This document shows, piece after piece, positions 1 to 64,000 of a DNA stretch of 64,000 bases. Position 1 is the stretch's first letter, and every line of letters begins with the position of its first letter. Under the pieces are notes generated by a model. That model saw nothing but the letters and a program-made list of their open reading frames with translations, ran no database searches and was not told the DNA's origin. The translations under genes and the position numbers were made by a program. The DNA is from a virus, in the IMG/VR virus record IMGVR_UViG_3300008110_000026, positions 1-64,000 of that record; one strand, written 5' to 3'.

Positions 1-1
1 C

Positions 2-3000
2 GGCGGCGCTGGTAATTTTGATAATCTAACGCCGGAGCAGCAGCGTGCAATTCAAGATGCTATCGGTACCTTTAACTTCTCTGGCTATTCACAGCCAGAA
101 ATGACTGGCACTACTTATATGCCAGCTAGCTTTAAGATTAGAAACACTAAGAAAGTTATAGACCCTCAAAGCTATGGATATTCTGTTGCACTCGACGGTA
201 ATAGATTCGTAAATGCTACTAGTCAGCGAGTTACGGGCGGATTTGTTATTCCTTTAGCTAAAAAGCTAACCGTTGTTTCAAGAACACCTCGTCCACTAGA
301 GTCATCACAGGTTTCTTCGCAGCCATGGCTTAAGACATCGCAGTTAAATCTAGACAATACATTTAGAGCTGTTAATTATAGTCCAAAGCGAATTGGCAGT
401 ACCTTTATGCTTGACACTATGGCAGTTCCGATTACCAATGTGGTTAACGGCATGGTTGTTACAAATAATAACAATGCTGGCGGCATTACATTATCACCTA
501 CCGGGCCGACCGTTCCGGGTACAGGTGTTTCCGAAAAACAAGTAATCGCAGAAACCAACGGCGGACTAACAGCCGCCACAAATAATACAATTATTGAAAC
601 TCCGCTAGCGGAAGCACCATTTGAAAATAGACAAGATAAAATTAAGTATACAGCTTTCCCAACTATTAACATTACCCCGCTCGTATATGATGCAAATGGT
701 GCCCTTGTTCCAGCTGGTGCTCCTGCTATTGCTAGAATGGTAAAACCAACACCTACCGCAAGTGTATCGGCACAGAATCTTGCAAACATACCACAAGGTT
801 CTGAGCTTGTAATCAATGGCCGTACAATAATACCTGGTACAACAGCAGAAACATTTAAGGCACAAATTAACTGTGCTGACATTGGTATTCGCGCAGATAT
901 TAATAAAGCTACAGGTAACCTTGTACTAAGATCATGCTCAGATAATCCTTTCAATGTACAGAATGGTTGCGGACCAGGTAAACTAAAACAGGTAGCTGAC
1001 TTCCATATCAGCAGAGGTTTTGATCAAAGCAGATCCGTAACTGCCGGCGAGAGCTATACAGATAGAGCTCTAAATGTGTATGGTGTTGGCGACGAAGAAG
1101 GACTACCCATAGATACTGAATGGACTCAATTTGACAGTGACGATGAACTAGAATCAGTATTGAATCTAGGTAATTCAATTATTGGTGCTAGAACAACTAC
1201 TGCTACAACCACAACAAACTTCTCTACTGGTGGTAGTGGATATAGTGTAGGCGACAGACTGAGACTAATTGGCGGTACACCTGTAAACAATACTCAAGGT
1301 CCACTAACATTAATGTGTATCGATGATCCAGGCTATGGATACACCGATGTAGGTAATCTTCGCGTAGTAATCGGCGGCAATGACGCCCCTGGTTTTGGTG
1401 CTGAAGCTATTGTTACAGAGCTAGACGAATCAGGCGGTATCAAATTTATTGAAATGGTAAACTGGGGTATCGGTTACGATTCTCAAACACCACCAGATGT
1501 AAAGATTGTTGATATTGGTGAAAGATTTAATGGCCAGTACACTACAATTAATGCTCAGGATTTGGCATCAGTAGCTGGCTCTGTTTATAGCAGAGGCACT
1601 ATCTTACTAGTTCAGGACACAACACAGCAAAACAATACGACTACTGTTAGAGAAAAGTTTTATAGAGTTGCTGCTGCAAACATTACAGTTTCTGCAACCA
1701 CTTACAATGCTTCAGCTAATGCTACATTCTTAAGCAACAGTAATATTTCAATTAGCGGTAATGTTGCGACAGTAAAAGCCAATACTTGGGTAACATTGTT
1801 GTTTGCAGCATCAAATGAATATGCAAATGCAGCTAATAACTTTAACTTCTATGTAAGCAATGTAAATGTATCTAACACATTTACAGGCGCAGGTTCATTT
1901 ACAGTTTCCGATAGATTCTTTGCTAATACAACTGTAGTAAATGCTCTAAACACAGGTGCTATTCAGTATACTGTAGTCGAACCATTAAACTACAGAGGAC
2001 TAGTTGAAATTTGCGATCCTCGTTTAGGACGATCAAGCCCAATGGTTCATGCACGAATTGGTATCGATCCAGCAACAGCCGAAGCAGGTGATGCAGGTGA
2101 TGGCACAACAGATACAACATCACGCACTAAGGTACAGATGCTTGACAACTTTAGATCACTAAACGGTCCATTGCGTATTGCTAAATTTATTGTTACTGGT
2201 ACAGATGCTGAGGGTTCAATTACTGCTCTAAGAGTTATTGACAGAGGATTATATAAGGTATTCCCATCCGATCTAACAATGGGTATCCCACTAGAGTATG
2301 ATTATGAACCAATTGGCCAAAACTCGTTCCCAGAACAAGCATTGGGCTTAGTTGATCCTCTAAGAAATAATATTCTATACGGCGGTAGCCACCCTGAATA
2401 TCAACAACCACCGTTTGTCAACACAGACGGGTCAAACATTAATCAAAATAACAAGCATCCTGATTGGGCAGATCTAGACGAATATCGTCGAGTACTTGAT
2501 CCAACAGCATTTAAAGGTTATAGACTTGTAAACGGTCAGCGTGTTAACGACCCTCTAGCATTTAATGACGGTGGTATCGGATACCGTTATGAATTGTTTA
2601 ACGGCACACCTGGTGCATACGATCCGCTAACTTTTGTTTACATTGGCGGTCAATTTATCAGCAAGCAACAGATTATCAATACTGATCCTGCTGATATTGA
2701 TTTTGGCAACTACTTTGAGCCACGAGCAATTGCTGGCGGTTCAGGTGCAAGACTGTTCTTAACAGCAATGGAAGTTCCGGATTGCTCAGAAAAGGGCACA
2801 GCGAAGGAAGCATTAGGTTTACCAGATACGGTAGCAGATGTTAGTGCGCCAGAAGTTGTTGCTTTACAAATGAACAACGCACTTGCTGATGCAGGCTATC
2901 GACCTAGAGATATTTCAGTAGATGTTGTACCAGTTGGTGTTGGCATTGATCAAGTTGATATTAAAACACCTGGCTTCCCTGGAGTTCGAATCACTGGCAC

Positions 3001-6000
3001 ACCCGGCTTCCCAGAGAAATTAGGTATACCTGTTGGTGACTATTTCAACGGTATGCTATGTATCGAAGCTACATTAAGCACACCAAATCTAACAGGTCAG
3101 CAGGCTACTGCACAAATTGAAGAACTATATAAGAATAGTGCATTTGGGCTCTTAACACCAGAACAGGATGCAGCAAATTATGGCCCTGAAGGTTATAATA
3201 CTGTTGAACCACCACAGGTACTATCACTGTTGTGCGTTAACAGTATCCAAACTGATCCAAATAGCTGGTTTGGCAATCTAAACAAGGGTTCTGCACAGAA
3301 TCCAACTGATTTTAGACTAAAACCACCTGTTGAAGGGCTAGACACTGGCCTAGGCCTACCAGGCGATTTAGAGTTCATCAATGAATTGTATGAATATGAT
3401 ATTCAAACTATCTTTGGTGAAAATGTAAACTTAATCGGTAACACTAATAGACAAACAACCAATGTGTTTGTGTTTGAAAGCAAGCGTTTCCTCAATGTTG
3501 ATCTTGTTGAAGAAGTCGATGCTACAGATACTTCAAATATTAGTTTAGCTACAGAACCTAAAGTTTGGATCGACAGTTACTTTAACACTGATCCTGCAAA
3601 TGTATCCATGACAGGGTTCACAGACGGTGGTTGGGCATATCTAGAATACGGTGTCCCTAAGCGTTGGCAGACACCGCTAACCAATCCTAACTATGTGAAG
3701 AATGTAATTCTTTATAATCAGGATGATGGTGCTAAGATTACAGACTTTGAATTTTGGGATCCGTTTAAGGGTATTATTCCAGGATTTATTCGCAACGAAA
3801 TACATTTCGTTGGAACTAGCGATCCAGTAAACTATAATAATGCTCGCACTAACTTTGGCCAAAACAATATTGGTAAGGTATGGTGGGATACCAGCACACT
3901 TCGCTACATGTGGTACGAACAGGGCAGCGATATTGAGCGTTGGAAGAACTGGGGCAGAACCTTCCCGGGAAGTACAATTACAGTATGCGAATGGGTAGAA
4001 AGCCGCGCACTACCACAAAACTGGACAGGTGACGGTACCCCTCGTTGGCTAGATAGATATGTAACTGAAAGAAGATACGATGAAGTAAATGAGAAGTATG
4101 AAAACTTCTACTATTACTGGGTACAAAATCGTGCTAAACTAGATCCTAGATTAGTAGAGCAACTGGGTAGAAAACATGACACTGAAACATTAGCTAAGTT
4201 TATCGCTAACCCAAGTGGTTACGGTCTAAACTTAGTTAGCTTTGTTAGTGAAAACTCATTTGTTCTAAACAACATTGGGCAGATACTACCTGAGGATAGC
4301 GGTGTAATTCAAATCAATCTAAGCCGTAATTTAAATGCAGATGGCATTAAGCATACTGCATGGAAACTAATGCGCGAAGGCGACAACAACAGCATAGTAC
4401 CAGAACACTTATCTGAGAAACTAATTGACAGCCTATGCGGTGAAAACGCTGTTGGCGAATTTGTTCCAGATAGACGACTAAGCAATGTAGAGCGTTATGG
4501 CATCAGTTTCCGTCCACGTCAAACTATGTTTGATGACATGTGGGAAGCAAGACGAGTAATGACATATGTGCTAAATGAAATTCTAGCAGATATTAAGCTA
4601 AACTCAATCTATCCAAACTGGGATGCTAATTTAGAACCTAGCAATGTATTTGAATCCGCCACTTGGTACGAAGTAAGATACATTGATCAGTCAACTAACA
4701 CTAAAGTAAGATACGATAGCAGTTATAAGCCAATTTACAATGTTTCCAGCATCAGTGAACTTGAATCTAATCTAAATGTTCCTGACGGTACTGTATTGCA
4801 GGTCAAAGGATCAACCGGAGACCGGGCACAGCTTTGGATGTTTGATTATGAATCGCAGTCATACAAATTGATTGCTATTGAAAATGAAACTATTAAGATT
4901 AAAAATTCAGTATACAATTCATCGTCATTCCCAGAAACAGAGCCGGCAGATTTAAGAAGCCTGCTAGAAGCTCTGAGAGATAATGTATTCAATAATACTC
5001 AGTATTGGAATGTGTTGTTCTTTGCTCTAATGAAACATGCTTATATGGAGCAAGGTGAACTATCATGGGCATTTAAGACTTCATATGTTTATGTAGAAAA
5101 GGATGAAGAAGATCTAATTGAGTTCGTTGGCTTCAAGCCAGAGAACTTTGAAAAGGTTATCGAATACATGAACGAAGCCAAGCCGTTCACTGCTAAGATT
5201 CGTGAGTACAAGGACGGCAAGCGAGCACCAACAGAAGTTATTGGTGTTGGTATGATCAGTGACTTTGATAAGCCACCATATCCAGATCCATTGACAGGCA
5301 ATATTAGAATACTCGATGACTTCGTGTTAGATGATGCTAATATTTTAGCCAACGACGATAGATACATCAATTACAACAGTATTCTAGACAAGAACGCTGC
5401 ACCATTTAGACGCAGTACAACAACAATTGTATTTGATAGAACTAACTGGGAAATGACCCAAACTGGATTCAATGCAAATACAACAACAATAAATCGCAGC
5501 ATCGCTAGAAACATAGCGAACCTATCAATGCAGTCAAATGCAGAAGTTTCAGCTAATGCTAATACTAGAGCTGTTGATCGTATCTTCAAGTTTGATTCAG
5601 AAGTGCAATCAATGTTCGTTGAAGAAGTCATTGCACACGATCCTGCAAATAACATTGCTAATTTCAACAATGTTGTAATAGATGCTAACTACCTAACAGA
5701 TGTTATCAATCTTGGTAACTTGTCATTGACATTAGCACTAGTTAAGGATAAAGTTGGTGGTAACTTCAGAGGCGATGTTCTAGATGCAAATGTCTTTACT
5801 AATGCTGTATTTGGACTAGATACAACAACAGATTACTTGGATGTATTTGCCTGGGATACTGCTGCATGGGACAGCTTTGAATGGGATGAAAGAATTGATG
5901 TAATTAACTATCAAGGCATCTTCAGTGAGAGTGTTCAGGGCAATATAACTTTCCGTAGAAACAACACTACCTATGAAGGCTTCGATGGCGTAACATTCAA

Positions 6001-7084
6001 GCGTGTTCTCTACGGTGAAGAGCGTCCAGAAGAAATGGTAATGTTAAGCCCGCTGGAATCAATGATCATGCGTGTTACAACAAATATCTATCCAAGCGGT
6101 AATAATTTAACTATCTCAAATGTAACAACAACATTAGTATCTTTTGATGCTGCTGGTTCCCCATATGATTCTGCAAGTTTAGCAAACTATGATTATAGCG
6201 GAAATATTACGCTGTTATCTAATGGTATTGTATCAGTAGGGTCGAGCAATGTATTCTATGTAAATGCAACAATGAGTAATGCTACTGTTACATTCCCTGC
6301 AGATAGGGATACTACATTCCCTGCACTGGTGCAATTGTATGCAAACGGTAACTTGATTATACCTCAGGGTACATCAACAAACACTCTGTATATACCAAGT
6401 GCAAATGCAAATACATTCTTCTATGTAAGCAATGTAACAGCAAATACAATTACTGGAGCAGGTACATTTACAATTGAGGATGATTACTTTACAAGCGCAA
6501 ATATTGCAGCACTAGCAAATGCCAATGTGCAGTATAGAATTGGTGTTTACACATCGATTGATCTGTTTGATGAAGCTGTAACAAATGCAACAATAGTATC
6601 AGCTAACACAGCAAGTGCTAATGCAAGTAATGTTCAGTATCAAATACATCAAAATCTATTTGGTCAGACAGAATATTTGAGAATCCTAGAAAACAATAAG
6701 ACTACACTAGCAGCTAATGTGTTCAATTACTCTACAGAAATTACAGTAGTTGACTCTAGCGGTTTCGCTGATCCAAGACCACAAGTTCCTGGTGTATTGT
6801 GGCTAGGCTCTGAAAAAGTACTATACGAAAGAAAAACTGGTAACACATTTGGTGGATTAACCAGAGGTGTAGCAGGTACTGCTATACAAAATTGGGTAGT
6901 TATGGATGTTACTGGCGCCCCAATTGCAGTAGAAGTATTCCCCGGCGACGGCGAAGAAACATTTAATGACTTGAACCCCGAATCTAATGTTTGGTTAGAT
7001 ACAGGGGCAAGCAGTCTAGCAGATCTTGGTAATGCAGACGTTTCAAACGTCACAAGTATTATGAAATTCTTACACGATCTATAA
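2..7084 (+). CDS. Giant virion structural protein (tail/baseplate type), 5' end outside window
   Basis: The frame is open from base 2, so the gene begins before the window; about 2360 residues are visible and the first internal ATG (101) is not the true start. The protein is rich in Asn, Thr and Ala, as expected for beta-structured phage tail proteins. A Gly-rich 'GGSGYSVGDRL' segment followed by 'GYGYTDVGNLRV' resembles beta-repeat units common in phage structural proteins, and near the C-terminus 'GNTFGGLTRGVAGTA' is a motif typical of large T4-like marine phage structural proteins. A module with the pattern YVSNV...TGAG.FT...F appears twice (bases about 1845-1975 and 6418-6540). It heads a run of late structural genes. 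The exact baseplate or tail position cannot be assigned from sequence alone. Confidence 0.85.
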   Translation, partial: GGAGNFDNLTPEQQRAIQDAIGTFNFSGYSQPEMTGTTYMPASFKIRNTKKVIDPQSYGYSVALDGNRFVNATSQRVTGGFVIPLAKKLTVVSRTPRPLESSQVSSQPWLKTSQLNLDNTFRAVNYSPKRIGSTFMLDTMAVPITNVVNGMVVTNNNNAGGITLSPTGPTVPGTGVSEKQVIAETNGGLTAATNNTIIETPLAEAPFENRQDKIKYTAFPTINITPLVYDANGALVPAGAPAIARMVKPTPTASVSAQNLANIPQGSELVINGRTIIPGTTAETFKAQINCADIGIRADINKATGNLVLRSCSDNPFNVQNGCGPGKLKQVADFHISRGFDQSRSVTAGESYTDRALNVYGVGDEEGLPIDTEWTQFDSDDELESVLNLGNSIIGARTTTATTTTNFSTGGSGYSVGDRLRLIGGTPVNNTQGPLTLMCIDDPGYGYTDVGNLRVVIGGNDAPGFGAEAIVTELDESGGIKFIEMVNWGIGYDSQTPPDVKIVDIGERFNGQYTTINAQDLASVAGSVYSRGTILLVQDTTQQNNTTTVREKFYRVAAANITVSATTYNASANATFLSNSNISISGNVATVKANTWVTLLFAASNEYANAANNFNFYVSNVNVSNTFTGAGSFTVSDRFFANTTVVNALNTGAIQYTVVEPLNYRGLVEICDPRLGRSSPMVHARIGIDPATAEAGDAGDGTTDTTSRTKVQMLDNFRSLNGPLRIAKFIVTGTDAEGSITALRVIDRGLYKVFPSDLTMGIPLEYDYEPIGQNSFPEQALGLVDPLRNNILYGGSHPEYQQPPFVNTDGSNINQNNKHPDWADLDEYRRVLDPTAFKGYRLVNGQRVNDPLAFNDGGIGYRYELFNGTPGAYDPLTFVYIGGQFISKQQIINTDPADIDFGNYFEPRAIAGGSGARLFLTAMEVPDCSEKGTAKEALGLPDTVADVSAPEVVALQMNNALADAGYRPRDISVDVVPVGVGIDQVDIKTPGFPGVRITGTPGFPEKLGIPVGDYFNGMLCIEATLSTPNLTGQQATAQIEELYKNSAFGLLTPEQDAANYGPEGYNTVEPPQVLSLLCVNSIQTDPNSWFGNLNKGSAQNPTDFRLKPPVEGLDTGLGLPGDLEFINELYEYDIQTIFGENVNLIGNTNRQTTNVFVFESKRFLNVDLVEEVDATDTSNISLATEPKVWIDSYFNTDPANVSMTGFTDGGWAYLEYGVPKRWQTPLTNPNYVKNVILYNQDDGAKITDFEFWDPFKGIIPGFIRNEIHFVGTSDPVNYNNARTNFGQNNIGKVWWDTSTLRYMWYEQGSDIERWKNWGRTFPGSTITVCEWVESRALPQNWTGDGTPRWLDRYVTERRYDEVNEKYENFYYYWVQNRAKLDPRLVEQLGRKHDTETLAKFIANPSGYGLNLVSFVSENSFVLNNIGQILPEDSGVIQINLSRNLNADGIKHTAWKLMREGDNNSIVPEHLSEKLIDSLCGENAVGEFVPDRRLSNVERYGISFRPRQTMFDDMWEARRVMTYVLNEILADIKLNSIYPNWDANLEPSNVFESATWYEVRYIDQSTNTKVRYDSSYKPIYNVSSISELESNLNVPDGTVLQVKGSTGDRAQLWMFDYESQSYKLIAIENETIKIKNSVYNSSSFPETEPADLRSLLEALRDNVFNNTQYWNVLFFALMKHAYMEQGELSWAFKTSYVYVEKDEEDLIEFVGFKPENFEKVIEYMNEAKPFTAKIREYKDGKRAPTEVIGVGMISDFDKPPYPDPLTGNIRILDDFVLDDANILANDDRYINYNSILDKNAAPFRRSTTTIVFDRTNWEMTQTGFNANTTTINRSIARNIANLSMQSNAEVSANANTRAVDRIFKFDSEVQSMFVEEVIAHDPANNIANFNNVVIDANYLTDVINLGNLSLTLALVKDKVGGNFRGDVLDANVFTNAVFGLDTTTDYLDVFAWDTAAWDSFEWDERIDVINYQGIFSESVQGNITFRRNNTTYEGFDGVTFKRVLYGEERPEEMVMLSPLESMIMRVTTNIYPSGNNLTISNVTTTLVSFDAAGSPYDSASLANYDYSGNITLLSNGIVSVGSSNVFYVNATMSNATVTFPADRDTTFPALVQLYANGNLIIPQGTSTNTLYIPSANANTFFYVSNVTANTITGAGTFTIEDDYFTSANIAALANANVQYRIGVYTSIDLFDEAVTNATIVSANTASANASNVQYQIHQNLFGQTEYLRILENNKTTLAANVFNYSTEITVVDSSGFADPRPQVPGVLWLGSEKVLYERKTGNTFGGLTRGVAGTAIQNWVVMDVTGAPIAVEVFPGDGEETFNDLNPESNVWLDTGASSLADLGNADVSNVTSIMKFLHDL

Positions 7085-7119
7085 TTAAGTAGAGTTATAA
7101 TACAGAGAATGAAAAAAGT

Positions 7120-7127
7120 GATAAATA
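7120..7127 (+). promoter_or_regulatory. T4-type late promoter GATAAATA
   Basis: GATAAATA matches the T4 late promoter consensus TATAAATA at 7 of 8 positions. It lies in the gap after the giant structural gene and 42 bases before the ATG at 7169. It argues that the earlier in-frame ATG at 7109 is not used from this transcript. Confidence 0.55.
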
Positions 7128-7168
7128 AACACAATATGCTAGCAAGTAATGAAAAGGGTGATAGTTTG

Positions 7169-7795
7169 ATGAATAGCGAAAAAGATACACAATCTGAGCG
7201 CGAACCAGACGATACAGCCGGTCTTAATATGAGCGGTCACATTCTTATCCGCGATAAAAAAACAGGCGAAGAGTTGGTTAATAAGCGTAACGCTATCCAC
7301 TACGGCAACATGGCAAACATGGTTGCCAACGCATTAAACAACGCTCAGGGTGCATATCTACAATATTTGGCTTTTGGCAATGGCGCTACTAGCGTTGATA
7401 CTTCTGGACGAGTAATTTATAAAACTCCGCGTGTTAGCGAAGCATACGAAAGTAGTGCTAGCTTATACAGTAGAACCTATAAGAAAATTATTTCAGGCGG
7501 AACTGCTACAGATAAAATTGAAATTTTACCTGGCCCAAGCTATACAGATATTAAAGTAACATGTACACTAGGATACGACGAACCCAACGATCAAGACGTA
7601 TTTGACCAGAGTACAACAAACGAAGGCGATTATATTTTTGATGAGATTGGATTATTCAGTTATCCATCAGATCCAACCGCTGCCGACCCTATCGATACCA
7701 GTACCATGCTAACACATGTTATTTTTCATCCTGTGCAAAAATCACAGAATAGAATAATTGAAATCATTTATACTGTTAGAATACAGTTGAGCTAA
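7169..7795 (+). CDS. Virion structural protein of unknown position
   Basis: A protein of 208 residues from the chosen start. In-frame ATGs also exist at 7109 and 7136, but 7169 has the good ribosome site AAGGGTGA about eight bases upstream and lies downstream of the late promoter, so I prefer it. The sequence 'SGHILIRDKKTGEELVNKRNAIHYGNM' (read in two parts: SGHILIRDKKTGEEL, then VNKRNAIHYGNM) is the kind of N-terminal domain seen in T4-like marine phage tail/baseplate proteins. The remainder is beta-rich with no transmembrane segment or enzyme motif. It sits between the giant structural protein and a fibre-like protein, which supports a virion role. Function within the tail is inferred. Confidence 0.75.
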   Translation: MNSEKDTQSEREPDDTAGLNMSGHILIRDKKTGEELVNKRNAIHYGNMANMVANALNNAQGAYLQYLAFGNGATSVDTSGRVIYKTPRVSEAYESSASLYSRTYKKIISGGTATDKIEILPGPSYTDIKVTCTLGYDEPNDQDVFDQSTTNEGDYIFDEIGLFSYPSDPTAADPIDTSTMLTHVIFHPVQKSQNRIIEIIYTVRIQLS

Positions 7796-7809
7796 TTGAG
7801 GAAAAAGAA

Positions 7810-9438
7810 ATGCCATATACAGTCAGTAATGCAGATGGTAGCATAACAATTAGTGTAGCCGACTCAACGGTTGATACAAGTACTTATTCGCTCGCGCTAG
7901 TAGGTAGAAACGTATCCAACTACGGCGCATACTTTGTACAAAACTCCATCCGTCATCTAGAAAACTTTGCCAGTGCTACTGCGCCAACCCCCGGAACCAC
8001 ACTTACAGGCCAGCTTTGGTATGATAAAGCTGAAAGCCTGCTAAGAGTTTACGACGGAACAAATTGGAAGCGAGCAACAAACATTGTTGTTGGTACACAG
8101 CCAACTACAAATCTTGTAGCAGGTACTGCTTGGTTCAATACCGTACTTGACAAACTTTATGTATATGATGGAACCTCGTTTAAAACAACAGGATACTCAG
8201 GTGAAGTATCAAGCGCATATAGCTCAACCACAAATATTGGCTCACCTACTAATTACGGTACAAAACTACGAAACATTTTCCTCAAAGACAGTAGTGGTGT
8301 TGACCGGGCCGTTCTAGCATTAGTATATGTAAATGATTCTTCTGATGGTGCAGTAAACCAAGGCACAACTACTACAGTTAACGGTAAAGAAACTATCATG
8401 GGCATCTTCAGTGACCATGCTGTATTTACAGTTGCTAATGCTGCAAATAATACCGAAGGCGAAAGTATCAACTGGTATACTGAATTAGTAGCTTCTGGTA
8501 GTATTGGTGCTACAATCCGTCCAGGTCTGAATCTTCGTACAGAATATAATACAACAGCATTAGCACTATCTGAAAGATCATATAGAGCAGATGCTGCTTA
8601 TAGATTAAATACTGGTAGCGTTGGTGCCGACGGCTCAAACATTACAGCAAGCACCGTATGGCACGATGATAAACTAACATATTCCCCAACCAGCGACAAT
8701 ACTGCTACACTTGGTGGTAGTAGTGCTAAATTTGCTAGTGCATATGTTGGTACAATCTATTTAGGTAACGGTACATCAGGCTCAATTTTAACAAACGGTA
8801 CAGTTTCAATTGGTGCAAACACCGCAACGGCTGTTAACCATGTATATGCTAATAACATCACAGTTAATGATGTAATAAACTTTAACACAGCTGATCTTGC
8901 AACCAGCGGATCACCAGTACAAAATGCTTTCGCTGCTAACATAACTGTAAGCACAGCATTAAATACACCATCAATTACTAAAACAGGTACTGACGGTACT
9001 GGCGATATTGGCCAGAGCGGTAACAAGTTTGGTACAATTTATGCTACTACATTTAGCGGTACAGCAACAACAGCACGATATGCTGACTTGGCAGAAAAAT
9101 ATCTAGCAGATGCTGACTACGAAGTTGGTACTGTTATGGTAGTCGGTGGAGAGAAAGAAGTTACAGCTTCTTCAGGATTTGGACAACGTGCAATTGGTGT
9201 AGTATCAGCTAACCCAGCTTACATGATGAACAGTGAGCTTGAAGGCGGAACCTACGTAGCACTTAAAGGTCGTGTGCCAGTTAAAGTTACTGGCGTCATC
9301 AATAAAGGTGACAGACTCATAGCTTCAAACAATGGCTGTGCAACTGCTGGCGTTATGCACGCAAATGATGTATTTGCTATTGCACTAGAATCAAAAGCAG
9401 ATGCAGGCGACGGTGTAGTTGAAGCAGTAATACTATAA
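7810..9438 (+). CDS. Tail fibre-like structural protein
   Basis: A 542-residue protein preceded by the ribosome site GAGGAAAAAGAA. Residues about 60-140 carry two copies of the phage fibre motif LWYD/AWFN...L.VYDGT.(N/S)(W/F)K ('GQLWYDKAESLLRVYDGTNWK' in shorter pieces: GQLWYDKAESL, RVYDGTNWK). The middle is a long Ser/Thr/Asn-rich beta region with repeated 'ATLGGSSAKFASAYVGTIY'-type units seen in trimeric fibres. The C-terminus ('ADLAEKYLADADYEVGTV', 'GRVPVKVTG') matches a domain common at the ends of marine T4-like fibre proteins. It probably forms part of the adsorption apparatus; whether it binds receptor directly is unknown. Confidence 0.82.
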   Translation: MPYTVSNADGSITISVADSTVDTSTYSLALVGRNVSNYGAYFVQNSIRHLENFASATAPTPGTTLTGQLWYDKAESLLRVYDGTNWKRATNIVVGTQPTTNLVAGTAWFNTVLDKLYVYDGTSFKTTGYSGEVSSAYSSTTNIGSPTNYGTKLRNIFLKDSSGVDRAVLALVYVNDSSDGAVNQGTTTTVNGKETIMGIFSDHAVFTVANAANNTEGESINWYTELVASGSIGATIRPGLNLRTEYNTTALALSERSYRADAAYRLNTGSVGADGSNITASTVWHDDKLTYSPTSDNTATLGGSSAKFASAYVGTIYLGNGTSGSILTNGTVSIGANTATAVNHVYANNITVNDVINFNTADLATSGSPVQNAFAANITVSTALNTPSITKTGTDGTGDIGQSGNKFGTIYATTFSGTATTARYADLAEKYLADADYEVGTVMVVGGEKEVTASSGFGQRAIGVVSANPAYMMNSELEGGTYVALKGRVPVKVTGVINKGDRLIASNNGCATAGVMHANDVFAIALESKADAGDGVVEAVIL

Positions 9439-9441
9439 ATA
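9434..9441 (+). promoter_or_regulatory. T4-type late promoter TATAAATA (exact)
   Basis: A perfect match to the T4 late consensus. It overlaps the stop codon region of the fibre gene and lies 25 bases upstream of the next ATG (9467), which has its own ribosome site TAGGAG. Position and exact match make it one of the strongest late promoter candidates in the window. Confidence 0.7.
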
Positions 9442-9466
9442 AAATATAAGGTTTTAGGAGAAAACT

Positions 9467-10513
9467 ATGCCATCAGGCTCAACAGTTACAATAACAGGCG
9501 GTACTAATATGACGCAAGTCGTAGCAGCTACTGACACCGTTCAAGCGGTTGATTTCAACAACGCTAGAACCAATGTTAATAACCTGCTTGGTACAGCACA
9601 AGATGTTACGCTAGGCACTTATACTGCTTCTAGTACTTTTGGATACACTCAAGGCGGTACAGCACTTACTGCTGCTAGCGCCAGCGGCTTAGTATATGCT
9701 GATAATGCTACTGGTGGTTTTAAGCGACTACAGGACGAAGTGCAGTCCCTATGTGCATTTTTAGGTCAAACGCTAAGAACAGGCGTTGGTACTGACGTAA
9801 CAACAGCAACCTCAATCACTGCTGCAACTTGGAACAACTTGATGTTAAACATCAAAGATTGTTGGGACAACAGATTTAGTCCTGCTTCTAGAACTTTATC
9901 AACACCAAGCTCAGTTACTAGGTCTACTGCATGGACTAGTTCACTATCAGAAGAAACAACATTTACTTGGGCAAGTGAAGGTGCATGCCGTGGCTATTTT
10001 AATGCAGGCGGACGTATTGGGTTTAGTTCAAGCAGAACTGGCGGTTCTGCTACTACACAAAATACAAACTGGGCATCACTGTTAAGTTCTATGGCTGATG
10101 TATTTTTAACTCATGATGACACAATTTGCACAGGTTCAACTGGTACTATTGCAGGACTTGGATTTTATGAGTTAACTGCATCCTATCAGCAATTGTATAT
10201 TAAATATGGTTCAGGTGCTTACGCATCAAACTTCTTTAAAGTTGAAGGAAAAGTTGACAGTATAACTAACCCAACTGTGGTTACACTAAGAGCTACATAT
10301 AGTGATCCTTATACTGCTGCTGCCGCAGCAGCGGCCGACGGTGCTATTGGTCCGGATGGCGTTCCAAGTTCAGGTGATGAAGCAAGTGGTTACACTGACA
10401 GCATCGACGGTACATTAACTCTAAATTCTAGAAGAGCACTACCGGACGCTAGCGGTTCAACTATTACTGTTGCTGCTCCAACTGTTTCAATGGGCGCAAT
10501 TAGCGGTTCATAA
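9467..10513 (+). CDS. Structural protein, probably fibre or neck-whisker type
   Basis: A 348-residue protein starting at an ATG with ribosome site TTAGGAGAAAA and an exact late promoter just upstream. It is very rich in Ser, Thr, Ala and Gly. The segment 'VDFNNARTNVNNLLG' near residue 30 and the following 'GGFKRLQDEVQSLCAFLGQ' helix-like stretch resemble the N-terminal parts of small phage tail/fibre proteins. No signal peptide, membrane span or catalytic motif is visible. It ends the structural run and is followed by a strong terminator, so it is the last gene of the late transcript. The exact virion location is unknown. Confidence 0.7.
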   Translation: MPSGSTVTITGGTNMTQVVAATDTVQAVDFNNARTNVNNLLGTAQDVTLGTYTASSTFGYTQGGTALTAASASGLVYADNATGGFKRLQDEVQSLCAFLGQTLRTGVGTDVTTATSITAATWNNLMLNIKDCWDNRFSPASRTLSTPSSVTRSTAWTSSLSEETTFTWASEGACRGYFNAGGRIGFSSSRTGGSATTQNTNWASLLSSMADVFLTHDDTICTGSTGTIAGLGFYELTASYQQLYIKYGSGAYASNFFKVEGKVDSITNPTVVTLRATYSDPYTAAAAAAADGAIGPDGVPSSGDEASGYTDSIDGTLTLNSRRALPDASGSTITVAAPTVSMGAISGS

Positions 10514-10531
10514 TAGAATTTAAATAAAAAG

Positions 10532-10562
10532 AAAAAGCCAGTTTTTTAACTGGCTTTTTTTT
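10532..10562 (+). terminator. Rho-independent terminator after the structural genes
   Basis: An AAAAGCCAGTT arm pairs with AACTGGCTTTT across a short T-rich loop and runs into eight or more T residues. It closes the structural transcript. The stem is almost the same as that of the terminator after the lipoprotein gene. Confidence 0.9.
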
Positions 10563-10613
10563 GCTTGCGTAAATATAACGAAGATTTGTAAAAATAATAG
10601 GAGTGAATACTTT

Positions 10614-10805
10614 ATGAAGTCATTTGCAATCGTTTCAGCTTTAGCTCTTTCACTAGCTCTTACTGCTTGCGGTAAGAAGGAAGAAGCTGCCCCAGTAGAG
10701 GCTGCACCAGCTGTTGAGGCTCCGGCCGAAGCTGCTGTTACCGAAGCTGCACCAGCTGATGCTACTGTTGCAGCAGAAGCTGCACCAGTTGAAGCTGCTG
10801 AGTAA
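10614..10805 (+). CDS. Small Ala/Glu/Pro-rich lipoprotein (moron-like)
   Basis: A 63-residue protein with a textbook lipoprotein signal: MKS, a hydrophobic stretch, then the lipobox Leu16-Thr17-Ala18-Cys19. The mature chain is a short linker-like tail of Ala, Glu, Pro and Val, with a GKKEE start just after the Cys. It should be lipidated and anchored in a membrane of the infected cell. The ribosome site is TAGGAGTGA. It has a terminator directly before and another directly after, so it is a transcriptional unit of its own within late genes. Known phage lipoproteins of this size (T5 Llp, for example) block superinfection at the receptor; a similar role here is inference only. It resembles no specific family I can name. 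Confidence 0.75.
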   Translation: MKSFAIVSALALSLALTACGKKEEAAPVEAAPAVEAPAEAAVTEAAPADATVAAEAAPVEAAE

Positions 10806-10848
10806 TTTTACCTGGGTCAAGCCCAAGTAATTACATAAAAGAGTAGAT

Positions 10849-10885
10849 TAAAAAGCCAGTTACTTCGGTAGCTGGCTTTTTTTAT
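10849..10885 (+). terminator. Rho-independent terminator with UUCG loop after the lipoprotein gene
   Basis: The arm AAAAGCCAGTTAC pairs with GTAGCTGGCTTTT (one G-T pair), closed by C(TTCG)G, and continues into a T-run. The lower stem repeats that of the terminator at 10532. Confidence 0.9.
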
Positions 10886-10899
10886 TTGTAAATATTGAT

Positions 10900-11259
10900 A
10901 TGAGTACACGATTAGAAAAAGCACTAGAGTTTTCAAACTACAGAACATCTCTAAATAATCAACAAGCACAATTACGAGCTAAGACGCAAAGTCTTTTGAG
11001 TTATAGTGTTAACGGCGGAACTTTTACTATTGATACTACATTGATCAATTTTTGTAAACTATTAGTTGATGCAAATAAGGACACAGCAATATTGCTGGAC
11101 ATCTATGATAATCCTGTTCAAGTAGAAGTTAAACCGTTTTATGAAGAAATACTTAGTCGTTATTTTGAAGTTACTAACGATTACTATGCTGAGTACGAGA
11201 AACTACGCAAAGCCCGCAAAGTACACAAGGTATTAGATCTCAATGAAAAAGGAGAATAG
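10900..11259 (+). CDS. Conserved phage protein of unknown function
   Basis: A 119-residue, mostly helical protein. The N-terminal 'TRLEKALEFSNYRTSLNNQQ' and the central 'INFCKLLVDA' with 'YYAEYEKLRKARK' near the C-terminus resemble a small conserved protein I associate with marine T4-like phages, without a known function. No ribosome site is obvious before ATG 10900, and a TGTAAATA box lies only a few bases upstream. Its end overlaps the next gene by 17 bases, so the two are translationally coupled. It marks the beginning of the carbohydrate island. Confidence 0.65.
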   Translation: MSTRLEKALEFSNYRTSLNNQQAQLRAKTQSLLSYSVNGGTFTIDTTLINFCKLLVDANKDTAILLDIYDNPVQVEVKPFYEEILSRYFEVTNDYYAEYEKLRKARKVHKVLDLNEKGE

Positions 11260-12148
11260 TCGAGGCTTTATAATGTTCGCTCACAATAACGCAGAGATTG
11301 ATTATTTTAAACTTGCGGTTATTAACAGCTTACTCATACAAAAGCATCTAGGTATAAGCAACATCACTGTAGTTACAGATCCACACAGCTATAGTTACGC
11401 TGTCGAATCGCTTGGCGAAGATTTAATTAAATCTGCGATTAACAATTTAATTGTAGTTGAAAAAGACAAAGAATTCAAATCTCAAAATATTAGAGTGTTT
11501 AAAGATACTAGTCACACCGCAAAACAATTACCATTCTATAATATAAATCGCTGTGATGCTTATGACCTAAGTCCCTACGACGAAACGATTTTACTTGATG
11601 TTGATTATCTGATACTTAGCGATACGCTTAACCAGTGTTGGGGACACAATGAAGAAATAATGATGAACTGGCGGTATCAAGATATAATGTTTGACCGCAA
11701 AGATTATACTCTAGATAGATTAAATCCTTTTGGTATTACTATGTATTGGGCAACTGTTGTTTATTTTAAAAAGTCTGCTTATGCTGAAACATTTTTTAAT
11801 TTAGTTAAGCATGTAAAAAACAATATTGCTTACTATAAAGATTTGTACAGGTGGTCTGGTAACTTATATAGAAATGACTATAGTTTCAGTATCGCAGCTC
11901 ATGTTATGAGCGGATTTGTTGATAAGGGTATTCCACAGTTACCAACAACGCTATATAAAACATTTGACACAGATGATATACATAAAGCTATAGATGAAAA
12001 AACACTAATCATGTATTTAGAAAAGCCTCGCAGCCCTGGAGACTTTATACTAACTAAATGGAGTGGCGTAGATTTGCATGTTATGAATAAATGGGCAATA
12101 AACAGAATAAGCGAGGAAATGTTAGATCATGTTAGAAACAATTTGTGA
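11243..12148 (+). CDS. Glycosyltransferase-like protein (GT-A fold, DxD type)
   Basis: A 301-residue protein. After an N-terminal 'GFIMFAHNNAEIDYFKLAVINSL' region (start of a nucleotide-sugar-binding fold) comes 'SPYDETILLDVDYLIL' near residues 111-126, where DVD fits the metal-binding DxD motif of GT-A enzymes. A similar arrangement, 'PYDETVILDTDMIF', is present in the gene at 12931, so the two are paralogues that flank an aldolase gene. It would transfer a sugar from a nucleotide donor in the cytoplasm; donor and acceptor are unknown. It overlaps its neighbours on both sides, indicating an operon. Assignment rests on the motif and overall layout. Confidence 0.65.
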   Translation: MKKENSRGFIMFAHNNAEIDYFKLAVINSLLIQKHLGISNITVVTDPHSYSYAVESLGEDLIKSAINNLIVVEKDKEFKSQNIRVFKDTSHTAKQLPFYNINRCDAYDLSPYDETILLDVDYLILSDTLNQCWGHNEEIMMNWRYQDIMFDRKDYTLDRLNPFGITMYWATVVYFKKSAYAETFFNLVKHVKNNIAYYKDLYRWSGNLYRNDYSFSIAAHVMSGFVDKGIPQLPTTLYKTFDTDDIHKAIDEKTLIMYLEKPRSPGDFILTKWSGVDLHVMNKWAINRISEEMLDHVRNNL

Positions 12149-12761
12149 TACACTAGTAGAAGCATATAAGCGCAACTGGATTACCAGTCGCGACGGCAAT
12201 GTAAGTATTCGTCACCATGACCGTAATCATTTCTATATTACGCCTAGCGGTGTGCGTAAACAAACTCTACAGCCCGATCAATTTAAGAAGATTGGATTAA
12301 TGGATACTGGTACGGAAACAATCTGCAAAATTCTACCTTATACTTCTATCTCTAGCGAGTTGCAACCAAGCGGTGAAATTCCACTGCACTTTGGGTTACA
12401 AAAAGCATTAGGACAACACAAAGACGATGTACGAGTAGTTATGCACTTGCACCCTACATATTGTGTAGCAGCTATGCACGCCGGCATTGAACTAGCTGAT
12501 TTAGTAAAATATTTTCCTGAACTAGGACGCTATACGCGAGTAGCACCTAATGTGCCAGACGTTCCGCCCATCAGTGAAGAACTAGCCACAAAGTGTCATG
12601 AGAACTTACAACTTGATAAAGATGGCAACATTGCCTACGACATTGTGGGCATTAAAGGACATGGTGTGGTAAGTATCGATACAAGTCCGTGGCGTGCCAT
12701 GGAACACATTGAACGCCTAGAACATATTTGTAAGATTGTGTTAGCTAGCGGTGTAAAGTGA
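12129..12761 (+). CDS. Class II aldolase/adducin-family protein
   Basis: A 210-residue protein, close to the usual size of L-fuculose-phosphate aldolase and L-ribulose-5-phosphate 4-epimerase. Visible family features are 'RDGNVSIR' with 'YITPSGV' near residues 21-41 (phosphate-binding loop), Glu83 in 'SGEIPLH', the zinc-binding pair His106 and His108 in 'MHLHPTYCVAAMH', and a later 'GHGVVSI' that supplies the third zinc His. These enzymes cleave or epimerise sugar phosphates by a zinc enolate. Substrate cannot be told. It starts inside the preceding glycosyltransferase gene (20-base overlap) and shares GTGA with the next small gene, so it belongs to the glycan operon. Confidence 0.85.
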   Translation: MLETICDTLVEAYKRNWITSRDGNVSIRHHDRNHFYITPSGVRKQTLQPDQFKKIGLMDTGTETICKILPYTSISSELQPSGEIPLHFGLQKALGQHKDDVRVVMHLHPTYCVAAMHAGIELADLVKYFPELGRYTRVAPNVPDVPPISEELATKCHENLQLDKDGNIAYDIVGIKGHGVVSIDTSPWRAMEHIERLEHICKIVLASGVK

Positions 12762-12934
12762 AATACAAAACCAAGTGGAACAGTTTAAGCGATTTTAAAA
12801 GTTTCTTAGAAAAAGAAAGCAAAGAAGAAATTGTCAGTTTCAATGGATACGAATTAATAACTAAGAAAGCTAGATATAGTTTAGCATTCGGACAATTAAC
12901 AGTAGAAGAAAAAAGTAAAAAGAAGAAAAAATGA
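12758..12934 (+). CDS. Small basic protein, GTG start
   Basis: A 58-residue frame using GTG, with the start and the aldolase stop sharing GTGA and its own stop sharing ATGA with the following glycosyltransferase. Such paired four-base overlaps are strong evidence for a real coupled gene. The product is rich in Lys and Glu, has 'SLSDFKSFLEKESKEEIVSFNGYEL' (in short parts: SLSDFKSFLEKESKE, EIVSFNGYEL) and ends in a Lys run. No domain is recognised. Confidence 0.65.
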   Translation: MKYKTKWNSLSDFKSFLEKESKEEIVSFNGYELITKKARYSLAFGQLTVEEKSKKKKK

Positions 12935-13794
12935 GTCGAGGTTATATTGTTATAGCACAAAACACAAAGTCTGTTGATTATCTTCAACAGGCATATGCTC
13001 TTGCGCTTAACTTAAAACTTACTCAAAGCACAGTTAATAATCTAACTGTATGTGTCGATCCGGCAACAAAAAAACTAATTACAAGTAAACATAAAAAAGT
13101 GTTTGACCATATTGTTGATATTCCGTGGAACGACGAAGCTGAGCAGTCGGACTGGAAGATTAATAACAAATGGAAATACCTGTATATGACTCCGTATGAT
13201 GAAACAGTCATACTCGATACTGATATGATATTCCCTACAGATGTCAGTCATTGGTGGGATATTTTAAGTCAGCGTGATATATGGGCTACTACTAAGGTAC
13301 GCACCTACAAAGGTGAAATAGTAAGTAGTGACTACTATAGAAAGTATTTTACACTTAATAATTTACCAAATGTATATACAGCATTCTTTTACTTTAAAAA
13401 GTGCGAGTTAGCTAGTGAATTATTTGCTATGAACGAAATCATATTTCAAAATTGGCAGAGATTCTTTTTTAAATATATGCCTAAGGGTAAGCCAGAATTT
13501 TTAAGTGGTGACGTGGCATTTGCACTGGCTATGAAATTACTGGATATTGAGCACGAATGTACTCGAGAGAATATTGACACAGTACCGACCTTTGTTCATA
13601 TGAAAAGTCATATTCAAAATGTTCCCACAAGTTTAATCGATGAAAACTGGAGCAACACTCTACCCACTTATTATAGAAGTTATAAAGATTTTCATATTGG
13701 AAATTTTGCACAGCACCTACCCTTTCACTATGTTGAGAAGGATTGGCTTACATCTAACATGATAAAACAAATGGAAAAAGATTATGGTATCTGA
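12931..13794 (+). CDS. Glycosyltransferase-like protein, paralogue of the gene at 11243
   Basis: A 287-residue protein. It begins 'SRGYIVIAQNTKSVDYLQQA', matching the start of the paralogue, and carries 'TPYDETVILDTDMIFPTD' near residues 87-104 with DTD as the presumed metal-binding DxD. Further Trp-rich motifs ('DVSHWWDIL') follow. It lacks a signal peptide or membrane span and so should be cytoplasmic. It overlaps both neighbours (ATGA before, 11 bases after). A GT-A sugar transferase is the best reading, with donor and acceptor unknown. Confidence 0.65.
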   Translation: MSRGYIVIAQNTKSVDYLQQAYALALNLKLTQSTVNNLTVCVDPATKKLITSKHKKVFDHIVDIPWNDEAEQSDWKINNKWKYLYMTPYDETVILDTDMIFPTDVSHWWDILSQRDIWATTKVRTYKGEIVSSDYYRKYFTLNNLPNVYTAFFYFKKCELASELFAMNEIIFQNWQRFFFKYMPKGKPEFLSGDVAFALAMKLLDIEHECTRENIDTVPTFVHMKSHIQNVPTSLIDENWSNTLPTYYRSYKDFHIGNFAQHLPFHYVEKDWLTSNMIKQMEKDYGI

Positions 13795-14434
13795 AGCAGA
13801 AGAACGACGCCTTAAGTTTTTAGAAGCTAAAAAGGCTGCTGGCGGATCTGCCAGAGACTTAATGAAGCAAGTCGAAGCAAGACCTTACATGGTATATTTT
13901 GACGATGCAGGTAATATTTTATGTGTTACTAAAGAAGATGTAATACCAGAACCGTCCTGGACTAACAGTCATGAATTCACATGGGAACAGGTTAGAATTC
14001 TAGAAGGCAAAAATATAAATCTATTTTATGTTAAAAAGGATCAGTTTGTAGATAATCTTTACAGTATTGAGTCTAGACCCACTGAAAAGATACATGTGAG
14101 TGCAGACAACGACTTTTTGTATTTGATTACAGAAAACGTCTCGACGCCTGATATTACATGTTCATTATCGCCAACAGAATTCACAGTTACACTAAGTGAT
14201 AATATGCTGGATAAGTATTCTAAAATTGATAAAAGTCAAATAGCAATCAATGGTAAAAAAATATTAAAGTTTTTTCTTACAGCCAAAAACGATCCGCATT
14301 TCATGCTTACTACAATTTCAGTTGCCCTGCCAAATTTGGTAGAAAAGAAGACTATTAGTTTTAGCTTGCCCGACAACTACAGCCAATGTAGTATCTATAC
14401 CTCAAAAGTGTTTGATAAATATGTGCGTACTTAA
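13784..14434 (+). CDS. Unknown protein in the glycan operon
   Basis: A 216-residue protein. The N-terminus is charged and helical ('SEAEERRLKFLEAKKAAGG') and is followed by 'YMVYFDDAGNILCVTKEDVI', then mainly beta-rich sequence. No catalytic motif, membrane segment or known family is visible. It overlaps the preceding glycosyltransferase by 11 bases and is followed after 15 bases by the next gene, so it is probably co-expressed. It may be a structural or accessory factor. Confidence 0.6.
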   Translation: MVSEAEERRLKFLEAKKAAGGSARDLMKQVEARPYMVYFDDAGNILCVTKEDVIPEPSWTNSHEFTWEQVRILEGKNINLFYVKKDQFVDNLYSIESRPTEKIHVSADNDFLYLITENVSTPDITCSLSPTEFTVTLSDNMLDKYSKIDKSQIAINGKKILKFFLTAKNDPHFMLTTISVALPNLVEKKTISFSLPDNYSQCSIYTSKVFDKYVRT

Positions 14435-14449
14435 TCACAGGACACACAT

Positions 14450-15448
14450 ATGGCTAAAATTGATGTTACCGAACTAGACATCTTCTATATCTCTTATGAT
14501 GAGCCCAATGCAGAAGAAAACTGGGCCGACCTGCTAAACAAGGTGCCATGGGCAAAGCGTGTACACGGTGTCAAGGGATTTGATGCTGCCCATAAAGAGT
14601 GCGCCCGCCAAAGTGAAACTGAACGCTTTATTACAGTAGACGGTGATAACATCGTTATGGACGAATTTTTTGAACAGGTTCTAGATGTACCTGATACGGA
14701 CCATGACGGTAATGATATCAGTGAAAGCATCTTTAGCTGGAACGCTAAGAACTTGCTTAACGGCCTAGTATACGGCAACGGTGGACTAAAGTGCTGGCCC
14801 AAAGAATACGCACTACGAATGAATACACACGAGTCAGCTGATGACGGAGAGGGTATGGAATTTTGCTGGAAGTTAAACTATATTCAGCTTAATGATACAT
14901 TCAGCGAAGTACATCAAACAGCAAGCCCATTTCAAGCATTCCGCGCTGGCTTTAGAGAAGGTGTAAAGATGAGCTTGGATCAAGGTAAGCGTGTTCGTGC
15001 TGATGAGTTTATTCAAAAGATTTGGTGGCAGAATTACAATCGTTTACAAACATGGTGCAATATTGGCAGCGATGTAGAGAACGGACTTTGGGCGATCTAC
15101 GGAGCCCGATTAGGATGCTATAAAACTGTTTTAACCGACTGGGATACTAATCAAATTTCAGATTATGAATGGTTCAAAGACTTTTTTAACAAAGAAGTAG
15201 CACCGCAGTTTGTGGGCGATACAGTTTGCCGCTATACAAAGGTTGCATGGAACAAAGAAATGTTGTATAATACTGTATGCGATCTAGGTAAAGAGCTTAA
15301 TGAAAGCATTAACGAAATGATGCTGTTTGATCCAGACACACAGATGTGTAAGTTCTTTAAAAAGACTTTTGTAAACCCACGTCGCTGGGGTGTAATGATT
15401 CGTGAAAAGCAGATTCAAGACTTGTTGGAAAAGGGCCTGCTTCAATGA
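14450..15448 (+). CDS. Stand-alone paralogue of the ten-repeat protein, possibly glycosyltransferase-like
   Basis: A 332-residue protein. Its first part ('DIFYISYDEPNAEENWADLL', 'VHGVKGFDAAHKECAR', 'RFITVDGDNIV') matches the tenth repeat of the 1100-residue protein at 35741 ('DIVFLSYHEPTAQSAYERL', 'VQGIFDAHKAA', 'FWVVDADADI'). Its C-terminal part ('SPFQAFRAGFREGVKMSLD') matches that protein's end ('TWRSAFRECVKLTLKE'). The conserved FxxVDxDxxI resembles the DxD site of GT-A sugar transferases, which is my best guess. The gene overlaps the following SGNH gene by four bases (ATGA). Confidence 0.6.
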   Translation: MAKIDVTELDIFYISYDEPNAEENWADLLNKVPWAKRVHGVKGFDAAHKECARQSETERFITVDGDNIVMDEFFEQVLDVPDTDHDGNDISESIFSWNAKNLLNGLVYGNGGLKCWPKEYALRMNTHESADDGEGMEFCWKLNYIQLNDTFSEVHQTASPFQAFRAGFREGVKMSLDQGKRVRADEFIQKIWWQNYNRLQTWCNIGSDVENGLWAIYGARLGCYKTVLTDWDTNQISDYEWFKDFFNKEVAPQFVGDTVCRYTKVAWNKEMLYNTVCDLGKELNESINEMMLFDPDTQMCKFFKKTFVNPRRWGVMIREKQIQDLLEKGLLQ

Positions 15449-16305
15449 GCAAAAAGAGGCTAGTTGTCTACGGCTGTAGTTTTAGTAGTGGCAGCGCAAA
15501 TGCAGCTATCGGTGGTACTGAACATGACTCTGATTCAAAAACGAACTACGCAAACCTAGCAGGACAGAAACTTGGCTATGATAAAATTATTCTAAATGGC
15601 ATTGGCGGTTTTTCTAACCAGCAGATCACAAGTAGAATTATTCATGATATACAAAATGAAGTAATAGAACCAACCGATGATATATTAATACAGCAGACTT
15701 CACAGTGGCGTAAAAATATAGGTGATACTAGGTTTGATGGTGTCACAATGCACACACCTGATGTTATTGATTATAATCATGTAAGATATTCCAATGATGA
15801 TTTTTTAAGAGAGCTCGTTAATCATCAAACAGCTTTACATTGGTATACTAATGGTGCACAATATCTACCTTGGGGAGGTATAAGAGAGATTTCTTCCAAT
15901 TTAGAAACTGTGTCAATAGTTAAAAAAACAATCGCAGAATGGGATCTTTTGTTAACTAATCTATGTTTCTTAACTACTGCATTATCTGCTTTAGACATAA
16001 AGTTTCCTGGTAACAAAATATTTGTTATGCCGTTTGTGCCACTAACTAATGGTTCATACGAAAAAGCTGTTGATGGTATAAACGGCCAACAGTTATTAAG
16101 TTTATTATATAGCGGTTGGGCGAGCAGTATTGATACACATAGATTTCACATTTTAACTGTTAATCCCTTTAACTACTATCAAAATAATCCTAACTATTGG
16201 GATGAGAATAATAAGAATCATAGAAAAGTAGATCACAGCACAGAAGAATTCCATAGTAACTTTGCTGATTTATTGTACAAACAGATGAAACCATTTTATG
16301 ACTAG
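15445..16305 (+). CDS. SGNH/GDSL-like hydrolase 1
   Basis: A 286-residue protein with the block I motif 'VVYGCSFSSGS' at residues 7-17 (catalytic Ser in the GCSFS turn), a Gly-rich 'NGIGGFSNQQ' near residue 50 (oxyanion Gly/Asn region) and a C-terminal 'DHSTEEFHSNFADLL' that supplies the expected Asp/His. The family removes or transfers acyl groups from sugars and lipids. There is no signal peptide, so it acts inside the cell. It overlaps both neighbours and directly precedes a radical SAM gene, a pairing repeated in this island. Substrate unknown. Confidence 0.7.
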   Translation: MSKKRLVVYGCSFSSGSANAAIGGTEHDSDSKTNYANLAGQKLGYDKIILNGIGGFSNQQITSRIIHDIQNEVIEPTDDILIQQTSQWRKNIGDTRFDGVTMHTPDVIDYNHVRYSNDDFLRELVNHQTALHWYTNGAQYLPWGGIREISSNLETVSIVKKTIAEWDLLLTNLCFLTTALSALDIKFPGNKIFVMPFVPLTNGSYEKAVDGINGQQLLSLLYSGWASSIDTHRFHILTVNPFNYYQNNPNYWDENNKNHRKVDHSTEEFHSNFADLLYKQMKPFYD

Positions 16306-17833
16306 TCATTATGAAGCTGCCGCAGATGCAGCACAAAAAGAATTAGACACTATTAGTCCTACTATGTGTTATGCAAAGTGGGCGCAGGTATCTATGCATC
16401 TTACTAATGGAATGACGCATAGTTGTTATCATCCGCCAACGCATAAGATTCCTCTAGAGGAACTAGGAGTTAACCCCAGCGCACTTCACAATACCTTAGA
16501 GAAGAAAGAACAACGACGTGAAATGTTAGACGGTAAGAGACCAGCCGGCTGTAGTTATTGCTGGCGTATCGAAGACGTTGGCGGGCGCAGTGATCGTGTT
16601 TACCGCAGTGGTGAGTACTGGGCACAGAATGCCAAAGAAGATATTAAGGCCGCCGGCTGGCAGGGTAATATTAATCCTCGCTATGTAGAAGTAAACTTTA
16701 ACCAAGCCTGTAACTTTAAATGTAGCTATTGCAGTCCACATCTAAGCACTAGCTGGCATCAAGAGATTAAAGACCATGGCCCATATCAAATTGTGGGCGG
16801 CGAGCATAACAACACAGAAAGTTTAGCTCGCGCAGGACTAATGCCATTGCGTGTAGCACAGGATGAAAATCCATATGTAGAAGCGTTCTGGAAGTGGTGG
16901 CCCGAACTGTATAAAAGTCTAGAAGTGTTTCGTATGACTGGTGGTGAGCCATTAATGGATGTAAACACTTTTAAAGTATTGGACTATGTACACAAGAATC
17001 CTAACGCATGGTTAGAGATGAGTGTTACAAGCAACATGTGTCCGCCAAAGCCACAGCTAATGGACAAGTTTATTGAATCGCTACAGAGACTAGAACAGAT
17101 TCAAATTTGGGAAGATCCACAGAAGTTTAATCCAAACAGTGGAAACAACTGGTATGTAGCACCAGCTTGTAAGAACTTTGCTGTGTTTGTTAGCTGTGAT
17201 GGTTTTGGTAAGCAAGCCGAGTATATGCGTAACGGCATGGACTTTGAAGTACTAAAGAAGAATGTGTTGCGTGTATTACGCGAAACAGACAACACTACTA
17301 TCACATTTATTAATACATTTAATGCACTTAGCCTAACCAGCTTCCGTGAATGGCTACAGTGGATACTTGAACTTCGTGAGGAGTTTGCTAAAGATCGTCA
17401 AGGTACAAAATATGTACCTATTCCTGATAATGGCGGGCATAAGCACCCGGACTACGAAATTAAACCAAAGCAGCGTATTTGGTTTGATATTCCATTACTT
17501 CGCGCACCATTATGGCAATGCATACAAGTAATGCCCGAATGGTATCAAGACTACCTAGAAGAAGCTATCGCGTTTATGGAAATCAACCGCGCAAACGAAG
17601 AACACATAGACTATAGAGGCTTTAAGGACTTTGAAATTGATAAAGCCAAAAGAAACCTAGAATGGATGAAAGCAGGCAATAAGTTAACTGAAGAAGAAGT
17701 ACTAAAAGCGCGAGCTAATTTTTATAAGTTCTTTACGCAACATGATCAGCGTAGAGACACAGACTTTTTATCAGTGTTCCCGGAAATGGAAGACTGGTGG
17801 CAGATTTGTCAAGCAGCGGAGGCACTAGTATAA
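16298..17833 (+). CDS. Radical SAM enzyme A1 (twitch-type group)
   Basis: A 511-residue protein. The radical SAM cluster motif CxxxCxxC is at Cys138, Cys142 and Cys145 ('ACNFKCSYC'), and the SAM-binding 'TGGEP' is at residues 214-218. Before the core lie Cys24, Cys43 and a CxxC at Cys85/Cys88, a pattern shared by all five radical SAM proteins here. Its N-terminal 'HPPTHKIPLEEL', 'NPSALHNT' and 'GKRPAGCSYCWRIED' closely match the gene at 18568, so the two are recent paralogues. The enzyme should generate a 5'-deoxyadenosyl radical; substrate is unknown. It overlaps the SGNH gene upstream by eight bases. Confidence 0.88.
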   Translation: MTSHYEAAADAAQKELDTISPTMCYAKWAQVSMHLTNGMTHSCYHPPTHKIPLEELGVNPSALHNTLEKKEQRREMLDGKRPAGCSYCWRIEDVGGRSDRVYRSGEYWAQNAKEDIKAAGWQGNINPRYVEVNFNQACNFKCSYCSPHLSTSWHQEIKDHGPYQIVGGEHNNTESLARAGLMPLRVAQDENPYVEAFWKWWPELYKSLEVFRMTGGEPLMDVNTFKVLDYVHKNPNAWLEMSVTSNMCPPKPQLMDKFIESLQRLEQIQIWEDPQKFNPNSGNNWYVAPACKNFAVFVSCDGFGKQAEYMRNGMDFEVLKKNVLRVLRETDNTTITFINTFNALSLTSFREWLQWILELREEFAKDRQGTKYVPIPDNGGHKHPDYEIKPKQRIWFDIPLLRAPLWQCIQVMPEWYQDYLEEAIAFMEINRANEEHIDYRGFKDFEIDKAKRNLEWMKAGNKLTEEEVLKARANFYKFFTQHDQRRDTDFLSVFPEMEDWWQICQAAEALV

Positions 17834-17835
17834 CT

Positions 17836-18552
17836 ATGTCAAAGATAGTATTTTTAGGAGATAGTTTAACCGCAGATATTCCTTATGGTGAGAAAAAAAG
17901 CTGGGTTAAAAAATTCTGTACAGAGTATGATTTTTCTTATAAAAATCTAGCAGTAACAGCTGGTAATAATAAAACTCAAGTTATCAAACTACAACATTAT
18001 TTACTTAGTGATGAGTACGATAAAAATGATATCTTCTTTTGGGAAATAAATGCCAGCGGTAGAGTAAATGTATTATTCAATCGAAAACAAATAGTTGGCG
18101 ATAAAACATTAGAAGATGCTGTAAACACAACTCGAGAATCTGAATTTAGTGAGCACATTACTAATGTAAGTAATGTTTTTAAAAATGATAATTATGGTAT
18201 GATACTTTGCCATCCAAAGTTAAATCTATATAGAAGATTAGTCGATCCTTACGATTTACAGAATGTTGAAGAGTTTGTATTACAAGAAGTATTATCACAA
18301 ATCAAACTATTATCACAAGCAGGGCATACAGTTATTGTAGTTTTGGGTTGGCGTGATTGTTTAGCTGAAAATCACAAAGAAGTGTTCTTTCAACAATTAA
18401 ATAAGACTAGCGCACACATAATAGATGCAGAAATTTTAGAATGGTGTATTGATCAAAATTTACCCATAGACGATGATGGGCTGCATCCCGATCAATTGAG
18501 TGCTACATTATTATGGGCTAAAGCACATCTATTACCAATACTAAAAAAATAA
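17836..18552 (+). CDS. GDSL-type SGNH hydrolase 2
   Basis: The frame extends upstream to 17797, but ATG 17836, just after the radical SAM stop codon, begins the fold directly with 'SKIVFLGDSLTADIP', so 238 residues are assigned. GDSL at residues 8-11 carries the nucleophile Ser10, and the C-terminal 'DDDGLHPDQLSATLLWA' contains the catalytic Asp-x-x-His. Both ends of the triad are present, making this the clearest esterase of the six. No signal peptide is seen. Likely action is removal or transfer of an acyl group on a sugar; the exact substrate is not known. Confidence 0.8.
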   Translation: MSKIVFLGDSLTADIPYGEKKSWVKKFCTEYDFSYKNLAVTAGNNKTQVIKLQHYLLSDEYDKNDIFFWEINASGRVNVLFNRKQIVGDKTLEDAVNTTRESEFSEHITNVSNVFKNDNYGMILCHPKLNLYRRLVDPYDLQNVEEFVLQEVLSQIKLLSQAGHTVIVVLGWRDCLAENHKEVFFQQLNKTSAHIIDAEILEWCIDQNLPIDDDGLHPDQLSATLLWAKAHLLPILKK

Positions 18553-18567
18553 AGCAGAGGACAAACA

Positions 18568-20250
18568 ATGGGACGTAAGCAGGGCGAAAGCCACAGAGAA
18601 TTTAAAAAGAGAATGATTGATCCGGTTTCGGAATCATTCTGTGCGGCTAAGTGGCTTAACGCTACTATTTGGCTAGGTCACGGTGGCACTACCAGTTGTC
18701 ATCACCCTCCCGCACACCAAATCGATCTAGAAGAAATCAAAGAAAATCCCAGTGCTATTCACAACACCAAGCACAAAAAGAAAATGCGTCAAATGATGCA
18801 GGAAGGCAAGCGTCCCAAAGAATGTGAATACTGCTGGAAGATTGAAGACATGGGCAAGGATGCTGACGGCAACGAGCCTGTAAGTGATCGCACATACAAG
18901 ACTGTTATCTACGAAGATGAAGACTTGATGAAGATTGCCAAACTAAATCCTGATGCAGACGTTGGTCTTAAGACGCTGGAAATTTCCTTTAATAGAACTT
19001 GTCAGTTTGCGTGTAGCTATTGTAACCCTGCTTTCAGTACTACATGGGTAAAGGACATTCGTAACAACGGTGGATATCACAATATCCGTAGCGATGCACG
19101 TGGTCACTTTATTGACGACGCACCCTATGCTGAACCATTTGACAGAGATGACTTTAATCCATATGTAGATGCTTTCTGGCGTTGGTGGCCTGAGCTTAGT
19201 CAAGAGCTAGAAGAAATTCGTGTTACTGGCGGCGAACCCACAATGACTCCGGACATCTATAAACTGTTTGATTGGTTTAAGGAAAATGCTGATACGCCGC
19301 AAGCACAGAAAATGCGACTGGCTATTAACAGTAACTTGGGTTCTAAGAAAGACCTCATTGACAAGTTGATTGCAGGCACACAGTATATTAATCGTTTCCA
19401 CTTGTATACCAGTTGCGAAGCATACGGTCCACAAGCTGAATATATTCGCGATGGACTAAATTGGACCGAGTGGACACATAACTTTGAACGTATGTGCAGT
19501 GAAGCTCGTATCGAAGGCCTGCACATGATGATGACCATTAATGCGCTGTGCTTAGACAGTATTGTAGACTTCCTAAACTGGATGCTTTCAATGAAGCGCA
19601 AGTATGGACATAATCGTCCAGGCTTTACTTGCAACATCTTACGCTTCCCCAGCTTCCAGAGCGCACTAACACTACCAGATGAGTTACGCAAAAAGTATCA
19701 CGATCAAATCTTTAACTGGCTCAAAGAAGTACGCGAGCGAGACGAGCGTGATGCAAATGGACTACAGTTAGTACAACCTTGGGAACAGGATCAGCTAAGT
19801 CGTCTTATTGAGTATCTAGACGTTGTTAAAACACCGCATCGTAATACTGCTGATCGTGAACTGCTAGAGCATGACTTTAAAGTATTCCATGAGCAGTATG
19901 ATGCTCGCCGCGGCAAAGACTTCCGCAAAACATTTCCTAACCTAGTAGAGTTTTATGATAACATCAAAGTTCTAGCACTGAATAAAAAAGAAATGGATAT
20001 TCAACAGCCTAAGACATTAGCCAAGGACGGTGCCGTATATGCACACCGCACAGTCAGCGAAGATGGTGAAGTTGTTGTAGAGGAAGTACGACAGCGCGAG
20101 CGTAAGACTGGAGAAAGCGCAGATTGGTATGACAATCCACTAGACCCAGAGGCCCGCTCAGAACTTCTAAAGAAGATTGGCGGTAGTAGTATTGGTTGGG
20201 ATACTGAAGTTGACGGCCTAGGCGGAACCGAAGACGATGAGAATCGTTAA
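18568..20250 (+). CDS. Radical SAM enzyme A2 (twitch-type group)
   Basis: A 560-residue paralogue of the enzyme at 16298. The cluster Cys are 145, 149 and 152 ('TCQFACSYC') and 'TGGEP' is at 220-224. The N-terminal extra Cys are 25, 44, 86 and 89. The C-terminal tail beyond about residue 480 is highly charged ('VSEDGEVVVEEVRQRERK') and absent from A1. A ribosome site AGAGGA precedes the ATG. Its end overlaps the sulfotransferase-like gene by 14 bases. Radical chemistry on a sugar or peptide is expected; which cannot be said. Confidence 0.88.
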   Translation: MGRKQGESHREFKKRMIDPVSESFCAAKWLNATIWLGHGGTTSCHHPPAHQIDLEEIKENPSAIHNTKHKKKMRQMMQEGKRPKECEYCWKIEDMGKDADGNEPVSDRTYKTVIYEDEDLMKIAKLNPDADVGLKTLEISFNRTCQFACSYCNPAFSTTWVKDIRNNGGYHNIRSDARGHFIDDAPYAEPFDRDDFNPYVDAFWRWWPELSQELEEIRVTGGEPTMTPDIYKLFDWFKENADTPQAQKMRLAINSNLGSKKDLIDKLIAGTQYINRFHLYTSCEAYGPQAEYIRDGLNWTEWTHNFERMCSEARIEGLHMMMTINALCLDSIVDFLNWMLSMKRKYGHNRPGFTCNILRFPSFQSALTLPDELRKKYHDQIFNWLKEVRERDERDANGLQLVQPWEQDQLSRLIEYLDVVKTPHRNTADRELLEHDFKVFHEQYDARRGKDFRKTFPNLVEFYDNIKVLALNKKEMDIQQPKTLAKDGAVYAHRTVSEDGEVVVEEVRQRERKTGESADWYDNPLDPEARSELLKKIGGSSIGWDTEVDGLGGTEDDENR

Positions 20251-20992
20251 CACAAATACCAAAGAAGCTATCGTATCAATGCCGCGTGTAGGCACATGGA
20301 CATTGGTAAGATTCTTTAAAAATCTAAATCCTGCTGACTCAAACTGGGTTCATTATAATGAAAAGGATGGATTTATGTACGACATAGATCCTGCAAATCC
20401 AGATTCATTTAAAAATAAAATGGCTTATAATGATTGGAAAATAACAGTTGTATTACGAGATCCGTGGCAACGATATGTTAGCGGTGTATGTGAAGTATTG
20501 TTTGGCGGTAGCGCAACTGGATTTTTTCCAACTAGAGCATCCAATGATAAAGACTTTGCTAGAGCTAAACTGTCATATGAAAAGCAAACTGATACAGAAT
20601 TAAAAATATTCTATGTTAGTGACGCACTAAGAGCTGACTATAATTTTGTACGAGGTACTTTAGAAAACATGTATGCTTTTTGCAATTACGACATTAGTCT
20701 AAATGAAAATATGCATACACGAAATTGGCTTAGCAATATTGTTCACGGAGCAAAGTTAGGTGGAAATATACAGGTTGTCGATATTGCATCATTAGAGAAA
20801 TATTTGAAACAGCAATGGCCCAAAACTCATTTTGATTCATATAATGTAACACCATCGGGTCTTAAAAATAATGTCGAACGAGCTCTGAGCGACATGATAA
20901 TGCACGACAAAATTTTTAAAAATAGAGTTGGAGAATATCTCGATCGAGAAATTAATAGATACAAAGATTTATTGTTTTACGAAGTTAAATGA
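20237..20992 (+). CDS. Sulfotransferase-like protein
   Basis: A 251-residue protein. Near the N-terminus 'VSMPRVGTWTLVRFF' (residues 13-27) resembles the 5'-phosphosulfate loop of PAPS-dependent sulfotransferases, where 'PKxGTTxL' is usual. At residues 71-84 'VVLRDPWQRYVSGV' fits the 3'-phosphate-binding motif 'R(N/D)PxxRxxS'. These two in the right order are good support. The enzyme would move sulfate from PAPS to a hydroxyl or amine, here probably on a glycan. It overlaps radical SAM A2 by 14 bases and the next gene by ATGA. Confidence 0.7.
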   Translation: MRIVNTNTKEAIVSMPRVGTWTLVRFFKNLNPADSNWVHYNEKDGFMYDIDPANPDSFKNKMAYNDWKITVVLRDPWQRYVSGVCEVLFGGSATGFFPTRASNDKDFARAKLSYEKQTDTELKIFYVSDALRADYNFVRGTLENMYAFCNYDISLNENMHTRNWLSNIVHGAKLGGNIQVVDIASLEKYLKQQWPKTHFDSYNVTPSGLKNNVERALSDMIMHDKIFKNRVGEYLDREINRYKDLLFYEVK

Positions 20993-21735
20993 CAAAGTTA
21001 TATGCAAACATCAGTGTTGATCATCAAAATCAAAACCATATTCTAGAAGGTAGAATAGTGGCCGCGGCCCAATGCAATGCTGATGCTGTTGTAATACACA
21101 AGACTACACCCGGACTAATTATACCTGAAGAAAAGAAATATGTGCCCGTGAGCAGTCGATGGGGTACAATATCCTATATTGATTTTGCAAAACGCTGTGA
21201 GCTCGACGATGAATGTGTAGATCATATTATTCAGCTATGTCGTCGAATTGGCATCCCTATAATCTGGTGTGTCACAGATAATACCAGTGCTGAGTATATA
21301 AAAAATCACACAGACTGTGATACAATAAAAATTCATAGCTCATCAGTTAACATCGATGATCTAGCTGTGTTTTGTTCAAACAATTTTGATCATGTGATAT
21401 ATCCACATACTCTAGAAGAGTACACTCTTTCCTATTATAAAAAGAGCAAAGATAAAAACAAGTATTCATTGTATTACACACCCTCGGGTGATGTAATTAA
21501 TTTAGAAACATTAAATTTTAAAATATTAGATAGTTTGACACATTCTCATCTGAATGTAGGCTACGAAAGTAGAACTAATACACTATTCCCCTGTGTTGCA
21601 ACAGCCTACAAGGGCATAGAGTATATTGAAAAATATCTAGGCGATGCTGATAACAGCAATGACAGCGTTATGAGTCCTCAGCAGTTCTATGATCTATACA
21701 AAAACTTAGAAATATTAGAGATCGCCCATGGGTAG
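20989..21735 (+). CDS. Reduced NeuB-like (sialic/pseudaminic acid synthase family) protein
   Basis: A 248-residue protein with the layout of the NeuB barrel. 'YANISVDHQNQNHILEGRIVAAA' then 'ADAVVIHKTTP' (residues 5-41) match the family start 'AEIGxNHxG...A...GADAVKFQ', and 'VGYESRTNTLFPCVA' with 'GIEYIEKYLGD' and 'SMSPQQF' near the end match 'VGYSDHT...A...IEKHF...S'. NeuB condenses phosphoenolpyruvate with an N-acetyl hexosamine. It is shorter than the usual 340 residues, lacks the SAF domain, and the conserved Asp-His of 'SDHT' reads Glu-Ser-Arg, so activity is doubtful. Overlaps both neighbours. Confidence 0.6.
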   Translation: MTKLYANISVDHQNQNHILEGRIVAAAQCNADAVVIHKTTPGLIIPEEKKYVPVSSRWGTISYIDFAKRCELDDECVDHIIQLCRRIGIPIIWCVTDNTSAEYIKNHTDCDTIKIHSSSVNIDDLAVFCSNNFDHVIYPHTLEEYTLSYYKKSKDKNKYSLYYTPSGDVINLETLNFKILDSLTHSHLNVGYESRTNTLFPCVATAYKGIEYIEKYLGDADNSNDSVMSPQQFYDLYKNLEILEIAHG

Positions 21736-21949
21736 AAATAATACATTAGATCTACACGGCATAAGACATCATGAAGTAGACCGCTTAGTTGAAAATTTTA
21801 TTTTTATGAATCAAGCTCATGCACCACTCACTATTGTCTGCGGTAACAGTCAGAAAATGATAGATATTGTATATAAGGTTATTGATCGTATCAAACTTCG
21901 CATGGTAACTATGGATCAATATGGCGTTATCAAAATTTTAAAGGTATAA
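21728..21949 (+). CDS. Stand-alone Smr-domain protein
   Basis: A 73-residue protein, about the length of one Smr (small MutS-related) domain. 'TLDLHGIRHHEVDRLVENF' at residues 6-24 carries the conserved LDLHG, and 'PLTIVCGNSQKMIDIV' stands where 'IHGKG...L' normally lies. Smr domains bind or nick nucleic acid. The replacement of the usual GKG loop is unusual and may alter activity. It starts eight bases within the preceding gene. Its place inside a sugar cluster is unexplained. Confidence 0.7.
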   Translation: MGRNNTLDLHGIRHHEVDRLVENFIFMNQAHAPLTIVCGNSQKMIDIVYKVIDRIKLRMVTMDQYGVIKILKV

Positions 21950-21953
21950 ACAC

Positions 21954-22619
21954 ATGCAATTTGATATAGATATGACTAGGGGTAACGATAAAGCAGCATC
22001 GGATAATTATTTAACAATGCTTGTTGAAGATTACTTCCATGTTGCTCGAGATAAGACAGTACTAGAGATAGCTGCACACACTGGAGCACAGACTTCTGCT
22101 TTGCTGATCAATGACCCCAAAAAAGTTATATGTGTTGAACCTGATCCCGATTCATGTAATTACAGTATATTTAAAAACCCCAAGATAGAATTTCATTCAT
22201 GTACTGCAAACGATTATTATAAGTATCACAGTGAAAAAGTAGATGTTGTTACTTGCTTTGGGTTATTTTATCATCTGCACAGTCCGTTTCATTTAGTTGA
22301 GCAAATTGTAAACCACAGTGATCCCACATATATCATAATTGAAACTCTGTGGCAGGGTGATACAACTATGATTAATGAGAACAACAGTTATAAAGAACTT
22401 TTGGTTATTAATCACGAAGAACCTAATGCATCCGGCAACTTCTTTAAAGATAAAGGTGTGTTAAAACCAGTAAACTTAAATATTGAAATTAACTATAAGT
22501 ACATACGACAAGCATTTATAGATGCAGGCTATCGCGTTGTCAATGAAACTGTATATCGTGGAAAATACAATATAGATTCCAAGCAAGGTGCAGCCGTTAC
22601 ACTATTTGAAAAACTATGA
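21954..22619 (+). CDS. Class I SAM-dependent methyltransferase
   Basis: A 221-residue protein. Motif I is 'TVLEIAAHTGAQTSALL' near residue 42, motif II is 'VICVEPDPDS' with the acidic Glu that binds the SAM ribose, and 'VDVVTCFGLFYHLHSPFHLVEQI' near residue 95 is typical of class I O- or C-methyltransferases with a small or sugar substrate. No target-recognition domain is present. The stop overlaps the start of radical SAM B1 by ATGA, tying them together. The acceptor may be a glycan. Confidence 0.8.
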   Translation: MQFDIDMTRGNDKAASDNYLTMLVEDYFHVARDKTVLEIAAHTGAQTSALLINDPKKVICVEPDPDSCNYSIFKNPKIEFHSCTANDYYKYHSEKVDVVTCFGLFYHLHSPFHLVEQIVNHSDPTYIIIETLWQGDTTMINENNSYKELLVINHEEPNASGNFFKDKGVLKPVNLNIEINYKYIRQAFIDAGYRVVNETVYRGKYNIDSKQGAAVTLFEKL

Positions 22620-24025
22620 CAAAAAGAATTAAACCAATTTGGGAACACGGGCGTATGAGCCCTGAATCGCCTAACAAAACATTTTGTATGGCACCGTGGA
22701 CGCACACATATATTAGCCCGCAAAGCGAGCGTCGTATGTGCTGTGCTAGTCGCGAAGAACACATGATGCAGCGTCAATATATTGATGCCAGCAATGACAA
22801 GAGCACAGGTAAATACAAGGAAGTTGGCACTATTGCTGACTATAAGCCAGTGAGCCTCGAGGAACACTGGAACAGTGACTACATGAAAGACATCCGCAAG
22901 AAACTGTTAGCGGGTGAAACTATTCCACAATGCGCTGTGTGCAATGACAGCATTCTAAGTCAAAGCACATACCGTCAGTGGTTCACAGGCCATCTATTTA
23001 AAGATAAAATAGAACAGGCCTTCGAGGAGACCGATGATGATGGCTATACTACTATGCCTCCTATTAGTTTTGATTATAGGGTCAGTAATCTATGCAACTT
23101 TAAGTGCAGAATGTGTGGAGAACCCCTCAGCTCAAGTTGGGAATCCGAAAAGCGAAAACACGGACTCTGGAGCCCAGAACATCAACCCTTTATGGTCCCG
23201 GAGAATAAGGCAATCATTGATCGATTCCAAAAAGAAGTTGTAGAGGAAGAGTTCTGGGCAGCTATCTGTAGCGGTGTTGTAGAAGAGATATATTGGGTAG
23301 GTGGTGAGCCGCTGATGTATGATATTCATTGGCGTGTTATGGATCGTCTAGCAGAAGATAATAACTTACGCAAAGTTCATTTGCGCTATAACAGTAACCT
23401 AAGCCGTGTGCGTTTTGGCAAACACTATTTGTATGATTGGTTACCACAAGCCAAAGACTGGACCATGTGTGCTAGTATCGACGGCACAGGCAAGATTGGC
23501 GAGTTTATTCGCACAGGTCTCAAGTGGGACCAGTGGGACCAAAACTTCCGCGAAGGTGTAGCACTACCCGGTGGTAAAGATCGTATGCTAATGGATCTTA
23601 CACTAACTGGTCCTGGTATGTTTGATCTTAAAAACTTCTTTGACTATGCACTAGAACTAGATGTTAAGATTGAAACCAAGCGCATGTTTGCGTTTCACCC
23701 TGACATTGTGTTTAGTCCTATGGCTTGGCCACGACATATTTTAAATCGTATTGTTAACGATAATTTAGATTATATTCGACCTCGGGCCACAGACAAACAG
23801 CAAACTCTCATACGCGAATTAGAAAACATGCTGGTAACACCCACATTCCAAGAGCAGTGGCCTGATAGTGCTGAAACAGCTTTCTTTAAAGGCCGCAACT
23901 GGCAGGACAAGATCGCTGATATACGCAGCGGCGAAGGCACTACTCGCATTGAGCATATATACGCAGCGGATCCAGAGTTACTGGATTGGTGGATGCGTTT
24001 AGATCCTAAACACAATCAACTTTGA
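22616..24025 (+). CDS. Radical SAM enzyme B1 (twitch-type group)
   Basis: A 469-residue protein of a second subgroup. The N-terminal 'FCMAPWTHTYI' (Cys24) with Cys42/43 and 'PQCAVC' (Cys106/109) precedes the cluster Cys 160, 164 and 167 ('LCNFKCRMC'), with 'VGGEPLM' further on. The 'CMAPW' opening is typical of twitch-domain radical SAM proteins. It shares this design with the gene at 27702. The gene is the last of a coupled run beginning at 11243, as a gap of about 90 bases with a late promoter follows. Confidence 0.87.
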   Translation: MTKRIKPIWEHGRMSPESPNKTFCMAPWTHTYISPQSERRMCCASREEHMMQRQYIDASNDKSTGKYKEVGTIADYKPVSLEEHWNSDYMKDIRKKLLAGETIPQCAVCNDSILSQSTYRQWFTGHLFKDKIEQAFEETDDDGYTTMPPISFDYRVSNLCNFKCRMCGEPLSSSWESEKRKHGLWSPEHQPFMVPENKAIIDRFQKEVVEEEFWAAICSGVVEEIYWVGGEPLMYDIHWRVMDRLAEDNNLRKVHLRYNSNLSRVRFGKHYLYDWLPQAKDWTMCASIDGTGKIGEFIRTGLKWDQWDQNFREGVALPGGKDRMLMDLTLTGPGMFDLKNFFDYALELDVKIETKRMFAFHPDIVFSPMAWPRHILNRIVNDNLDYIRPRATDKQQTLIRELENMLVTPTFQEQWPDSAETAFFKGRNWQDKIADIRSGEGTTRIEHIYAADPELLDWWMRLDPKHNQL

Positions 24026-24057
24026 CATCAAAAATTAACAGGACCGTAAAACTCTCC

Positions 24058-24065
24058 GATAAATA
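24058..24065 (+). promoter_or_regulatory. T4-type late promoter GATAAATA
   Basis: GATAAATA, one mismatch from the T4 late consensus, lies in the only sizeable gap in this stretch and 49 bases before the UDP-sugar dehydrogenase ATG. It suggests a second late transcript starting here. Confidence 0.55.
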
Positions 24066-24114
24066 ACAGCGTACTTTATAAAAGGTACTTTAGTTAACAT
24101 ATTAGGAGAAGAAA

Positions 24115-25437
24115 ATGGCCTCAATCGGATTTATCGGAGTGGGCAAGCTAGGACAAGCCTGCGCCGAGATGGTTGCCGAGGTCCATGATGTTGTAGGGTA
24201 TGATATTTCACCCCGCAGTCCTGAAAACTTTAAGATGGTTCCCACCTTAGAGCAGGCTGTACTGGGGCAGGATATTGTATTCATCGCAGTGGAAACACCG
24301 CATGACCCACAATATGATGGCAAGGCACCAACCAGCCATTTACCCAACAAAGACTTTGACTACACGGTAGTCAAGGATGTTCTGCGTGAAGTAAATGCTG
24401 TTGCAACACCATCTCAGTTAATTGTTCTTATCAGTACTGTGCTACCAGGTACAGTAAGACGTGAGTTGGTACCACTTATCCCCAATGCACGCTTTGTTTA
24501 CAACCCATACTTGATTGCTATGGGTACTGTTAAGTGGGATATGGTCAACCCAGAAATGGTTATGATCGGTACCGAAGACGGCAGCGAAACAGGTGATGCA
24601 AAGGAACTTGTAGACTTCTACAAGACCATTATGCAGAACGATCCTCGCTATATCGTAGGCACATGGGATGAGTGCGAGTGCATTAAGGTGTTCTACAATA
24701 CCTTTATCTCAGCCAAAGTAAGTCTAGTAAACATGATTCAAGACGTAGCTGAAAAGCAGGGCAACATCAACGCAGAGTTGGTGTGTGATGCTCTAGCTGC
24801 CAGTGATCGTCGTATCATGGGTCCAGGCTACATGAAACCGGGCATGGGCGATGGTGGTGCGTGTCATCCCCGCGACAACATTGCACTACGCTGGATGGCG
24901 GATAACCTAGGACTTGGCTACGACCTCTTTGACGCTGTGATGCACAGCAGAGAAATACAGGCTCGTAACATGGCAGAGATGCTGGTAGAGCTAAGTCAAG
25001 CTGGACGAGGTGTTACACCGGATCTACCAGTGATCATTGTGGGCAAAGCCTACAAGCCGTTGGTACCCTATGAAGCAGGTAGTGCCAGCATGTTAGTAGG
25101 ACACTATGTGGCTGAACAGGGCGCAGAACTATACTATCTAGATGAAGTGATTGGAGAGTCACCCAGTCCAGCAGTATTAAGCAAGCCCGCTGTATACTTA
25201 CTAGCACACAATCCACAGATCACTTATGGTGAGCAGTTGGACTTTGTTAAGGGCTGGTATAACAACCACAGAGTAACAGGAGCAGACGAAGCTCTTACTG
25301 TGGCCACAGCAAATGGTACTGCACTGAACTTCGCAGAGGGCAGCGTAGTAGTAGATCCATGGCGTAAGACTCCCAACACCATTCCGGGTGTAAGAGTAGT
25401 ACACTATGGTAATACCCGCAAGGAATCACCACGCTAA
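24115..25437 (+). CDS. UDP-glucose/GDP-mannose dehydrogenase family enzyme
   Basis: A 440-residue protein, the normal family length. The NAD-binding 'IGFIGVGKLGQACAE' begins at residue 3 and 'VGYDISP' gives the acidic end of the second strand. The catalytic Cys lies in 'GMGDGGACHPRDNIAL', matching GxGxGGxCxPxD. The enzyme oxidises the C6 hydroxyl of a nucleotide sugar to a uronic acid, with two NAD. It has the ribosome site AGGAGAAG. It would feed uronic or related sugars into the island's pathway. Confidence 0.92.
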   Translation: MASIGFIGVGKLGQACAEMVAEVHDVVGYDISPRSPENFKMVPTLEQAVLGQDIVFIAVETPHDPQYDGKAPTSHLPNKDFDYTVVKDVLREVNAVATPSQLIVLISTVLPGTVRRELVPLIPNARFVYNPYLIAMGTVKWDMVNPEMVMIGTEDGSETGDAKELVDFYKTIMQNDPRYIVGTWDECECIKVFYNTFISAKVSLVNMIQDVAEKQGNINAELVCDALAASDRRIMGPGYMKPGMGDGGACHPRDNIALRWMADNLGLGYDLFDAVMHSREIQARNMAEMLVELSQAGRGVTPDLPVIIVGKAYKPLVPYEAGSASMLVGHYVAEQGAELYYLDEVIGESPSPAVLSKPAVYLLAHNPQITYGEQLDFVKGWYNNHRVTGADEALTVATANGTALNFAEGSVVVDPWRKTPNTIPGVRVVHYGNTRKESPR

Positions 25438-25440
25438 GGC

Positions 25441-26574
25441 ATGTCTAATAACAGCGAAGTGGTCATAGGCAACACAGCTCGCAGCCACTTCGCTGTTTAT
25501 GACTTAGGTACACATATTCAAATAAAGATTCGTGGGGGCTATATTGGGGATGCTCTCAGCAAGACTCAGCTTAAAAGATTACTAATTCGTGCAGCAGCAA
25601 ACAAGAAACTGCTGATCCTAGACCACTCTAACGAAATACACCTGTGGTGGAAAAACAACCATCAAGAAAGTGTGTTTGATATACTGCATGGTATTGCAGA
25701 CAATATATGTGTAGATCCCAGTATTATTACTTTACAAACCAGTAACTTACTCTGCGCCAAAGCCTATACAGATTGGGCAGCAATCAACAACACTCAGCCT
25801 TCAATGGTTATAGAATCACTGATGAGTCATGCAGCAATCATATACTCAATGATGGGCACAGAGTTTGATGTTAACACCTACGCAGACTCGCCTAAGCCCA
25901 GTGTGTTTACCTGTTGGTTAGGTCGAACCAAGCAGCACAAGTTAGCTGTAGCAAAGTGGTTGTACAGCGCAGGATTTCTAACCAGTCGTAAACAGGCTGC
26001 GTGTGTGTCACTGCTATCAGATTATACAGAACTGTATCCCCATATTGAAACCGTTGACCTTGAACTGCATCACATACTCAGTAACTATCGCAGCATAGAG
26101 GGTACAGCAACTATAGCTAGATGGCAACCTGGTCCTAAGTTTTATCAAGCGCATATGAATACATATTTTGATTTTATAGTTGAACCTATCACCGAAGAAG
26201 ACAGCAGTAAACCCAGCGAGTTAGCACAAGCGCACGCATGGAATCAAACCCTGTGTGCAGTTGAGCGAGTATTTAGGGCTATACTGTTACGCCGGCCTTT
26301 TATACTATTGGGTAATGCTAATACGCTAAAATTATTACACAATCTAGGATTTAAAACCTTTCCCACACTATTTGATGAAAGTTACGATTCACTTAACTAT
26401 AGCGATCGCTTTGATCACATAACCAAGCAAATAGAATCTCTAGTAGTAGATCCGCAGCTACATGCCAAAGTATATAACAAAACTATAGCAGACGCAGTAC
26501 TGCACAACTACGAAAATCTAAAGCATTACGGTCCCAAACCAGTAAAGTATTTAGATGCGCTGAGCCACTATTAA
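25441..26574 (+). CDS. Unknown protein with a 'PFILxGNA...DESYD' C-terminal domain
   Basis: A 377-residue protein. Its C-terminal part, 'RRPFILLGNANTLKLLHNLGF', 'KTFPTLFDESYDSLNYSDRFD', is clearly related to that of the gene at 28963 ('AQPFILAGNAGMMRHLHDLGY', 'TFHPYIDESYD'). This C-terminal pattern is one I recall from hypothetical proteins of marine phages and carries no known function. The N-terminal half shows no recognisable domain. It starts three bases after the dehydrogenase stop, so it is in the same operon. Confidence 0.65.
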   Translation: MSNNSEVVIGNTARSHFAVYDLGTHIQIKIRGGYIGDALSKTQLKRLLIRAAANKKLLILDHSNEIHLWWKNNHQESVFDILHGIADNICVDPSIITLQTSNLLCAKAYTDWAAINNTQPSMVIESLMSHAAIIYSMMGTEFDVNTYADSPKPSVFTCWLGRTKQHKLAVAKWLYSAGFLTSRKQAACVSLLSDYTELYPHIETVDLELHHILSNYRSIEGTATIARWQPGPKFYQAHMNTYFDFIVEPITEEDSSKPSELAQAHAWNQTLCAVERVFRAILLRRPFILLGNANTLKLLHNLGFKTFPTLFDESYDSLNYSDRFDHITKQIESLVVDPQLHAKVYNKTIADAVLHNYENLKHYGPKPVKYLDALSHY

Positions 26575-26623
26575 ATACACACATAATACCATGCGTAGTG
26601 GTGGTCAGTGTTATAACATAGTA

Positions 26624-26652
26624 GCGGCGAAGCCGCCCTTTAAAAAATTTTT
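26624..26652 (+). terminator. Weak terminator-like hairpin
   Basis: GCGGC pairs with GCCGC around a three-base loop, and a T-run follows about ten bases after the stem. The gap makes function uncertain; it lies in the 92-base gap before the small-gene cassette. Confidence 0.3.
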
Positions 26653-26666
26653 TTGAGAACGCCTAA

Positions 26667-26834
26667 ATGAAACAAACATTTAAACACAACATAAACCGCA
26701 ACTTGTTTAGACTTAAACCCAAGCAGGAACAGCGTCGTACACTATTAGGGGCTGTGGTATTGATTATTCTGCTGTATGGGCTAGCAGACTATGTGGACTA
26801 TCAAGAATATACTAGTGTAGAGTTAGAACAATGA
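26667..26834 (+). CDS. Small single-span membrane protein
   Basis: A 55-residue frame. A basic N-terminus ('RLKPKQEQRR', residues 15-24) is followed by the hydrophobic span 'TLLGAVVLIILLYGLA' (about 25-40) and a short acidic tail. The positive-inside rule predicts the N-terminus in the cytoplasm. The stop overlaps the next start by ATGA. It heads a string of five small genes; no family known. Confidence 0.6.
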   Translation: MKQTFKHNINRNLFRLKPKQEQRRTLLGAVVLIILLYGLADYVDYQEYTSVELEQ

Positions 26835-26989
26835 GCGAAAGTGATAATTGGATGTACAGTCGTATAGCAGAGCTTGAAGCAAGACTAGAACTAGCTAATA
26901 GTGCGTTGTGGGCTGCAGAACAGCGTATAAGAGAGTTAGAGTCTATCAATGATGACTATGTGCAGCGTATGCAAGATGATCTCAAATAA
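26831..26989 (+). CDS. Small coiled-coil protein
   Basis: A 52-residue frame whose middle ('RIAELEARLELANSALWAAEQ', shown in parts: RIAELEARLEL, WAAEQRIRELE) has heptad spacing of Leu and Ile and so should form a coiled coil. ATGA overlap with the membrane-protein gene before it supports expression. Function unknown. Confidence 0.6.
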   Translation: MSESDNWMYSRIAELEARLELANSALWAAEQRIRELESINDDYVQRMQDDLK

Positions 26990-26999
26990 CACACATAAC

Positions 27000-27197
27000 A
27001 TGATTAACCGCAGCAAAATCAAAAATATGAGCAATCAAAATAACCCGCAAAACCCTGGTCCATGCCACCTGTGCAAAACAACCACCACCCCTGGACAAAC
27101 TCTAAAACAAGGTTTGATTGTAACAGTGATAGCACTAGCTGCAATAGTTGCAATGAGCGCAGCAATAACATATGTAGAGGCATTATGGCAACAATGA
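27000..27197 (+). CDS. Small membrane protein with a CHLC motif
   Basis: A 65-residue protein from ATG 27000 (56 from ATG 27027, which is as likely; frames also run further upstream). 'GPCHLCKTT' gives a CxxC that could bind metal, and 'LIVTVIALAAIVAMSAAITYV' is a membrane span near the end. The stop overlaps the start of the next membrane gene. Function unknown. Confidence 0.5.
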   Translation: MINRSKIKNMSNQNNPQNPGPCHLCKTTTTPGQTLKQGLIVTVIALAAIVAMSAAITYVEALWQQ

Positions 27198-27349
27198 AGA
27201 AAACTGTGCAGTTCTTAAAGGAATTGACTCTGTTCAGTGCAATACTAGCTGCGGGTATCATAGTGTTTATAGCTGTGAGCCCATGGATACTAGCAGCGTA
27301 TATAAGAAATAAACGCAGAGTAGACAGTTATATAAACATGAAATACTAA
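27185..27349 (+). CDS. Small membrane protein
   Basis: A 54-residue protein. ATG 27185 has AGAGG four bases upstream; ATG 27194, three codons later, overlaps the previous stop as ATGA and is a possible alternative. One or two hydrophobic segments ('LTLFSAILAAGIIVFIAVSPW') are followed by a basic tail. Upstream frame extension to 27062 would lie within the previous gene and is unlikely. Function unknown. Confidence 0.55.
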   Translation: MATMKKTVQFLKELTLFSAILAAGIIVFIAVSPWILAAYIRNKRRVDSYINMKY

Positions 27350-27358
27350 AGAGAACTA

Positions 27359-27559
27359 ATGGAAACACAGCGTAGAACCATAGTTAAAACACTGATATAC
27401 CGATGTTGGGTACTGCTGAGTACATATATACTATTGGTGTTAACAGGACAAAGTTTAGATAATGCGCTGATACCCACAATAGTTATTAACTGTGTATGGA
27501 TGACTTCTTATTACTGTTATGAACGATTGTGGACAAGAATACAATGGGGTAGAGATTAA
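27359..27559 (+). CDS. DUF2061-type small membrane protein
   Basis: A 66-residue protein. 'RRTIVKTLIYRCWVLLSTYIL', 'LTGQSLDNAL' and the end 'YYCYERLWTRIQWGR' fit the DUF2061 family, which has two spans and the pattern R..(V)KT..(W/Y)R...T......TG...A...YY..ER.W....WGR. The function of DUF2061 is not known to me. It is located in the small membrane gene cassette. Confidence 0.75.
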   Translation: METQRRTIVKTLIYRCWVLLSTYILLVLTGQSLDNALIPTIVINCVWMTSYYCYERLWTRIQWGRD

Positions 27560-27715
27560 ATGACAGAGATGACCTGTAGTATGGGAAAAAATTTAGAATT
27601 TGGACAAGCCGCCCCAAGCTGGTCCAGCCCACCTTCACAAAAGAGCCACCTGGGTATGGAAGATTCACTCGAGCGAAAAAAATTTTTAAAGAGCCGATCC
27701 TATGACAAAGTCTAA
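27560..27715 (+). CDS. Possible small protein
   Basis: A 51-residue frame that starts on the base after the previous stop and ends 14 bases inside radical SAM B2. The product is Ser/Pro/Lys-rich without a domain. The tight fit between neighbours favours a coupled gene, but composition gives no further support, so it might be a leader only. Confidence 0.4.
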   Translation: MTEMTCSMGKNLEFGQAAPSWSSPPSQKSHLGMEDSLERKKFLKSRSYDKV

Positions 27716-28958
27716 TACATACTGTGCGCTACCATGGATACACTTGGGTACACACCCACATGGAGGGGTTACACCCTGCTGTATAAGTGATATGACCGCG
27801 GGTAAGAACCGTGCTCGTAACTATACTAACAGTAATGATCAGTTCCTTAACTTAAATGAACATAGTATAGATGCTCACATGAACAGTGATTACTATAAGC
27901 AAATAAGATTAGAAATGCTGCGTGGTCTCAAGCCCGCTGCATGTATGAGGTGTTATGATGAAGAAGCTAAGGGTATCGTATCAAAGAGACAGTACGAGCA
28001 AACGCAATATCCTGATCGTGATATTGGATGGGCTAGCAGTACTACTGCTGGTGATGGCTCTATTACTACCAGTCTTGAGTTTGTTGAGCTTCGTCTCGGT
28101 AATGTATGTAATGTTCAATGTCGTACATGTAATCCAGCAAGCAGCAGTAAATGGCGTCGAGACTATGAAGAAGTGGTTGAGAAGCTAGAGTTTGTTAATG
28201 ATGGCTATTCGTGGTTAGATCACAAGCGTGACTTTAAGTGGCCTGAAAATGATAGCTTCTATGAGGACTTGTATGAGTGTGCGCCTAGTATGCGTGTGCT
28301 GTATATAAATGGTGGCGAGCCTACATTAATTAAAGCACATTGGCGTTACCTGCGTAAGCTGGTAGAGTCGGGTCGCAGTAAGAATATAGTGTTATGGTAT
28401 AACATTAACATGACTAACTTGCCCGATGAAGCACGCGAACTGTGGAGCGAATTTAAAGAAACTCGACTGTGTGCTAGCATAGATGATCTAGATCTACGCA
28501 ATCATTACATACGCTATCCTACATTTTGGAGTGATGTTAAGACTAATCTAAACACAGTATTAGAGTGGAGTCGAGCTTGTCCCAGTATAGTTGTGCGTAT
28601 TACCACAACTGTTAGTGCATATAACTTCCCCTACTTGGATCTGTTTCTTAAATGGGCGCCCTGTCCAGTGGATCTAAACTATGTGTATGATCCTCATTAC
28701 TTGAGTCCAATGGTACTGCATCCTGATATACGAGCTCGTATATTTGATCGCTATAGGACTACCATGGGCAATGATCCTCATCTAGGGTCACTGTTAAGCA
28801 TGTATAACAACTGTGATTGGAACCCGGAACATTGGGCTCAATACTGCCGTTACAATCATGTACTAGACGCTCAACGCGGTGCTGTTACTTGGGATCGCGT
28901 GTATCCTGACATGGCTGCGCTGTGTGATCAGATGAACATTAAGTGGGATTATAAATAA
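27702..28958 (+). CDS. Radical SAM enzyme B2 (twitch-type group)
   Basis: A 418-residue protein related to B1. The N-terminus 'YCALPWIHLGTH' (Cys8), Cys26/27 in 'TPCCISD', then Cys81/84 in 'ACMRC' come before the radical SAM Cys 136, 140 and 143 ('VCNVQCRTC'); 'NGGEPTL' is at 203-209. The 'C(A/M)(L/A)PWxH' start is typical of twitch-domain radical SAM proteins. It begins after the small gene cassette and is followed after four bases by the next gene. Substrate is unknown. Confidence 0.87.
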   Translation: MTKSNTYCALPWIHLGTHPHGGVTPCCISDMTAGKNRARNYTNSNDQFLNLNEHSIDAHMNSDYYKQIRLEMLRGLKPAACMRCYDEEAKGIVSKRQYEQTQYPDRDIGWASSTTAGDGSITTSLEFVELRLGNVCNVQCRTCNPASSSKWRRDYEEVVEKLEFVNDGYSWLDHKRDFKWPENDSFYEDLYECAPSMRVLYINGGEPTLIKAHWRYLRKLVESGRSKNIVLWYNINMTNLPDEARELWSEFKETRLCASIDDLDLRNHYIRYPTFWSDVKTNLNTVLEWSRACPSIVVRITTTVSAYNFPYLDLFLKWAPCPVDLNYVYDPHYLSPMVLHPDIRARIFDRYRTTMGNDPHLGSLLSMYNNCDWNPEHWAQYCRYNHVLDAQRGAVTWDRVYPDMAALCDQMNIKWDYK

Positions 28959-28962
28959 GCAC

Positions 28963-30516
28963 ATGGACAGAATACAAACATTTTTAGACGTGTTGGCGCG
29001 GGAATACACCAACAATGGCTACGAGGGCCGCTACACACAGTTACTTAAATCAGCATTTGATCGTGGTTGGAACAGCTATAGCATGACCGCACAGTACGAG
29101 CCCTTGCTTATAGCCATAGAAGACATGCGCTATAATCCCGATGGCAGTCAGCGTTTGGGCATACCCAACGGCTGGCCCAAGGGCAGATTAGAACTACAGC
29201 AGTTTCTAGATGAAAACTGGGCTGTGGGTAACCAGGGTCAAATTTGGGATTTGCAGATTGTGGATCAGGTAGAAGCACTGGTAGCATCGGGTCGTATGCA
29301 CATGAACAGTTGGTTTATCACACAGTGGGACATGGAGAATCGCGAGCCTTTGGGTCACGCAGGTCGATTGGCTGCGCTGGATACTATACCCCAGGGTGAA
29401 CGCTATGTGTTTCCAATCAGCATCAACGGGTCAGCACACTTTGTTTTAGCCAGCGTACTGGATCGTGGTGTGTGGATTCCACAGCGTGTGGTAGAGGATT
29501 GCAGACAGGGCCTGGCTCGCATACTGTTTCATGAAGTATATGAGGGTCACGGGTTCAACGACACACATGTTAAAACATTCCTAGAATCCCACAGTCGTGC
29601 CTACAACATTCCCATGAACACCATGGCATTTATGGATGCTAACTTTCTCACACCTGCGCTACAAGCAGAATATGGCAGCGTGGGCTTTTACTATCCCTAT
29701 TGGGAGAATCATGTGGGCAGCGGACACGAATGGCATCATAACAATCGTGTTAAAGTAGACAGTCATATTAAACGATTGCGAGCAGGTGAATCTCGGCATC
29801 CCCACAACATCGTACATCTAAATCGTCGTCCTCGCTGGCATCGTAGTGTAAGCACAGCAGCCTGTTTCTATCGCATGAGTGATGCTAGTGTGCTGTGGAC
29901 CTATACTGAACCTCCCAATGACTGGACTGCGGTAGGACCCTATGCGGGCAACAATCTCCGGGGCGATCCAGATTGGGATGCAGAGCGTTTTGTTAATGCC
30001 AGCCGCGGTGAGGGTGGTTATCCTCCCATTATTGATGATGACTATTTGAGCATAATACCCAAGCTATACGATGTGGACTGCTCTGTAAACGACACATTCC
30101 TCAACTGTGATGTACAGTATCAGGGCGCTGTTAACTGGACCAACGAAACTATGTTTGTGGAACCTAACACAGTATTCTTCAGTGAAAAGACATTTAAGCC
30201 AATACTAGCAGCTCAGCCCTTTATACTAGCAGGTAATGCGGGCATGATGCGTCACTTACATGACTTGGGTTATAAGACTTTCCACCCCTATATTGATGAA
30301 AGCTACGACATGGAAACCAATCCCGCAAAGCGTATGAGCATGATATTAACAGAAGCAGAGCGTATAGCACGACTCAGCCCTGCCGAAATGCGAGTGTTTT
30401 TGAAGCGTGTTGCGCCCACGGTCATACACAACTATGAACTAATACAACGTCGCATGTTGGAATGCACACCTAAAACCAAGATCATCAACGACATTTATCA
30501 ATGGGTACACAGTTAA
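28963..30516 (+). CDS. Unknown protein sharing a C-terminal domain with the gene at 25441
   Basis: A 517-residue protein. Its C-terminal domain 'EKTFKPILAAQPFILAGNAG', 'LHDLGYKTFHPYIDESYDM' matches the gene at 25441. The N-terminal half has many Trp, Tyr and His residues ('GHEWHHNNRVKVDSHIKRL', 'MSDASVLWTY') but no recognised motif. It lies between a radical SAM gene and the SGNH array. A sugar-processing role is plausible by context only. The gene has no obvious ribosome site; ATG 28963 follows the previous stop by four bases. Confidence 0.65.
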   Translation: MDRIQTFLDVLAREYTNNGYEGRYTQLLKSAFDRGWNSYSMTAQYEPLLIAIEDMRYNPDGSQRLGIPNGWPKGRLELQQFLDENWAVGNQGQIWDLQIVDQVEALVASGRMHMNSWFITQWDMENREPLGHAGRLAALDTIPQGERYVFPISINGSAHFVLASVLDRGVWIPQRVVEDCRQGLARILFHEVYEGHGFNDTHVKTFLESHSRAYNIPMNTMAFMDANFLTPALQAEYGSVGFYYPYWENHVGSGHEWHHNNRVKVDSHIKRLRAGESRHPHNIVHLNRRPRWHRSVSTAACFYRMSDASVLWTYTEPPNDWTAVGPYAGNNLRGDPDWDAERFVNASRGEGGYPPIIDDDYLSIIPKLYDVDCSVNDTFLNCDVQYQGAVNWTNETMFVEPNTVFFSEKTFKPILAAQPFILAGNAGMMRHLHDLGYKTFHPYIDESYDMETNPAKRMSMILTEAERIARLSPAEMRVFLKRVAPTVIHNYELIQRRMLECTPKTKIINDIYQWVHS

Positions 30517-30517
30517 T

Positions 30518-31351
30518 ATGTGGCAACATCTAGTAACCAGTGGATGCAGTTTCAGTGATAACCTGCGTCCCCCCAATGGCGATCTTACTCGTTGGCCCAT
30601 GTTTCTCGCAGACTATACAGGTATGAAGCTGTATAACCGAGGACAGGGCAGCGCGGGCAATGATTGGATTGCAGACAGCACTATATATCAGCTTAGTGAA
30701 CTGTTAAACCAAGGCTGCAAACCCCAGGAAATCATAGCCATAGTTATGTGGAGCGGTATTGATCGCAACAGTATCTTTATCAGCAGCGATGGTACACCTA
30801 AATACGCGGATCTGCATGTGGAACAGTTTATGAGTAATCCCGCTAGTTTCACAGCTAATCCTGCTAATGAATACTATAATCCTCCCCGAGAAGGTTCAGG
30901 ATGGCTGTTAGGGTCTGCACATTGCAGTTTCCCCAACGATAACATACAGCAGTACAAGCAGCTATTGGTAGCTCGCTACTTAAATGACGAAGCATTAATG
31001 ATTCGCAGCCTAGATAATTGGTTAAAGCTGCAATGGTTCTGTGCTGCACGGGGAGTTAAGTTAGTTAATTTAACTTATATGAATATATGGCACTATCCAG
31101 GCTACGGTTATATCAGTGATAAAGATCAGACTTTAGAATCAATCCCCTATTTTTACGATCATTATGGTTCTAACATACAACACTTATACAGGGAATTAGA
31201 TCAAAGTCAATGGTTATTTTATGGTGATCGAGGTGGTATGTATGAATGGTGCAGAGCAGAAGGTCTGGGCTTTTACAGTGATCTCGTGCATCCCAGTATA
31301 GATAGTCATCGCAAGTTTGCAGAGGAGTGGCTATGGCCAAGAATATCATAA
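30518..31351 (+). CDS. SGNH-like hydrolase 3
   Basis: A 277-residue protein. The SGNH blocks are visible in order: 'SGCSFSDNL' (residues 8-16, Ser nucleophile in the turn), 'NRGQGSAGNDW' (oxyanion Gly/Asn), 'MWSGIDRN' and the terminal 'DLVHPSIDSHRKFAEEW' with the His. It starts one base after the previous gene and ends within the next SGNH gene (19-base overlap). First of three adjacent SGNH genes. Likely a cytoplasmic esterase or acyltransferase acting on a sugar; substrate unknown. Confidence 0.7.
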   Translation: MWQHLVTSGCSFSDNLRPPNGDLTRWPMFLADYTGMKLYNRGQGSAGNDWIADSTIYQLSELLNQGCKPQEIIAIVMWSGIDRNSIFISSDGTPKYADLHVEQFMSNPASFTANPANEYYNPPREGSGWLLGSAHCSFPNDNIQQYKQLLVARYLNDEALMIRSLDNWLKLQWFCAARGVKLVNLTYMNIWHYPGYGYISDKDQTLESIPYFYDHYGSNIQHLYRELDQSQWLFYGDRGGMYEWCRAEGLGFYSDLVHPSIDSHRKFAEEWLWPRIS

Positions 31352-32157
31352 AGCGTTTAGGCGTATGTGGGGACAGTTGGATGAGTGCTGTAAAGCCTCC
31401 CCGTGATGGTCACAGCAGACATTTCACACAGCAGATTGCTGAATATTTCGGTAGTGAATATGTAACATATGCTCGCGGCGCTTGTAGTAATCCCGTAATT
31501 AGACTGCAAATAGATGCGTGTATAGCTGCGGGCTGTGATTATGTTATAGTAAAAGATACTACACCAGATCGAGGTGAATTCCCCATTGGGGGCGGATATA
31601 GATTCAGAGATGGTATATTAAATGTATTATATCACGGTGATGATGTAAGCTGCGACAACAGTGACTTCAGCAGTATTGGTGTACAGCGTAATGCTAGTCT
31701 ATTAAGCAATACATATAATAACATAGTTAAAGATGATGGTAGTGTGTTTAAAGACCCCAACGGACAGTTAATGGCCAGTGATTATCACGGTTTTGATAGA
31801 TTAAGTAACGGACAAGTGGGTAACCTACACAAGTATATACTATACTATCACGAGACTAATTGGCGACTGCATCAGGACGCTTGGATATTGCGTGACGGAC
31901 TGCGAGCATTAGATGATGCAGGTATAGCCTATAGCTACATCAGCAGCTATACTTACGGTGTGGGACTATTTGAACAAAGCGAAAAGATTATATTACCCAA
32001 TAGTCCGCTTAATCCCGCACACAGTGACTATGAATGTGCAGAAGGTGATCCACGCGGCTTGCCCAAAGCTCGTTATCATACGCATGTAGAGGAACAGGAC
32101 GTGATAGCCAAAGCGTGGATAGATGTATTGCGAGGCAAGGGATATGGCAAAGTTTAA
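31333..32157 (+). CDS. SGNH-like protein 4
   Basis: A 274-residue protein. A GTG two codons upstream (31327) is also in frame, but ATG 31333 has AGAGGAG at the right distance. Block I reads 'LGVCGDSWMSAV' (Ser15), with 'YARGACSNPVIRLQID' as the Gly/Asn region. A C-terminal Asp/His is less clear ('RYHTHVEEQDVIAKAW'). It overlaps both neighbours. Probably a relative of SGNH hydrolase 3 with a diverged active site. Confidence 0.6.
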   Translation: MAKNIIKRLGVCGDSWMSAVKPPRDGHSRHFTQQIAEYFGSEYVTYARGACSNPVIRLQIDACIAAGCDYVIVKDTTPDRGEFPIGGGYRFRDGILNVLYHGDDVSCDNSDFSSIGVQRNASLLSNTYNNIVKDDGSVFKDPNGQLMASDYHGFDRLSNGQVGNLHKYILYYHETNWRLHQDAWILRDGLRALDDAGIAYSYISSYTYGVGLFEQSEKIILPNSPLNPAHSDYECAEGDPRGLPKARYHTHVEEQDVIAKAWIDVLRGKGYGKV

Positions 32158-32914
32158 AATACTAGTAGTAGGCGATAGTTTTGCACTATTAGATAAAAAG
32201 CACAGTCACTGGGCTCGATTATGGGCTCACAAGCTAAATGGTGAAACTGAGCATGTAGCAATGAGCGGCGGAAGTCATGTAAGCATAGTTAATCACGCTA
32301 TGGCAGTTAAACCCAATTTAAGTGAATATGCGGGCGTTATGTACTTTATTACGGATCTATTTAGACTAGAGGGTGTGGATCACAGTCAAAAGCCACCCGA
32401 TGCGCCCTACAGTGATCACAACGCTATAGATGCACTACTACGCTTAAATGACTATAAAGATGAACGTCACGATCGTGATTGGAATAATGCACTAGATTGG
32501 CAGCAGCGAGACCCACCTTTGGATTGGATACAGGCTTATAGCGGTTTTAGTGCTATGCCCACACTATACAGAGAACATCGTGTGCCCACTGCGCTATACG
32601 ATAATATCAGCTTGAGATGGCTAGCCACTGCTAATGCTACTGCACTACGCTACTACATACAGTTCTGTACTGCTCAGAATGTACCCTTTATCGGCATAAA
32701 CAGCGCATGGGAGCAGGGTATTGATGTAATTAAGAGTACTACACCCTATAACAGTTGGTTAATGACCACTACGGGAGAGCATCGCAGTTTGATCGCTTAT
32801 CATACCAGCAGCAGCAGTAATCACGTGGATATCGATACCGCAATGACTATGAGCAAGCGTTTCCATACTACTGCATACTCTGAGGGCTTGTTTCCCATTG
32901 CTATACAGAGTTAG
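32144..32914 (+). CDS. SGNH-like protein 5
   Basis: A 256-residue protein; the frame extends to ATG 32123 but ATG 32144 begins the fold at once ('AKFKILVVGDSFALLD', Ser12) and has AAGGGA upstream. 'HVAMSGGSHVSIVNHAMAV' supplies the Gly/Asn region. The C-terminus has 'SSSNHVDIDTAMTMSK' where His may serve the triad. It is the last of the three-gene SGNH tandem and overlaps the previous gene by 14 bases. Followed by the largest gap of this region. Confidence 0.6.
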   Translation: MAKFKILVVGDSFALLDKKHSHWARLWAHKLNGETEHVAMSGGSHVSIVNHAMAVKPNLSEYAGVMYFITDLFRLEGVDHSQKPPDAPYSDHNAIDALLRLNDYKDERHDRDWNNALDWQQRDPPLDWIQAYSGFSAMPTLYREHRVPTALYDNISLRWLATANATALRYYIQFCTAQNVPFIGINSAWEQGIDVIKSTTPYNSWLMTTTGEHRSLIAYHTSSSSNHVDIDTAMTMSKRFHTTAYSEGLFPIAIQS

Positions 32915-33203
32915 ATCACCAAGAACCGTCACGAATAGAAAGGCGGTAGGCTGTGGTGTTTTTACACCTGCGTGTTGAGCTGTATTTACAGTCAATTATA
33001 GTGTAATAAGATTGGATTACGCTCTAATAACTCTTATTTACTATGTAATTAGCTGTGCATTACGGGAGTTTAACTCTCAATTACACAAGTTATTTTTGCA
33101 TTTAAACGTGATAAAAATCAATTAAATGGGAAATAAATTGGTTTAATTTCAATATTAAATAATTAAGCTGAATAATTTCGCTAAGTAATACAAGGAGCAG
33201 ACT
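32915..33203 (+). other. Intergenic region (289 bases)
   Basis: No credible gene is seen on either strand. There is a short hairpin at 32955-32968 (GGTGT, TTTT, ACACC) without a T-run, and the right half is very A+T-rich. A ribosome site (CAAGGAG) at its end serves the next gene. A promoter here is likely by position but no clear -10/-35 or TATAAATA box was found. Confidence 0.5.
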
Positions 33204-33365
33204 ATGAGCGAACAGAATAAAAATGATTTACCGCAGAATTATGTGCCGCAGGATCAGGTGATTCCGCCCACACCCTTAGACAGTGATCTTACTCCTGAAG
33301 AGGAAGAAATCCTCAAGCGTAAGCTAGCAGAGCTACGTCGTCGAGACCCATTTATATACCGTTAA
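33204..33365 (+). CDS. Small acidic protein with a conserved C-terminal helix
   Basis: A 53-residue frame with a good ribosome site (CAAGGAGCAG, spacing 3-6). The first half is Asn/Gln/Pro-rich; the end 'LTPEEEEILKRKLAELRRRDP' then 'FIYR' is a charged helix. I recall similar C-terminal sequences in marine T4-like phage hypotheticals, but not a function. It is followed after one base by an SGNH gene. Confidence 0.65.
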   Translation: MSEQNKNDLPQNYVPQDQVIPPTPLDSDLTPEEEEILKRKLAELRRRDPFIYR

Positions 33366-33366
33366 T

Positions 33367-34068
33367 ATGCGATTAGTGTGCTTTGGAGATAGTTTTACTG
33401 CTAGTGCAGGTATACCCGCTGAGGATATTCTCTCGGGTCGTCCACCCAGTTGGATTGACTTACTGGCAGAGCGTTGGGGCTGCGCGGGCATTACACGGGG
33501 TATCAATGGAACGGGGCCTTTAGAGCTATTACATCAACTACAGAATTTTGGTGAATTTCTTCCGGGGGATCGTGTATTTTGTGCATTTAGCAGCGTTAAG
33601 CGTTTTTGTCTAAGTCCTTATACACCCACTATACATCATTTAAGTGAATTAGCAGATCCGCATGAACATTATAATAATAAAAATTCTGCTATGGTCACGC
33701 AGCGGGAAATAGATATGGCTATACCTAACGTTAGTCGAGCAGATATGCAGCGTATTATTCAAGCACATGGTTGGTATGAATTATTTCTAAATACTGAATA
33801 TCGTGAACGAAGTCTGCACTATGCAATATTCACGGCATTGGATGGTATAGCAGCAGCTAATCCACAAGCAGAGTTTTATGTGAAATATTGTTTTATTCAG
33901 GATTATGCTTTACATCGCGAGATGAATTTGCAGAGTAAATTCTTTAAATTATTAGAAGGTGATATGTTCAGCATCTGCGGCGAGCAAGAGGGCATGGACA
34001 TTACCAATCATTTTACTGTGGACAGCGTGGGGGATTTTGTGAATTATCTAGATGGAGCGATGCGATGA
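33367..34068 (+). CDS. SGNH-like hydrolase 6
   Basis: A 233-residue protein that opens directly with 'MRLVCFGDSFTASAG' (Ser9), a GDSx block I. 'GCAGITRGINGTGPLELLHQL' gives the Gly/Asn block and 'VFCAFSSVKRF' the next strand. A C-terminal Asp-x-x-His is not obvious ('GMDITNHFTVDSVGDF' contains a possible pair). It shares ATGA with the carbamoyltransferase gene and so is coupled to it. O-acyl removal or transfer on a sugar is the family expectation. Confidence 0.65.
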   Translation: MRLVCFGDSFTASAGIPAEDILSGRPPSWIDLLAERWGCAGITRGINGTGPLELLHQLQNFGEFLPGDRVFCAFSSVKRFCLSPYTPTIHHLSELADPHEHYNNKNSAMVTQREIDMAIPNVSRADMQRIIQAHGWYELFLNTEYRERSLHYAIFTALDGIAAANPQAEFYVKYCFIQDYALHREMNLQSKFFKLLEGDMFSICGEQEGMDITNHFTVDSVGDFVNYLDGAMR

Positions 34069-35579
34069 TAATTTGGGGTATCAGCAGCATGTATCACGAC
34101 GCTGCGCTGTCAGTATTGGATAATAATAAAATCCTATTTGCGGGTCACAGCGAGCGTTATAGTCGTGAGAAAAACGACGCATTTTTAAATCGCAAATTAA
34201 TTAATGCGGGCCTGGATGCAGGGTTTCCTGAGGTTATAGCACTACATGAAACTGCTTGGGCTAAACGATTGCGCTGTGCTTATAGCAGAGATTGGCAGGG
34301 TCTGCGTGAGCCCACACAAACTGATTGGATTCGTCGCTTTTATCCAGAACTGCGAGATGTGCCCATTGTAAACTATTGGCATCATCAAACACATGCGGCT
34401 GCGGGCGTTTTAACGTCAAAGTTTGATGACTGTGCTGTTATGGTAATTGATGCTATAGGTGAATGGGATACTGCTAGTATTTGGCACTGGCGTGATGGTA
34501 AATTGCGTAAGCTGCACAGAGTTCGCTATCCTCATAGTCTAGGACTATTTTATAGTGCTGTTACACATCGCGTGGGACTCAAGCCCAATGAAGATGAATA
34601 TATTTTGATGGGTATGGCAGCATATGGTAATCCTGATCGTGCGCGACAACTGAGCAGCGAAATTGATCGCGATTATTTTAAGAGTAGTGCTGGTCCTATG
34701 GCAGGTGCTCGTGCTGTGCTGACTCGTAAGAATCTACACAGGGGTTTAAGTCCCAATAGTTTCCCTGGCGTGGATCACTTTGACCTAGCATGGGCTGCAC
34801 AGGATCAAGTGGAACGACGAGTTATTGCATATGCAAATTATGCAAAACAATTAACAGGTTCAGACAATTTGGTATTCATGGGAGGGGTAGCCCTTAACTG
34901 TGTTGCCAACAGTAAATTGTTTGATGTATTCTCAAATGTTCACATCATGCCCAATCCGGGCGATGCGGGCAGCAGCTTGGGTGCAGCGGCTCTGCACTTA
35001 TATAACACATCAGGTAAGCATGTGGATTGGCGTGGTCCTTATTTGGGTCATAACATTCCAGGTGCATATCCTGTGAGCAGAGCCCTGCAGAGTTTGTCCG
35101 CAGGTGAAATATTTGGGATAGCAAATGGGCGAGCTGAATTTGGTCCCAGAGCATTGGGTAACCGTAGTCTATTAGCAGATCCACGAGGAGGTGACATTAA
35201 AGAACGAATGAACGCTATCAAGCAGCGTCAGCAGTTTCGCCCATTTGCACCAGTTATATTAGAAGAGCAAGCAGACAAGTATTTTGATATGCCTCAAAAG
35301 AATTTGGCTAGTCCCTATATGCAGTTTGTGGCTCGTTGTAAATATCCGCAGGCCTTCCCTGCTATTATACATGCAGACGGAACCAGCAGAGTACAAACAG
35401 TTAATCAACGTCAACACCCAGGACTGTATATGCTGTTGCGTGAGTTTTTCAAACGCACAGGCTGTCCAATGTTGGTGAATACCAGCCTTAATATCAAAGG
35501 TCAACCCATAGTGAATACTATAGAAGATGCGGCAGCATTTGCCAAACACTACGGCGTAAATGTACACACCCATGAATAG
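34065..35579 (+). CDS. Carbamoyltransferase (NodU/CmcH family)
   Basis: A 504-residue protein. The N-terminal 'WGISSMYHDAALSVLDNNKIL' and 'SERYSREKND', the central 'WHHQTHAAAGVLTSKFDDC' with 'VIDAIGEWDTASI', and the C-terminal 'GRAEFGPRALGNRSLLADPR' are the hallmark motifs of NodU-type enzymes, which have an N-terminal kinase-like domain for carbamoyl-adenylate and a C-terminal YrdC-like domain. They put a carbamoyl group on a hydroxyl of sugars or antibiotics using carbamoyl phosphate and ATP. Strong identification; acceptor unknown, but a glycan fits the context. Confidence 0.92.
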   Translation: MIIWGISSMYHDAALSVLDNNKILFAGHSERYSREKNDAFLNRKLINAGLDAGFPEVIALHETAWAKRLRCAYSRDWQGLREPTQTDWIRRFYPELRDVPIVNYWHHQTHAAAGVLTSKFDDCAVMVIDAIGEWDTASIWHWRDGKLRKLHRVRYPHSLGLFYSAVTHRVGLKPNEDEYILMGMAAYGNPDRARQLSSEIDRDYFKSSAGPMAGARAVLTRKNLHRGLSPNSFPGVDHFDLAWAAQDQVERRVIAYANYAKQLTGSDNLVFMGGVALNCVANSKLFDVFSNVHIMPNPGDAGSSLGAAALHLYNTSGKHVDWRGPYLGHNIPGAYPVSRALQSLSAGEIFGIANGRAEFGPRALGNRSLLADPRGGDIKERMNAIKQRQQFRPFAPVILEEQADKYFDMPQKNLASPYMQFVARCKYPQAFPAIIHADGTSRVQTVNQRQHPGLYMLLREFFKRTGCPMLVNTSLNIKGQPIVNTIEDAAAFAKHYGVNVHTHE

Positions 35580-35748
35580 AACGCAAAAATTAGTAGTTAA
35601 AGAACGCTGCCCTGTGTGTGCTGCTACTCAGGGCAAGCCACATGATCTTGGCTGCGTGTTTGGCAATGTTATTGCTGACTCACGATATTTAGAATCACAA
35701 TTAGACGAGCTGCTCAAGCAAGGCGGTCCCGTAGAATCTGATGTTTGA
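35572..35748 (+). CDS. Small Cys-containing protein
   Basis: A 58-residue protein from ATG 35572, which overlaps the end of the carbamoyltransferase gene (62 from ATG 35560). 'RCPVCAATQGKPHDLGCVFG' suggests a small metal-binding knuckle (CxxC then Cys, possibly with His). Overlap at both ends (8 bases with the following gene) supports coupling. Function unknown. Confidence 0.55.
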   Translation: MNRTQKLVVKERCPVCAATQGKPHDLGCVFGNVIADSRYLESQLDELLKQGGPVESDV

Positions 35749-38700
35749 TGTTTATTATCTTGGCGAAAATCCTCAGTTAAAAGCCACGCTGCCTTTTGCG
35801 CGAGCTGTGAGCAAACTAACTGACATTCAGCCCGATACTAAAATGTATTGGCTCATTGAGCCCAGCATTGAAGTCATAGACTATAGTGTGTTTGAATATC
35901 GTCCGCCTGACTATGATCAAACCTATGAGCATGTTTGGAAATGGAACAGCAGTAACTACGGCGGCATTAAATTGTTGCCTAAAACCGAGCCTGCAGGAAC
36001 TAAACAGATAAATCGTGTGGTATGTCGCAAAAGTTTTGACATATTATATACGCTCACACCAGAAGAGTATTTTGACGAACATCCGTATGCTAGCCATGTG
36101 TGGTGCGTGGATCCTGAATATAAATTAAACAATAATATTGAATGGGCTCCGGATAACTTTGAACCTAAGTTCATACATAGTTTTCATTTACGAGGCCAAT
36201 TGGAGCACAAGTACCCACAGGCCGAGGGCGGTATTAAATTATATCCGCGTAATTGGAGAACCTGTGCAGTTAAATATCATAGCTTTTTAGATGCAGGTGT
36301 TGAGTATCCTGTGTTGTATGTTAGTGATGTAGAAGATTATGCTCAGCGGGATAAGTTTGCTGATGAATATGTTTGGCTTATAGATCGCGATCACAGCATT
36401 AATCCTGCTACACTGGATTGGGTACCCAGCCCGTTTGAACACAACTATATTCATGTGTTTCGTATGCCCTATCAGCTTGGAGAAAAGTATCCACAGGCTA
36501 TGGGAGGAGTTAGACTTGTACCCCGCATTTGGCAAGACGCAGAAATAAAAATACATCCTGCATGTCCAGTAGCCGATGCAGAATATGATGTATTTTATAT
36601 TGATGAAGATCAGTTCAACAGCGATACCTACAGCGAATATGCTGCTAGAAGCAAAACAGATTGGTTCTGGATTGTGGATAGAGATCATGACTTTAACGGA
36701 AAACTATTGTATGTTCCTGCACCGCACGAACAAGAATATATTCATGTGTTTAAGATACCAGATCACCTAGACGATAGATACCCTCAGACTGTTACTGAGC
36801 CATGGGATAATCGATGCGGTGGTGTGCGTCTTGTGCATAAGAACTACGACATGACCAAGCACAAGTATCAAGCAGGTATTGTACCAGTTCGCTATGATAT
36901 TTTTTATACCAACGACATTAATAACTATGAAGCTTATGCTCGCAAAAGCAGAACTAAGATGTTTTGGTTAGTGGATCAGGAGCATGAGCTTAACGACGTG
37001 TTTAACTATGTTCCTCATCGTTATGATCAAAAGTATATTCATATATTCAAAATACCAGGTCAACTACAGCACAAATATCCTTTGAGTATTACTAATGTAA
37101 GCGACAACCGCACCGGTGGTGTTAAGTTAGTGCCTGTTAAGTACAACGAAACAGACGCAAAATACATATCAGGCTCTCCCACAGGCAACAAACAATATCC
37201 AATTCTTTATGTAGCTGACCCCACTGATTATTCTATTGTTACACAGGACTGCTGGCTTATTGATAAAGAATATAAACTAGACAGTGATGTATCATGGGTG
37301 CCACCAGACTTCCAGCGCAATATGATTCATACTTTTCATCTTGGTGGCCAGCTTAAACACAAATATCCAGAAGCAATGGGCGGCATCCGTTGGGTTCCAA
37401 AGTCATGGAGCAATGCAGAGCTGGTAATACACAGCATCAGTCCATTTAGGGATTTAGAGTTTGAACGGTTCAGCAGCGAAGAAGAAGGCCGTGTTAACAG
37501 TAAAAATAACTGGTTCTGGGTAATAGACCCAGATGTTGATGTATTAGATAATTTTAACTTTGACTTTATTCCTGAGACATGGGACGAAGGCAAAACACAT
37601 ATTTGGCAGAAGCTAAATCCAATCACAGGTAGACAATATGATTATGCCGGGGTCATGTTGTGTCCGAAAGTACCGCAGGCCAAAGGGCGTCCCAAATACA
37701 TCCGCGAGCCTGCATGTACTCAAAAGCAATATCCGGTAATTTACTTAGATCCACAACTCAGTATCGTTGAACAACTTACACACACAAACAGTACTGTAGC
37801 TAATTCCATGTATTGGGTTGTGGATCCTTTTACTAAAGTGCAGCCAGACTTTAAGTTTGACTACTATCCAACACAATGGGATCAACAAAATGTTCATGTA
37901 TTTGCTGACGAGGACGGTAATTACAGAAACATTAGACTGTATCCTAGGGGAACTTTCAACAAAGATTATTCGTTAGCTGAGATTGAAAACAACAGTTTTG
38001 AAAAGCTCAAGCAAATAAATACTATTGGTAGTCTGCGTCCCACATGGCCAGTTGTGCATCTACAAGATGTAACCAAAACCGAACTGACCAATGCACTACA
38101 GGAAGCGATGAATCGGGGAGTACCGTTCCTGTGGACCATTGACCCCGATGTGCGTGTCGAACAATGCATTTTGGATGCAGGCTACCTTCCACAAATATCA
38201 AACATTGATAAGGTTCATGTGTGGCAGAGAATAAACCCGCACAACAGTAAAACTCATAGCTACGGTGGGCTACGATTGTGGCCAACTAATATTAATGTTG
38301 ATGCGTTGACCACTGATGCAATAAGATTAAACAAGATAAAGAACTTGCAATATGTGAAGCAAACAGGCAGCACTATTAAACCCTATGACATTGTGTTCTT
38401 AAGTTACCACGAGCCTACTGCACAAAGCGCCTACGAGCGTCTTACAGCGCGATTCTCTGCAACCTGGATCAAAGATGTTCAGGGTATCTTTGATGCACAT
38501 AAAGCTGCTGCTAGCAGCGTAAACAGTAAAATGTTTTGGGTTGTAGACGCTGATGCTGACATTGCTGATGACTTTGATTTTAGTTATATTCCTGATGTTT
38601 ACGATCAAGAAGTAGTGCATGTATGGGCAAGTAGGAATCCTATTACAGGATTGGAATATGGCTACGGCGGTGTTAAACTGTTTAATACGGCGCAGGTGCG

Positions 38701-39043
38701 TACAGCAACTAGTTGGGGGTTAGACTTTACTACAGGTCTTAGCACTCGTTTTAAAGCAATGCCGCAGGTAAGTTGCGTTACGCGATTTAATACAGATTCC
38801 TATAGCACATGGCGTAGTGCTTTCCGTGAATGCGTTAAGTTAACACTAAAGGAAGATGCTGAAAGCAAGGATAGATTAGACGGCTGGTTACACCCTGTTC
38901 CCGATGCATTCTTTAGACATGATGCTAAACAGGGTGCAGAAGAAGGCCGTGCTTATGCATTAGCTAACAAAAACAATGTAGAAGCATTAGCAAAGATAAA
39001 TGATTACGAATGGTTATATGAGCGATACAATCAAACTAGATAA
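35741..39043 (+). CDS. 1100-residue protein of ten tandem repeats
   Basis: Each unit of about 85-110 residues reads: (Y/F)(D/P)(I/V)xY..., then (F/Y/C)Wx(V/I)D(P/R/K), a 'WVP...' or 'YIP...' segment, 'xIHxF' or 'xVHVW', then 'GG(I/V)(R/K)L(V/Y)P'. Units begin at about residues 1, 99, 189, 282, 385, 486, 574, 664, 769 and 882. The last unit plus the C-terminal region (882-1100) matches the stand-alone protein at 14450. The FWxxD pattern and the final 'FWVVDADADI' resemble a GT-A DxD motif, so the repeats may derive from a glycosyltransferase domain, but most units lack a full DxD. No signal peptide or membrane span. It overlaps the next gene. Confidence 0.75.
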   Translation: MFDVYYLGENPQLKATLPFARAVSKLTDIQPDTKMYWLIEPSIEVIDYSVFEYRPPDYDQTYEHVWKWNSSNYGGIKLLPKTEPAGTKQINRVVCRKSFDILYTLTPEEYFDEHPYASHVWCVDPEYKLNNNIEWAPDNFEPKFIHSFHLRGQLEHKYPQAEGGIKLYPRNWRTCAVKYHSFLDAGVEYPVLYVSDVEDYAQRDKFADEYVWLIDRDHSINPATLDWVPSPFEHNYIHVFRMPYQLGEKYPQAMGGVRLVPRIWQDAEIKIHPACPVADAEYDVFYIDEDQFNSDTYSEYAARSKTDWFWIVDRDHDFNGKLLYVPAPHEQEYIHVFKIPDHLDDRYPQTVTEPWDNRCGGVRLVHKNYDMTKHKYQAGIVPVRYDIFYTNDINNYEAYARKSRTKMFWLVDQEHELNDVFNYVPHRYDQKYIHIFKIPGQLQHKYPLSITNVSDNRTGGVKLVPVKYNETDAKYISGSPTGNKQYPILYVADPTDYSIVTQDCWLIDKEYKLDSDVSWVPPDFQRNMIHTFHLGGQLKHKYPEAMGGIRWVPKSWSNAELVIHSISPFRDLEFERFSSEEEGRVNSKNNWFWVIDPDVDVLDNFNFDFIPETWDEGKTHIWQKLNPITGRQYDYAGVMLCPKVPQAKGRPKYIREPACTQKQYPVIYLDPQLSIVEQLTHTNSTVANSMYWVVDPFTKVQPDFKFDYYPTQWDQQNVHVFADEDGNYRNIRLYPRGTFNKDYSLAEIENNSFEKLKQINTIGSLRPTWPVVHLQDVTKTELTNALQEAMNRGVPFLWTIDPDVRVEQCILDAGYLPQISNIDKVHVWQRINPHNSKTHSYGGLRLWPTNINVDALTTDAIRLNKIKNLQYVKQTGSTIKPYDIVFLSYHEPTAQSAYERLTARFSATWIKDVQGIFDAHKAAASSVNSKMFWVVDADADIADDFDFSYIPDVYDQEVVHVWASRNPITGLEYGYGGVKLFNTAQVRTATSWGLDFTTGLSTRFKAMPQVSCVTRFNTDSYSTWRSAFRECVKLTLKEDAESKDRLDGWLHPVPDAFFRHDAKQGAEEGRAYALANKNNVEALAKINDYEWLYERYNQTR

Positions 39044-39695
39044 TTGGCAGGCTGTATCTGATTTTGTTGATGCACATATAAGTATCAAGCCCAGTTACTT
39101 CGAGCGAGCTGTGCAGGGTAACTATCCTAAAGACGCATTTAGCAAAGGGCAGTTAGCCAGCAAAGCATGGTTGTTATCTAAATTAGATAGTAGCATAACA
39201 AATCATTTGCCATTTGATTCAGTTATCGCAGTTCTAGGCTGTTGGATTGGTACATTAGTTGAGCCTTTATTGGATGCAACAATGGTATCTAGAGTGTACG
39301 GCATTGATCTAGATCCTAGAGCAATTGAATTGGCAGAGAAGTTTAATCAGCATCTAGTACAGGATGATTGGAGGTTCAAAGGTGTAGTAGCTGATGCTTC
39401 TACCTTAACAACATCCAATATGGAATTTGAAACTGCTGGCGAACTAATAAGGGTTACACCTAAAGTAGTAATTAATACCAGTTGCGAGCATATGGACACT
39501 CATTGGTTTGAAACAGCTAATTCAGATCAATTGATTATTATGCAAACCAATGACAGTGAAGGGTACGACGGTCATATCAACATTTGTAAGGACCTAGCTG
39601 ACCTCAATGCTAAATATCCTATGTCCACCATACTTTATCAAGGACAACTAACTATCCCTGCATACACAAGATTTATGCAGATTGGATACAAATAA
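39018..39695 (+). CDS. SAM-dependent methyltransferase
   Basis: A 225-residue protein from ATG 39018 (an earlier ATG at 39000 lies further within the repeat gene). 'DSVIAVLGCWIGTLVEPLLD' is motif I and 'VYGIDLDPRAIELAEKFNQH' the acidic motif II of class I methyltransferases; 'VVINTSCEHM' lies where motif IV is expected. It starts inside the repeat gene and is 9 bases before radical SAM A3. Acceptor unknown; a second methyltransferase of the island. Confidence 0.75.
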   Translation: MSDTIKLDNWQAVSDFVDAHISIKPSYFERAVQGNYPKDAFSKGQLASKAWLLSKLDSSITNHLPFDSVIAVLGCWIGTLVEPLLDATMVSRVYGIDLDPRAIELAEKFNQHLVQDDWRFKGVVADASTLTTSNMEFETAGELIRVTPKVVINTSCEHMDTHWFETANSDQLIIMQTNDSEGYDGHINICKDLADLNAKYPMSTILYQGQLTIPAYTRFMQIGYK

Positions 39696-39704
39696 GAGAA
39701 CACA

Positions 39705-41033
39705 ATGACTTTTAAGCCACCACACAGTTTCCCAATTAACACAGCAACATCATGCCAATTCAAGTGGACATGGAGCACAGTATTTCTATCAGTGGGCACA
39801 AGTTCCAGCTGTCATCGTTGTAAAGGTTGGGACGTGAGTGAGATTATGGACGACTTCCATAACCACCCTGGTAAGCTAGAAGATAGAAAGCAAATGCTCG
39901 ACGGTAAGTGGCCTGGAAATGGTTGTGAGTATTGTCGTGATATTGAAGTAGCAGGCGGCACCAGCGAACGAACTGCATATATTAATGATATGCAAGTAAG
40001 TCCACCAGAGCTTGACGTTGATCCTACTGCTGTAAAAGTCACACCAAGAATCTTAGAAGTTTATTTCAACAATGTCTGTAACCAAAAGTGCGTTTACTGT
40101 TCTCCTTTCTTTAGCAGTCTAATTCAAAAGGAAGTTGAGAAGTTTGGACCTTTAGAAAACGAATATGATCTAATGGGCTTTAAGGAAAAACCAGGCTACG
40201 AACAACGCAAAGATAAGTTTTGGATATGGATGGACAAGAATTCACATCACTTGTTACAGTTTCAGATCCTAGGTGGCGAACCTTTGTATCAAGATGAGTT
40301 TGAAGAATGCTTAGAGTTCTTTGAACAGCGTAGTCATCCTAATTTAAATTGGAAGATCTTTAGTAACCTAAAACACCGGCATGATCTCTTTAAAAAGAAG
40401 ATTGATCGTATTTCTGCTTTGATCAGAGAAGGCAAGCTCAAGAGCTTTGAAATTGTTTGCAGTATGGATTGCTGGGGACCACAAGCAGAATATAGCCGCT
40501 ATGGTGTTAAGCTAGACGAGTGGGAGCAGAACTTCCAGTACCTAGTTGATAATCATCTAGTAGATATCAGCGTACACTCAACTATTACCCCAGTGTCACT
40601 ACCAACTATGGCAGAGTTCTATAGAAAGATTATGGCATGGAACACATATCGCATTGAGAAGCAGGGTGCTATGGGCTTAGTTGATACACAGATTAAAGTT
40701 GTTAACTTTGGTTGGAATATTGTAGTAACACCAACGCATATGGATCCGTGTATGCTAGGCGAATATGCTGCACCATTCTTTGACGAACTGCTATCAGTTA
40801 TTCCCGACGACGATAACCGTAAGCTCTATCTAAAGGGCTTTAAGACCAAAGTAGTTAAGAGTCCTATTGATCCTATTCGTTTGCATCGTTTAGCAAACTA
40901 TCTAGATAAGATTGACTTTAGAAGAAAAACAAATTGGCGTTCATTGTATCCTTGGCTTGAGGAAATTGTTAATTCATATATTCCAAACGAGCCTGTTCCT
41001 GAAGTAAACGCTACACTAATCAAAAACATCTAA
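39705..41033 (+). CDS. Radical SAM enzyme A3 (twitch-type group)
   Basis: A 442-residue protein. Cluster Cys are 125, 129 and 132 ('VCNQKCVYC') and 'LGGEPLY' is at 189-195. N-terminal extra Cys are 17, 36 (39 also) and a CxxC at 74/77 in 'GNGCEYCRDIE', as in A1 and A2 ('GxxCxYCxxIE'). The N-terminal 'TVFLSVGTSSSCHRC' corresponds to 'MHLTNGMTHSCYHPP' of A1. It is the last + strand gene and ends just before the shared terminator. Confidence 0.87.
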   Translation: MTFKPPHSFPINTATSCQFKWTWSTVFLSVGTSSSCHRCKGWDVSEIMDDFHNHPGKLEDRKQMLDGKWPGNGCEYCRDIEVAGGTSERTAYINDMQVSPPELDVDPTAVKVTPRILEVYFNNVCNQKCVYCSPFFSSLIQKEVEKFGPLENEYDLMGFKEKPGYEQRKDKFWIWMDKNSHHLLQFQILGGEPLYQDEFEECLEFFEQRSHPNLNWKIFSNLKHRHDLFKKKIDRISALIREGKLKSFEIVCSMDCWGPQAEYSRYGVKLDEWEQNFQYLVDNHLVDISVHSTITPVSLPTMAEFYRKIMAWNTYRIEKQGAMGLVDTQIKVVNFGWNIVVTPTHMDPCMLGEYAAPFFDELLSVIPDDDNRKLYLKGFKTKVVKSPIDPIRLHRLANYLDKIDFRRKTNWRSLYPWLEEIVNSYIPNEPVPEVNATLIKNI

Positions 41034-41049
41034 TACACAGTCAAAAAGA

Positions 41050-41070
41050 AACCCTCGTTCAACGAGGGTT
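41050..41070. terminator. Bidirectional terminator between convergent gene blocks
   Basis: The arms AACCCTCGTT and AACGAGGGTT form a strong stem with A-rich sequence on the left and T/C-rich on the right. It lies between the ends of the + strand island and the - strand block and so can stop transcription from both sides. Confidence 0.8.
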
Positions 41071-41095
41071 CCTCTTGTTCTAATGTTAAAAAATA

Positions 41096-41674
41096 TTAGA
41101 AGCTGTGTGTAATACCAACACCTACTTCATCAGTACGAAGGCTACCTGTAGTGCGATAATATGTTGCACCAATAGCAGTCTTTTCAGTGATGTTCCATTC
41201 AACACCTGAATGTAAACGATCTTCTTTCATTCTGTTACCGTTGAAGCTTTCACGATGGCGGTAGCCAGCCTTTAGTGTAAGAGCATCACCCAATGGATAT
41301 GCAGCATTAACGCCTGCACCCCAAAACTCAAAGTTACCGCCAACTGTTGGTGATACCTTCTTGTTTAGTGACTGACCTACTTCAGCAAAAGCCGCAGAGC
41401 TTAAACCAAATACACCTGGAAGGGCTGTACCTAGCTTACCTGAAAGAAGTGTTCCAACAGGACCTTCATTTTCTGGTTGTACTGTCTGTAGCTCTAGACC
41501 ATATTGAACTAGACCGTTGTATAGTGCATCGTTGTACTGAACACGATATTCGGTTGAGTTGGTCTGCTTGTTTGCAACACCACCAAAGCGCACTTCACCT
41601 TCAAGGGTTCCGGCACTTGCTGGTACTGCAATTGCTGCTGATACGACTGTTAAAGCCAATAATAATTTTTTCAT
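41096..41674 (-). CDS. Outer-membrane beta-barrel protein with signal peptide
   Basis: A 192-residue protein. A Sec signal (KK at 2-3, then 'LLLALTVVSAAIAV') ends in 'PASA' with predicted cleavage after Ala21. The mature part has alternating hydrophobic/polar beta-strands ('TLEGEVRFGGV', 'LTLKAGYRHRESF', 'TAIGATYYRTTGS') and ends 'GVGITHSF' with the C-terminal Phe that the Bam machinery recognises. It should insert in the host outer membrane. A TATAAATA box lies 158 bases upstream. Candidate roles are blocking or masking a receptor, by analogy with phage-coded porins; none is proven here. Confidence 0.8.
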   Translation of the reverse strand: MKKLLLALTVVSAAIAVPASAGTLEGEVRFGGVANKQTNSTEYRVQYNDALYNGLVQYGLELQTVQPENEGPVGTLLSGKLGTALPGVFGLSSAAFAEVGQSLNKKVSPTVGGNFEFWGAGVNAAYPLGDALTLKAGYRHRESFNGNRMKEDRLHSGVEWNITEKTAIGATYYRTTGSLRTDEVGVGITHSF

Positions 41675-41831
41675 TCAAATATCCTCTTTCATAGTTTTTA
41701 AAACTATTAGTTAGTTAGCTGAAAGACAAGGTCTCCCAGTACTAATAGTTATCATGGAAATGTGTTTGGGAGTGTGAATCCTGATTACAGGTTATTGCAA
41801 GTGTGCAACAATATGTGATTCTACTGTGTAT

Positions 41832-41839
41832 TATTTATA
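41832..41839 (-). promoter_or_regulatory. T4-type late promoter TATAAATA (exact, minus strand)
   Basis: A perfect late consensus read on the minus strand, just downstream of the terminator of the previous gene, and 158 bases upstream of the outer-membrane protein start. The distance is long but the gap has no other gene. Confidence 0.5.
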
Positions 41840-41871
41840 AAAAAATGCCCTGTTTTTACACAGGGCATTTA
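41838..41871 (-). terminator. Rho-independent terminator after the gene at 41884
   Basis: Read on the minus strand, AAATGCCCTGT pairs with ACAGGGCATTT, followed by a T-run that merges with the TATAAATA box. It separates the 42-43 kb operon from the outer-membrane protein gene. Confidence 0.85.
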
Positions 41872-41883
41872 TAGTCAGAGATG

Positions 41884-42222
41884 TTATTCCTTAAATATCT
41901 TTTTTAAGATACTATTAGTTTCTTTCTCCAGATGTAGCCTTACTTTGTCCAAGTCGATAACAATTTCAACTGATTCAATGTCATCTTTGATACCTAATTG
42001 TCTTATGTACTTGTCGATATTTGTATAGCTAATATTTTTTTGATTATCGTTTACGCTATACGAATCTCCACCAACGGTATTAACTACAATTTTGTGTAAA
42101 AATTCTGTTGGTATGTCAGAAGGTTCAATTTTACTTAGAATACCCTTGACTATACCTGAATCATTTGATTTGGATTGCTTACCAAGTAGGACAATTCTAG
42201 GCGGACCTTTTGGTTTCGCCAC
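41884..42222 (-). CDS. Unknown protein
   Basis: A 112-residue protein. It starts 'AKPKGPPRIVLLGKQSKSN', then has charged segments ('GIKDDIESVEIVIDLDKVR', 'LEKETNSILKKIF') suggesting helices. No motif is recognised. It ends at a strong terminator, so it is the last gene of the operon that includes the next two upstream genes. Confidence 0.55.
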   Translation of the reverse strand: MAKPKGPPRIVLLGKQSKSNDSGIVKGILSKIEPSDIPTEFLHKIVVNTVGGDSYSVNDNQKNISYTNIDKYIRQLGIKDDIESVEIVIDLDKVRLHLEKETNSILKKIFKE

Positions 42223-42238
42223 AATATTGTCCTCTTAG

Positions 42239-42946
42239 TTATTCAGCTGCTCCGGCTTCTTCTGTTAGATCGACGGCAGTCTTCTTTGGCGGACGACCAG
42301 GACCACGACGTGGTTCTAGTTCAGGATTCAAACGATATGCCTCAGCCTTCTTAGCTTCAGCATCACGAATCAATGCTTGTGCATCCTGTTCTAATAGCTC
42401 TGCTTGAATTAGTAAGTTACGAGCAACATCATTAGTTGGTACTGGTGCGTCTCGTGTAATGTCAGCATCTGGGTTGCGATTAGCAAGTACAGGATCAGTT
42501 TCGATTGGTCTTACCAAAGGATCTGGCTGCTGGTAGCTTTCCGTTGTTACCCTCTTCTGGCTAGCAGGATCAGTCTTAGGTGGGGTGTATCCGCCTTCGA
42601 GTTTCTTAATCTCTCGATTAACATCAGCTAGGGGGAGGCTTTGATTGGGTAGCGGAGTCAGGCTTACATGACTTACTGGTACCTTCTGCAACTTCTTACT
42701 GTAGTGTAAGCCGGTTAGCATATTGCTGCCGTCAGTAAACTGACGACGGTGAAGCACCTGACTAATGTCATTGGATTCTTGTGCTTCGGCACTAACAACA
42801 ACATTCATTAGATCGTCGTGCTGTCTGCTATCTAATGTATCGGTTTGAACAATGAGGCAGTAATCTGCTTCACCCGGCAATTCACGGAAAACAACCAAGC
42901 ATGGCTTCTCTCCGTATTTGCCTACATGTTTAGTTAACTGTGGCAT
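42239..42946 (-). CDS. Conserved T4-like marine phage protein with AT-hook-like tail
   Basis: A 235-residue protein. The N-terminus 'QLTKHVGKYGEKPCLVVFREL' with 'LHRRQFTDGSNMLTGLHY' and 'YTPPKTD' matches a conserved protein I know from marine T4-like phages but without an assigned role. The middle is Pro/Thr-rich and probably flexible; the end 'EPRRGPGRPPKK' resembles an AT-hook (GRP core flanked by basic residues), so nucleic-acid contact is possible. It is followed by the unknown gene at 41884 and preceded by the short gene at 42950. Confidence 0.75.
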   Translation of the reverse strand: MPQLTKHVGKYGEKPCLVVFRELPGEADYCLIVQTDTLDSRQHDDLMNVVVSAEAQESNDISQVLHRRQFTDGSNMLTGLHYSKKLQKVPVSHVSLTPLPNQSLPLADVNREIKKLEGGYTPPKTDPASQKRVTTESYQQPDPLVRPIETDPVLANRNPDADITRDAPVPTNDVARNLLIQAELLEQDAQALIRDAEAKKAEAYRLNPELEPRRGPGRPPKKTAVDLTEEAGAAE

Positions 42947-42949
42947 AAA

Positions 42950-43213
42950 TTATTCCTTGGTAGCTTCTTCTTCTGTTGCTTCATCGCGAGCCTTTTGCTG
43001 TTCAGCAATAAAGGTTAGGAAAGCATTTAGTTTGTCAAAGATTGCGCCAACCTGTGTGAGTTCTGCACCGCGGAAAGCACCGCGCTGACTTGCTAGATCG
43101 ACAATCTGTAATAGAACTTGAAGATCATTTAAGCTAATTGAATCAGGTACGGCCTTTTCTGTCTGCTCTAGTACAGGGGCATCTACTTCTTCAACTGTCT
43201 TGTTCTTTGCCAT
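42950..43213 (-). CDS. Conserved small T4-like phage protein
   Basis: An 87-residue protein with an acidic start and end and a middle 'ISLNDLQVLLQIVDLASQRG' then 'AFRGAELTQVGAIFDKLNAFL'. I recognise this as a small conserved protein of marine T4-like phages next to the neighbouring AT-hook-like gene; its role is not known. It has a strong ribosome site (AAGGAGATG upstream of the ATG). Confidence 0.7.
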   Translation of the reverse strand: MAKNKTVEEVDAPVLEQTEKAVPDSISLNDLQVLLQIVDLASQRGAFRGAELTQVGAIFDKLNAFLTFIAEQQKARDEATEEEATKE

Positions 43214-43266
43214 ATAACATCTCCTTTTATGGTTTCGTAATTTTATTTAACAGATGCTATAACTAA

Positions 43267-43536
43267 TTACGGCATATTTTGGTTAAGAAATGAAAGAATA
43301 TTTTCTTTATCTATAGGACTTTCAAAATAGATAATCACATGATGTTCGCCGTCCTTGCGTACATGAAATTGCTCGCTTGCGTGACAATCTAAGTAGTCTA
43401 ATATGCTATTGTACAGCTCATTGTCAATATCAATAAACTTAGCACGGTTGCGTATCATACGAACGGCACCCTCGGTGCCGCTCAACATATTAAACTCTAA
43501 ACTGTCTAGTTTTTTTGTTTCAATTCTGTATGCCAT
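43267..43536 (-). CDS. Unknown small protein
   Basis: An 89-residue protein with mixed alpha/beta character ('FIDIDNELYNSILDYLDCHA', 'HHVIIYFESPIDKENILSFL'). No known motif. Its start is directly after the stop of the gene at 43537, so both belong to the operon begun at the VWA gene. Confidence 0.5.
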   Translation of the reverse strand: MAYRIETKKLDSLEFNMLSGTEGAVRMIRNRAKFIDIDNELYNSILDYLDCHASEQFHVRKDGEHHVIIYFESPIDKENILSFLNQNMP

Positions 43537-43740
43537 TTAACGGCCCTTCCATCTCATAGTAAACCATGCTGCATCCGCGCTGTTATCAAAAGTATATGTA
43601 GCAATCTCATCAGCAACATACACATCACTAGTATCTACGATAGTTACACCCCGATAACCCACACAGTTTGAAGCAGCCCAATCGGCTGCTTCTTTAAAAC
43701 TTATACCGTCACCATCATCTAAATAAACTTCTATAGACAT
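43537..43740 (-). CDS. Unknown small protein
   Basis: A 67-residue protein; 'MSIEVYLDDGDGISFKEAAD', 'WAASNCVGY', then a beta-rich end 'TYTFDNSADAAWFTMRWKG'. The last motif resembles the end of the gene at 48407 ('NENDAAWFRLNG'), pointing to a shared small fold. It shares one base with the VWA gene's stop. Function unknown. Confidence 0.5.
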   Translation of the reverse strand: MSIEVYLDDGDGISFKEAADWAASNCVGYRGVTIVDTSDVYVADEIATYTFDNSADAAWFTMRWKGR

Positions 43741-45047
43741 TACTTTGACTTGCTAGTATACGGTACTGTGATACCAAACGGTGCTTCCGGAACCTTTTCA
43801 TCGCGACCGCCGTGTACAATAAACAGCGTATCGCAATAAGTTTCGTCGCCCCATGAACCCCACGGATAACCGTCAGTGAACATGATGAACTTCTTAGGCT
43901 CGATACCATTCTCCTTCATGTAAGCGAAGTTGATATCAAAGTCGGTACCACCACCACCTGCAAGCTCGTAGGTAAGGAAGTCATTTGAAGTATCAGCAGT
44001 AATAGTGATTGGGTTATAAATTTGCGTATCAAAGCACCACAAGTGAATCTTGTAATCAGTGTACTGATCCATAATGCCCTTCACTTCGCTAAGGAAGTCA
44101 GTGCCCATTTCATCAGTGATTGACCCTGACATATCAATACAAATTGCAACGTCAATGGTAGTTTCACGATCCATGCCAGGCAAGTAAAAGCCTGCATCAA
44201 GCCCCTTACGGCTTGGACGCAGGTAAGTGTAGTTGCTCTTAATAACACTTTGGATCTGCATAGCAAGCAACTCGCGCCAATCCAACTGCGGATTCAGCAA
44301 GTCTTTGAGCAAGCGGCGCACACCTGACGGAGTGTTACCTGCTCCTGCAACCTTAGCAGCCTGAATCACAGCATTACGAAACTCTTGCTTGATCTGATCC
44401 TTCTCTGCTTTGGTGTAGCGTACAGGACCCTTAGAGCCGTCATTGCCTTCACTGCCTTCACCACCCGCGCCCTCGTCGTCGCCGTCCTCATCGCGATACA
44501 GGTGATCATCAAAGGTGTCCATGTTAATAACACGACCTTCCTTTTCTGCCTGCTTAAAGAGATCATCGTAAATCTCTTCGGAGATCTTACCGCGATATTT
44601 CCAATCGTAGCAGATTTCAACCAGCGTAATCTTCTCACCAATTTGCGCTTCAACTAGGTCGTTGTTAATAACATAGTCGTTAGCAATGTTCCAAAGTCGA
44701 GGGTCACGATTGCCCAAACGCTTCTTGTCCATGTGGTCGTAAACACAGTGGAGAACTTCGTGGCCCATACCAAACACTAGTTCTTCGTCGTTAAGTGCAT
44801 CAACGAAGTGACGGTTATAATAAAAGTATCGCCCATCGGTAGCAATAGTGGGAAGCCAGTCTGTGGCATCCTTGAAGCGCAAACGAGTAGCAAGGTTACC
44901 AAAGAACGGCGCATTAATGAGCATCTTAATTCGCGCTTTAATCAGCGCATCTTCGATTAAAGCAGAGCTCTTAGTAGTGTCCTTAATTGGACGATTAGTC
45001 TTAACTGCCCGCTTTTTAACATCTGTATCTGAAGTCGTATTAGACAT
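43740..45047 (-). CDS. VWA-like protein with metallopeptidase-type HEVLH motif (MoxR partner)
   Basis: A 435-residue protein; start chosen at the ATG at 45047 because it has AAGGGTAAAG upstream and the promoter lies in the longer frame. 'GMGHEVLHCVYDHM' (HExxH at 96-100) is the zinc-site motif of DUF2201-type putative metallopeptidases, 'DEDGDDEGAGGEG' is a disordered acidic stretch, and 'VAICIDMSGSITDEM' (DMSGS at 305-309) is a von Willebrand A metal-binding site. This layout is known for partners of MoxR-type ATPases, and such an ATPase is encoded next door at 45220. Likely a complex-remodelling module; target unknown. Confidence 0.8.
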   Translation of the reverse strand: MSNTTSDTDVKKRAVKTNRPIKDTTKSSALIEDALIKARIKMLINAPFFGNLATRLRFKDATDWLPTIATDGRYFYYNRHFVDALNDEELVFGMGHEVLHCVYDHMDKKRLGNRDPRLWNIANDYVINNDLVEAQIGEKITLVEICYDWKYRGKISEEIYDDLFKQAEKEGRVINMDTFDDHLYRDEDGDDEGAGGEGSEGNDGSKGPVRYTKAEKDQIKQEFRNAVIQAAKVAGAGNTPSGVRRLLKDLLNPQLDWRELLAMQIQSVIKSNYTYLRPSRKGLDAGFYLPGMDRETTIDVAICIDMSGSITDEMGTDFLSEVKGIMDQYTDYKIHLWCFDTQIYNPITITADTSNDFLTYELAGGGGTDFDINFAYMKENGIEPKKFIMFTDGYPWGSWGDETYCDTLFIVHGGRDEKVPEAPFGITVPYTSKSK

Positions 45048-45079
45048 AACTTTACCCTTATTTCTTATCCTACTTATAT

Positions 45080-45107
45080 AGTATAACATCTGTAGGGATA
45101 GTGTCAA
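45080..45107 (-). promoter_or_regulatory. Sigma70-type promoter for the VWA gene
   Basis: Minus strand TTGACA, 16-base spacer, TATACT, with TG three bases before the -10 (extended -10). It starts transcription about 30 bases upstream of the ATG at 45047. Confidence 0.75.
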
Positions 45108-45133
45108 CCACTATTTTACTTATCGGAAAAGGC

Positions 45134-45159
45134 GATGCCCCGCCTTTCGACGGGGCATC
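45134..45159 (-). terminator. Terminator-like hairpin after the MoxR gene
   Basis: GATGCCCCG pairs with CGGGGCATC across an eight-base loop; on the minus strand it is followed by a short run containing TTTT. It separates MoxR and VWA into two transcripts, in agreement with the separate promoter. Confidence 0.65.
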
Positions 45160-45219
45160 TTTGATGGGCTCGAGTGTAGGGAGTAACAAGGTAGGTAGGT
45201 TCTCAAGCCCTTCAACTGG

Positions 45220-46326
45220 TTAAACGATGTACTTGGTGTAACGCTCACTAAACACCTTGTACAGATCCTGATTAAGATCAGTACGGATATTAAACTTGAT
45301 ACCGTAGTCGGTCATAATGGTCTTAAAGAACAGCACAACCATTTCAGGTTCAAAATTCTCGTAGGAGAACTTAACAGCATTGTTGAACATGACCTTGAAA
45401 TCATCCTTAGTACCATGTTCCTGGTAGTACTGATTGATTTCGTAAGTGAGTCCAACCACCAAACTGTACTTAGCGGAAATCTCTTGACTCAACTTATTGT
45501 CGAGCTTAGTGACCTTACCTGAAAGCACATCTTCTGGCTTAGGCAAGTGGCTAGCAATACGACGGTGTTCAATAAACTTACCTGCCATACCCTCGCCAAC
45601 AGCGCCAGCGACTTCTGCCTTCTGTTCGAAAATATCTGAAGTTTCAAATCCGTCCTGCGTGAGCATTTCGCTTACATATGACCACGACCGCGGAGTAGCA
45701 AATGCCTGCGAACTTGTCTTAGGATCAAAGTCAAACAAGTCTGCCTTGGAGTACGAAAGGTAACCAAGCACATCTGGGTGAACCCCATTCTTTAGAGCCC
45801 ACTTCTGCCAGTCACCAAAGTCCACTGCCATGTTAATGTGACGGAAGCGGTTCGCCAACGGAGCAGGCATGCGGTAAGTAACGCCACGATCAGTTTCGCG
45901 GTTACCTGCTGCAACAATTACAACATTCTTTGGAAGAACATACTGACCAATTCGACGGTTTAGTACAAGCTGATATGCTGCTGCCTGTACACTAGGCGGA
46001 GCAGAGTTAAGTTCGTCTAGGAACAGAATTACTGTATCGTACTGCGCCGCAAACTCAACTGTAGGAAGGTCCGCCGGAGGCGCCCAATCCATTGTATTCG
46101 TTTCTGGATTACGGAAGGGGTAGCCGCGCAAGTCAGTGGGTTCAAGTAGTGCAAGACGAAGGTCTAGTACACACGAGCGTCCCATTGCGCCGCTATCTGA
46201 AATGCCCTGAACTAGTTCGGACTTACCAATGCCCGGAGGTCCCCAAATAAACAGCGGACGACGAGCTTTCATTGCACGAAGTGCGATTGACTGCACTTGC
46301 GATGCCTTAACACTAAGAGTATCCAT
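45220..46326 (-). CDS. MoxR-type AAA+ ATPase
   Basis: A 368-residue protein. Walker A 'GPPGIGKS' is at 29-36 and Walker B 'ILFLDE' at 100-105, followed by sensor-like 'VVIVAAGNRETD' and 'PLANRFRHI'. These fit MoxR ATPases, which work with VWA proteins to mature metal-enzyme or other protein complexes. The partner VWA protein is encoded directly downstream with its own promoter. Residues after about 220 are a helical lid and unknown extension. Which phage or host complex is remodelled is unknown. Confidence 0.88.
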   Translation of the reverse strand: MDTLSVKASQVQSIALRAMKARRPLFIWGPPGIGKSELVQGISDSGAMGRSCVLDLRLALLEPTDLRGYPFRNPETNTMDWAPPADLPTVEFAAQYDTVILFLDELNSAPPSVQAAAYQLVLNRRIGQYVLPKNVVIVAAGNRETDRGVTYRMPAPLANRFRHINMAVDFGDWQKWALKNGVHPDVLGYLSYSKADLFDFDPKTSSQAFATPRSWSYVSEMLTQDGFETSDIFEQKAEVAGAVGEGMAGKFIEHRRIASHLPKPEDVLSGKVTKLDNKLSQEISAKYSLVVGLTYEINQYYQEHGTKDDFKVMFNNAVKFSYENFEPEMVVLFFKTIMTDYGIKFNIRTDLNQDLYKVFSERYTKYIV

Positions 46327-46360
46327 AACTAACCTACCTTTCTAACTAACCTATGTTCTT

Positions 46361-46388
46361 ATAATAGCACCTTGTGCTATTATGTCAA
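46361..46388 (-). promoter_or_regulatory. Sigma70-type promoter for the MoxR gene
   Basis: Minus strand TTGACA, 16-base spacer, TATTAT with TG before the -10. About 35 bases upstream of the MoxR ATG. Confidence 0.75.
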
Positions 46389-46396
46389 CCGGTTTT

Positions 46397-46693
46397 TTAC
46401 ACCAGTTCCAACATATTTCCTGGAACCCGCCAGTTTGTGCCAAACATGCTATTACCATTGGGCTGTTCGCGCACGATGATAAACTTCCGGTTAATCTTCT
46501 GGACGTTACCAACAACAGTACGCCCACCACGCCCGGTAAACTTAACCTGACTGCCAACAGCGAGCTGGCGCTTGTTCTGGCTAAGGATCTGGTTGCGTCG
46601 GTAAGTAATTGCTGAACTAATTGAGCGCAACTGTTCGTCGGTGAAGTCACCAAACATAATTGCGGTATTCACATCTTGAATTGACATAGTCAT
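46397..46693 (-). CDS. Small SH3/KOW-like protein of unknown function
   Basis: A 98-residue protein from ATG 46693, which has AAGGAGTCG upstream; the frame to 46753 overlaps the promoter. The N-terminal half is helical ('FTDEQLRSISSAITYRRNQI'), the C-terminal half has 'VGSQVKFTGRGGRTVVGNVQK' and 'INRKFIIVRE', like small beta-barrel (SH3/KOW) folds that bind nucleic acid. Comparable proteins occur in marine T4-like phages. A role in transcription is possible but not shown. Confidence 0.65.
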   Translation of the reverse strand: MTMSIQDVNTAIMFGDFTDEQLRSISSAITYRRNQILSQNKRQLAVGSQVKFTGRGGRTVVGNVQKINRKFIIVREQPNGNSMFGTNWRVPGNMLELV

Positions 46694-46725
46694 TTTCGAC
46701 TCCTTATTTCTCAACCTACATTTAT

Positions 46726-46753
46726 ATAATAGCATCTTTAGGAATGCTGTCAA
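46726..46753 (-). promoter_or_regulatory. Sigma70-type promoter for the SH3-like gene
   Basis: Minus strand TTGACA, 16-base spacer, TATTAT with TG before it. Its leader shares about 30 bases with that of the promoter at 46933. Confidence 0.75.
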
Positions 46754-46762
46754 CCTTTTATT

Positions 46763-46900
46763 TTAATAAAATACAAAGTGAGTAGCATCTGACTTCAAAG
46801 TGTCTGACGCACGACTGCGTCGAGGACCGCGAAAATAAACACGAACACCCCGGTTCATCTTGCGCCATTCTGCATACATACTAATCGGAAGCCTTATCAT
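46763..46900 (-). CDS. Small basic protein
   Basis: A 45-residue frame with a good ribosome site (AAGGAGTTG) and its own promoter. It is rich in Arg ('NRGVRVYFRGPRRSRASD'). Too small for a family call; it could bind nucleic acid by charge. The promoter and ribosome site are the main support. Confidence 0.65.
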   Translation of the reverse strand: MIRLPISMYAEWRKMNRGVRVYFRGPRRSRASDTLKSDATHFVFY

Positions 46901-46932
46901 TTTCAACTCCTTATTTCTCAACCTACATTATT

Positions 46933-46960
46933 AGTATAGCAGATTTAGATATAAAGTCAA
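46933..46960 (-). promoter_or_regulatory. Sigma70-type promoter for the small basic gene
   Basis: Minus strand TTGACT, 16-base spacer, TATACT with TG before it. Confidence 0.72.
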
Positions 46961-47033
46961 CCTTTTTTACGCTAAAACAAGTCCTTATAAATCAATAACT
47001 TAGCGACGTCTGTAAGTTATTGATTTTTAAAGA

Positions 47034-47065
47034 CAAAAAAATAGGGGCATTTCTGCCCCTATTTT
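47034..47065 (-). terminator. Rho-independent terminator after the winged-helix gene
   Basis: On the minus strand AAATAGGGGCA pairs with TGCCCCTATTT over a GAAA loop and runs into T residues. Confidence 0.88.
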
Positions 47066-47085
47066 CATAGCCGTTTAATGGAGAA

Positions 47086-47352
47086 TTAAACGAGGCCAGC
47101 TGCTAGAGCCTTGTAGCCAGCAGCAATAACAGCACGGCTAGGAGTACCAAGACGATAGAAAGTCTTAGTACGACCCTTTGTATCAGTGTGCTGGTTAGCA
47201 TAGATTGGGAAGCCCTTCATACGAAGTGCTGAAACAGTTGAGCGAGCATTACCAACGCCAAACTGAGCCTCAATCTGAGCAGCGGTCAAACCACGATCGT
47301 TAGTGCGAAGCGCCTTAAGAACGCGATCTTCCTTTGTCATTACCTTAGTCAT
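47086..47352 (-). CDS. Winged-helix-type DNA-binding protein
   Basis: An 88-residue protein. 'RVLKALRTNDRGLTAAQIEAQ', 'FGVGNARSTVSALRMKGFPI' is a clear helix-turn-helix in a winged-helix layout, followed by a wing ('RTKTFYRLG'). It should bind DNA and could regulate phage or host genes. It is a single-gene unit with its own strong promoter and terminator, as expected for an early regulator. Target unknown. Confidence 0.75.
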   Translation of the reverse strand: MTKVMTKEDRVLKALRTNDRGLTAAQIEAQFGVGNARSTVSALRMKGFPIYANQHTDTKGRTKTFYRLGTPSRAVIAAGYKALAAGLV

Positions 47353-47432
47353 ATTTCACCTTTTCTTTAGTTAACATATTGCTAGGAAGGATATTCTTTC
47401 TAGCCTGCTAGCATTTACGCTAACATAACACT

Positions 47433-47461
47433 ATATTAGCACCGTTATAGTAACTTGTCAA
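47433..47461 (-). promoter_or_regulatory. Sigma70-type promoter for the winged-helix gene
   Basis: Minus strand TTGACA, 17-base spacer, TAATAT, with TG before the -10: close to consensus. Confidence 0.78.
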
Positions 47462-47470
47462 CTGGTTTTT

Positions 47471-47899
47471 TTAACTTTTTTTGTTTAAATTTGAAATCTG
47501 GACAAGTTGTTCTAATAGAGCTTCCATATGACTAAAAAGAGTATCGTTATTATTTGAATAATGAACTGTAGCTCTTTTTTGAATATGGTTACACATGTCC
47601 ATAAATTTAAAAAGTCTATCGCTGTCTGTTGCAATAGACATGCTGTTATAGTTTACACCAAGGTCACTTGGAAAGGTTTGGTTAAAGAATGTTTCTTTTT
47701 TTAGGGTAAATGTGTCTGATTCTTTTTTATCAAACTGACTAAAAGTCACAGTAATGTTTGGATCAAACGAATAACTGAAGGAACCAAACATACCAAAGGC
47801 AGGTTTGGTCTGCTCTTTGGCTCTTTGTTCAGTTTCTATTTTCTTGCGTCTTTCCTCAATAGGGAAAGAAACAATGTTATCATCATTATCGTTGTTCAT
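47471..47899 (-). CDS. Unknown protein
   Basis: A 142-residue protein from ATG 47899 (which overlaps the stop of the HNH gene); an earlier ATG at 47917 is less likely. Sequence starts with many Asn/Asp, then 'FPIEERRKKIETEQRAKEQT' helix and a beta region 'FGSFSYSFDPNITVTFSQFD', ending in a helix. No known family. Confidence 0.55.
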   Translation of the reverse strand: MNNDNDDNIVSFPIEERRKKIETEQRAKEQTKPAFGMFGSFSYSFDPNITVTFSQFDKKESDTFTLKKETFFNQTFPSDLGVNYNSMSIATDSDRLFKFMDMCNHIQKRATVHYSNNNDTLFSHMEALLEQLVQISNLNKKS

Positions 47900-48402
47900 G
47901 CTAGATAATCCTTCCAACTTGGGTGCTTCATATCAAACGGTAGCTTTTTACGAATGTTAGCCAATTCGTAATAGCTAGGCTTATATGGCTCGCGCCGCGG
48001 CCTAATTAGGCTACTGCCCTTTTCAAGGTTACATGGAGGACAGGCTGCTACAATGTTTTCCCATGTTGTTTTACCTCCTAAGCTGATAGGTATAACATGG
48101 TCCATTGTAACTGTGCCAGAAGTTACCAAAACACCGCAGTATTGACACTCGAAATGATCACGCAGAGTAACATTGTACTTGCTGAAGCGTGGATACTTCT
48201 TTGCTTTCACATAGTCCTTCACCATCATTACAGCAGGCACACGAGTCTCCCAGCTCGGGCTTCGTACAACCCAATCATCATACCATTCGAGAACATGCAC
48301 ACGATCAAGCCAGATGTACTTGATGGCTTCCTGCCAGCCTACCGCACTCAGCGGGAGAATACTGATTGGTGATGCATCTTTATTTAATAACAGCGTATCC
48401 AT
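47896..48402 (-). CDS. HNH endonuclease
   Basis: A 168-residue protein. 'CQYCGVLVTSGTVTMDHVIPI' with 'TTWENIVAACPPCNLEKGS' is an HNH nuclease core with two CxxC zinc knuckles (CQYC and CPPC) and the catalytic His in 'MDHVIP'. The N-terminal 'LLLNKDASPISILPLSAVGWQ' is the usual lead-in of this phage family. It may cut DNA as a free-standing or homing-type nuclease. It is not obviously within an intron. Confidence 0.9.
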   Translation of the reverse strand: MDTLLLNKDASPISILPLSAVGWQEAIKYIWLDRVHVLEWYDDWVVRSPSWETRVPAVMMVKDYVKAKKYPRFSKYNVTLRDHFECQYCGVLVTSGTVTMDHVIPISLGGKTTWENIVAACPPCNLEKGSSLIRPRREPYKPSYYELANIRKKLPFDMKHPSWKDYLA

Positions 48403-48406
48403 AACT

Positions 48407-48802
48407 TTATAACATTTCTATATAACTATTAATATCGTTTCCGTTTAGTCTGAACCAAGCAGCATCATTTTCATTGTAAAATGTTACTATACTCTTACCT
48501 AAATAATAAGGCCATTCCATGATTTTGTCAAGAGCTATGACAGCTTTATTATTAGGTAAATCAGAAACTTTGTATTTGTAATGATCGTACTTTTTTGATA
48601 GTAGAGCATTACCAAAAGAGGTTAGCCTTATACCAACAGGCTCACCACCAATTAGGCGGTAGTTTGCAAAAATAAGTCGGTGAATTTCGTCTTTGGTGAA
48701 CTTGGGCTCATGTCCCAATTTTTTAGACGTATATAAGATTATATCTTTTTCAAGTTCGCTAACTAGTTTAGCGTGAATACTTTCAATCGATATCTGCCTC
48801 AT
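48407..48802 (-). CDS. Unknown protein
   Basis: A 131-residue protein. 'FTKDEIHRLIFANYRLIGGEP', 'GIRLTSFGNALLSKKYDHYK' and a C-terminal 'NENDAAWFRLNGNDI' suggest a DNA- or protein-binding fold. It overlaps the next gene by 20 bases. No family assigned. Confidence 0.5.
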   Translation of the reverse strand: MRQISIESIHAKLVSELEKDIILYTSKKLGHEPKFTKDEIHRLIFANYRLIGGEPVGIRLTSFGNALLSKKYDHYKYKVSDLPNNKAVIALDKIMEWPYYLGKSIVTFYNENDAAWFRLNGNDINSYIEML

Positions 48803-49082
48803 TTACAACCTCGCCTTGCGTGAGTTTTACTACCCTAAACCCATCGGTGGAGAAAATCTTATTCAGGCGTTCAGCAAGGTTAAATGCGTGACCGGGATTA
48901 CTAAAGGAGACTTTCTTGTACTTTGGACCAGGATAGCTCACTAATGTATTTAGTGTGCGTAGATTTATAGGGGCATCCTTAAAGAATACACTATAGATAG
49001 CGTCGGCACTTAGTACCTGCTCTGCATGGTATGTGTTCTTATTGATTGCTTCTAGCAAAATCTCTGGTTTTGGTCTACTCAT
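48783..49082 (-). CDS. Conserved marine T4-like phage protein
   Basis: A 99-residue protein from ATG 49082, chosen because the late promoter overlaps the earlier frame start (49103) and an SD (CAGGAG) lies just upstream. 'SRPKPEILLEAINKNTYHAE', 'YSVFFKDAPINLR', 'KYKKVSFSNPGHAFNLAERLN' are conserved in marine T4-like phages as I recall. Function unknown. Confidence 0.7.
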   Translation of the reverse strand: MSRPKPEILLEAINKNTYHAEQVLSADAIYSVFFKDAPINLRTLNTLVSYPGPKYKKVSFSNPGHAFNLAERLNKIFSTDGFRVVKLTQGEVVNEADID

Positions 49083-49104
49083 ATGTGTGTCTCCTGTACA
49101 CATA

Positions 49105-49112
49105 TATTTATC
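49105..49112 (-). promoter_or_regulatory. T4-type late promoter GATAAATA (minus strand)
   Basis: GATAAATA lies 22 bases upstream of the ATG at 49082. Confidence 0.55.
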
Positions 49113-49135
49113 AAAACTAGCTATAAAAACACCTT

Positions 49136-49399
49136 TTAATTTTTAAGGTCTATGCTTAGTTTAGCGTTTACTAGATCGTCATAGTCCTGAAATGTAAGGT
49201 ATAGTGTCTGATCTTCGTACCAATTTTGTCTTGTATAGTCCATGCAAGCATGTGGTATAAAATGATATCCCCAGTCTTTTGCACAAAGTTTGTCTAGTTT
49301 TTGCCAGACTATCTGGGGTAAAGCAAAAACAGAAGTACGCCACTGATAGCGATAGATTTTGTTATATCGTTCAGGTTTACTCTTTAAATCCGCCACCAT
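49136..49399 (-). CDS. Unknown protein
   Basis: An 87-residue protein. 'YRWQTSVFALPQIVWQKLDK'-like helix region (YQWRTSVFALPQIVWQKLDK) and 'AKDWGYHFIPHACMDYTRQN' are visible. It overlaps the end of the gene at 49377. No domain known. Confidence 0.5.
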   Translation of the reverse strand: MVADLKSKPERYNKIYRYQWRTSVFALPQIVWQKLDKLCAKDWGYHFIPHACMDYTRQNWYEDQTLYLTFQDYDDLVNAKLSIDLKN

Positions 49400-49565
49400 C
49401 TACATTTACCTGCTGTCTTACTGGCTCATTCTTAGTTACAGTTACTTTTTGCGAGGGTACTGTATACAAAATACCTAACAGATAATCAATATCTAAAGTG
49501 ATGCTTTTAGATCTTGATTTTTGTAGCTTCTCTAAGCGCCAAATTAATTTTTCAAGTTCTGTCAT
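49377..49565 (-). CDS. Unknown small protein
   Basis: A 62-residue protein with a helical N-terminus ('ELEKLIWRLEKLQKSRSKS') and a Val/Thr-rich end. It overlaps both neighbours, which supports a real gene. Function unknown. Confidence 0.5.
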   Translation of the reverse strand: MTELEKLIWRLEKLQKSRSKSITLDIDYLLGILYTVPSQKVTVTKNEPVRQQVNVDGGGFKE

Positions 49566-50076
49566 TGTTACGCTTTTCTTTATTAAGCCTTTTTAGTTGC
49601 TGTCTCATTTCCAGCTCAGACTTATACGGGCCTTCATAGCCGTAGCGTAATAGTGTGGTTAGCTTTGGACCGTGTGACTGTTTCCAACCTTTACCAAAGT
49701 TGATACAGTAATATCCTGCTGCGTAGTATACATCGCTGCCTTCAATTTTAGTATAAAGGGGAATGTCATCTCGATAATCCGGATGACTTTCATCTACTGC
49801 GAACGGTGTTTCGTAGTCAACTTCATAGCCCTTGATATAATATGAATCGGGCTTGATAGCAGCTGAAGTAATCTGCTTTTTAAAGAGAGTAGAATTACCA
49901 AAGTATTCCTCTACTTCGTGATCATCCTTAAAGTTTACAAGATCCTTACCGGTAATATATGTAAATCGCTCTTGTGCATTCTTATTTAGAATGCCAAGTT
50001 TTTGATTACCCTGATGCACTAGCCATGCAACATCTGAGATCTGCTGTAGCATTGTTTTTGATGTAATGTCGTTCAT
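49552..50076 (-). CDS. Conserved phage protein of unknown function
   Basis: A 174-residue protein. 'DVAWLVHQGNQKLGILNKNA', 'ITGKDLVNFKDDHEVEEYFG' and 'YYAAGYYCINFGKGWKQSHG' are notable. An exact late promoter lies 22 bases upstream. I regard it as a conserved marine T4-like phage protein of unknown role. The C-terminal region is a Lys/Arg-rich helix. Confidence 0.65.
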   Translation of the reverse strand: MNDITSKTMLQQISDVAWLVHQGNQKLGILNKNAQERFTYITGKDLVNFKDDHEVEEYFGNSTLFKKQITSAAIKPDSYYIKGYEVDYETPFAVDESHPDYRDDIPLYTKIEGSDVYYAAGYYCINFGKGWKQSHGPKLTTLLRYGYEGPYKSELEMRQQLKRLNKEKRNNDRT

Positions 50077-50097
50077 AGTGTGTTTCCTTGTGTAATA

Positions 50098-50105
50098 TAT
50101 TTATA
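50098..50105 (-). promoter_or_regulatory. T4-type late promoter TATAAATA (exact, minus strand)
   Basis: A perfect T4 late consensus, 21 bases upstream of the ATG at 50076. Confidence 0.68.
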
Positions 50106-50462
50106 TCAGTCAAATTTGGGAGGCAATTCGTATCCCTCAACCCTATCAGACTGATCGTCGCCTATAGTAAAGCTAAAATTGAGTACATTCTTGTAGATAA
50201 AACTGCGCCAGCCGTTTGCGTTTAAATCCCAAACACTTAAACTTTCTTCGCTGCGCTTTCTTGGCTCAGCACCTTCTGCTAAAGACTTTGGCAAGTGTTC
50301 AACCGGGATGAGCTTTTCATCTAGGGTACATAACATCTTTCTTTCTTCGCCGTTTTTCTTTAAGAAAGTAACGGTACCTGGACCTGCCCTCAGCATATCT
50401 TTAATCCAACCTCGAGCTTTTTCGCTATCAAATGGGTGTGCTTGAGTAGTTTCTGTGTTCAT
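50106..50462 (-). CDS. SH3-barrel (DUF2693-type) protein
   Basis: A 118-residue protein. 'WIKDMLRAGPGTVTFLKKNGE', 'ERKMLCTLDEKLIPVEHLP' and 'SVWDLNANGWRSFIYKNVL' fit a known phage family (DUF2693, SH3-like barrel) with the pattern WIK..L..G.VTF.K.(N/D)G.ER.M.CTL and V(F/W)D...WR(S)F. Its function is not established. It overlaps the gene at 50459 by four bases. Confidence 0.75.
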   Translation of the reverse strand: MNTETTQAHPFDSEKARGWIKDMLRAGPGTVTFLKKNGEERKMLCTLDEKLIPVEHLPKSLAEGAEPRKRSEESLSVWDLNANGWRSFIYKNVLNFSFTIGDDQSDRVEGYELPPKFD

Positions 50463-50674
50463 TTTATTTCATCCAGTATAATTAAATCAGCTTGTTTACC
50501 AACAATTTTGTCAGTTACTTCTTCTCGTTCTGTATTGATCCACGGCGGTAGTTTTGAACCTGGTGCTGCAAAAGGTCTGCGATAAACTGTTTCACCGTTA
50601 CGCTCAAATATCCAAGCAAAGTCGGGTTCGCCGTTAGCTAATATCCAAAATGCTTTTTCAGCCTCAGTAAACAT
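50459..50674 (-). CDS. Unknown small protein
   Basis: A 71-residue protein. 'TEAEKAFWILANGEPDFAWIF' and 'VYRRPFAAPGSKLPPWI' are the main features. ATG overlap with both neighbours supports translation. No family assigned. Confidence 0.55.
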   Translation of the reverse strand: MFTEAEKAFWILANGEPDFAWIFERNGETVYRRPFAAPGSKLPPWINTEREEVTDKIVGKQADLIILDEIK

Positions 50675-51200
50675 TATTCTCTTTTAGGATAGAGATATAA
50701 TAATCCTGTCCCTTATAAATGTTGTCTTGGAAATTATCTGCTGCATTGTCATCAGCTCGATCACTAACATATTTGTAGCAGATAAATTCTACATTCGCAT
50801 CACGGCAGGCCTTAGCAATGGCATAGGCTTCCATATCAACTAGGTCTGCACCTTGAGCATCAGCAGGATCTGTAACAAAGTTATCACCAGTACTCACATG
50901 AAGACCATCTGTGCTAAATGTAATTGGAGCACAGGCATCAACAGCATCTTGACCCACAATACAACCGGACACCTTAAGGTCTCGCTGGCTAAACTTGGTA
51001 CACTTGAAGATGCCACCATGGTCAACCGTGATACCGCCTGCGGTGCCAAAGTTAAATACACGCTTAGGCTTATAACGCTCGATTAGTGTAGCTGCAATAA
51101 TAGCAGCATTGACTTTACCCACACCCGTGTAGAACACACCTGGTTTGTCAACAAGCTCAGGTGCTTCACCTTTGAGTGCAATTAGTACTAGATCATTCAT
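50664..51200 (-). CDS. Nucleoside phosphorylase/nucleosidase-like protein (MTAN-type fold)
   Basis: A 178-residue protein, shorter than the usual 230. 'GVFYTGVGKVNAAIIAATLIE', 'VFNFGTAGGI' , 'STGDNFVTD' and 'ADLVDMEAYAIAKAC' are typical of 5'-methylthioadenosine/S-adenosylhomocysteine nucleosidases, with Glu in 'MEAYAI' binding the ribose. Late in the chain 'VSDRADDNAAD' gives the catalytic Asp. Probably it cleaves or exchanges a purine nucleoside, which would help recycle host nucleotides or the SAM by-product of radical SAM enzymes. Shares one base with the exonuclease stop. Confidence 0.82.
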   Translation of the reverse strand: MNDLVLIALKGEAPELVDKPGVFYTGVGKVNAAIIAATLIERYKPKRVFNFGTAGGITVDHGGIFKCTKFSQRDLKVSGCIVGQDAVDACAPITFSTDGLHVSTGDNFVTDPADAQGADLVDMEAYAIAKACRDANVEFICYKYVSDRADDNAADNFQDNIYKGQDYYISILKENNVY

Positions 51201-52210
51201 TATGCGTCAACCATAGTTACATTTTTAATTCCGGCGTTTAGAATATCACCAAAATCATTTGCGCTGTCACTAAGACGCTGTAGGTCCCACTTAGCGCAAA
51301 ACTTCATAAAGTAAATGCCAACATTGCTGACCTGCGGTTTATTAACTGCGTCTCGCACAATAGTTCTACATGCATCCTTAATATCGTCGGGCTGTGCAGT
51401 AAGATCAATTAGTGTGCGATTGCGCTCATAGTCATCGCGAACACGGTGCTCTACTTCTTCGTGATCAGTCCAACGCTGTAACATGAAGTTATTGTAGTTA
51501 AATCCGCCACGCTCTCGATCCTCAAATGCTTCTGTAATGCCAGTCTTGTTCTTACTGCCCTTTAGTCGGGCACCAGGAAAGGCACTGAACACATTGTCAG
51601 TAGGGTCGCCTCGAACACACTTCTCAAACAGCACAAATTCAGGATCGCCTACATCCTTAGGCTTACCTGTTTTCTTGTCTATAACAGTCTTACCAGTCTT
51701 AGCGTTAATAACGCCATCAATTGATACGATTTCTTCTGTTGTGCCGTTGTATTGCTTTACATTGTCTGCCAGCAACTGATAAAAGTCGCTGTCTGTGCTA
51801 ACAATAATATGCTCATCATTGGGATGAGTTTGTATCCAAGTAGCAATAAGGTCATCGGCTTCTGCTGTAGGGCAACGAATAACACTACAGTTTGTGCGTT
51901 CATCAAAGAACTTAATCATATTATCGTATGCTTCAAAGAAGAGTTCATCGTCTTCAATCTCACGCGGTGTACGCTTGTTAGCAGTAACTTTGCGATTAGC
52001 CTTGTAGGGTGGATAAAAATCTTTGCGCCAACTACGACCTTCTAAACAGAATACAACATGACTACCATTAAAGTCTCGCCATGCTTTCTTAACGCTGTTA
52101 AACATGATATGCATCGCCATGCCTACTCGCATGTCAATGTCTTTGCCGCCGCCAACATGCTTGGCCCGCATAAACATATTTAAACTGTCTACTAGAATGT
52201 AAGTTGCCAT
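51200..52210 (-). CDS. 5'-3' exonuclease/flap nuclease (T4 RNase H type)
   Basis: A 336-residue protein. 'TYILVDSLNMFMRAKHV' gives the first Asp of the active site; 'FCLEGRSWRKDFYPPYKANR' is the helical arch start; 'AEADDLIATWI' and 'STDSDFYQLL' hold further metal-binding Asp residues, and 'GDPTDNVFSAFPGARLKG' is the helix-hairpin-helix region. The pattern fits the T4 rnh/FEN family, which removes RNA primers in phage DNA replication. It has its own strong promoter. The main replication gene in this window. Confidence 0.9.
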   Translation of the reverse strand: MATYILVDSLNMFMRAKHVGGGKDIDMRVGMAMHIMFNSVKKAWRDFNGSHVVFCLEGRSWRKDFYPPYKANRKVTANKRTPREIEDDELFFEAYDNMIKFFDERTNCSVIRCPTAEADDLIATWIQTHPNDEHIIVSTDSDFYQLLADNVKQYNGTTEEIVSIDGVINAKTGKTVIDKKTGKPKDVGDPEFVLFEKCVRGDPTDNVFSAFPGARLKGSKNKTGITEAFEDRERGGFNYNNFMLQRWTDHEEVEHRVRDDYERNRTLIDLTAQPDDIKDACRTIVRDAVNKPQVSNVGIYFMKFCAKWDLQRLSDSANDFGDILNAGIKNVTMVDA

Positions 52211-52237
52211 ATATAGTCCTTTAGCAATTGTATACTA

Positions 52238-52266
52238 AGTATAGCTGAATAATCGCTTTTTGTCAA
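52238..52266 (-). promoter_or_regulatory. Sigma70-type promoter for the exonuclease gene
   Basis: Minus strand TTGACA, 17-base spacer, TATACT. The -10 is preceded by AGC, not TGn. Confidence 0.78.
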
Positions 52267-52267
52267 G

Positions 52268-53530
52268 TTAATTTACAAATATCCAAAGATCTTCAAAGTT
52301 TCCATCGCGCTGTTTGTGTGCCTGTCTACCGCTGGATAAACCGCTCCACCTAACCTTAAGGTGCTTTTCAAATGAGAGGTGTTTTTCTACAACAGATTTC
52401 ATATCTTGGCTTATATTGTTATCTACTTTGGCGAAGTTTCTGTAATTACTGATAATAAAACCAAACTTTGCCCCAGGTTTCATAACTGCCGCACACAATT
52501 TAACAGTTTCTTCCCAATATCCTGTAAGCCAATCTGCGTAGTTTGGGAAACTTATTGTACTTTGTTCCTCACCTGGATATATTTCTAAATCAAAATAAGG
52601 AGGACAAAATAATACAGCATCTACTCGATTAGAATATTTTTCTATAAAGTTGTGCCTTGCATCTAATTGCTCACTGGGACAAAGATAAAAATCAACACTT
52701 TTGTTGCTACCAAAGAACTGACTAAATGTATCCGTTTCTTTCCACCTAGTGTATGCGCTATGCAGATGATTGGCATTATCAACCACGTTAGGTATAACAT
52801 CGGTAGCCACCATATGATTAAAATTACTATTATAGAAACCAAATTGGTATGCATTCCAGCCCATGCACGGACTGAATAAAACGTCACCGGTGAATTGTGT
52901 ATCTAATATACTTTTAAATGTATATGGGTTAAAGATACTCGCTTTATTAGCACCGATCCAAAAGTCTAACCAAAACTGTCCATAGTCATCTTCTGTGTTT
53001 ATGATATGATCAAAGAATGCCGGAGCACATAGACTATTTCTAATATGAAAGTTTTCATACATAACTTTGATCAAGCCAAACACATACTGACTATCGTTAG
53101 TATATAACTTTTTAGTGTTGTAAAAATCATCAAAATTTATGTTTTTACATACTCTACCATACTTGCTGTTAGTCATGCCCATAAATGTATCATCTTGTAA
53201 GCAATTTCCTTCTGGCAAGTCAAAATAAAATTCTAATGGATTAAGTAACTCACCATACCTTCTATAGAACTCATATAAACTAGTTTTAGCATCAGTAACC
53301 AATATTTGATACATTTTTTTGCAATAAAGTTCCAACAGTTCTTTTCTGTTATCAGAATCTTTTTTAGTTACTCTAGCAATAAAAGTGTCAATATCACTAC
53401 GCACACCAAATGTGCCGGTGGTGTCACTAATATTAAGGACACTCAATTGCTGCCTAAAGGTAGCATAGTCCACTGACTGTAGTTGGACAGTAGACAATAA
53501 ATCATCAAAGGTGTGAGTAAGTTTTTTCAT
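52268..53530 (-). CDS. DNA methyltransferase (amino-methyl type)
   Basis: A 420-residue protein. Motif I is 'VLFSPCMGWNAYQFGFYNSN' near residues 217-236, where a Gly-rich SAM loop fits, with the acidic 'VATDVIP' after. The catalytic motif reads CPPY at 309-312 ('FCPPYFDLEIYPG'), in place of the common (D/N)PPY of N6-adenine or N4-cytosine methyltransferases. The order I then IV is that of the gamma/beta-type enzymes. The N-terminal 200 residues probably form the target domain. It follows directly a possible nuclease gene (8-base gap), so a restriction-modification-like pair is possible. Confidence 0.8.
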   Translation of the reverse strand: MKKLTHTFDDLLSTVQLQSVDYATFRQQLSVLNISDTTGTFGVRSDIDTFIARVTKKDSDNRKELLELYCKKMYQILVTDAKTSLYEFYRRYGELLNPLEFYFDLPEGNCLQDDTFMGMTNSKYGRVCKNINFDDFYNTKKLYTNDSQYVFGLIKVMYENFHIRNSLCAPAFFDHIINTEDDYGQFWLDFWIGANKASIFNPYTFKSILDTQFTGDVLFSPCMGWNAYQFGFYNSNFNHMVATDVIPNVVDNANHLHSAYTRWKETDTFSQFFGSNKSVDFYLCPSEQLDARHNFIEKYSNRVDAVLFCPPYFDLEIYPGEEQSTISFPNYADWLTGYWEETVKLCAAVMKPGAKFGFIISNYRNFAKVDNNISQDMKSVVEKHLSFEKHLKVRWSGLSSGRQAHKQRDGNFEDLWIFVN

Positions 53531-53538
53531 ACACGTAT

Positions 53539-54279
53539 TTATTCAGTTTCGTAAACAATAAACTCTTTAGGCCACTTTTTATAAATGTGAAACTGTGGAC
53601 TATGATAAAGCTCACCTTCACCGGCACCCTTCATTTGTAGGCTAAAAATCTTTTCTTCATTTGGTCCCACACACCAAATGTTATAGTTATGGCCTCGTTT
53701 ACTTTTGCTCATTGTCCAAACACAGTGATCAGTGATCCATTTAATATATTTGTAAATATCAACGATGATTATCTTATCTGTTTTTTTGTTTCGCCAAATT
53801 AAAAAATCTACTACATAATCATTATTTAGAGTTTGTAATAGTAGCTTAGGTAGAATTCCCTCTTTATTCTTTTTATTGAGCCAAGCGAGTACTTCTTCCC
53901 AGCCTGTAATATTATGAGATCCTAGTCGCTGCCGCCGGAGTTCTAGATTTTCATTTAGGGTTAAACCACTTTTCCAATCATTAAACTTTTGTATATCACA
54001 GGTACCAAACCATTTTTCAAATTTTTGAAAAATGATTTCAGGGGCATTTAAATAATTACAAAATGCTTTGAGCGTTGTTGCATGTACTTGTGTATTGCTG
54101 CCACTGCCATTTTTAATACTAAAATAGATAGGATTTTCTGCAATACCAACAAGATCCACTTTGGTTCCGGTACCTCCCAAAGTTTCAAACTGTTTAATAA
54201 AAAAGATTCCTTTGAGCAACTTTTGTAGGTTATCGCTACTTTCGTAATCTCTTCCTTCATAATATTCTTTACTAGCCAT
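53539..54279 (-). CDS. Possible PD-(D/E)xK-type nuclease next to the methyltransferase
   Basis: A 246-residue protein from ATG 54279 (with AGGATC upstream; the frame to 54306 falls in the promoter). 'TLGGTGTKVDLVGIAENP' then 'IYFSIKNGSG' (Asp42 and Lys56) has the arrangement of the D...(E/S)xK active site of restriction-type nucleases, preceded by a possible Glu32. The rest is helical and basic with 'RRQRLGSHNITGWEEVLAWL'. The gene has its own sigma70 promoter and is co-directional with the methyltransferase. A type II restriction enzyme or homing-like nuclease is my best reading; it might be inactive. Confidence 0.5.
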   Translation of the reverse strand: MASKEYYEGRDYESSDNLQKLLKGIFFIKQFETLGGTGTKVDLVGIAENPIYFSIKNGSGSNTQVHATTLKAFCNYLNAPEIIFQKFEKWFGTCDIQKFNDWKSGLTLNENLELRRQRLGSHNITGWEEVLAWLNKKNKEGILPKLLLQTLNNDYVVDFLIWRNKKTDKIIIVDIYKYIKWITDHCVWTMSKSKRGHNYNIWCVGPNEEKIFSLQMKGAGEGELYHSPQFHIYKKWPKEFIVYETE

Positions 54280-54306
54280 AGAGATCCTACTGTTAATTCT
54301 ATACAC

Positions 54307-54334
54307 AGTATAGCAAAAATACTAGAAATGTCAA
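54307..54334 (-). promoter_or_regulatory. Sigma70-type promoter for the nuclease/methyltransferase pair
   Basis: Minus strand TTGACA, 16-base spacer, TATACT with TG before the -10. The transcript start would fall around the ATG at 54306, which supports the later ATG at 54279. Confidence 0.78.
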
Positions 54335-54350
54335 CCAAAAATGGAGACAG

Positions 54351-54584
54351 CTAAGTTGATGAAAAGTCTTTGAGAATATCTTCTAATCCGCTGCCGATAG
54401 GTGCAGATGCCTTTGCTTGTTCAAAGTCTCGCTCTAGATCTATCTTCAAAAACTTGCGATAGTTCTTTAGAATGAAGTCAACTTCACTAGGCTGCATCTC
54501 TGCAATCTTAGAATCAATGACAGGCTGTACAGCCTGCATTAACTGTATCAATTTACTTTTGGCTGTTATTTCGACGTTCGACAT
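54351..54584 (-). CDS. Unknown small protein
   Basis: A 77-residue protein from ATG 54584, which overlaps the end of the gene at 54553; an upstream ATG at 54641 lies deep in that gene. 'LIQLMQAVQPVIDSKIAEMQ' and 'VDFILKNYRKFLKIDLERDF' are helices. Role unknown. Confidence 0.55.
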   Translation of the reverse strand: MSNVEITAKSKLIQLMQAVQPVIDSKIAEMQPSEVDFILKNYRKFLKIDLERDFEQAKASAPIGSGLEDILKDFSST

Positions 54585-55068
54585 CGGGTCTTGCACTTGC
54601 TGATCTATCTGATTGCTCCAAACCATAGTCTTGGTCCGCAACTTCGTTTGCTAAAATAGTCCTACAAACACCGTTGAACCATTTGTTAACAATATCTTCA
54701 TCACTGCGACCTTCGTATCCATTTTCCTGTAGCATCTTAACAAACTCATCGTTCCAATCAAGTTCGATATAGCCTGCCTGTGCGTTAACAGGATTGATGC
54801 CCATCTTTAGGACATTAATATATGGTTCTTTTCTAATGTCAGCAATTTTCTTATCATATGCTGTTTGACTTATTTCTTCACGCTTTAATTTCAAATCAAG
54901 TTTTGCAATATCTGCGTCTTCGTTTGTTTCAGCATTGATTTCAGCAAGTTTATCTTCTAAGTCGTTGCCGTCATAGTAGTACTCGGCTTCAGCAATAGCT
55001 CGTGTCTTTCCTGCAAGTCCCCAACTGGCTGGTAGCCAACTAAACGGGATTAATTTTTTCTTTTTCAT
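54553..55068 (-). CDS. Conserved marine T4-like phage protein
   Basis: A 171-residue protein. 'KLIPFSWLPASWGLAGKTRAI' with 'AEAEYYYDGNDLEDKLAEIN' and 'GYIELDWNDEFVKMLQENGYEG' match a protein I recall from marine T4-like phages, function unknown. No membrane span. The middle 'REEISQTAYDKKIADIRKEP' is helical. Confidence 0.7.
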   Translation of the reverse strand: MKKKKLIPFSWLPASWGLAGKTRAIAEAEYYYDGNDLEDKLAEINAETNEDADIAKLDLKLKREEISQTAYDKKIADIRKEPYINVLKMGINPVNAQAGYIELDWNDEFVKMLQENGYEGRSDEDIVNKWFNGVCRTILANEVADQDYGLEQSDRSASARPDVERRNNSQK

Positions 55069-55078
55069 AATATCTCTC

Positions 55079-55591
55079 TTACTTCAAAAACATCTGTAGT
55101 GTATATCTAGTATTTGTTCCTGTAACAGGATTTGTTTTGTGGGCAGCACCTTCAACTATTGAATCAAAATATGCATAAACACCGCAATTAACTTTTTGTA
55201 CAACTGCTACTTCGGCATCGTTGTCTAACCAAACAAATTCCCCACCCTCGGCATCATCGCTTAAAAAAACAGTCAGCGAAGCCTTGCATGTATCTGTATG
55301 TAACGGAATACTGCAATCAGCAGGCATTTTTTGTACTGCAAACTGAGCAAACTTTAACCGCTCGTCTCGACAGAATGGGAGATTTTGATTTGATGCTAGT
55401 GCTAATATTAATGCCATTCTGTCTCCGTCGGTAACAGTTTCAGAAAATGCTTCTGGTAGGGTGCAATTAGCTGTTGAAATTTCCGGCCACACTTCATAAC
55501 TACTATTGTCGGTATTCTTTATCTGACAAAACCTGCTTTGAAGCATGTGCAAAATTCTATCATTGAAAACATTTTCTGTGTAGGTAAACAT
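55079..55591 (-). CDS. 2-oxoglutarate/Fe(II) dioxygenase (prolyl hydroxylase-like)
   Basis: A 170-residue protein. 'PLHTDTCKASLTVFLSDDAEG' gives the HxD iron ligands, and 'VEGAAHKTNPVTGTNTRYTL' gives the distal His with the Arg that binds 2-oxoglutarate. 'GGEFVWLDN' lies between, as in prolyl 4-hydroxylase domains. Phage 2OG enzymes of this size are common in marine T4-like phages; substrate is unknown. It shares one base with the end of queE. Confidence 0.85.
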   Translation of the reverse strand: MFTYTENVFNDRILHMLQSRFCQIKNTDNSSYEVWPEISTANCTLPEAFSETVTDGDRMALILALASNQNLPFCRDERLKFAQFAVQKMPADCSIPLHTDTCKASLTVFLSDDAEGGEFVWLDNDAEVAVVQKVNCGVYAYFDSIVEGAAHKTNPVTGTNTRYTLQMFLK

Positions 55592-56514
55592 TATTTTCCT
55601 ATAGCATTTCCGTAAATGTGTACATGCACTCGACTTGTGTAGTTATACCCACGCTGTATTGCTTCGTCTGCAATCATTGCTTCTGTTACTTTGAGGCCTT
55701 CCAAAGTGCCACCGACACCCATAATATAAACAGGAAAATTACAACCAGCTTGCCTAAAGCGATCAACATTTTCTTCTACTTCCTTCCAACTGGCTTCGCT
55801 GCCATTAACAACGAATTTTAGTTGTCCTCTGCTTGATAGTTTAGCATAGCTACCTACTACATCGGGGCAAATTGCTCTCTTAGCTCTTTCTCCGGCTGTA
55901 CTCCATAGCTTAGGACTGATACTCCAAAACCATTCTGTTGTACCATTTCCGTCAGGTACAATGCCACCAAACTCGCTGCTAAACAAGAACTTTTCAGTAA
56001 GCCATTTTTCAAATTCTGCTGTTAGTGGTTGTGTACCATTAGTTTCAACTGTGACATTGCGCGGCGCATTGCCCCTCTTAGCAAATTCGTTGATGATGGA
56101 GATCATGCCTTCCTGCGACTTTTTAAGCATAGGCTCACCACCAGTGAACACCATGTGTGTCCATTGCTTGCTTTTAGGATGTTGAAAACTACCACCCGGC
56201 AATAGTGCAGTTAAATTATCAACGGCTTCTTCAACTGTTTTGTCAGTCATTAAGTGTCTGAAACGCTTGCTCCATGTATAGCTACTGTCGCAACCCTTTT
56301 CAAACACAGGTAGATCTTCAACACGATGAATACCGCTGATATCAACTGTTTCGTAAGGCAGTTCGTAGGTCTTTGGATCGGTTGGATCCTTTTGTCCAAA
56401 TCCATTACATTGGAGATTGCACATAAAGAATCGCATCCAAAGACTGGGAATACCTACATAAGCACCTTCGCCCTGTGCGCTATAGAATATTTCACTGTAC
56501 TTGAGGTTTGACAT
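55591..56514 (-). CDS. queE: QueE, 7-carboxy-7-deazaguanine synthase (atypical Cys spacing)
   Basis: A 307-residue radical SAM protein. 'YSEIFYSAQGEGAYVGIPSLW' is the family start. The cluster begins at Cys32 and Cys36 ('MCNLQCNGFG'), but the third Cys is Cys75 in 'KGCDSSYTW', where QueE normally has 'CDTxYxW', after about 38 residues. 'FTGGEPML' gives the SAM site. QueE converts 6-carboxytetrahydropterin to 7-carboxy-7-deazaguanine, following FolE and QueD. The inserted loop between Cys2 and Cys3 is a known feature of some phage QueE proteins. Confidence 0.88.
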   Translation of the reverse strand: MSNLKYSEIFYSAQGEGAYVGIPSLWMRFFMCNLQCNGFGQKDPTDPKTYELPYETVDISGIHRVEDLPVFEKGCDSSYTWSKRFRHLMTDKTVEEAVDNLTALLPGGSFQHPKSKQWTHMVFTGGEPMLKKSQEGMISIINEFAKRGNAPRNVTVETNGTQPLTAEFEKWLTEKFLFSSEFGGIVPDGNGTTEWFWSISPKLWSTAGERAKRAICPDVVGSYAKLSSRGQLKFVVNGSEASWKEVEENVDRFRQAGCNFPVYIMGVGGTLEGLKVTEAMIADEAIQRGYNYTSRVHVHIYGNAIGK

Positions 56515-57046
56515 ATTTCAATAACCTTTCGAGATCAAGGCTCATTTTAAAGTTTGTATAATCAATTTCTCTACCATGTTTCTTGTGCATCTTAGTAAGG
56601 GCATTAAACACAATGGAGTGTACCTCTGAGTTTTCAAAGCCCCTCTCGCCCTTTTCTACATCTTCGAGACAATCCACAATGATCAGTTCTAAACCATATC
56701 TAAACAAGTCGTCAATGGTTTCGCAATCATGGAGAATTGATTTAGCATAAGATATAATTAGAAAATAGATTCTATCGGTGATAGCAGTTGCTTGAACATC
56801 TAAATCAACATCAGTTGAATTAGGGTCATCAGCAAAGTCTAATTCTAGTTTATCTTTCTTACTAGGCTTTGCCAAGTCAATAAAAGCATCTATGCACTCA
56901 AAAATTTCATCTACTGTTATAGGATATCGTTGGGTTACCCATGTAATATCCTTGTACTCAGCAATAGCATCACAAACATCGATGATTTGTACACCCGTTC
57001 TGTCTAATACTAAAATGTTTCGAGGTCCTCGGTTTGAAATGGTCAT
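56492..57046 (-). CDS. Unknown protein upstream of queE
   Basis: A 184-residue, acidic protein. 'ILVLDRTGVQIIDVCDAIAEY' and 'VDEIFECIDAFIDLAKPS' suggest an alpha/beta fold; 'HGREIDYTNFKMSLDLERLL' ends it. No known family. It overlaps queE by 23 bases and the gene at 57043 by four, so it is in the same operon. Confidence 0.55.
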   Translation of the reverse strand: MTISNRGPRNILVLDRTGVQIIDVCDAIAEYKDITWVTQRYPITVDEIFECIDAFIDLAKPSKKDKLELDFADDPNSTDVDLDVQATAITDRIYFLIISYAKSILHDCETIDDLFRYGLELIIVDCLEDVEKGERGFENSEVHSIVFNALTKMHKKHGREIDYTNFKMSLDLERLLKYVKPQVQ

Positions 57047-57267
57047 CGATATTTTCCTAGAAGCTTTGGCCCTGTGCTTTGAAATTCTAACCCGCTCATT
57101 GAGCCAATATAGATTTTGTATCGTTCGTTAAATTGCAGATTAACTCGTACTGTGTTCAATGCCACAGTTAGATACTTTCCTTCTACAAAAGTAATTACAT
57201 CTGCCTCAACGGTATTACCATTGTCGATGCACTCAACAACCGCTGTGCGATCAAATGAGCTGTACAT
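57043..57267 (-). CDS. Conserved small phage protein (SH3-like)
   Basis: A 74-residue beta-rich protein: 'VECIDNGNTVEADVITFVEGK', 'YLTVALNTVRVNLQFNERYK', 'IGSMSGLEFQSTGPKLL'. I recall similar small proteins in marine T4-like phages; function unknown. It begins directly after the folE stop. Confidence 0.65.
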   Translation of the reverse strand: MYSSFDRTAVVECIDNGNTVEADVITFVEGKYLTVALNTVRVNLQFNERYKIYIGSMSGLEFQSTGPKLLGKYR

Positions 57268-57948
57268 TTACTTACAGCCTTTGTTTACAATGTTCATAAA
57301 CTCTGCACGAACCGCAGGGTCGCTCTTAAAGCAACCGCCCAGCTTGCTGGTAACTGTGCTAGAGCCAACATCTTCAACTCCTCTACTTTTTACGCAATAG
57401 TGTTGTGCGTCAATAACCACTGCTACATTTTCTGTTTCTAGAATGTAGCTTAGTGCATGATAAACCTGTTCAGTTAGGCGCTCTTGAATCTGGGGACGCT
57501 TGCTGAAGTATTCAACGATACGATTGATCTTTGAAAGACCTAGTACCTTCTGTTTGGGGATATAACCTACTGTTGCAAGTCCATCGATAATAACAAAATG
57601 ATGTTCGCAGTTGCTCTGTACATTAACATTGCGCTCTACAACCATCTCATCGTATTTCATTTTATTGTCAACGGTGGTACACTTGGGGAAAGCATCGTAG
57701 TCTAGCCCCCAAAAGATTTCGTTGACATACATCTTAGCAACACGCTTTGGTGTGTCCATGAGACTGTCGTCTGATAGATCGAGACCCATGGTCTTCATAA
57801 TTTCGGTAAAGTGACGCTCGATAATTTCAATCTTATCTTTGCGGTCAACACCGTTATCTACTGTAGGGGTTTCAACACCCATCTGTACTAGGTGTTCGTG
57901 AACGCGACTGCCTAAATCAGGGTCGCACTTAGTTTTATTGAATGACAT
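57268..57948 (-). CDS. folE: FolE, GTP cyclohydrolase I
   Basis: A 226-residue protein of standard length. '[21 protein letters not shown]' and the zinc ligands Cys114 ('CEHH', with His117) and Cys185 ('[11 protein letters not shown]') are all in place, and '[21 protein letters not shown]' is the family signature. The enzyme opens GTP to 7,8-dihydroneopterin triphosphate, the first step of 7-deazaguanine and folate biosynthesis. With queE and queD close by, the queuosine-type pathway is the likely use. Ribosome site AAGGAG. Confidence 0.96.
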
Positions 57949-58006
57949 ATACTTCTCCTTCCTTACACGGATATAATTTAAGTTTGCTACCTTTGTGTAG
58001 CATAAT

Positions 58007-58014
58007 TATTTATC
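58007..58014 (-). promoter_or_regulatory. T4-type late promoter GATAAATA (minus strand)
   Basis: One mismatch to the consensus, 58 bases upstream of folE. Confidence 0.4.
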
Positions 58015-58047
58015 GAACTGCTTTTACAAGCTCTAGATTTCTTGTTT

Positions 58048-58515
58048 TTATCTTCGTTTCCACCAGTCTTCCCAGGGGAACACAAACCATTGGTCTTCTA
58101 TGCTTCTAGATATTTCTCTGCCAGCATAGTCTATCTTAACCTTTGATTCAATATTCTCAATCGCCACAGCAACATAAAAGTCAACAAACTCTTGTGCTCG
58201 TATGACTTCAATCATCTCTGAAAGAGTTTTGCCCGAGTCGCAAATATCATCAACTAGGAACACAACATGCCCCCAGTATTTGTCTAAGATAGCTGTTAAA
58301 GATTGAATGTCCTTGTCCTCACCATCTCTGGTTTGCCATACTACAGGCACAAACGGAACATCAAAATAGTTACTTAGTTTAATGCCAAAGTCAGCACCTC
58401 CTCGCATAGGCGCGATGATTACTTCGGGTACTACTCCGTCTTTGGCAACTTGACGAATAACTTCACTATAGTAGTCATTCATTTCTTGGTGTGTTATATA
58501 TTCGTATTTGGGCAT
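58048..58515 (-). CDS. Purine-type phosphoribosyltransferase
   Basis: A 155-residue protein. 'VIIAPMRGGADFGIKLSNYF' and 'VVFLVDDICDSGKTLSEMIEV' give the substrate loop and the PRPP-binding motif (DDxxDSGKT). Length and motifs fit hypoxanthine/xanthine-guanine-type enzymes, which make nucleotides from base and PRPP. It could feed the phage nucleotide pool. It has its own sigma70 promoter. Confidence 0.85.
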   Translation of the reverse strand: MPKYEYITHQEMNDYYSEVIRQVAKDGVVPEVIIAPMRGGADFGIKLSNYFDVPFVPVVWQTRDGEDKDIQSLTAILDKYWGHVVFLVDDICDSGKTLSEMIEVIRAQEFVDFYVAVAIENIESKVKIDYAGREISRSIEDQWFVFPWEDWWKRR

Positions 58516-58521
58516 AATTTA

Positions 58522-58550
58522 ATAATAGCTTATCTTTGGTCTAAAGTCAA
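58522..58550 (-). promoter_or_regulatory. Sigma70-type promoter for the phosphoribosyltransferase gene
   Basis: Minus strand TTGACT, 17-base spacer, TATTAT. Confidence 0.72.
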
Positions 58551-59531
58551 TTACTTTTTGCGTTTCTTTTCCCATGCTACTGCATGAGCAACAATATCTT
58601 CTAAACCGTAAACTGGTTCCCAACCAAGCACTTCCTTGGCTTTTGAAATGTCAGCCCACGTCTTTGCGGGATCACCCTGTCTTGCATTTTCTAAAAACAT
58701 GCTAATAGTTTTACCGGTTTCTTTTTCTACTGCGTTGATAACTTCCTTAACTGAATAGGGCTTACCAGCGCCCAAGTTAAATGCAGCACTTTCGTTACCA
58801 TCATCTAGATAGTTCATTGCATTAATATGTGCTCTAGCAATATCGTAAACATGCGTATAATCGCGTTCTGCTGTACCATCCTTAGTTGGATAGTCGGTGC
58901 CAAATACAGGCACAGTTTCATCTGCTAACGCTCGCTGCACTACAATAGGAACTAGGTGCCCCGGAGGATCCTGTGTGTATCCGCACTGACTGTCTGGATC
59001 TGCACCTGCTGCATTAAAATATCTCAATGATACAAACTTCATATTACTGTATGCTTGCTCGTAGTCCTTGAGGATCATTTCAATCATTGTCTTACTGCGA
59101 GCATATGGGCTAATAGGCAGCATCGGATCTGTTTCTTTATTTGGATTGCCGCTAGTGCCACCATAGATTGAGCTTGAACTGCTGAAGATAAAGTTCTTTA
59201 CACCTGCTGCTACAGCATGATTAAGCAGATTAATAGTATTAGCAACATTATTAGTGTAGTATCCTGCAGGGTCAATAAAACTTTCAGTTACCTGATGAGT
59301 TGCAGCAAGATGAATAATAGTGTCGGGTTTAGTTAGTTGTAGAATGCCCTTGAGTTGATGATTGTCAATATCAAATGGATACTGATGTACCCCGGGTATT
59401 TCGCATTTCTTTCTATCAACATTAATAACATTATGCCCTGCTTGAACTAGCAGCCTACAAGTAAGGTTACCGATAAAGCCACTGCCTCCGGTTACTAATA
59501 CTGTCTTTGGTTCTCGTTCAATGTTTTTCAT
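58551..59531 (-). CDS. galE: GalE-like NAD-dependent sugar epimerase
   Basis: A 326-residue protein. 'VLVTGGSGFIGNLTCRLLVQA' is the NAD-binding GxxGxxG motif; 'SSSSSIYGG' and 'YARSKTMIE' provide the Ser/Tyr/Lys catalytic triad of short-chain dehydrogenase-type epimerases; 'RYFNAAGADPDSQCGY' is typical of GalE. It interconverts nucleotide-sugar epimers such as UDP-glucose and UDP-galactose. With the glycosyltransferase that follows it, it would supply sugars for decoration. Its overlap of ATGA with that gene marks an operon. Confidence 0.92.
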   Translation of the reverse strand: MKNIEREPKTVLVTGGSGFIGNLTCRLLVQAGHNVINVDRKKCEIPGVHQYPFDIDNHQLKGILQLTKPDTIIHLAATHQVTESFIDPAGYYTNNVANTINLLNHAVAAGVKNFIFSSSSSIYGGTSGNPNKETDPMLPISPYARSKTMIEMILKDYEQAYSNMKFVSLRYFNAAGADPDSQCGYTQDPPGHLVPIVVQRALADETVPVFGTDYPTKDGTAERDYTHVYDIARAHINAMNYLDDGNESAAFNLGAGKPYSVKEVINAVEKETGKTISMFLENARQGDPAKTWADISKAKEVLGWEPVYGLEDIVAHAVAWEKKRKK

Positions 59532-60613
59532 GATATGTGTTTCCTAATTGTTTCGTATAAAATCTTGCCGCTGAAGAAATCTTGTTGTAATATGTTTACT
59601 TGTGCTTCTATTTGTTCCAGTCTAGCATCATAAGAATCTATGTGTTGCGCGATCAGCTGACACAATTGCTGGCGATTCGCCTCATATGCAGCATATGATT
59701 CAGTCCATTCACTGGGATATTTAAATGTGTCAAGCGCCATTTCACTGTAGCTAAGACGATCTGGTACAAGTGGTATCGCACCAACTGCTGCACCTTCATA
59801 CCAACTGATACCTAATGTTTCTTGTAGATTAGCACTGAATACCATCTTAGCCTCTCCCAAAAGATCATGATATTCTTGCTTGGTTAGATTTCGCTCTTGG
59901 CAAACAACAAAATCGTATTGCGGTAGATGCTTGGCTAAGTCTTTAAAAATATCTAGTTGTTTTTCAGGAGCGATGCGATGCGGGAACAATATCAAATTAC
60001 GCTTGCTTTTATTTTTGTGACCATACATCATATGCTCTAGGTATTCCATGGGCCATCCACATCGAACAATCTTACCCTCTTGACCATATCTTTGGCGAAC
60101 AGTTTCTGGATCTATCCCTAGTAGGTTTAAGCTAAACAAATCAATATGAAAATCAGTGGCAAAGTAGTTATGATCGATTGCATAAAAAAGCGCCTTTTCA
60201 GTATGCCTTACCCACGGAGCATTGCCTATAAGCCGACCCAAGAAGTCTGCAGGGTCGTAACTGCCAGCATGCCACATACCACCAATTATAATCTTAATAC
60301 CTAGCAATTCTGCCATGTACTTTAGTTGTAGGATTGTTGGGTTCCATGCATCAGTATAAAGGAAATAGTCACCGTCTTTGATTTTACCAGCAGCAAACAT
60401 TTGCGAAATAGTTTTTAGTTGTTCGCTTTTCCAATAGTTAGTACCACTAAAGTTTAGAAATGCTCCCGGGGTTGTATCCTGCGGAGCATCACTTGGACCT
60501 TCAATTACTTCAACAGGAAGTCCTGCCATCAGCATCTGTGACGGCAGGAACTGCTTCCATTGTTTAGTATATCTAGTCTCTACCGGTTCTAGTTCAACGA
60601 TATAAACTGTCAT
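59528..60613 (-). CDS. GT-B glycosyltransferase
   Basis: A 361-residue protein. 'LFPHRIAPEKQLDIFKDLAKH' near residue 215 is the N-to-C hinge/donor-loop of GT4-like enzymes, and 'SANLQETLGISWYEGAAVGAI' holds the E...E donor-binding motif. No membrane segment. It is coupled to galE, so the two may decorate phage DNA or proteins with a hexose. Acceptor is unknown. Such a gene is common in marine T4-like phages. Confidence 0.85.
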   Translation of the reverse strand: MTVYIVELEPVETRYTKQWKQFLPSQMLMAGLPVEVIEGPSDAPQDTTPGAFLNFSGTNYWKSEQLKTISQMFAAGKIKDGDYFLYTDAWNPTILQLKYMAELLGIKIIIGGMWHAGSYDPADFLGRLIGNAPWVRHTEKALFYAIDHNYFATDFHIDLFSLNLLGIDPETVRQRYGQEGKIVRCGWPMEYLEHMMYGHKNKSKRNLILFPHRIAPEKQLDIFKDLAKHLPQYDFVVCQERNLTKQEYHDLLGEAKMVFSANLQETLGISWYEGAAVGAIPLVPDRLSYSEMALDTFKYPSEWTESYAAYEANRQQLCQLIAQHIDSYDARLEQIEAQVNILQQDFFSGKILYETIRKHIS

Positions 60614-60616
60614 GTG

Positions 60617-61291
60617 TTATTTTCTATTACCAAAAAGTTGTAGCAAGTTTAAGAACAGGTTAATAAAGTCTAGATAAAGAGTTAATGCACCTGTAACTTC
60701 TGCATTACCTCTGTTATCAAACATAATCATTTCTCTGATCTTTTGTGTATCATAGGCTGTCAAACCTAAGAAAATAATTACAGCAAGAGCACTGATTACC
60801 ATTTGCATCAGTGTACTACCAATAAAGATATTGATAATACTTGCAATAATAATACCGATTAGACCTACAAACATAAATGACCCAACACTGGTTAGATCCT
60901 TTTTAGTTGTATAGCCGTATAGTGTCATTGCTAGGAACAAACATGCTGCTCCTAAAAATGCCTGTACAATACTTAGTGCAGTATATACAGCAAAGATAGT
61001 AGCAAAGCTCAGACCCATTAGTGCAGCAAAACCGTGCAGCATTAGTTGTGCAGTCTGTTTCGATGCTGTGGGCATCTTAAATGAAATAAAGAATACTGCG
61101 GCCAGCGGCGCAAAGATCACAATCCACTTGGTAATACCTGTAAAGAAGAAATTGAGTAATTCAGGACTATTACCAACAAAATAGCTTACTAGCATTGAAT
61201 TAACTACAGCTAGAAACATATTTTGATAAACACGAGTCATTGCTGCGTTTACTTTAACTGCATCAGCTCTTACTGATTCTCTATAAAACAT
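60617..61291 (-). CDS. Bax inhibitor-1/YccA-like membrane protein
   Basis: A 224-residue protein with about seven hydrophobic spans, from 'AVVNSMLVSYFVGNSPELLN' to 'VISALAVIIFLGLTAYDTQKI'. The C-terminal 'GLTAYDTQKIREM' and the overall size fit the BI-1/YccA family, whose bacterial members sit in the inner membrane and are linked to FtsH and calcium leak. It could stabilise the host membrane or protease state during infection; the role in phages is not known to me. Confidence 0.85.
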   Translation of the reverse strand: MFYRESVRADAVKVNAAMTRVYQNMFLAVVNSMLVSYFVGNSPELLNFFFTGITKWIVIFAPLAAVFFISFKMPTASKQTAQLMLHGFAALMGLSFATIFAVYTALSIVQAFLGAACLFLAMTLYGYTTKKDLTSVGSFMFVGLIGIIIASIINIFIGSTLMQMVISALAVIIFLGLTAYDTQKIREMIMFDNRGNAEVTGALTLYLDFINLFLNLLQLFGNRK

Positions 61292-61300
61292 TTTAATCTC

Positions 61301-62422
61301 CTATTCCCAACTAAATGGGCCTTTCTTTTTTACACCAAAGTTCTTATAAGTTAAAATCTTTTCTAAATCATTTCTATCCTTTAGTGATAAAAATTCATTT
61401 GCAAAGTGCAGTTCGACTTCGTTCTGTAGTGCTAAATTTAGTATCTTATTAGCAATTATAGCATCGTCCGGTAAGGAATGCAAGCTAAAAAGTACAATAG
61501 CGTCAGGCTTTTGAAAAATATAATCTTGTAAAATGGGTAACCATGGTAAGAATTCATTTTCAAATTGTACACCAGTGTGATTAATTTTGTGTTTAGCACA
61601 GTACGAATCAATAGTACCTCGCTGTATATACATAGGTATGTTAGAATCAAATTCTGTATTGTTGCTGGTATATGCAACTACAACCTTACCTGTATAATCT
61701 AGCGGTGTATCCTGTGCGTAATCCCCGGGTAGTCTAAAGAAACCGCCCGGCTGTCTTCGCCAATATTCTTCACCTTCGATTAGTATATGCCAGTCAATAC
61801 TCATTCTCGTATAGCCTGTTTCATTATTAACATTGCCATGAATGTGTTCTTGATGAAACAGATGTGCTTGCCCGGGTATTATTTCTACCGGCTTAGAATA
61901 TTTTACGCATTCTTCTTCAAATTTAGAAAGAGGCCATTGTTCAGCTATAACAGTTTTCGTAATGCGTTGACTATTATCAGTATCCATAATCCACATACTG
62001 TTAGTACCTTCGCACTTGGTGAGAGCCATCCAGATGGTCCGCTGGCCTCTTCCATTTGAATAGAAGATTCCCTGATGAAAGGGTAATCTTCTAGCTTTTT
62101 TTGCTTGATTAGGAAGTACTACATTTAGTGTAGCATTTCTTTTTATTAGATACTTCTTGTTACTGATTAGATTTTTTGCATATTCTTCAGCGAAAGAATC
62201 AAACCTCTGCATGAATTCTTTTCGGCCAAATGCTGCCTGAACATATGCTTGTATTTTCACAAGCTCAGGAACATCAACGACCTCATGAATTGTTTCCAAA
62301 CTTTTTACATCTGGGCGGATCTCATTAATGATATCTAGCACCCATTTGTTCCATGGATACTTCTCTAGATTGTAATCTAGGGTTTTATTTTCCCATGCAG
62401 AGGTTGTATCTAAATCAAACAT
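61301..62422 (-). CDS. Fusion of a 2OG-Fe(II) oxygenase domain and a LIC12192-type sporadic carbohydrate cluster domain
   Basis: A 373-residue protein. Residues 1-235 look like a StrG-type 2OG oxygenase: 'LPFHQGIFYSNGRGQRTIWMA' and 'PGQAHLFHQEHIHGNVNN' with 'TRMSIDWHILIEG' (His116, His190/195, Arg206 as candidate ligands). Residues about 245-373 match the LIC12192 family: 'RGTIDSYCAKHKINHTG', 'DAIVLFSLHSLPDDAIIANKI', 'ELHFANEFLSLKD'. These two are usually separate neighbours in sporadic carbohydrate gene clusters, so the fusion is notable. Placed beside GT and epimerase genes, it probably works on a sugar. Confidence 0.7.
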   Translation of the reverse strand: MFDLDTTSAWENKTLDYNLEKYPWNKWVLDIINEIRPDVKSLETIHEVVDVPELVKIQAYVQAAFGRKEFMQRFDSFAEEYAKNLISNKKYLIKRNATLNVVLPNQAKKARRLPFHQGIFYSNGRGQRTIWMALTKCEGTNSMWIMDTDNSQRITKTVIAEQWPLSKFEEECVKYSKPVEIIPGQAHLFHQEHIHGNVNNETGYTRMSIDWHILIEGEEYWRRQPGGFFRLPGDYAQDTPLDYTGKVVVAYTSNNTEFDSNIPMYIQRGTIDSYCAKHKINHTGVQFENEFLPWLPILQDYIFQKPDAIVLFSLHSLPDDAIIANKILNLALQNEVELHFANEFLSLKDRNDLEKILTYKNFGVKKKGPFSWE

Positions 62423-62424
62423 GA

Positions 62425-62604
62425 TTATAGCGAGTTCTTCTTGTCCTGAATCTCAGCACGACGAACCTTAGTTAACTTACCTAGTTCGCCTAGCGCCTTA
62501 CGAGCACGAGCAGCCGCGGCCTTTACGCCCTTAACTTCAAACGCTTCTGATTCCTTTAGGTATTCATCGAATACTGCCTTAATCTTTAGATGTGTCTCGG
62601 TCAT
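62425..62604 (-). CDS. Small Lys/Ala-rich histone-like protein
   Basis: A 59-residue frame with a ribosome site (CAGGAGAAAC). 'EAFEVKGVKAAAARARKALGE' and 'LGKLTKVRRAEIQDKKN' are helical and basic, similar to small histone H1-like proteins known from marine T4-like phages and Hc1-type proteins. It may bind DNA in the virion or host nucleoid. Composition is the main evidence. Confidence 0.7.
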   Translation of the reverse strand: MTETHLKIKAVFDEYLKESEAFEVKGVKAAAARARKALGELGKLTKVRRAEIQDKKNSL

Positions 62605-62616
62605 ATGTTTCTCCTG

Positions 62617-63027
62617 TTATCTAAAATATGTTGGACCGTCTACTTGCCAATCATCTGATGGCTTTGGAAAGTCAATTTCGCAACCGTTTTCATTATCTTC
62701 GGCTACGCTGATTTTTAGCCAACGATCAGGGAATCTACCCCTAATTGTTTTAGCTAAATCTTCTGCGATCATTTCGCAGCTCTTGTGATTCAGTTCTAGT
62801 ACACCCTGACTGTACTGACGTTCCATCCAACGCTTGAACTGAATAAATTCAATGTCTCGATCATCGTGAAATACTTCGATCCAGACTTTGAAATGGAAAA
62901 TGTGCCTGTGCGGCACACCTAGAAAACTTACATCGTCCCAGCCGCCTGTGGCTAACTTAGGATCAGTATCGGCACCCGGATACATATGGATGCCTTCTTT
63001 TTGAAATGTGACCCAAATAGTTTTCAT
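62617..63027 (-). CDS. queD: QueD-like 6-carboxytetrahydropterin synthase
   Basis: A 136-residue protein. 'FLGVPHRHIFHFKVWIEVFHD' (His40, His42, with further His nearby) corresponds to the zinc HxH of 6-pyruvoyl-tetrahydropterin synthase-type enzymes, and 'LNHKSCEMIAEDLAKTIRG' (Cys84, Glu85) to the catalytic Cys/helix region. 'SVAEDNENGCEI' near the end carries the substrate-binding Glu. It lies a few kilobases from folE and queE and so fills the second step of the pathway. The N-terminal part differs from bacterial QueD; specificity is inferred. Confidence 0.82.
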   Translation of the reverse strand: MKTIWVTFQKEGIHMYPGADTDPKLATGGWDDVSFLGVPHRHIFHFKVWIEVFHDDRDIEFIQFKRWMERQYSQGVLELNHKSCEMIAEDLAKTIRGRFPDRWLKISVAEDNENGCEIDFPKPSDDWQVDGPTYFR

Positions 63028-63227
63028 TCTTTGTCCTTAGTCTCTTTTTCTCTTGCACGCCTTAACAGTTCTTCGTGGATTTCGTAATCGTAGTATTTGC
63101 CTGTTTCTTTTCTTAGACGATTGCGTTCAGAAATGTATTTGTTTGATTCAATGATAAACCAAGTTAGAATAGAAAAGAAAATAAATGCGGCTGTGCCTAC
63201 CATTATATTAATAATAAGTTCAATCAT
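63024..63227 (-). CDS. Small single-span membrane protein
   Basis: A 67-residue protein. 'IINIMVGTAAFIFFSILTWFI' at the N-terminus is a membrane span, followed by a charged helical tail ('EELLRRAREKETKDKE'). It overlaps both neighbours by four bases, so it is translated in a coupled run with queD. Function unknown. Confidence 0.65.
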   Translation of the reverse strand: MIELIINIMVGTAAFIFFSILTWFIIESNKYISERNRLRKETGKYYDYEIHEELLRRAREKETKDKE

Positions 63228-63406
63228 TTCTTATACTCCTTTTCTATCTGTTCTAATTCTTCTGGAAACTTAGCGCCGCACTTTCTAACAAATTTGATAA
63301 ATTTGAGAAATACTTCTTGCAGATCCTGCTCAGTTTCTAGACTTTCAACCTCTATAGTTGTACTAACAATAACTCCATCATCATCACATTCTAATTTTAT
63401 ATTCAT
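63224..63406 (-). CDS. Unknown small acidic protein
   Basis: A 60-residue protein. 'CDDDGVIVSTTIEVESLETE' then 'QEVFLKFIKFVRKCGAKFPE' and 'LEQIEKEYKK' suggest a beta-hairpin followed by helices. It is the first gene of the operon driven by the promoter just upstream. No family known. Confidence 0.6.
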   Translation of the reverse strand: MNIKLECDDDGVIVSTTIEVESLETEQDLQEVFLKFIKFVRKCGAKFPEELEQIEKEYKK

Positions 63407-63413
63407 ATATTTT

Positions 63414-63441
63414 ATAGTATTGCACTTTGGATAAAGGTCAA
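63414..63441 (-). promoter_or_regulatory. Sigma70-type promoter for the gene at 63224
   Basis: Minus strand TTGACC, 16-base spacer, TACTAT. The -35 overlaps the stop of the gene at 63438. Confidence 0.6.
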
Positions 63442-63953
63442 GTAATTACTTCATCCTTAGTGTATTTAGACCAATCCGTAAATTGTTCTCTGTTTTGTAG
63501 GCTGTGTAAGCTGTGACACCAAACACCCGGATTAGATTCTTTAAATCCTTTGTCGTCAATCTTAACTGTAGCATTATAATTGTATAATCTAATATAGGGT
63601 AGCTTAACACTAATCATGGGGATAAAGTTATCATATTCATTCCAACCATTATCGTGGAACCACGGATGATTAGCATATTTGCTGTCAAAATCTAATGTAA
63701 CCCAAATACCATCTTTTAGTAATCCGGTAACTAACTTATCCCAATTCTCCCATTCTTTCTCATTGGGCGCAAAACTTTGATTAGCACCTAGATAGATATG
63801 TGGACATTTATTGTTTAATGCACGAGCTAAAATTTCTTCCTTGGGCTGTAGTCCTACAACAAACAGAGTTCTCTGTCCATATGCAGGTGTATGCTCTACT
63901 TCAGTTCCAATAAAGAACTTTGTGCTATCGTCATGACCGTCTCTATTCTTCAC
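63438..63953 (-). CDS. Conserved phage protein of unknown function near the queuosine genes
   Basis: A 171-residue protein from a GTG at 63953, with GGGAGG upstream; a TTG one codon earlier is also possible. 'FFIGTEVEHTPAYGQRTLFVV' then 'YLGANQSFAPNEKEWENWDKL', 'VTLDFDSKYANHPWF' and 'ISVKLPYIRLYNYNATVKI' are notable; the pattern is alpha/beta. I recall similar proteins in marine T4-like phages close to queuosine genes, without a known role. The start overlaps the end of the upstream partial gene. Confidence 0.6.
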   Translation of the reverse strand: MKNRDGHDDSTKFFIGTEVEHTPAYGQRTLFVVGLQPKEEILARALNNKCPHIYLGANQSFAPNEKEWENWDKLVTGLLKDGIWVTLDFDSKYANHPWFHDNGWNEYDNFIPMISVKLPYIRLYNYNATVKIDDKGFKESNPGVWCHSLHSLQNREQFTDWSKYTKDEVIT

Positions 63954-64000
63954 CAAAGCCTCCCATCATTGCAGGATCAAGCATTTCTTCTTCTCTGCTA
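63943..64000 (-). CDS. Partial gene at the right edge (C-terminal end only)
   Basis: Only the last 18 residues are visible, reading from the edge: an acidic stretch, then 'MLDPAMMGGFGEE' and the stop at 63943. The Met/Gly-rich acidic tail could belong to several phage proteins, so no name is given. Its stop overlaps the start of the gene that follows. Confidence 0.6.
   Translation of the reverse strand, partial: SREEEMLDPAMMGGFGEE

Follow-up and report, generated by a model that had tools for sequence, protein, structure and literature searches.

A phage gene island links N-twitch radical SAM proteins to a tail-fiber-adjacent glycosyltransferase cassette: a candidate glycan pathway of aquatic phages and Bdellovibrionota

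The window analyzed here comprises positions 1–64,000 of IMGVR_UViG_3300008110_000026, a 92-kb IMG/VR record that derives from an uncultured aquatic tailed phage. Its island (11243–41033) adjoins the tail-fiber genes and is rich in glycosyltransferases, the combination that defines a host recognition cluster. The earlier note on this DNA had described a 30-kb island of about 30 tightly packed plus-strand genes. Its coordinates and strand are right, 22 of the 26 junctions from 11243 onward overlap or span at most 20 bp, and the cluster and its layout stand, whereas several of its SGNH, sulfotransferase and Smr assignments derive from motifs or weak scores. To its inventory we add a 53-aa gene (33204–33365) and the flanking fiber-like and t109 genes, which are part of a conserved block; a sixth radical SAM (rSAM) gene lies outside the island at 55591 on the minus strand. 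T4-type late-promoter motifs (TATAAATA and CTAAATA) are no more frequent than expected by chance. The features discussed below are as follows.

9467–10513, +, Ser/Thr-rich fiber-like protein upstream of the cassette; favored putative acceptor
10900–11259, +, t109, 119-aa conserved cassette protein; GT8 next in 28/28 cases
11243–12148, +, GT8-type glycosyltransferase 1; family profile matches glycogenin, E 2.4e-6
12129–12761, +, class II aldolase/adducin family enzyme; PF00596, E 9e-28
12931–13794, +, GT8-type glycosyltransferase 2; one family with 11243; phrog_1903
13784–14434, +, t137, 216-aa conserved cassette protein; GTr next in 31/31 cases
14450–15448, +, GTr, divergent GT-A-like protein; AlphaFold pLDDT 85.9
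15445–16305, +, SGNH-like protein 1; homologues in common with the 17797 family; GCS block by eye
16298–17833, +, N-twitch rSAM 1, conserved first rSAM of the array; NF033640, 322 bits
17797–18552, +, SGNH-like protein 2; a GDSL block and a DGLHP motif seen by eye; marginal Pfam match, E 0.11
18568–20250, +, N-twitch rSAM 2; NF033640, 311.5 bits
20237–20992, +, sulfotransferase-like protein, motif only; PRVGT loop by eye
20989–21735, +, NeuB-like sugar-acid synthase; PF03102, E 3.9e-12
21728–21949, +, Smr-like small protein; PF01713, E 0.023, below cut-off
21954–22619, +, SAM-dependent methyltransferase; PF08241 over cut-off, other profiles below
22616–24025, +, N-twitch rSAM 3; NF033640, 311.3 bits; PF13186 SPASM at N-terminus
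24115–25437, +, UDP-sugar dehydrogenase; phrog_9148, E 5e-95; PF00984/PF03721
25441–26574, +, GTB-family protein 1, putative GT-B transferase; one family with 28963
27702–28958, +, N-twitch rSAM 4; NF033640, 335.7 bits; PF13186 SPASM at N-terminus
28963–30516, +, GTB-family protein 2, putative GT-B transferase; AlphaFold pLDDT 63.7; PDB matches to glycogen synthase and OtsA
30518–31351, +, SGNH-like protein 3 (DUF6071); PF19547, E 1.5e-6
31327–32157, +, SGNH-like protein 4; called from a GDSW block seen by eye, with no profile match
32123–32914, +, SGNH-like protein 5; called from a GDSF block seen by eye, with no profile match
33204–33365, +, 53-aa mini-protein ending RRRDPFIYR, carbamoyltransferase-linked; unannotated, small family
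33367–34068, +, SGNH-like protein 6; PF13472, E 2e-4, below cut-off
34065–35579, +, NodU-type O-carbamoyltransferase; PF16861, E 1.4e-55; PF02543, E 4e-41
35741–39043, +, 1100-aa protein of degenerate repeats with a GTr domain at its end; hhalign to GTr 99.6%, residues 879–1098
39000–39695, +, methyltransferase, GTr partner; weak PF13649; 39/80 loci
39705–41033, +, N-twitch rSAM 5; NF033640, 209.5 bits

For the class II aldolase, the NeuB-like enzyme and the UDP-sugar dehydrogenase that had been proposed from the letters, profile matches agree (PF00596, PF03102, and the nucleotide-sugar dehydrogenase profiles PF00984/PF03721 together with phrog_9148, respectively). The NodU carbamoyltransferase carries both Carbam_trans domains (PF02543 and PF16861) above cut-off, and both methyltransferase calls stand with weak profile scores. 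The six SGNH proteins fared unevenly: Pfam matches the proteins at 30518 and 33367 (the latter below cut-off), that at 17797 is marginal, that at 15445 is tied to 17797 through homologues, and those at 31327 and 32123 are called from a G-D-S motif. The call of a sulfotransferase at 20237 was not sustained, as this protein has no Pfam or PHROG match and a motif is its only basis, and the Smr call at 21728 retains a weak PF01713 match under the cut-off (E 0.023). The island yielded no recognizable transporter, flippase, polymerase, ligase or lipid-carrier transferase, and no recognizable NRPS, PKS or exporter.

A five-gene cassette, t109-GT8-GT8-t137-GTr, comes after the tail fibers in the majority of some 140 loci from aquatic phages, and gene order is kept despite sequence divergence. 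The glycosyltransferase-like proteins seen earlier can now be placed: those at 11243 and 12931 form a GT8 family, those at 14450 and 35741 belong to one family with a GT-A-like predicted fold, and those at 25441 and 28963 are predicted to be GT-B-like at low confidence, with TM-scores of about 0.3. The window GT8 proteins have no match to Pfam PF01501, and the assignment comes from the match of their family profile to solved glycogenin. The PDB structures that match the GTr model best are for the most part GT-A transferases, at a low TM of about 0.3, and D64 and D66 are invariant in the family; direct kinship between GTr and GT8 found no support. Recurring W-x-V/I-D and HV(F/W) motifs mark the 35741 protein, whose repeats exist at the protein level only, with no tandem DNA repeats in the gene. 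The t137 profile had no match in the PDB, and a relationship of t137 to tail fibers was set aside after profile comparison with fiber proteins gave nothing. Membrane segments are absent from the window glycosyltransferases and very few across their families.

Genes for rSAM proteins have repeatedly been reported from marine phages, as auxiliary genes without an explanation. All five rSAM proteins of the island, as the earlier note had them, match NCBIfam NF033640 above its curated cut-off (209.5–335.7 bits vs 170), and by eye each has CX3CX2C and four N-terminal cysteines. Family-wide, CX3CX2C is kept in 288/288 full-length rSAMs and at least four N-terminal cysteines in 256/288. The NF033640 model name (twitch-domain-containing radical SAM protein) gives no function; the glycosyltransferase linkage is added here. 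When the N-terminal domain alone was compared with the PDB, BtrN, the twitch rSAM that acts as the butirosin DOIA dehydrogenase, was the sole match below E 0.2 (E 2.8e-5, 4/4 Cys aligned). BtrN is known to oxidize an aminocyclitol alcohol (PMC9012708). The likeness lies in the four-Cys auxiliary twitch domain, aligned over its length, and in that domain only, the island rSAM core being no nearer to BtrN than to other rSAMs. Moreover, the domain order is reversed, with the twitch domain C-terminal to the core in BtrN-type enzymes and N-terminal in the island rSAMs; hence BtrN-like working is possible, but we do not assign BtrN membership.

The rSAM at 16298 is the best match for 82 of the 90 scored first rSAMs located after t137-GTr. 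Recent tandem duplication was rejected as the origin of the arrays, as 0/283 rSAMs have their nearest relative in their own locus (medians 30% inside the locus, 74% outside). That paralogues in one locus are never mutual closest relatives fits separate, retained functions. The rSAM genes have hardly any intergenic space beside them (median gap −4 bp). No RiPP precursor had been noticed previously, and our search for a recurrent precursor-like ORF beside the rSAMs likewise found none except the carbamoyltransferase-linked mini-protein and Smr, of which only the mini-protein recurs widely; on this result a RiPP rSAM system was discarded as a candidate.

The earlier note would have been refuted by homologues that were scattered, unlinked and unrelated to sugars, whereas we found the glycosyltransferase linkage kept in diverse phages, a Vibrio phage and bacterial chromosomes. 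With t109 as anchor, 57/73 loci have an N-twitch rSAM close by, and with GTr as anchor 47/65, versus 2/38 DNA-polymerase-anchored control loci, where GT8, GTr, t109 and t137 are all 0/38; GT8 is present in 73/73 t109-anchored loci. With GT8 proteins grouped at 60% identity, 14 of 18 groups have an rSAM within the examined flanks, and loci L205, L210, L234 and L239 have the cassette without an rSAM in the examined stretch. Genes resembling 2OG-oxygenases are recurrent in the clusters. In the cultured Vibrio phage K566, rSAMs are interleaved with GT8 and GT4-type genes. Among 144 genomes of Bdellovibrionota, a group with predatory bacteria, 40 carry NF033640 over cut-off and 9 carry GTr, all 9 being among those 40 (P 5e-6, relatedness ignored). 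In 7 of the 9, the distance from GTr to an rSAM is about 4 kb or less; these islands also contain UDP-sugar dehydrogenase, GT2 and methyltransferase, and the GTr-methyltransferase order recurs there. As counter-evidence, one Bacteriovoracaceae MAG has N-twitch rSAMs amid housekeeping genes, none of which is obviously a sugar gene, indicating that the NF033640 family is not limited to glycans. A tblastn search of rSAM 1, GTr, GT8 1 and t109 against 50,697 phage records gave no match to close isolates; the only rSAMs found were distant ones, from Vibrio phages and from a single short marine record.

Comparable regions are already on record. A T4-like genome has 12 rSAM genes (PMC5332604), and pelagimyophages have glycosyltransferase-rich host-recognition regions with rSAM cassettes (PMC7029224). 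As set out there, the pelagimyophage and cyanomyophage regions share with the island a large, variable, tail-fiber-adjacent layout, many glycosyltransferases including GT8, and rSAM cassettes gained between relatives; the passages that describe these regions give the rSAMs no role, and it is here that the fixed t109-GT8-GT8-t137-GTr cassette, the N-twitch NF033640 arrays and the chromosomal counterpart are defined. The island is thus not wholly new in kind: the proposal of a phage-coded glycan pathway with rSAM chemistry gains from the conserved linkage to glycosyltransferases, while the suggestion of an undescribed system is not borne out in full. The clusters of Bellamy, HTVC008M and S-SSM6a likewise hold carbamoyltransferase, methyltransferase, UDP-glucose dehydrogenase, glycosyltransferases and SDR epimerases, but tblastn over 50,697 phage records detected neither t109 nor GTr nor a closely related N-twitch rSAM. 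Mycobacteriophage virion glycosylation (cited in PMC12619734) also features phage-coded glycosyltransferases and a proposed virion acceptor; the island has a far larger enzyme set, including rSAMs, and a virion glycan would be its putative product.

We consider the island, set in the phage host-recognition region, very probably a glycan module. The sequence itself shows its gene content, conserved linkage, intact catalytic cysteines, BtrN-type domain and window glycosyltransferases free of membrane segments. The substrates, reaction type, step order and acceptor in the following scheme are those we infer. The aldolase, the NeuB-like enzyme and the UDP-sugar dehydrogenase (NDP-sugar enzymes) would supply unusual sugars for the two GT8, GTr and GTB proteins to assemble; decoration would fall to the methyltransferases, the SGNH enzymes and the carbamoyltransferase together with the mini-protein. 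The rSAMs somewhat probably act on sugars, each paralogue perhaps performing its own step: most likely they would abstract a carbinol hydrogen and pass the second electron to the N-terminal auxiliary cluster in a BtrN-like two-electron oxidation, epimerization or dehydration being the alternatives. The product would most likely be attached to the virion fiber, with the Ser/Thr-rich 9467 protein as first candidate (S+T 0.273, where neighbor proteins have a median of 0.114 and their 95th percentile is 0.189; family median 0.252, 26 members). A virion rather than a host acceptor is, in our judgment, evenly poised, and the acceptor in bacteria cannot be a virion since the enzyme set is chromosomal there. 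Our best explanation of the whole, a soluble cytoplasmic module for glycan assembly and tailoring with rSAMs working on sugars and the product most likely on the virion fiber, is tentative, at slightly below even probability.

It is possible, if doubtful, that the same enzymes instead alter the O-antigen or capsule of the infected cell and so block rival phages. Similar clusters have been read as host surface remodeling in cyanophages and pelagimyophages (PMC7029224, PMC7824862), the cultured HTVC008M and Synechococcus phage Bellamy carry clusters of carbamoyltransferase, methyltransferase, UDP-glucose dehydrogenase and glycosyltransferase, related islands occur on bacterial chromosomes, and the window phage encodes an outer-membrane-barrel-like protein (41096); against this, no flippase, polymerase, ligase or lipid-carrier transferase could be recognized in the island, the window glycosyltransferases have no membrane segments, and the conserved block abuts tail-fiber genes and includes t109 and t137. 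We regard as unlikely a role of the rSAMs in modifying protein (fiber side chains or a peptide) with the sugar genes as mere neighbors in a variable region. The near absence of space beside the rSAMs, the absence of a recurrent precursor-like ORF other than the mini-protein and Smr, the recurrence of the glycosyltransferase linkage in three contexts and the BtrN-like N-terminal domain argue against it, even though 2OG-oxygenase-like genes recur in the clusters, one bacterial genome has rSAMs without sugar genes, and many characterized SPASM/twitch rSAMs use peptides. PqqE and SuiB are examples of the latter (PMC9012708).

A small diffusible, secondary-metabolite-like product rather than a polymer-bound glycan seems highly improbable. 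Carbamoyltransferase, GDSL/SGNH and small hypothetical proteins do co-occur in cyanobacterial sxt clusters (PMC2684587), and a secondary metabolite was proposed for a cyanophage cluster (PMC7824862), but no NRPS, PKS or exporter was recognized, and six glycosyltransferase-like proteins, with GT8 of glycogenin type, favor a glycan. Returning to the glycan reading, its broadest form remains rather unlikely: an undescribed pathway that uncultured aquatic phages would share with Bdellovibrionota, with GTr as a new divergent glycosyltransferase family, its partner methyltransferase and arrays of permuted BtrN-type rSAMs yielding a radical-modified glycan that, on phage tail fibers, would change or shield host recognition. 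Their fixed linkage to glycosyltransferase genes in a cassette next to the tail fibers, seen on bacterial chromosomes as well, gives the rSAMs a testable role; if the proposal is true, phages make radical-modified glycans, a new glycosyltransferase family is added, and NF033640 is opened to biochemistry.

The mini-protein family offers a separate, small lead on the organization of NodU-type carbamoyltransferases. It has no Pfam home, resembles a bacterial family that we take to be DUF5989, and tracks the carbamoyltransferase, being absent from 54/54 rSAM loci without one. In NodU/SxtI-type systems an SGNH protein, a small protein whose C-terminus carries a PF(I/M)Y motif and the carbamoyltransferase likewise adjoin, and in Streptomyces sp. 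Mg1 a mini-protein of the same type accompanies a carbamoyltransferase and DUF6071; the S. meliloti small protein has a membrane segment, whereas the phage mini-protein does not. As for a possible T4-like backbone of this phage, a minus-strand gene matches 5'-3' exonuclease and, weakly, the T4 RNase H C-terminal domain, and jumbo-phage virion protein relatives were seen.

The island of plus-strand genes (11243-41033) is real, conserved and sugar-linked, and is a fresh variant of phage host-recognition glycan clusters; its substrate, reaction and acceptor are inferred. The window covers bases 1-64000 of a 92,388-bp virus record, and its first gene resembles jumbo myovirus virion structural proteins. 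The island and the tail-fibre genes run continuously in one direction, while replication-type genes sit on the opposite strand, in the minus-strand half of the window; from 11243 onward, 22 of 26 gene junctions either overlap or leave a gap of no more than 20 bp.

All five radical SAM proteins (rSAM 1-5, at 16298, 18568, 22616, 27702 and 39705) exceeded the cut-off of NF033640, an N-terminal-twitch (N-twitch) family, each with CX3CX2C downstream of an N-terminal four-Cys domain. The earlier note's aldolase, NeuB-like, UDP-sugar dehydrogenase, carbamoyltransferase and methyltransferase calls were supported; two of its six SGNH calls, and its sulfotransferase and Smr calls, are weaker, with motifs alone or below-cut-off scores as their basis. 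The GT8-type family, which includes 11243 and 12931, matches glycogenin (E 2.4e-6). The putative GT-B transferases at 25441 and 28963 (GTB) form one family, from which a low-confidence model resembles glycogen synthase and OtsA. For GTr, a divergent GT-A-like protein at 14450, the predicted model (pLDDT 85.9) returned mostly GT-A transferase matches with low TM-scores; both Asp of its D-x-D motif are invariant, and its domain recurs at the C-terminus of a long protein:

35741-39043, plus strand: 1100-aa degenerate-repeat array with a GTr domain at its end

Relatives of this protein reach 1942 aa (L055:13094-18922). Two further genes were also seen, the first within a 1.1-kb run of small ORFs inside the island and the second at its end:

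27359-27559, plus strand: DUF2061 small membrane protein (PF09834 over cut-off)
41096-41674, minus strand: phage-encoded protein resembling an outer-membrane beta-barrel, its start signal-peptide-like (Porin_4 below cut-off)

An IMG/VR scan with rSAM 1 as query gave 540 stretches, of which 80 loci were kept, holding 315 N-twitch rSAMs in rows of up to eight and accompanied by GTr (49 loci), GTB (48), methyltransferase (39), GT8 (31) and carbamoyltransferase (26). Because these loci were selected by rSAM, linkage was re-counted in loci of at least 12 kb anchored on t109 (a conserved protein at 10900), GTr or the DNA polymerase of the same phage. This comparison of neighbourhoods across phage genomes, proposed in the earlier note, revealed conserved linkage: rSAMs were present in 57/73 t109-anchored and 47/65 GTr-anchored loci versus 2/38 DNA-polymerase-anchored loci (Fisher P = 3e-14 and 6e-12, indicative values, since the anchor sets have contigs in common). 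With GT8 clustered at 60% identity, rSAMs accompanied 14 of 18 groups. The cassette order t109-GT8-GT8-t137-GTr is kept despite pairwise identity down to 16% in t137, the conserved protein at 13784. Of 90 scored cases, 82 have the rSAM 1 counterpart as the first rSAM past the cassette; in some phages no rSAM accompanies the cassette within the stretch examined.

In the cultured Vibrio phage K566, genes for two NF033640 proteins over cut-off and for three relatives are interspersed among GT8 and GT4-like genes, and more distant ones occur in KVP40 and nt-1. Among 144 Bdellovibrionota genomes, a phylum chosen around one Bacteriovoracaceae MAG, 40 had NF033640 over cut-off and nine had GTr, all within those 40 (P = 5e-6, uncorrected for relatedness); in seven of the nine, about 4 kb or less separated GTr from an rSAM. 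The GTr-methyltransferase-rSAM trio that ends the window island (35741-41033) was found again in this phylum. One island (L364/L365), read by eye, has GTr, rSAMs and methyltransferase at one end, then UDP-sugar dehydrogenase, GTB and GT2, and leads into ribosomal protein genes, which mark it as chromosomal. As a counter-example, the MAG used to choose the phylum has its rSAMs amid housekeeping genes. N-twitch rSAMs of phages and Bdellovibrionota repeatedly neighbour genes for a PP-loop ATPase (QueC/NAD-synthase-like) and a B12-binding-type rSAM (L096-L099, L364, L369).

Against the PDB, the profile of the rSAM N-terminal domain matched BtrN (E 2.8e-5, 4/4 Cys aligned), with nothing else below E 0.2. 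BtrN oxidizes an aminocyclitol alcohol, the second electron likely passing to its auxiliary cluster (PMC9012708); its twitch-type domain follows the core, whereas that of the window rSAMs is N-terminal. Core Cys are retained in 288/288 full-length homologues and paralogues sharing a locus are old, indicating that the array is maintained rather than decaying. One 1037-aa open frame (G009:C1:103882-106740, part in L064) contains two complete N-twitch rSAM matches and may be a fused pair.

The window glycosyltransferases have no membrane segments, no flippase or polymerase was recognised, and the fibre-like protein preceding t109 is 27% Ser/Thr; together these features favour a cytoplasmic protein, a virion fibre first, as the putative acceptor. 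A change to the host surface instead is a strong rival, towards which literature on similar clusters leans (PMC7029224, PMC7824862).

A 53-aa mini-protein (33204-33365, plus strand) ends in RRRDPFIYR. Of the 26 rSAM loci with carbamoyltransferase, 18 also code for a small relative, versus 0 of the 54 without it (P = 4e-12). An rSAM-independent DNA pattern scan, whose results in part repeat first-set contigs, gave 39 further stretches in which every match is a small ORF; a carbamoyltransferase lies within the examined stretch in 32, mostly adjoining the mini-protein. In Streptomyces sp. Mg1 a relative precedes carbamoyltransferase and DUF6071, and the longer S. meliloti relative ends in PFIYTLF. 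The family, which has no Pfam entry, carries the C-terminal pattern [RK]xDPFIY[DEKPR] and is tied to NodU-type carbamoyltransferases in phages; we infer that it is accessory to the carbamoylation step.

Outside the island, a sixth rSAM (55591-57948, minus strand), QueE-like by eye with weak Pfam hits, and GTP cyclohydrolase I (PF01227, E 1.8e-62) lie close together, which suggests a 7-deazaguanine pathway. Additional sugar-type genes occur at 58551-60613 (minus strand) and in a further stretch of the record (L007, record 69289-71494): they code for an NAD-dependent epimerase (PF01370, E 5.6e-56), for proteins that are SGNH-like (by eye) and Sulfotransfer_2-like, and for one with a weak GT1 hit.
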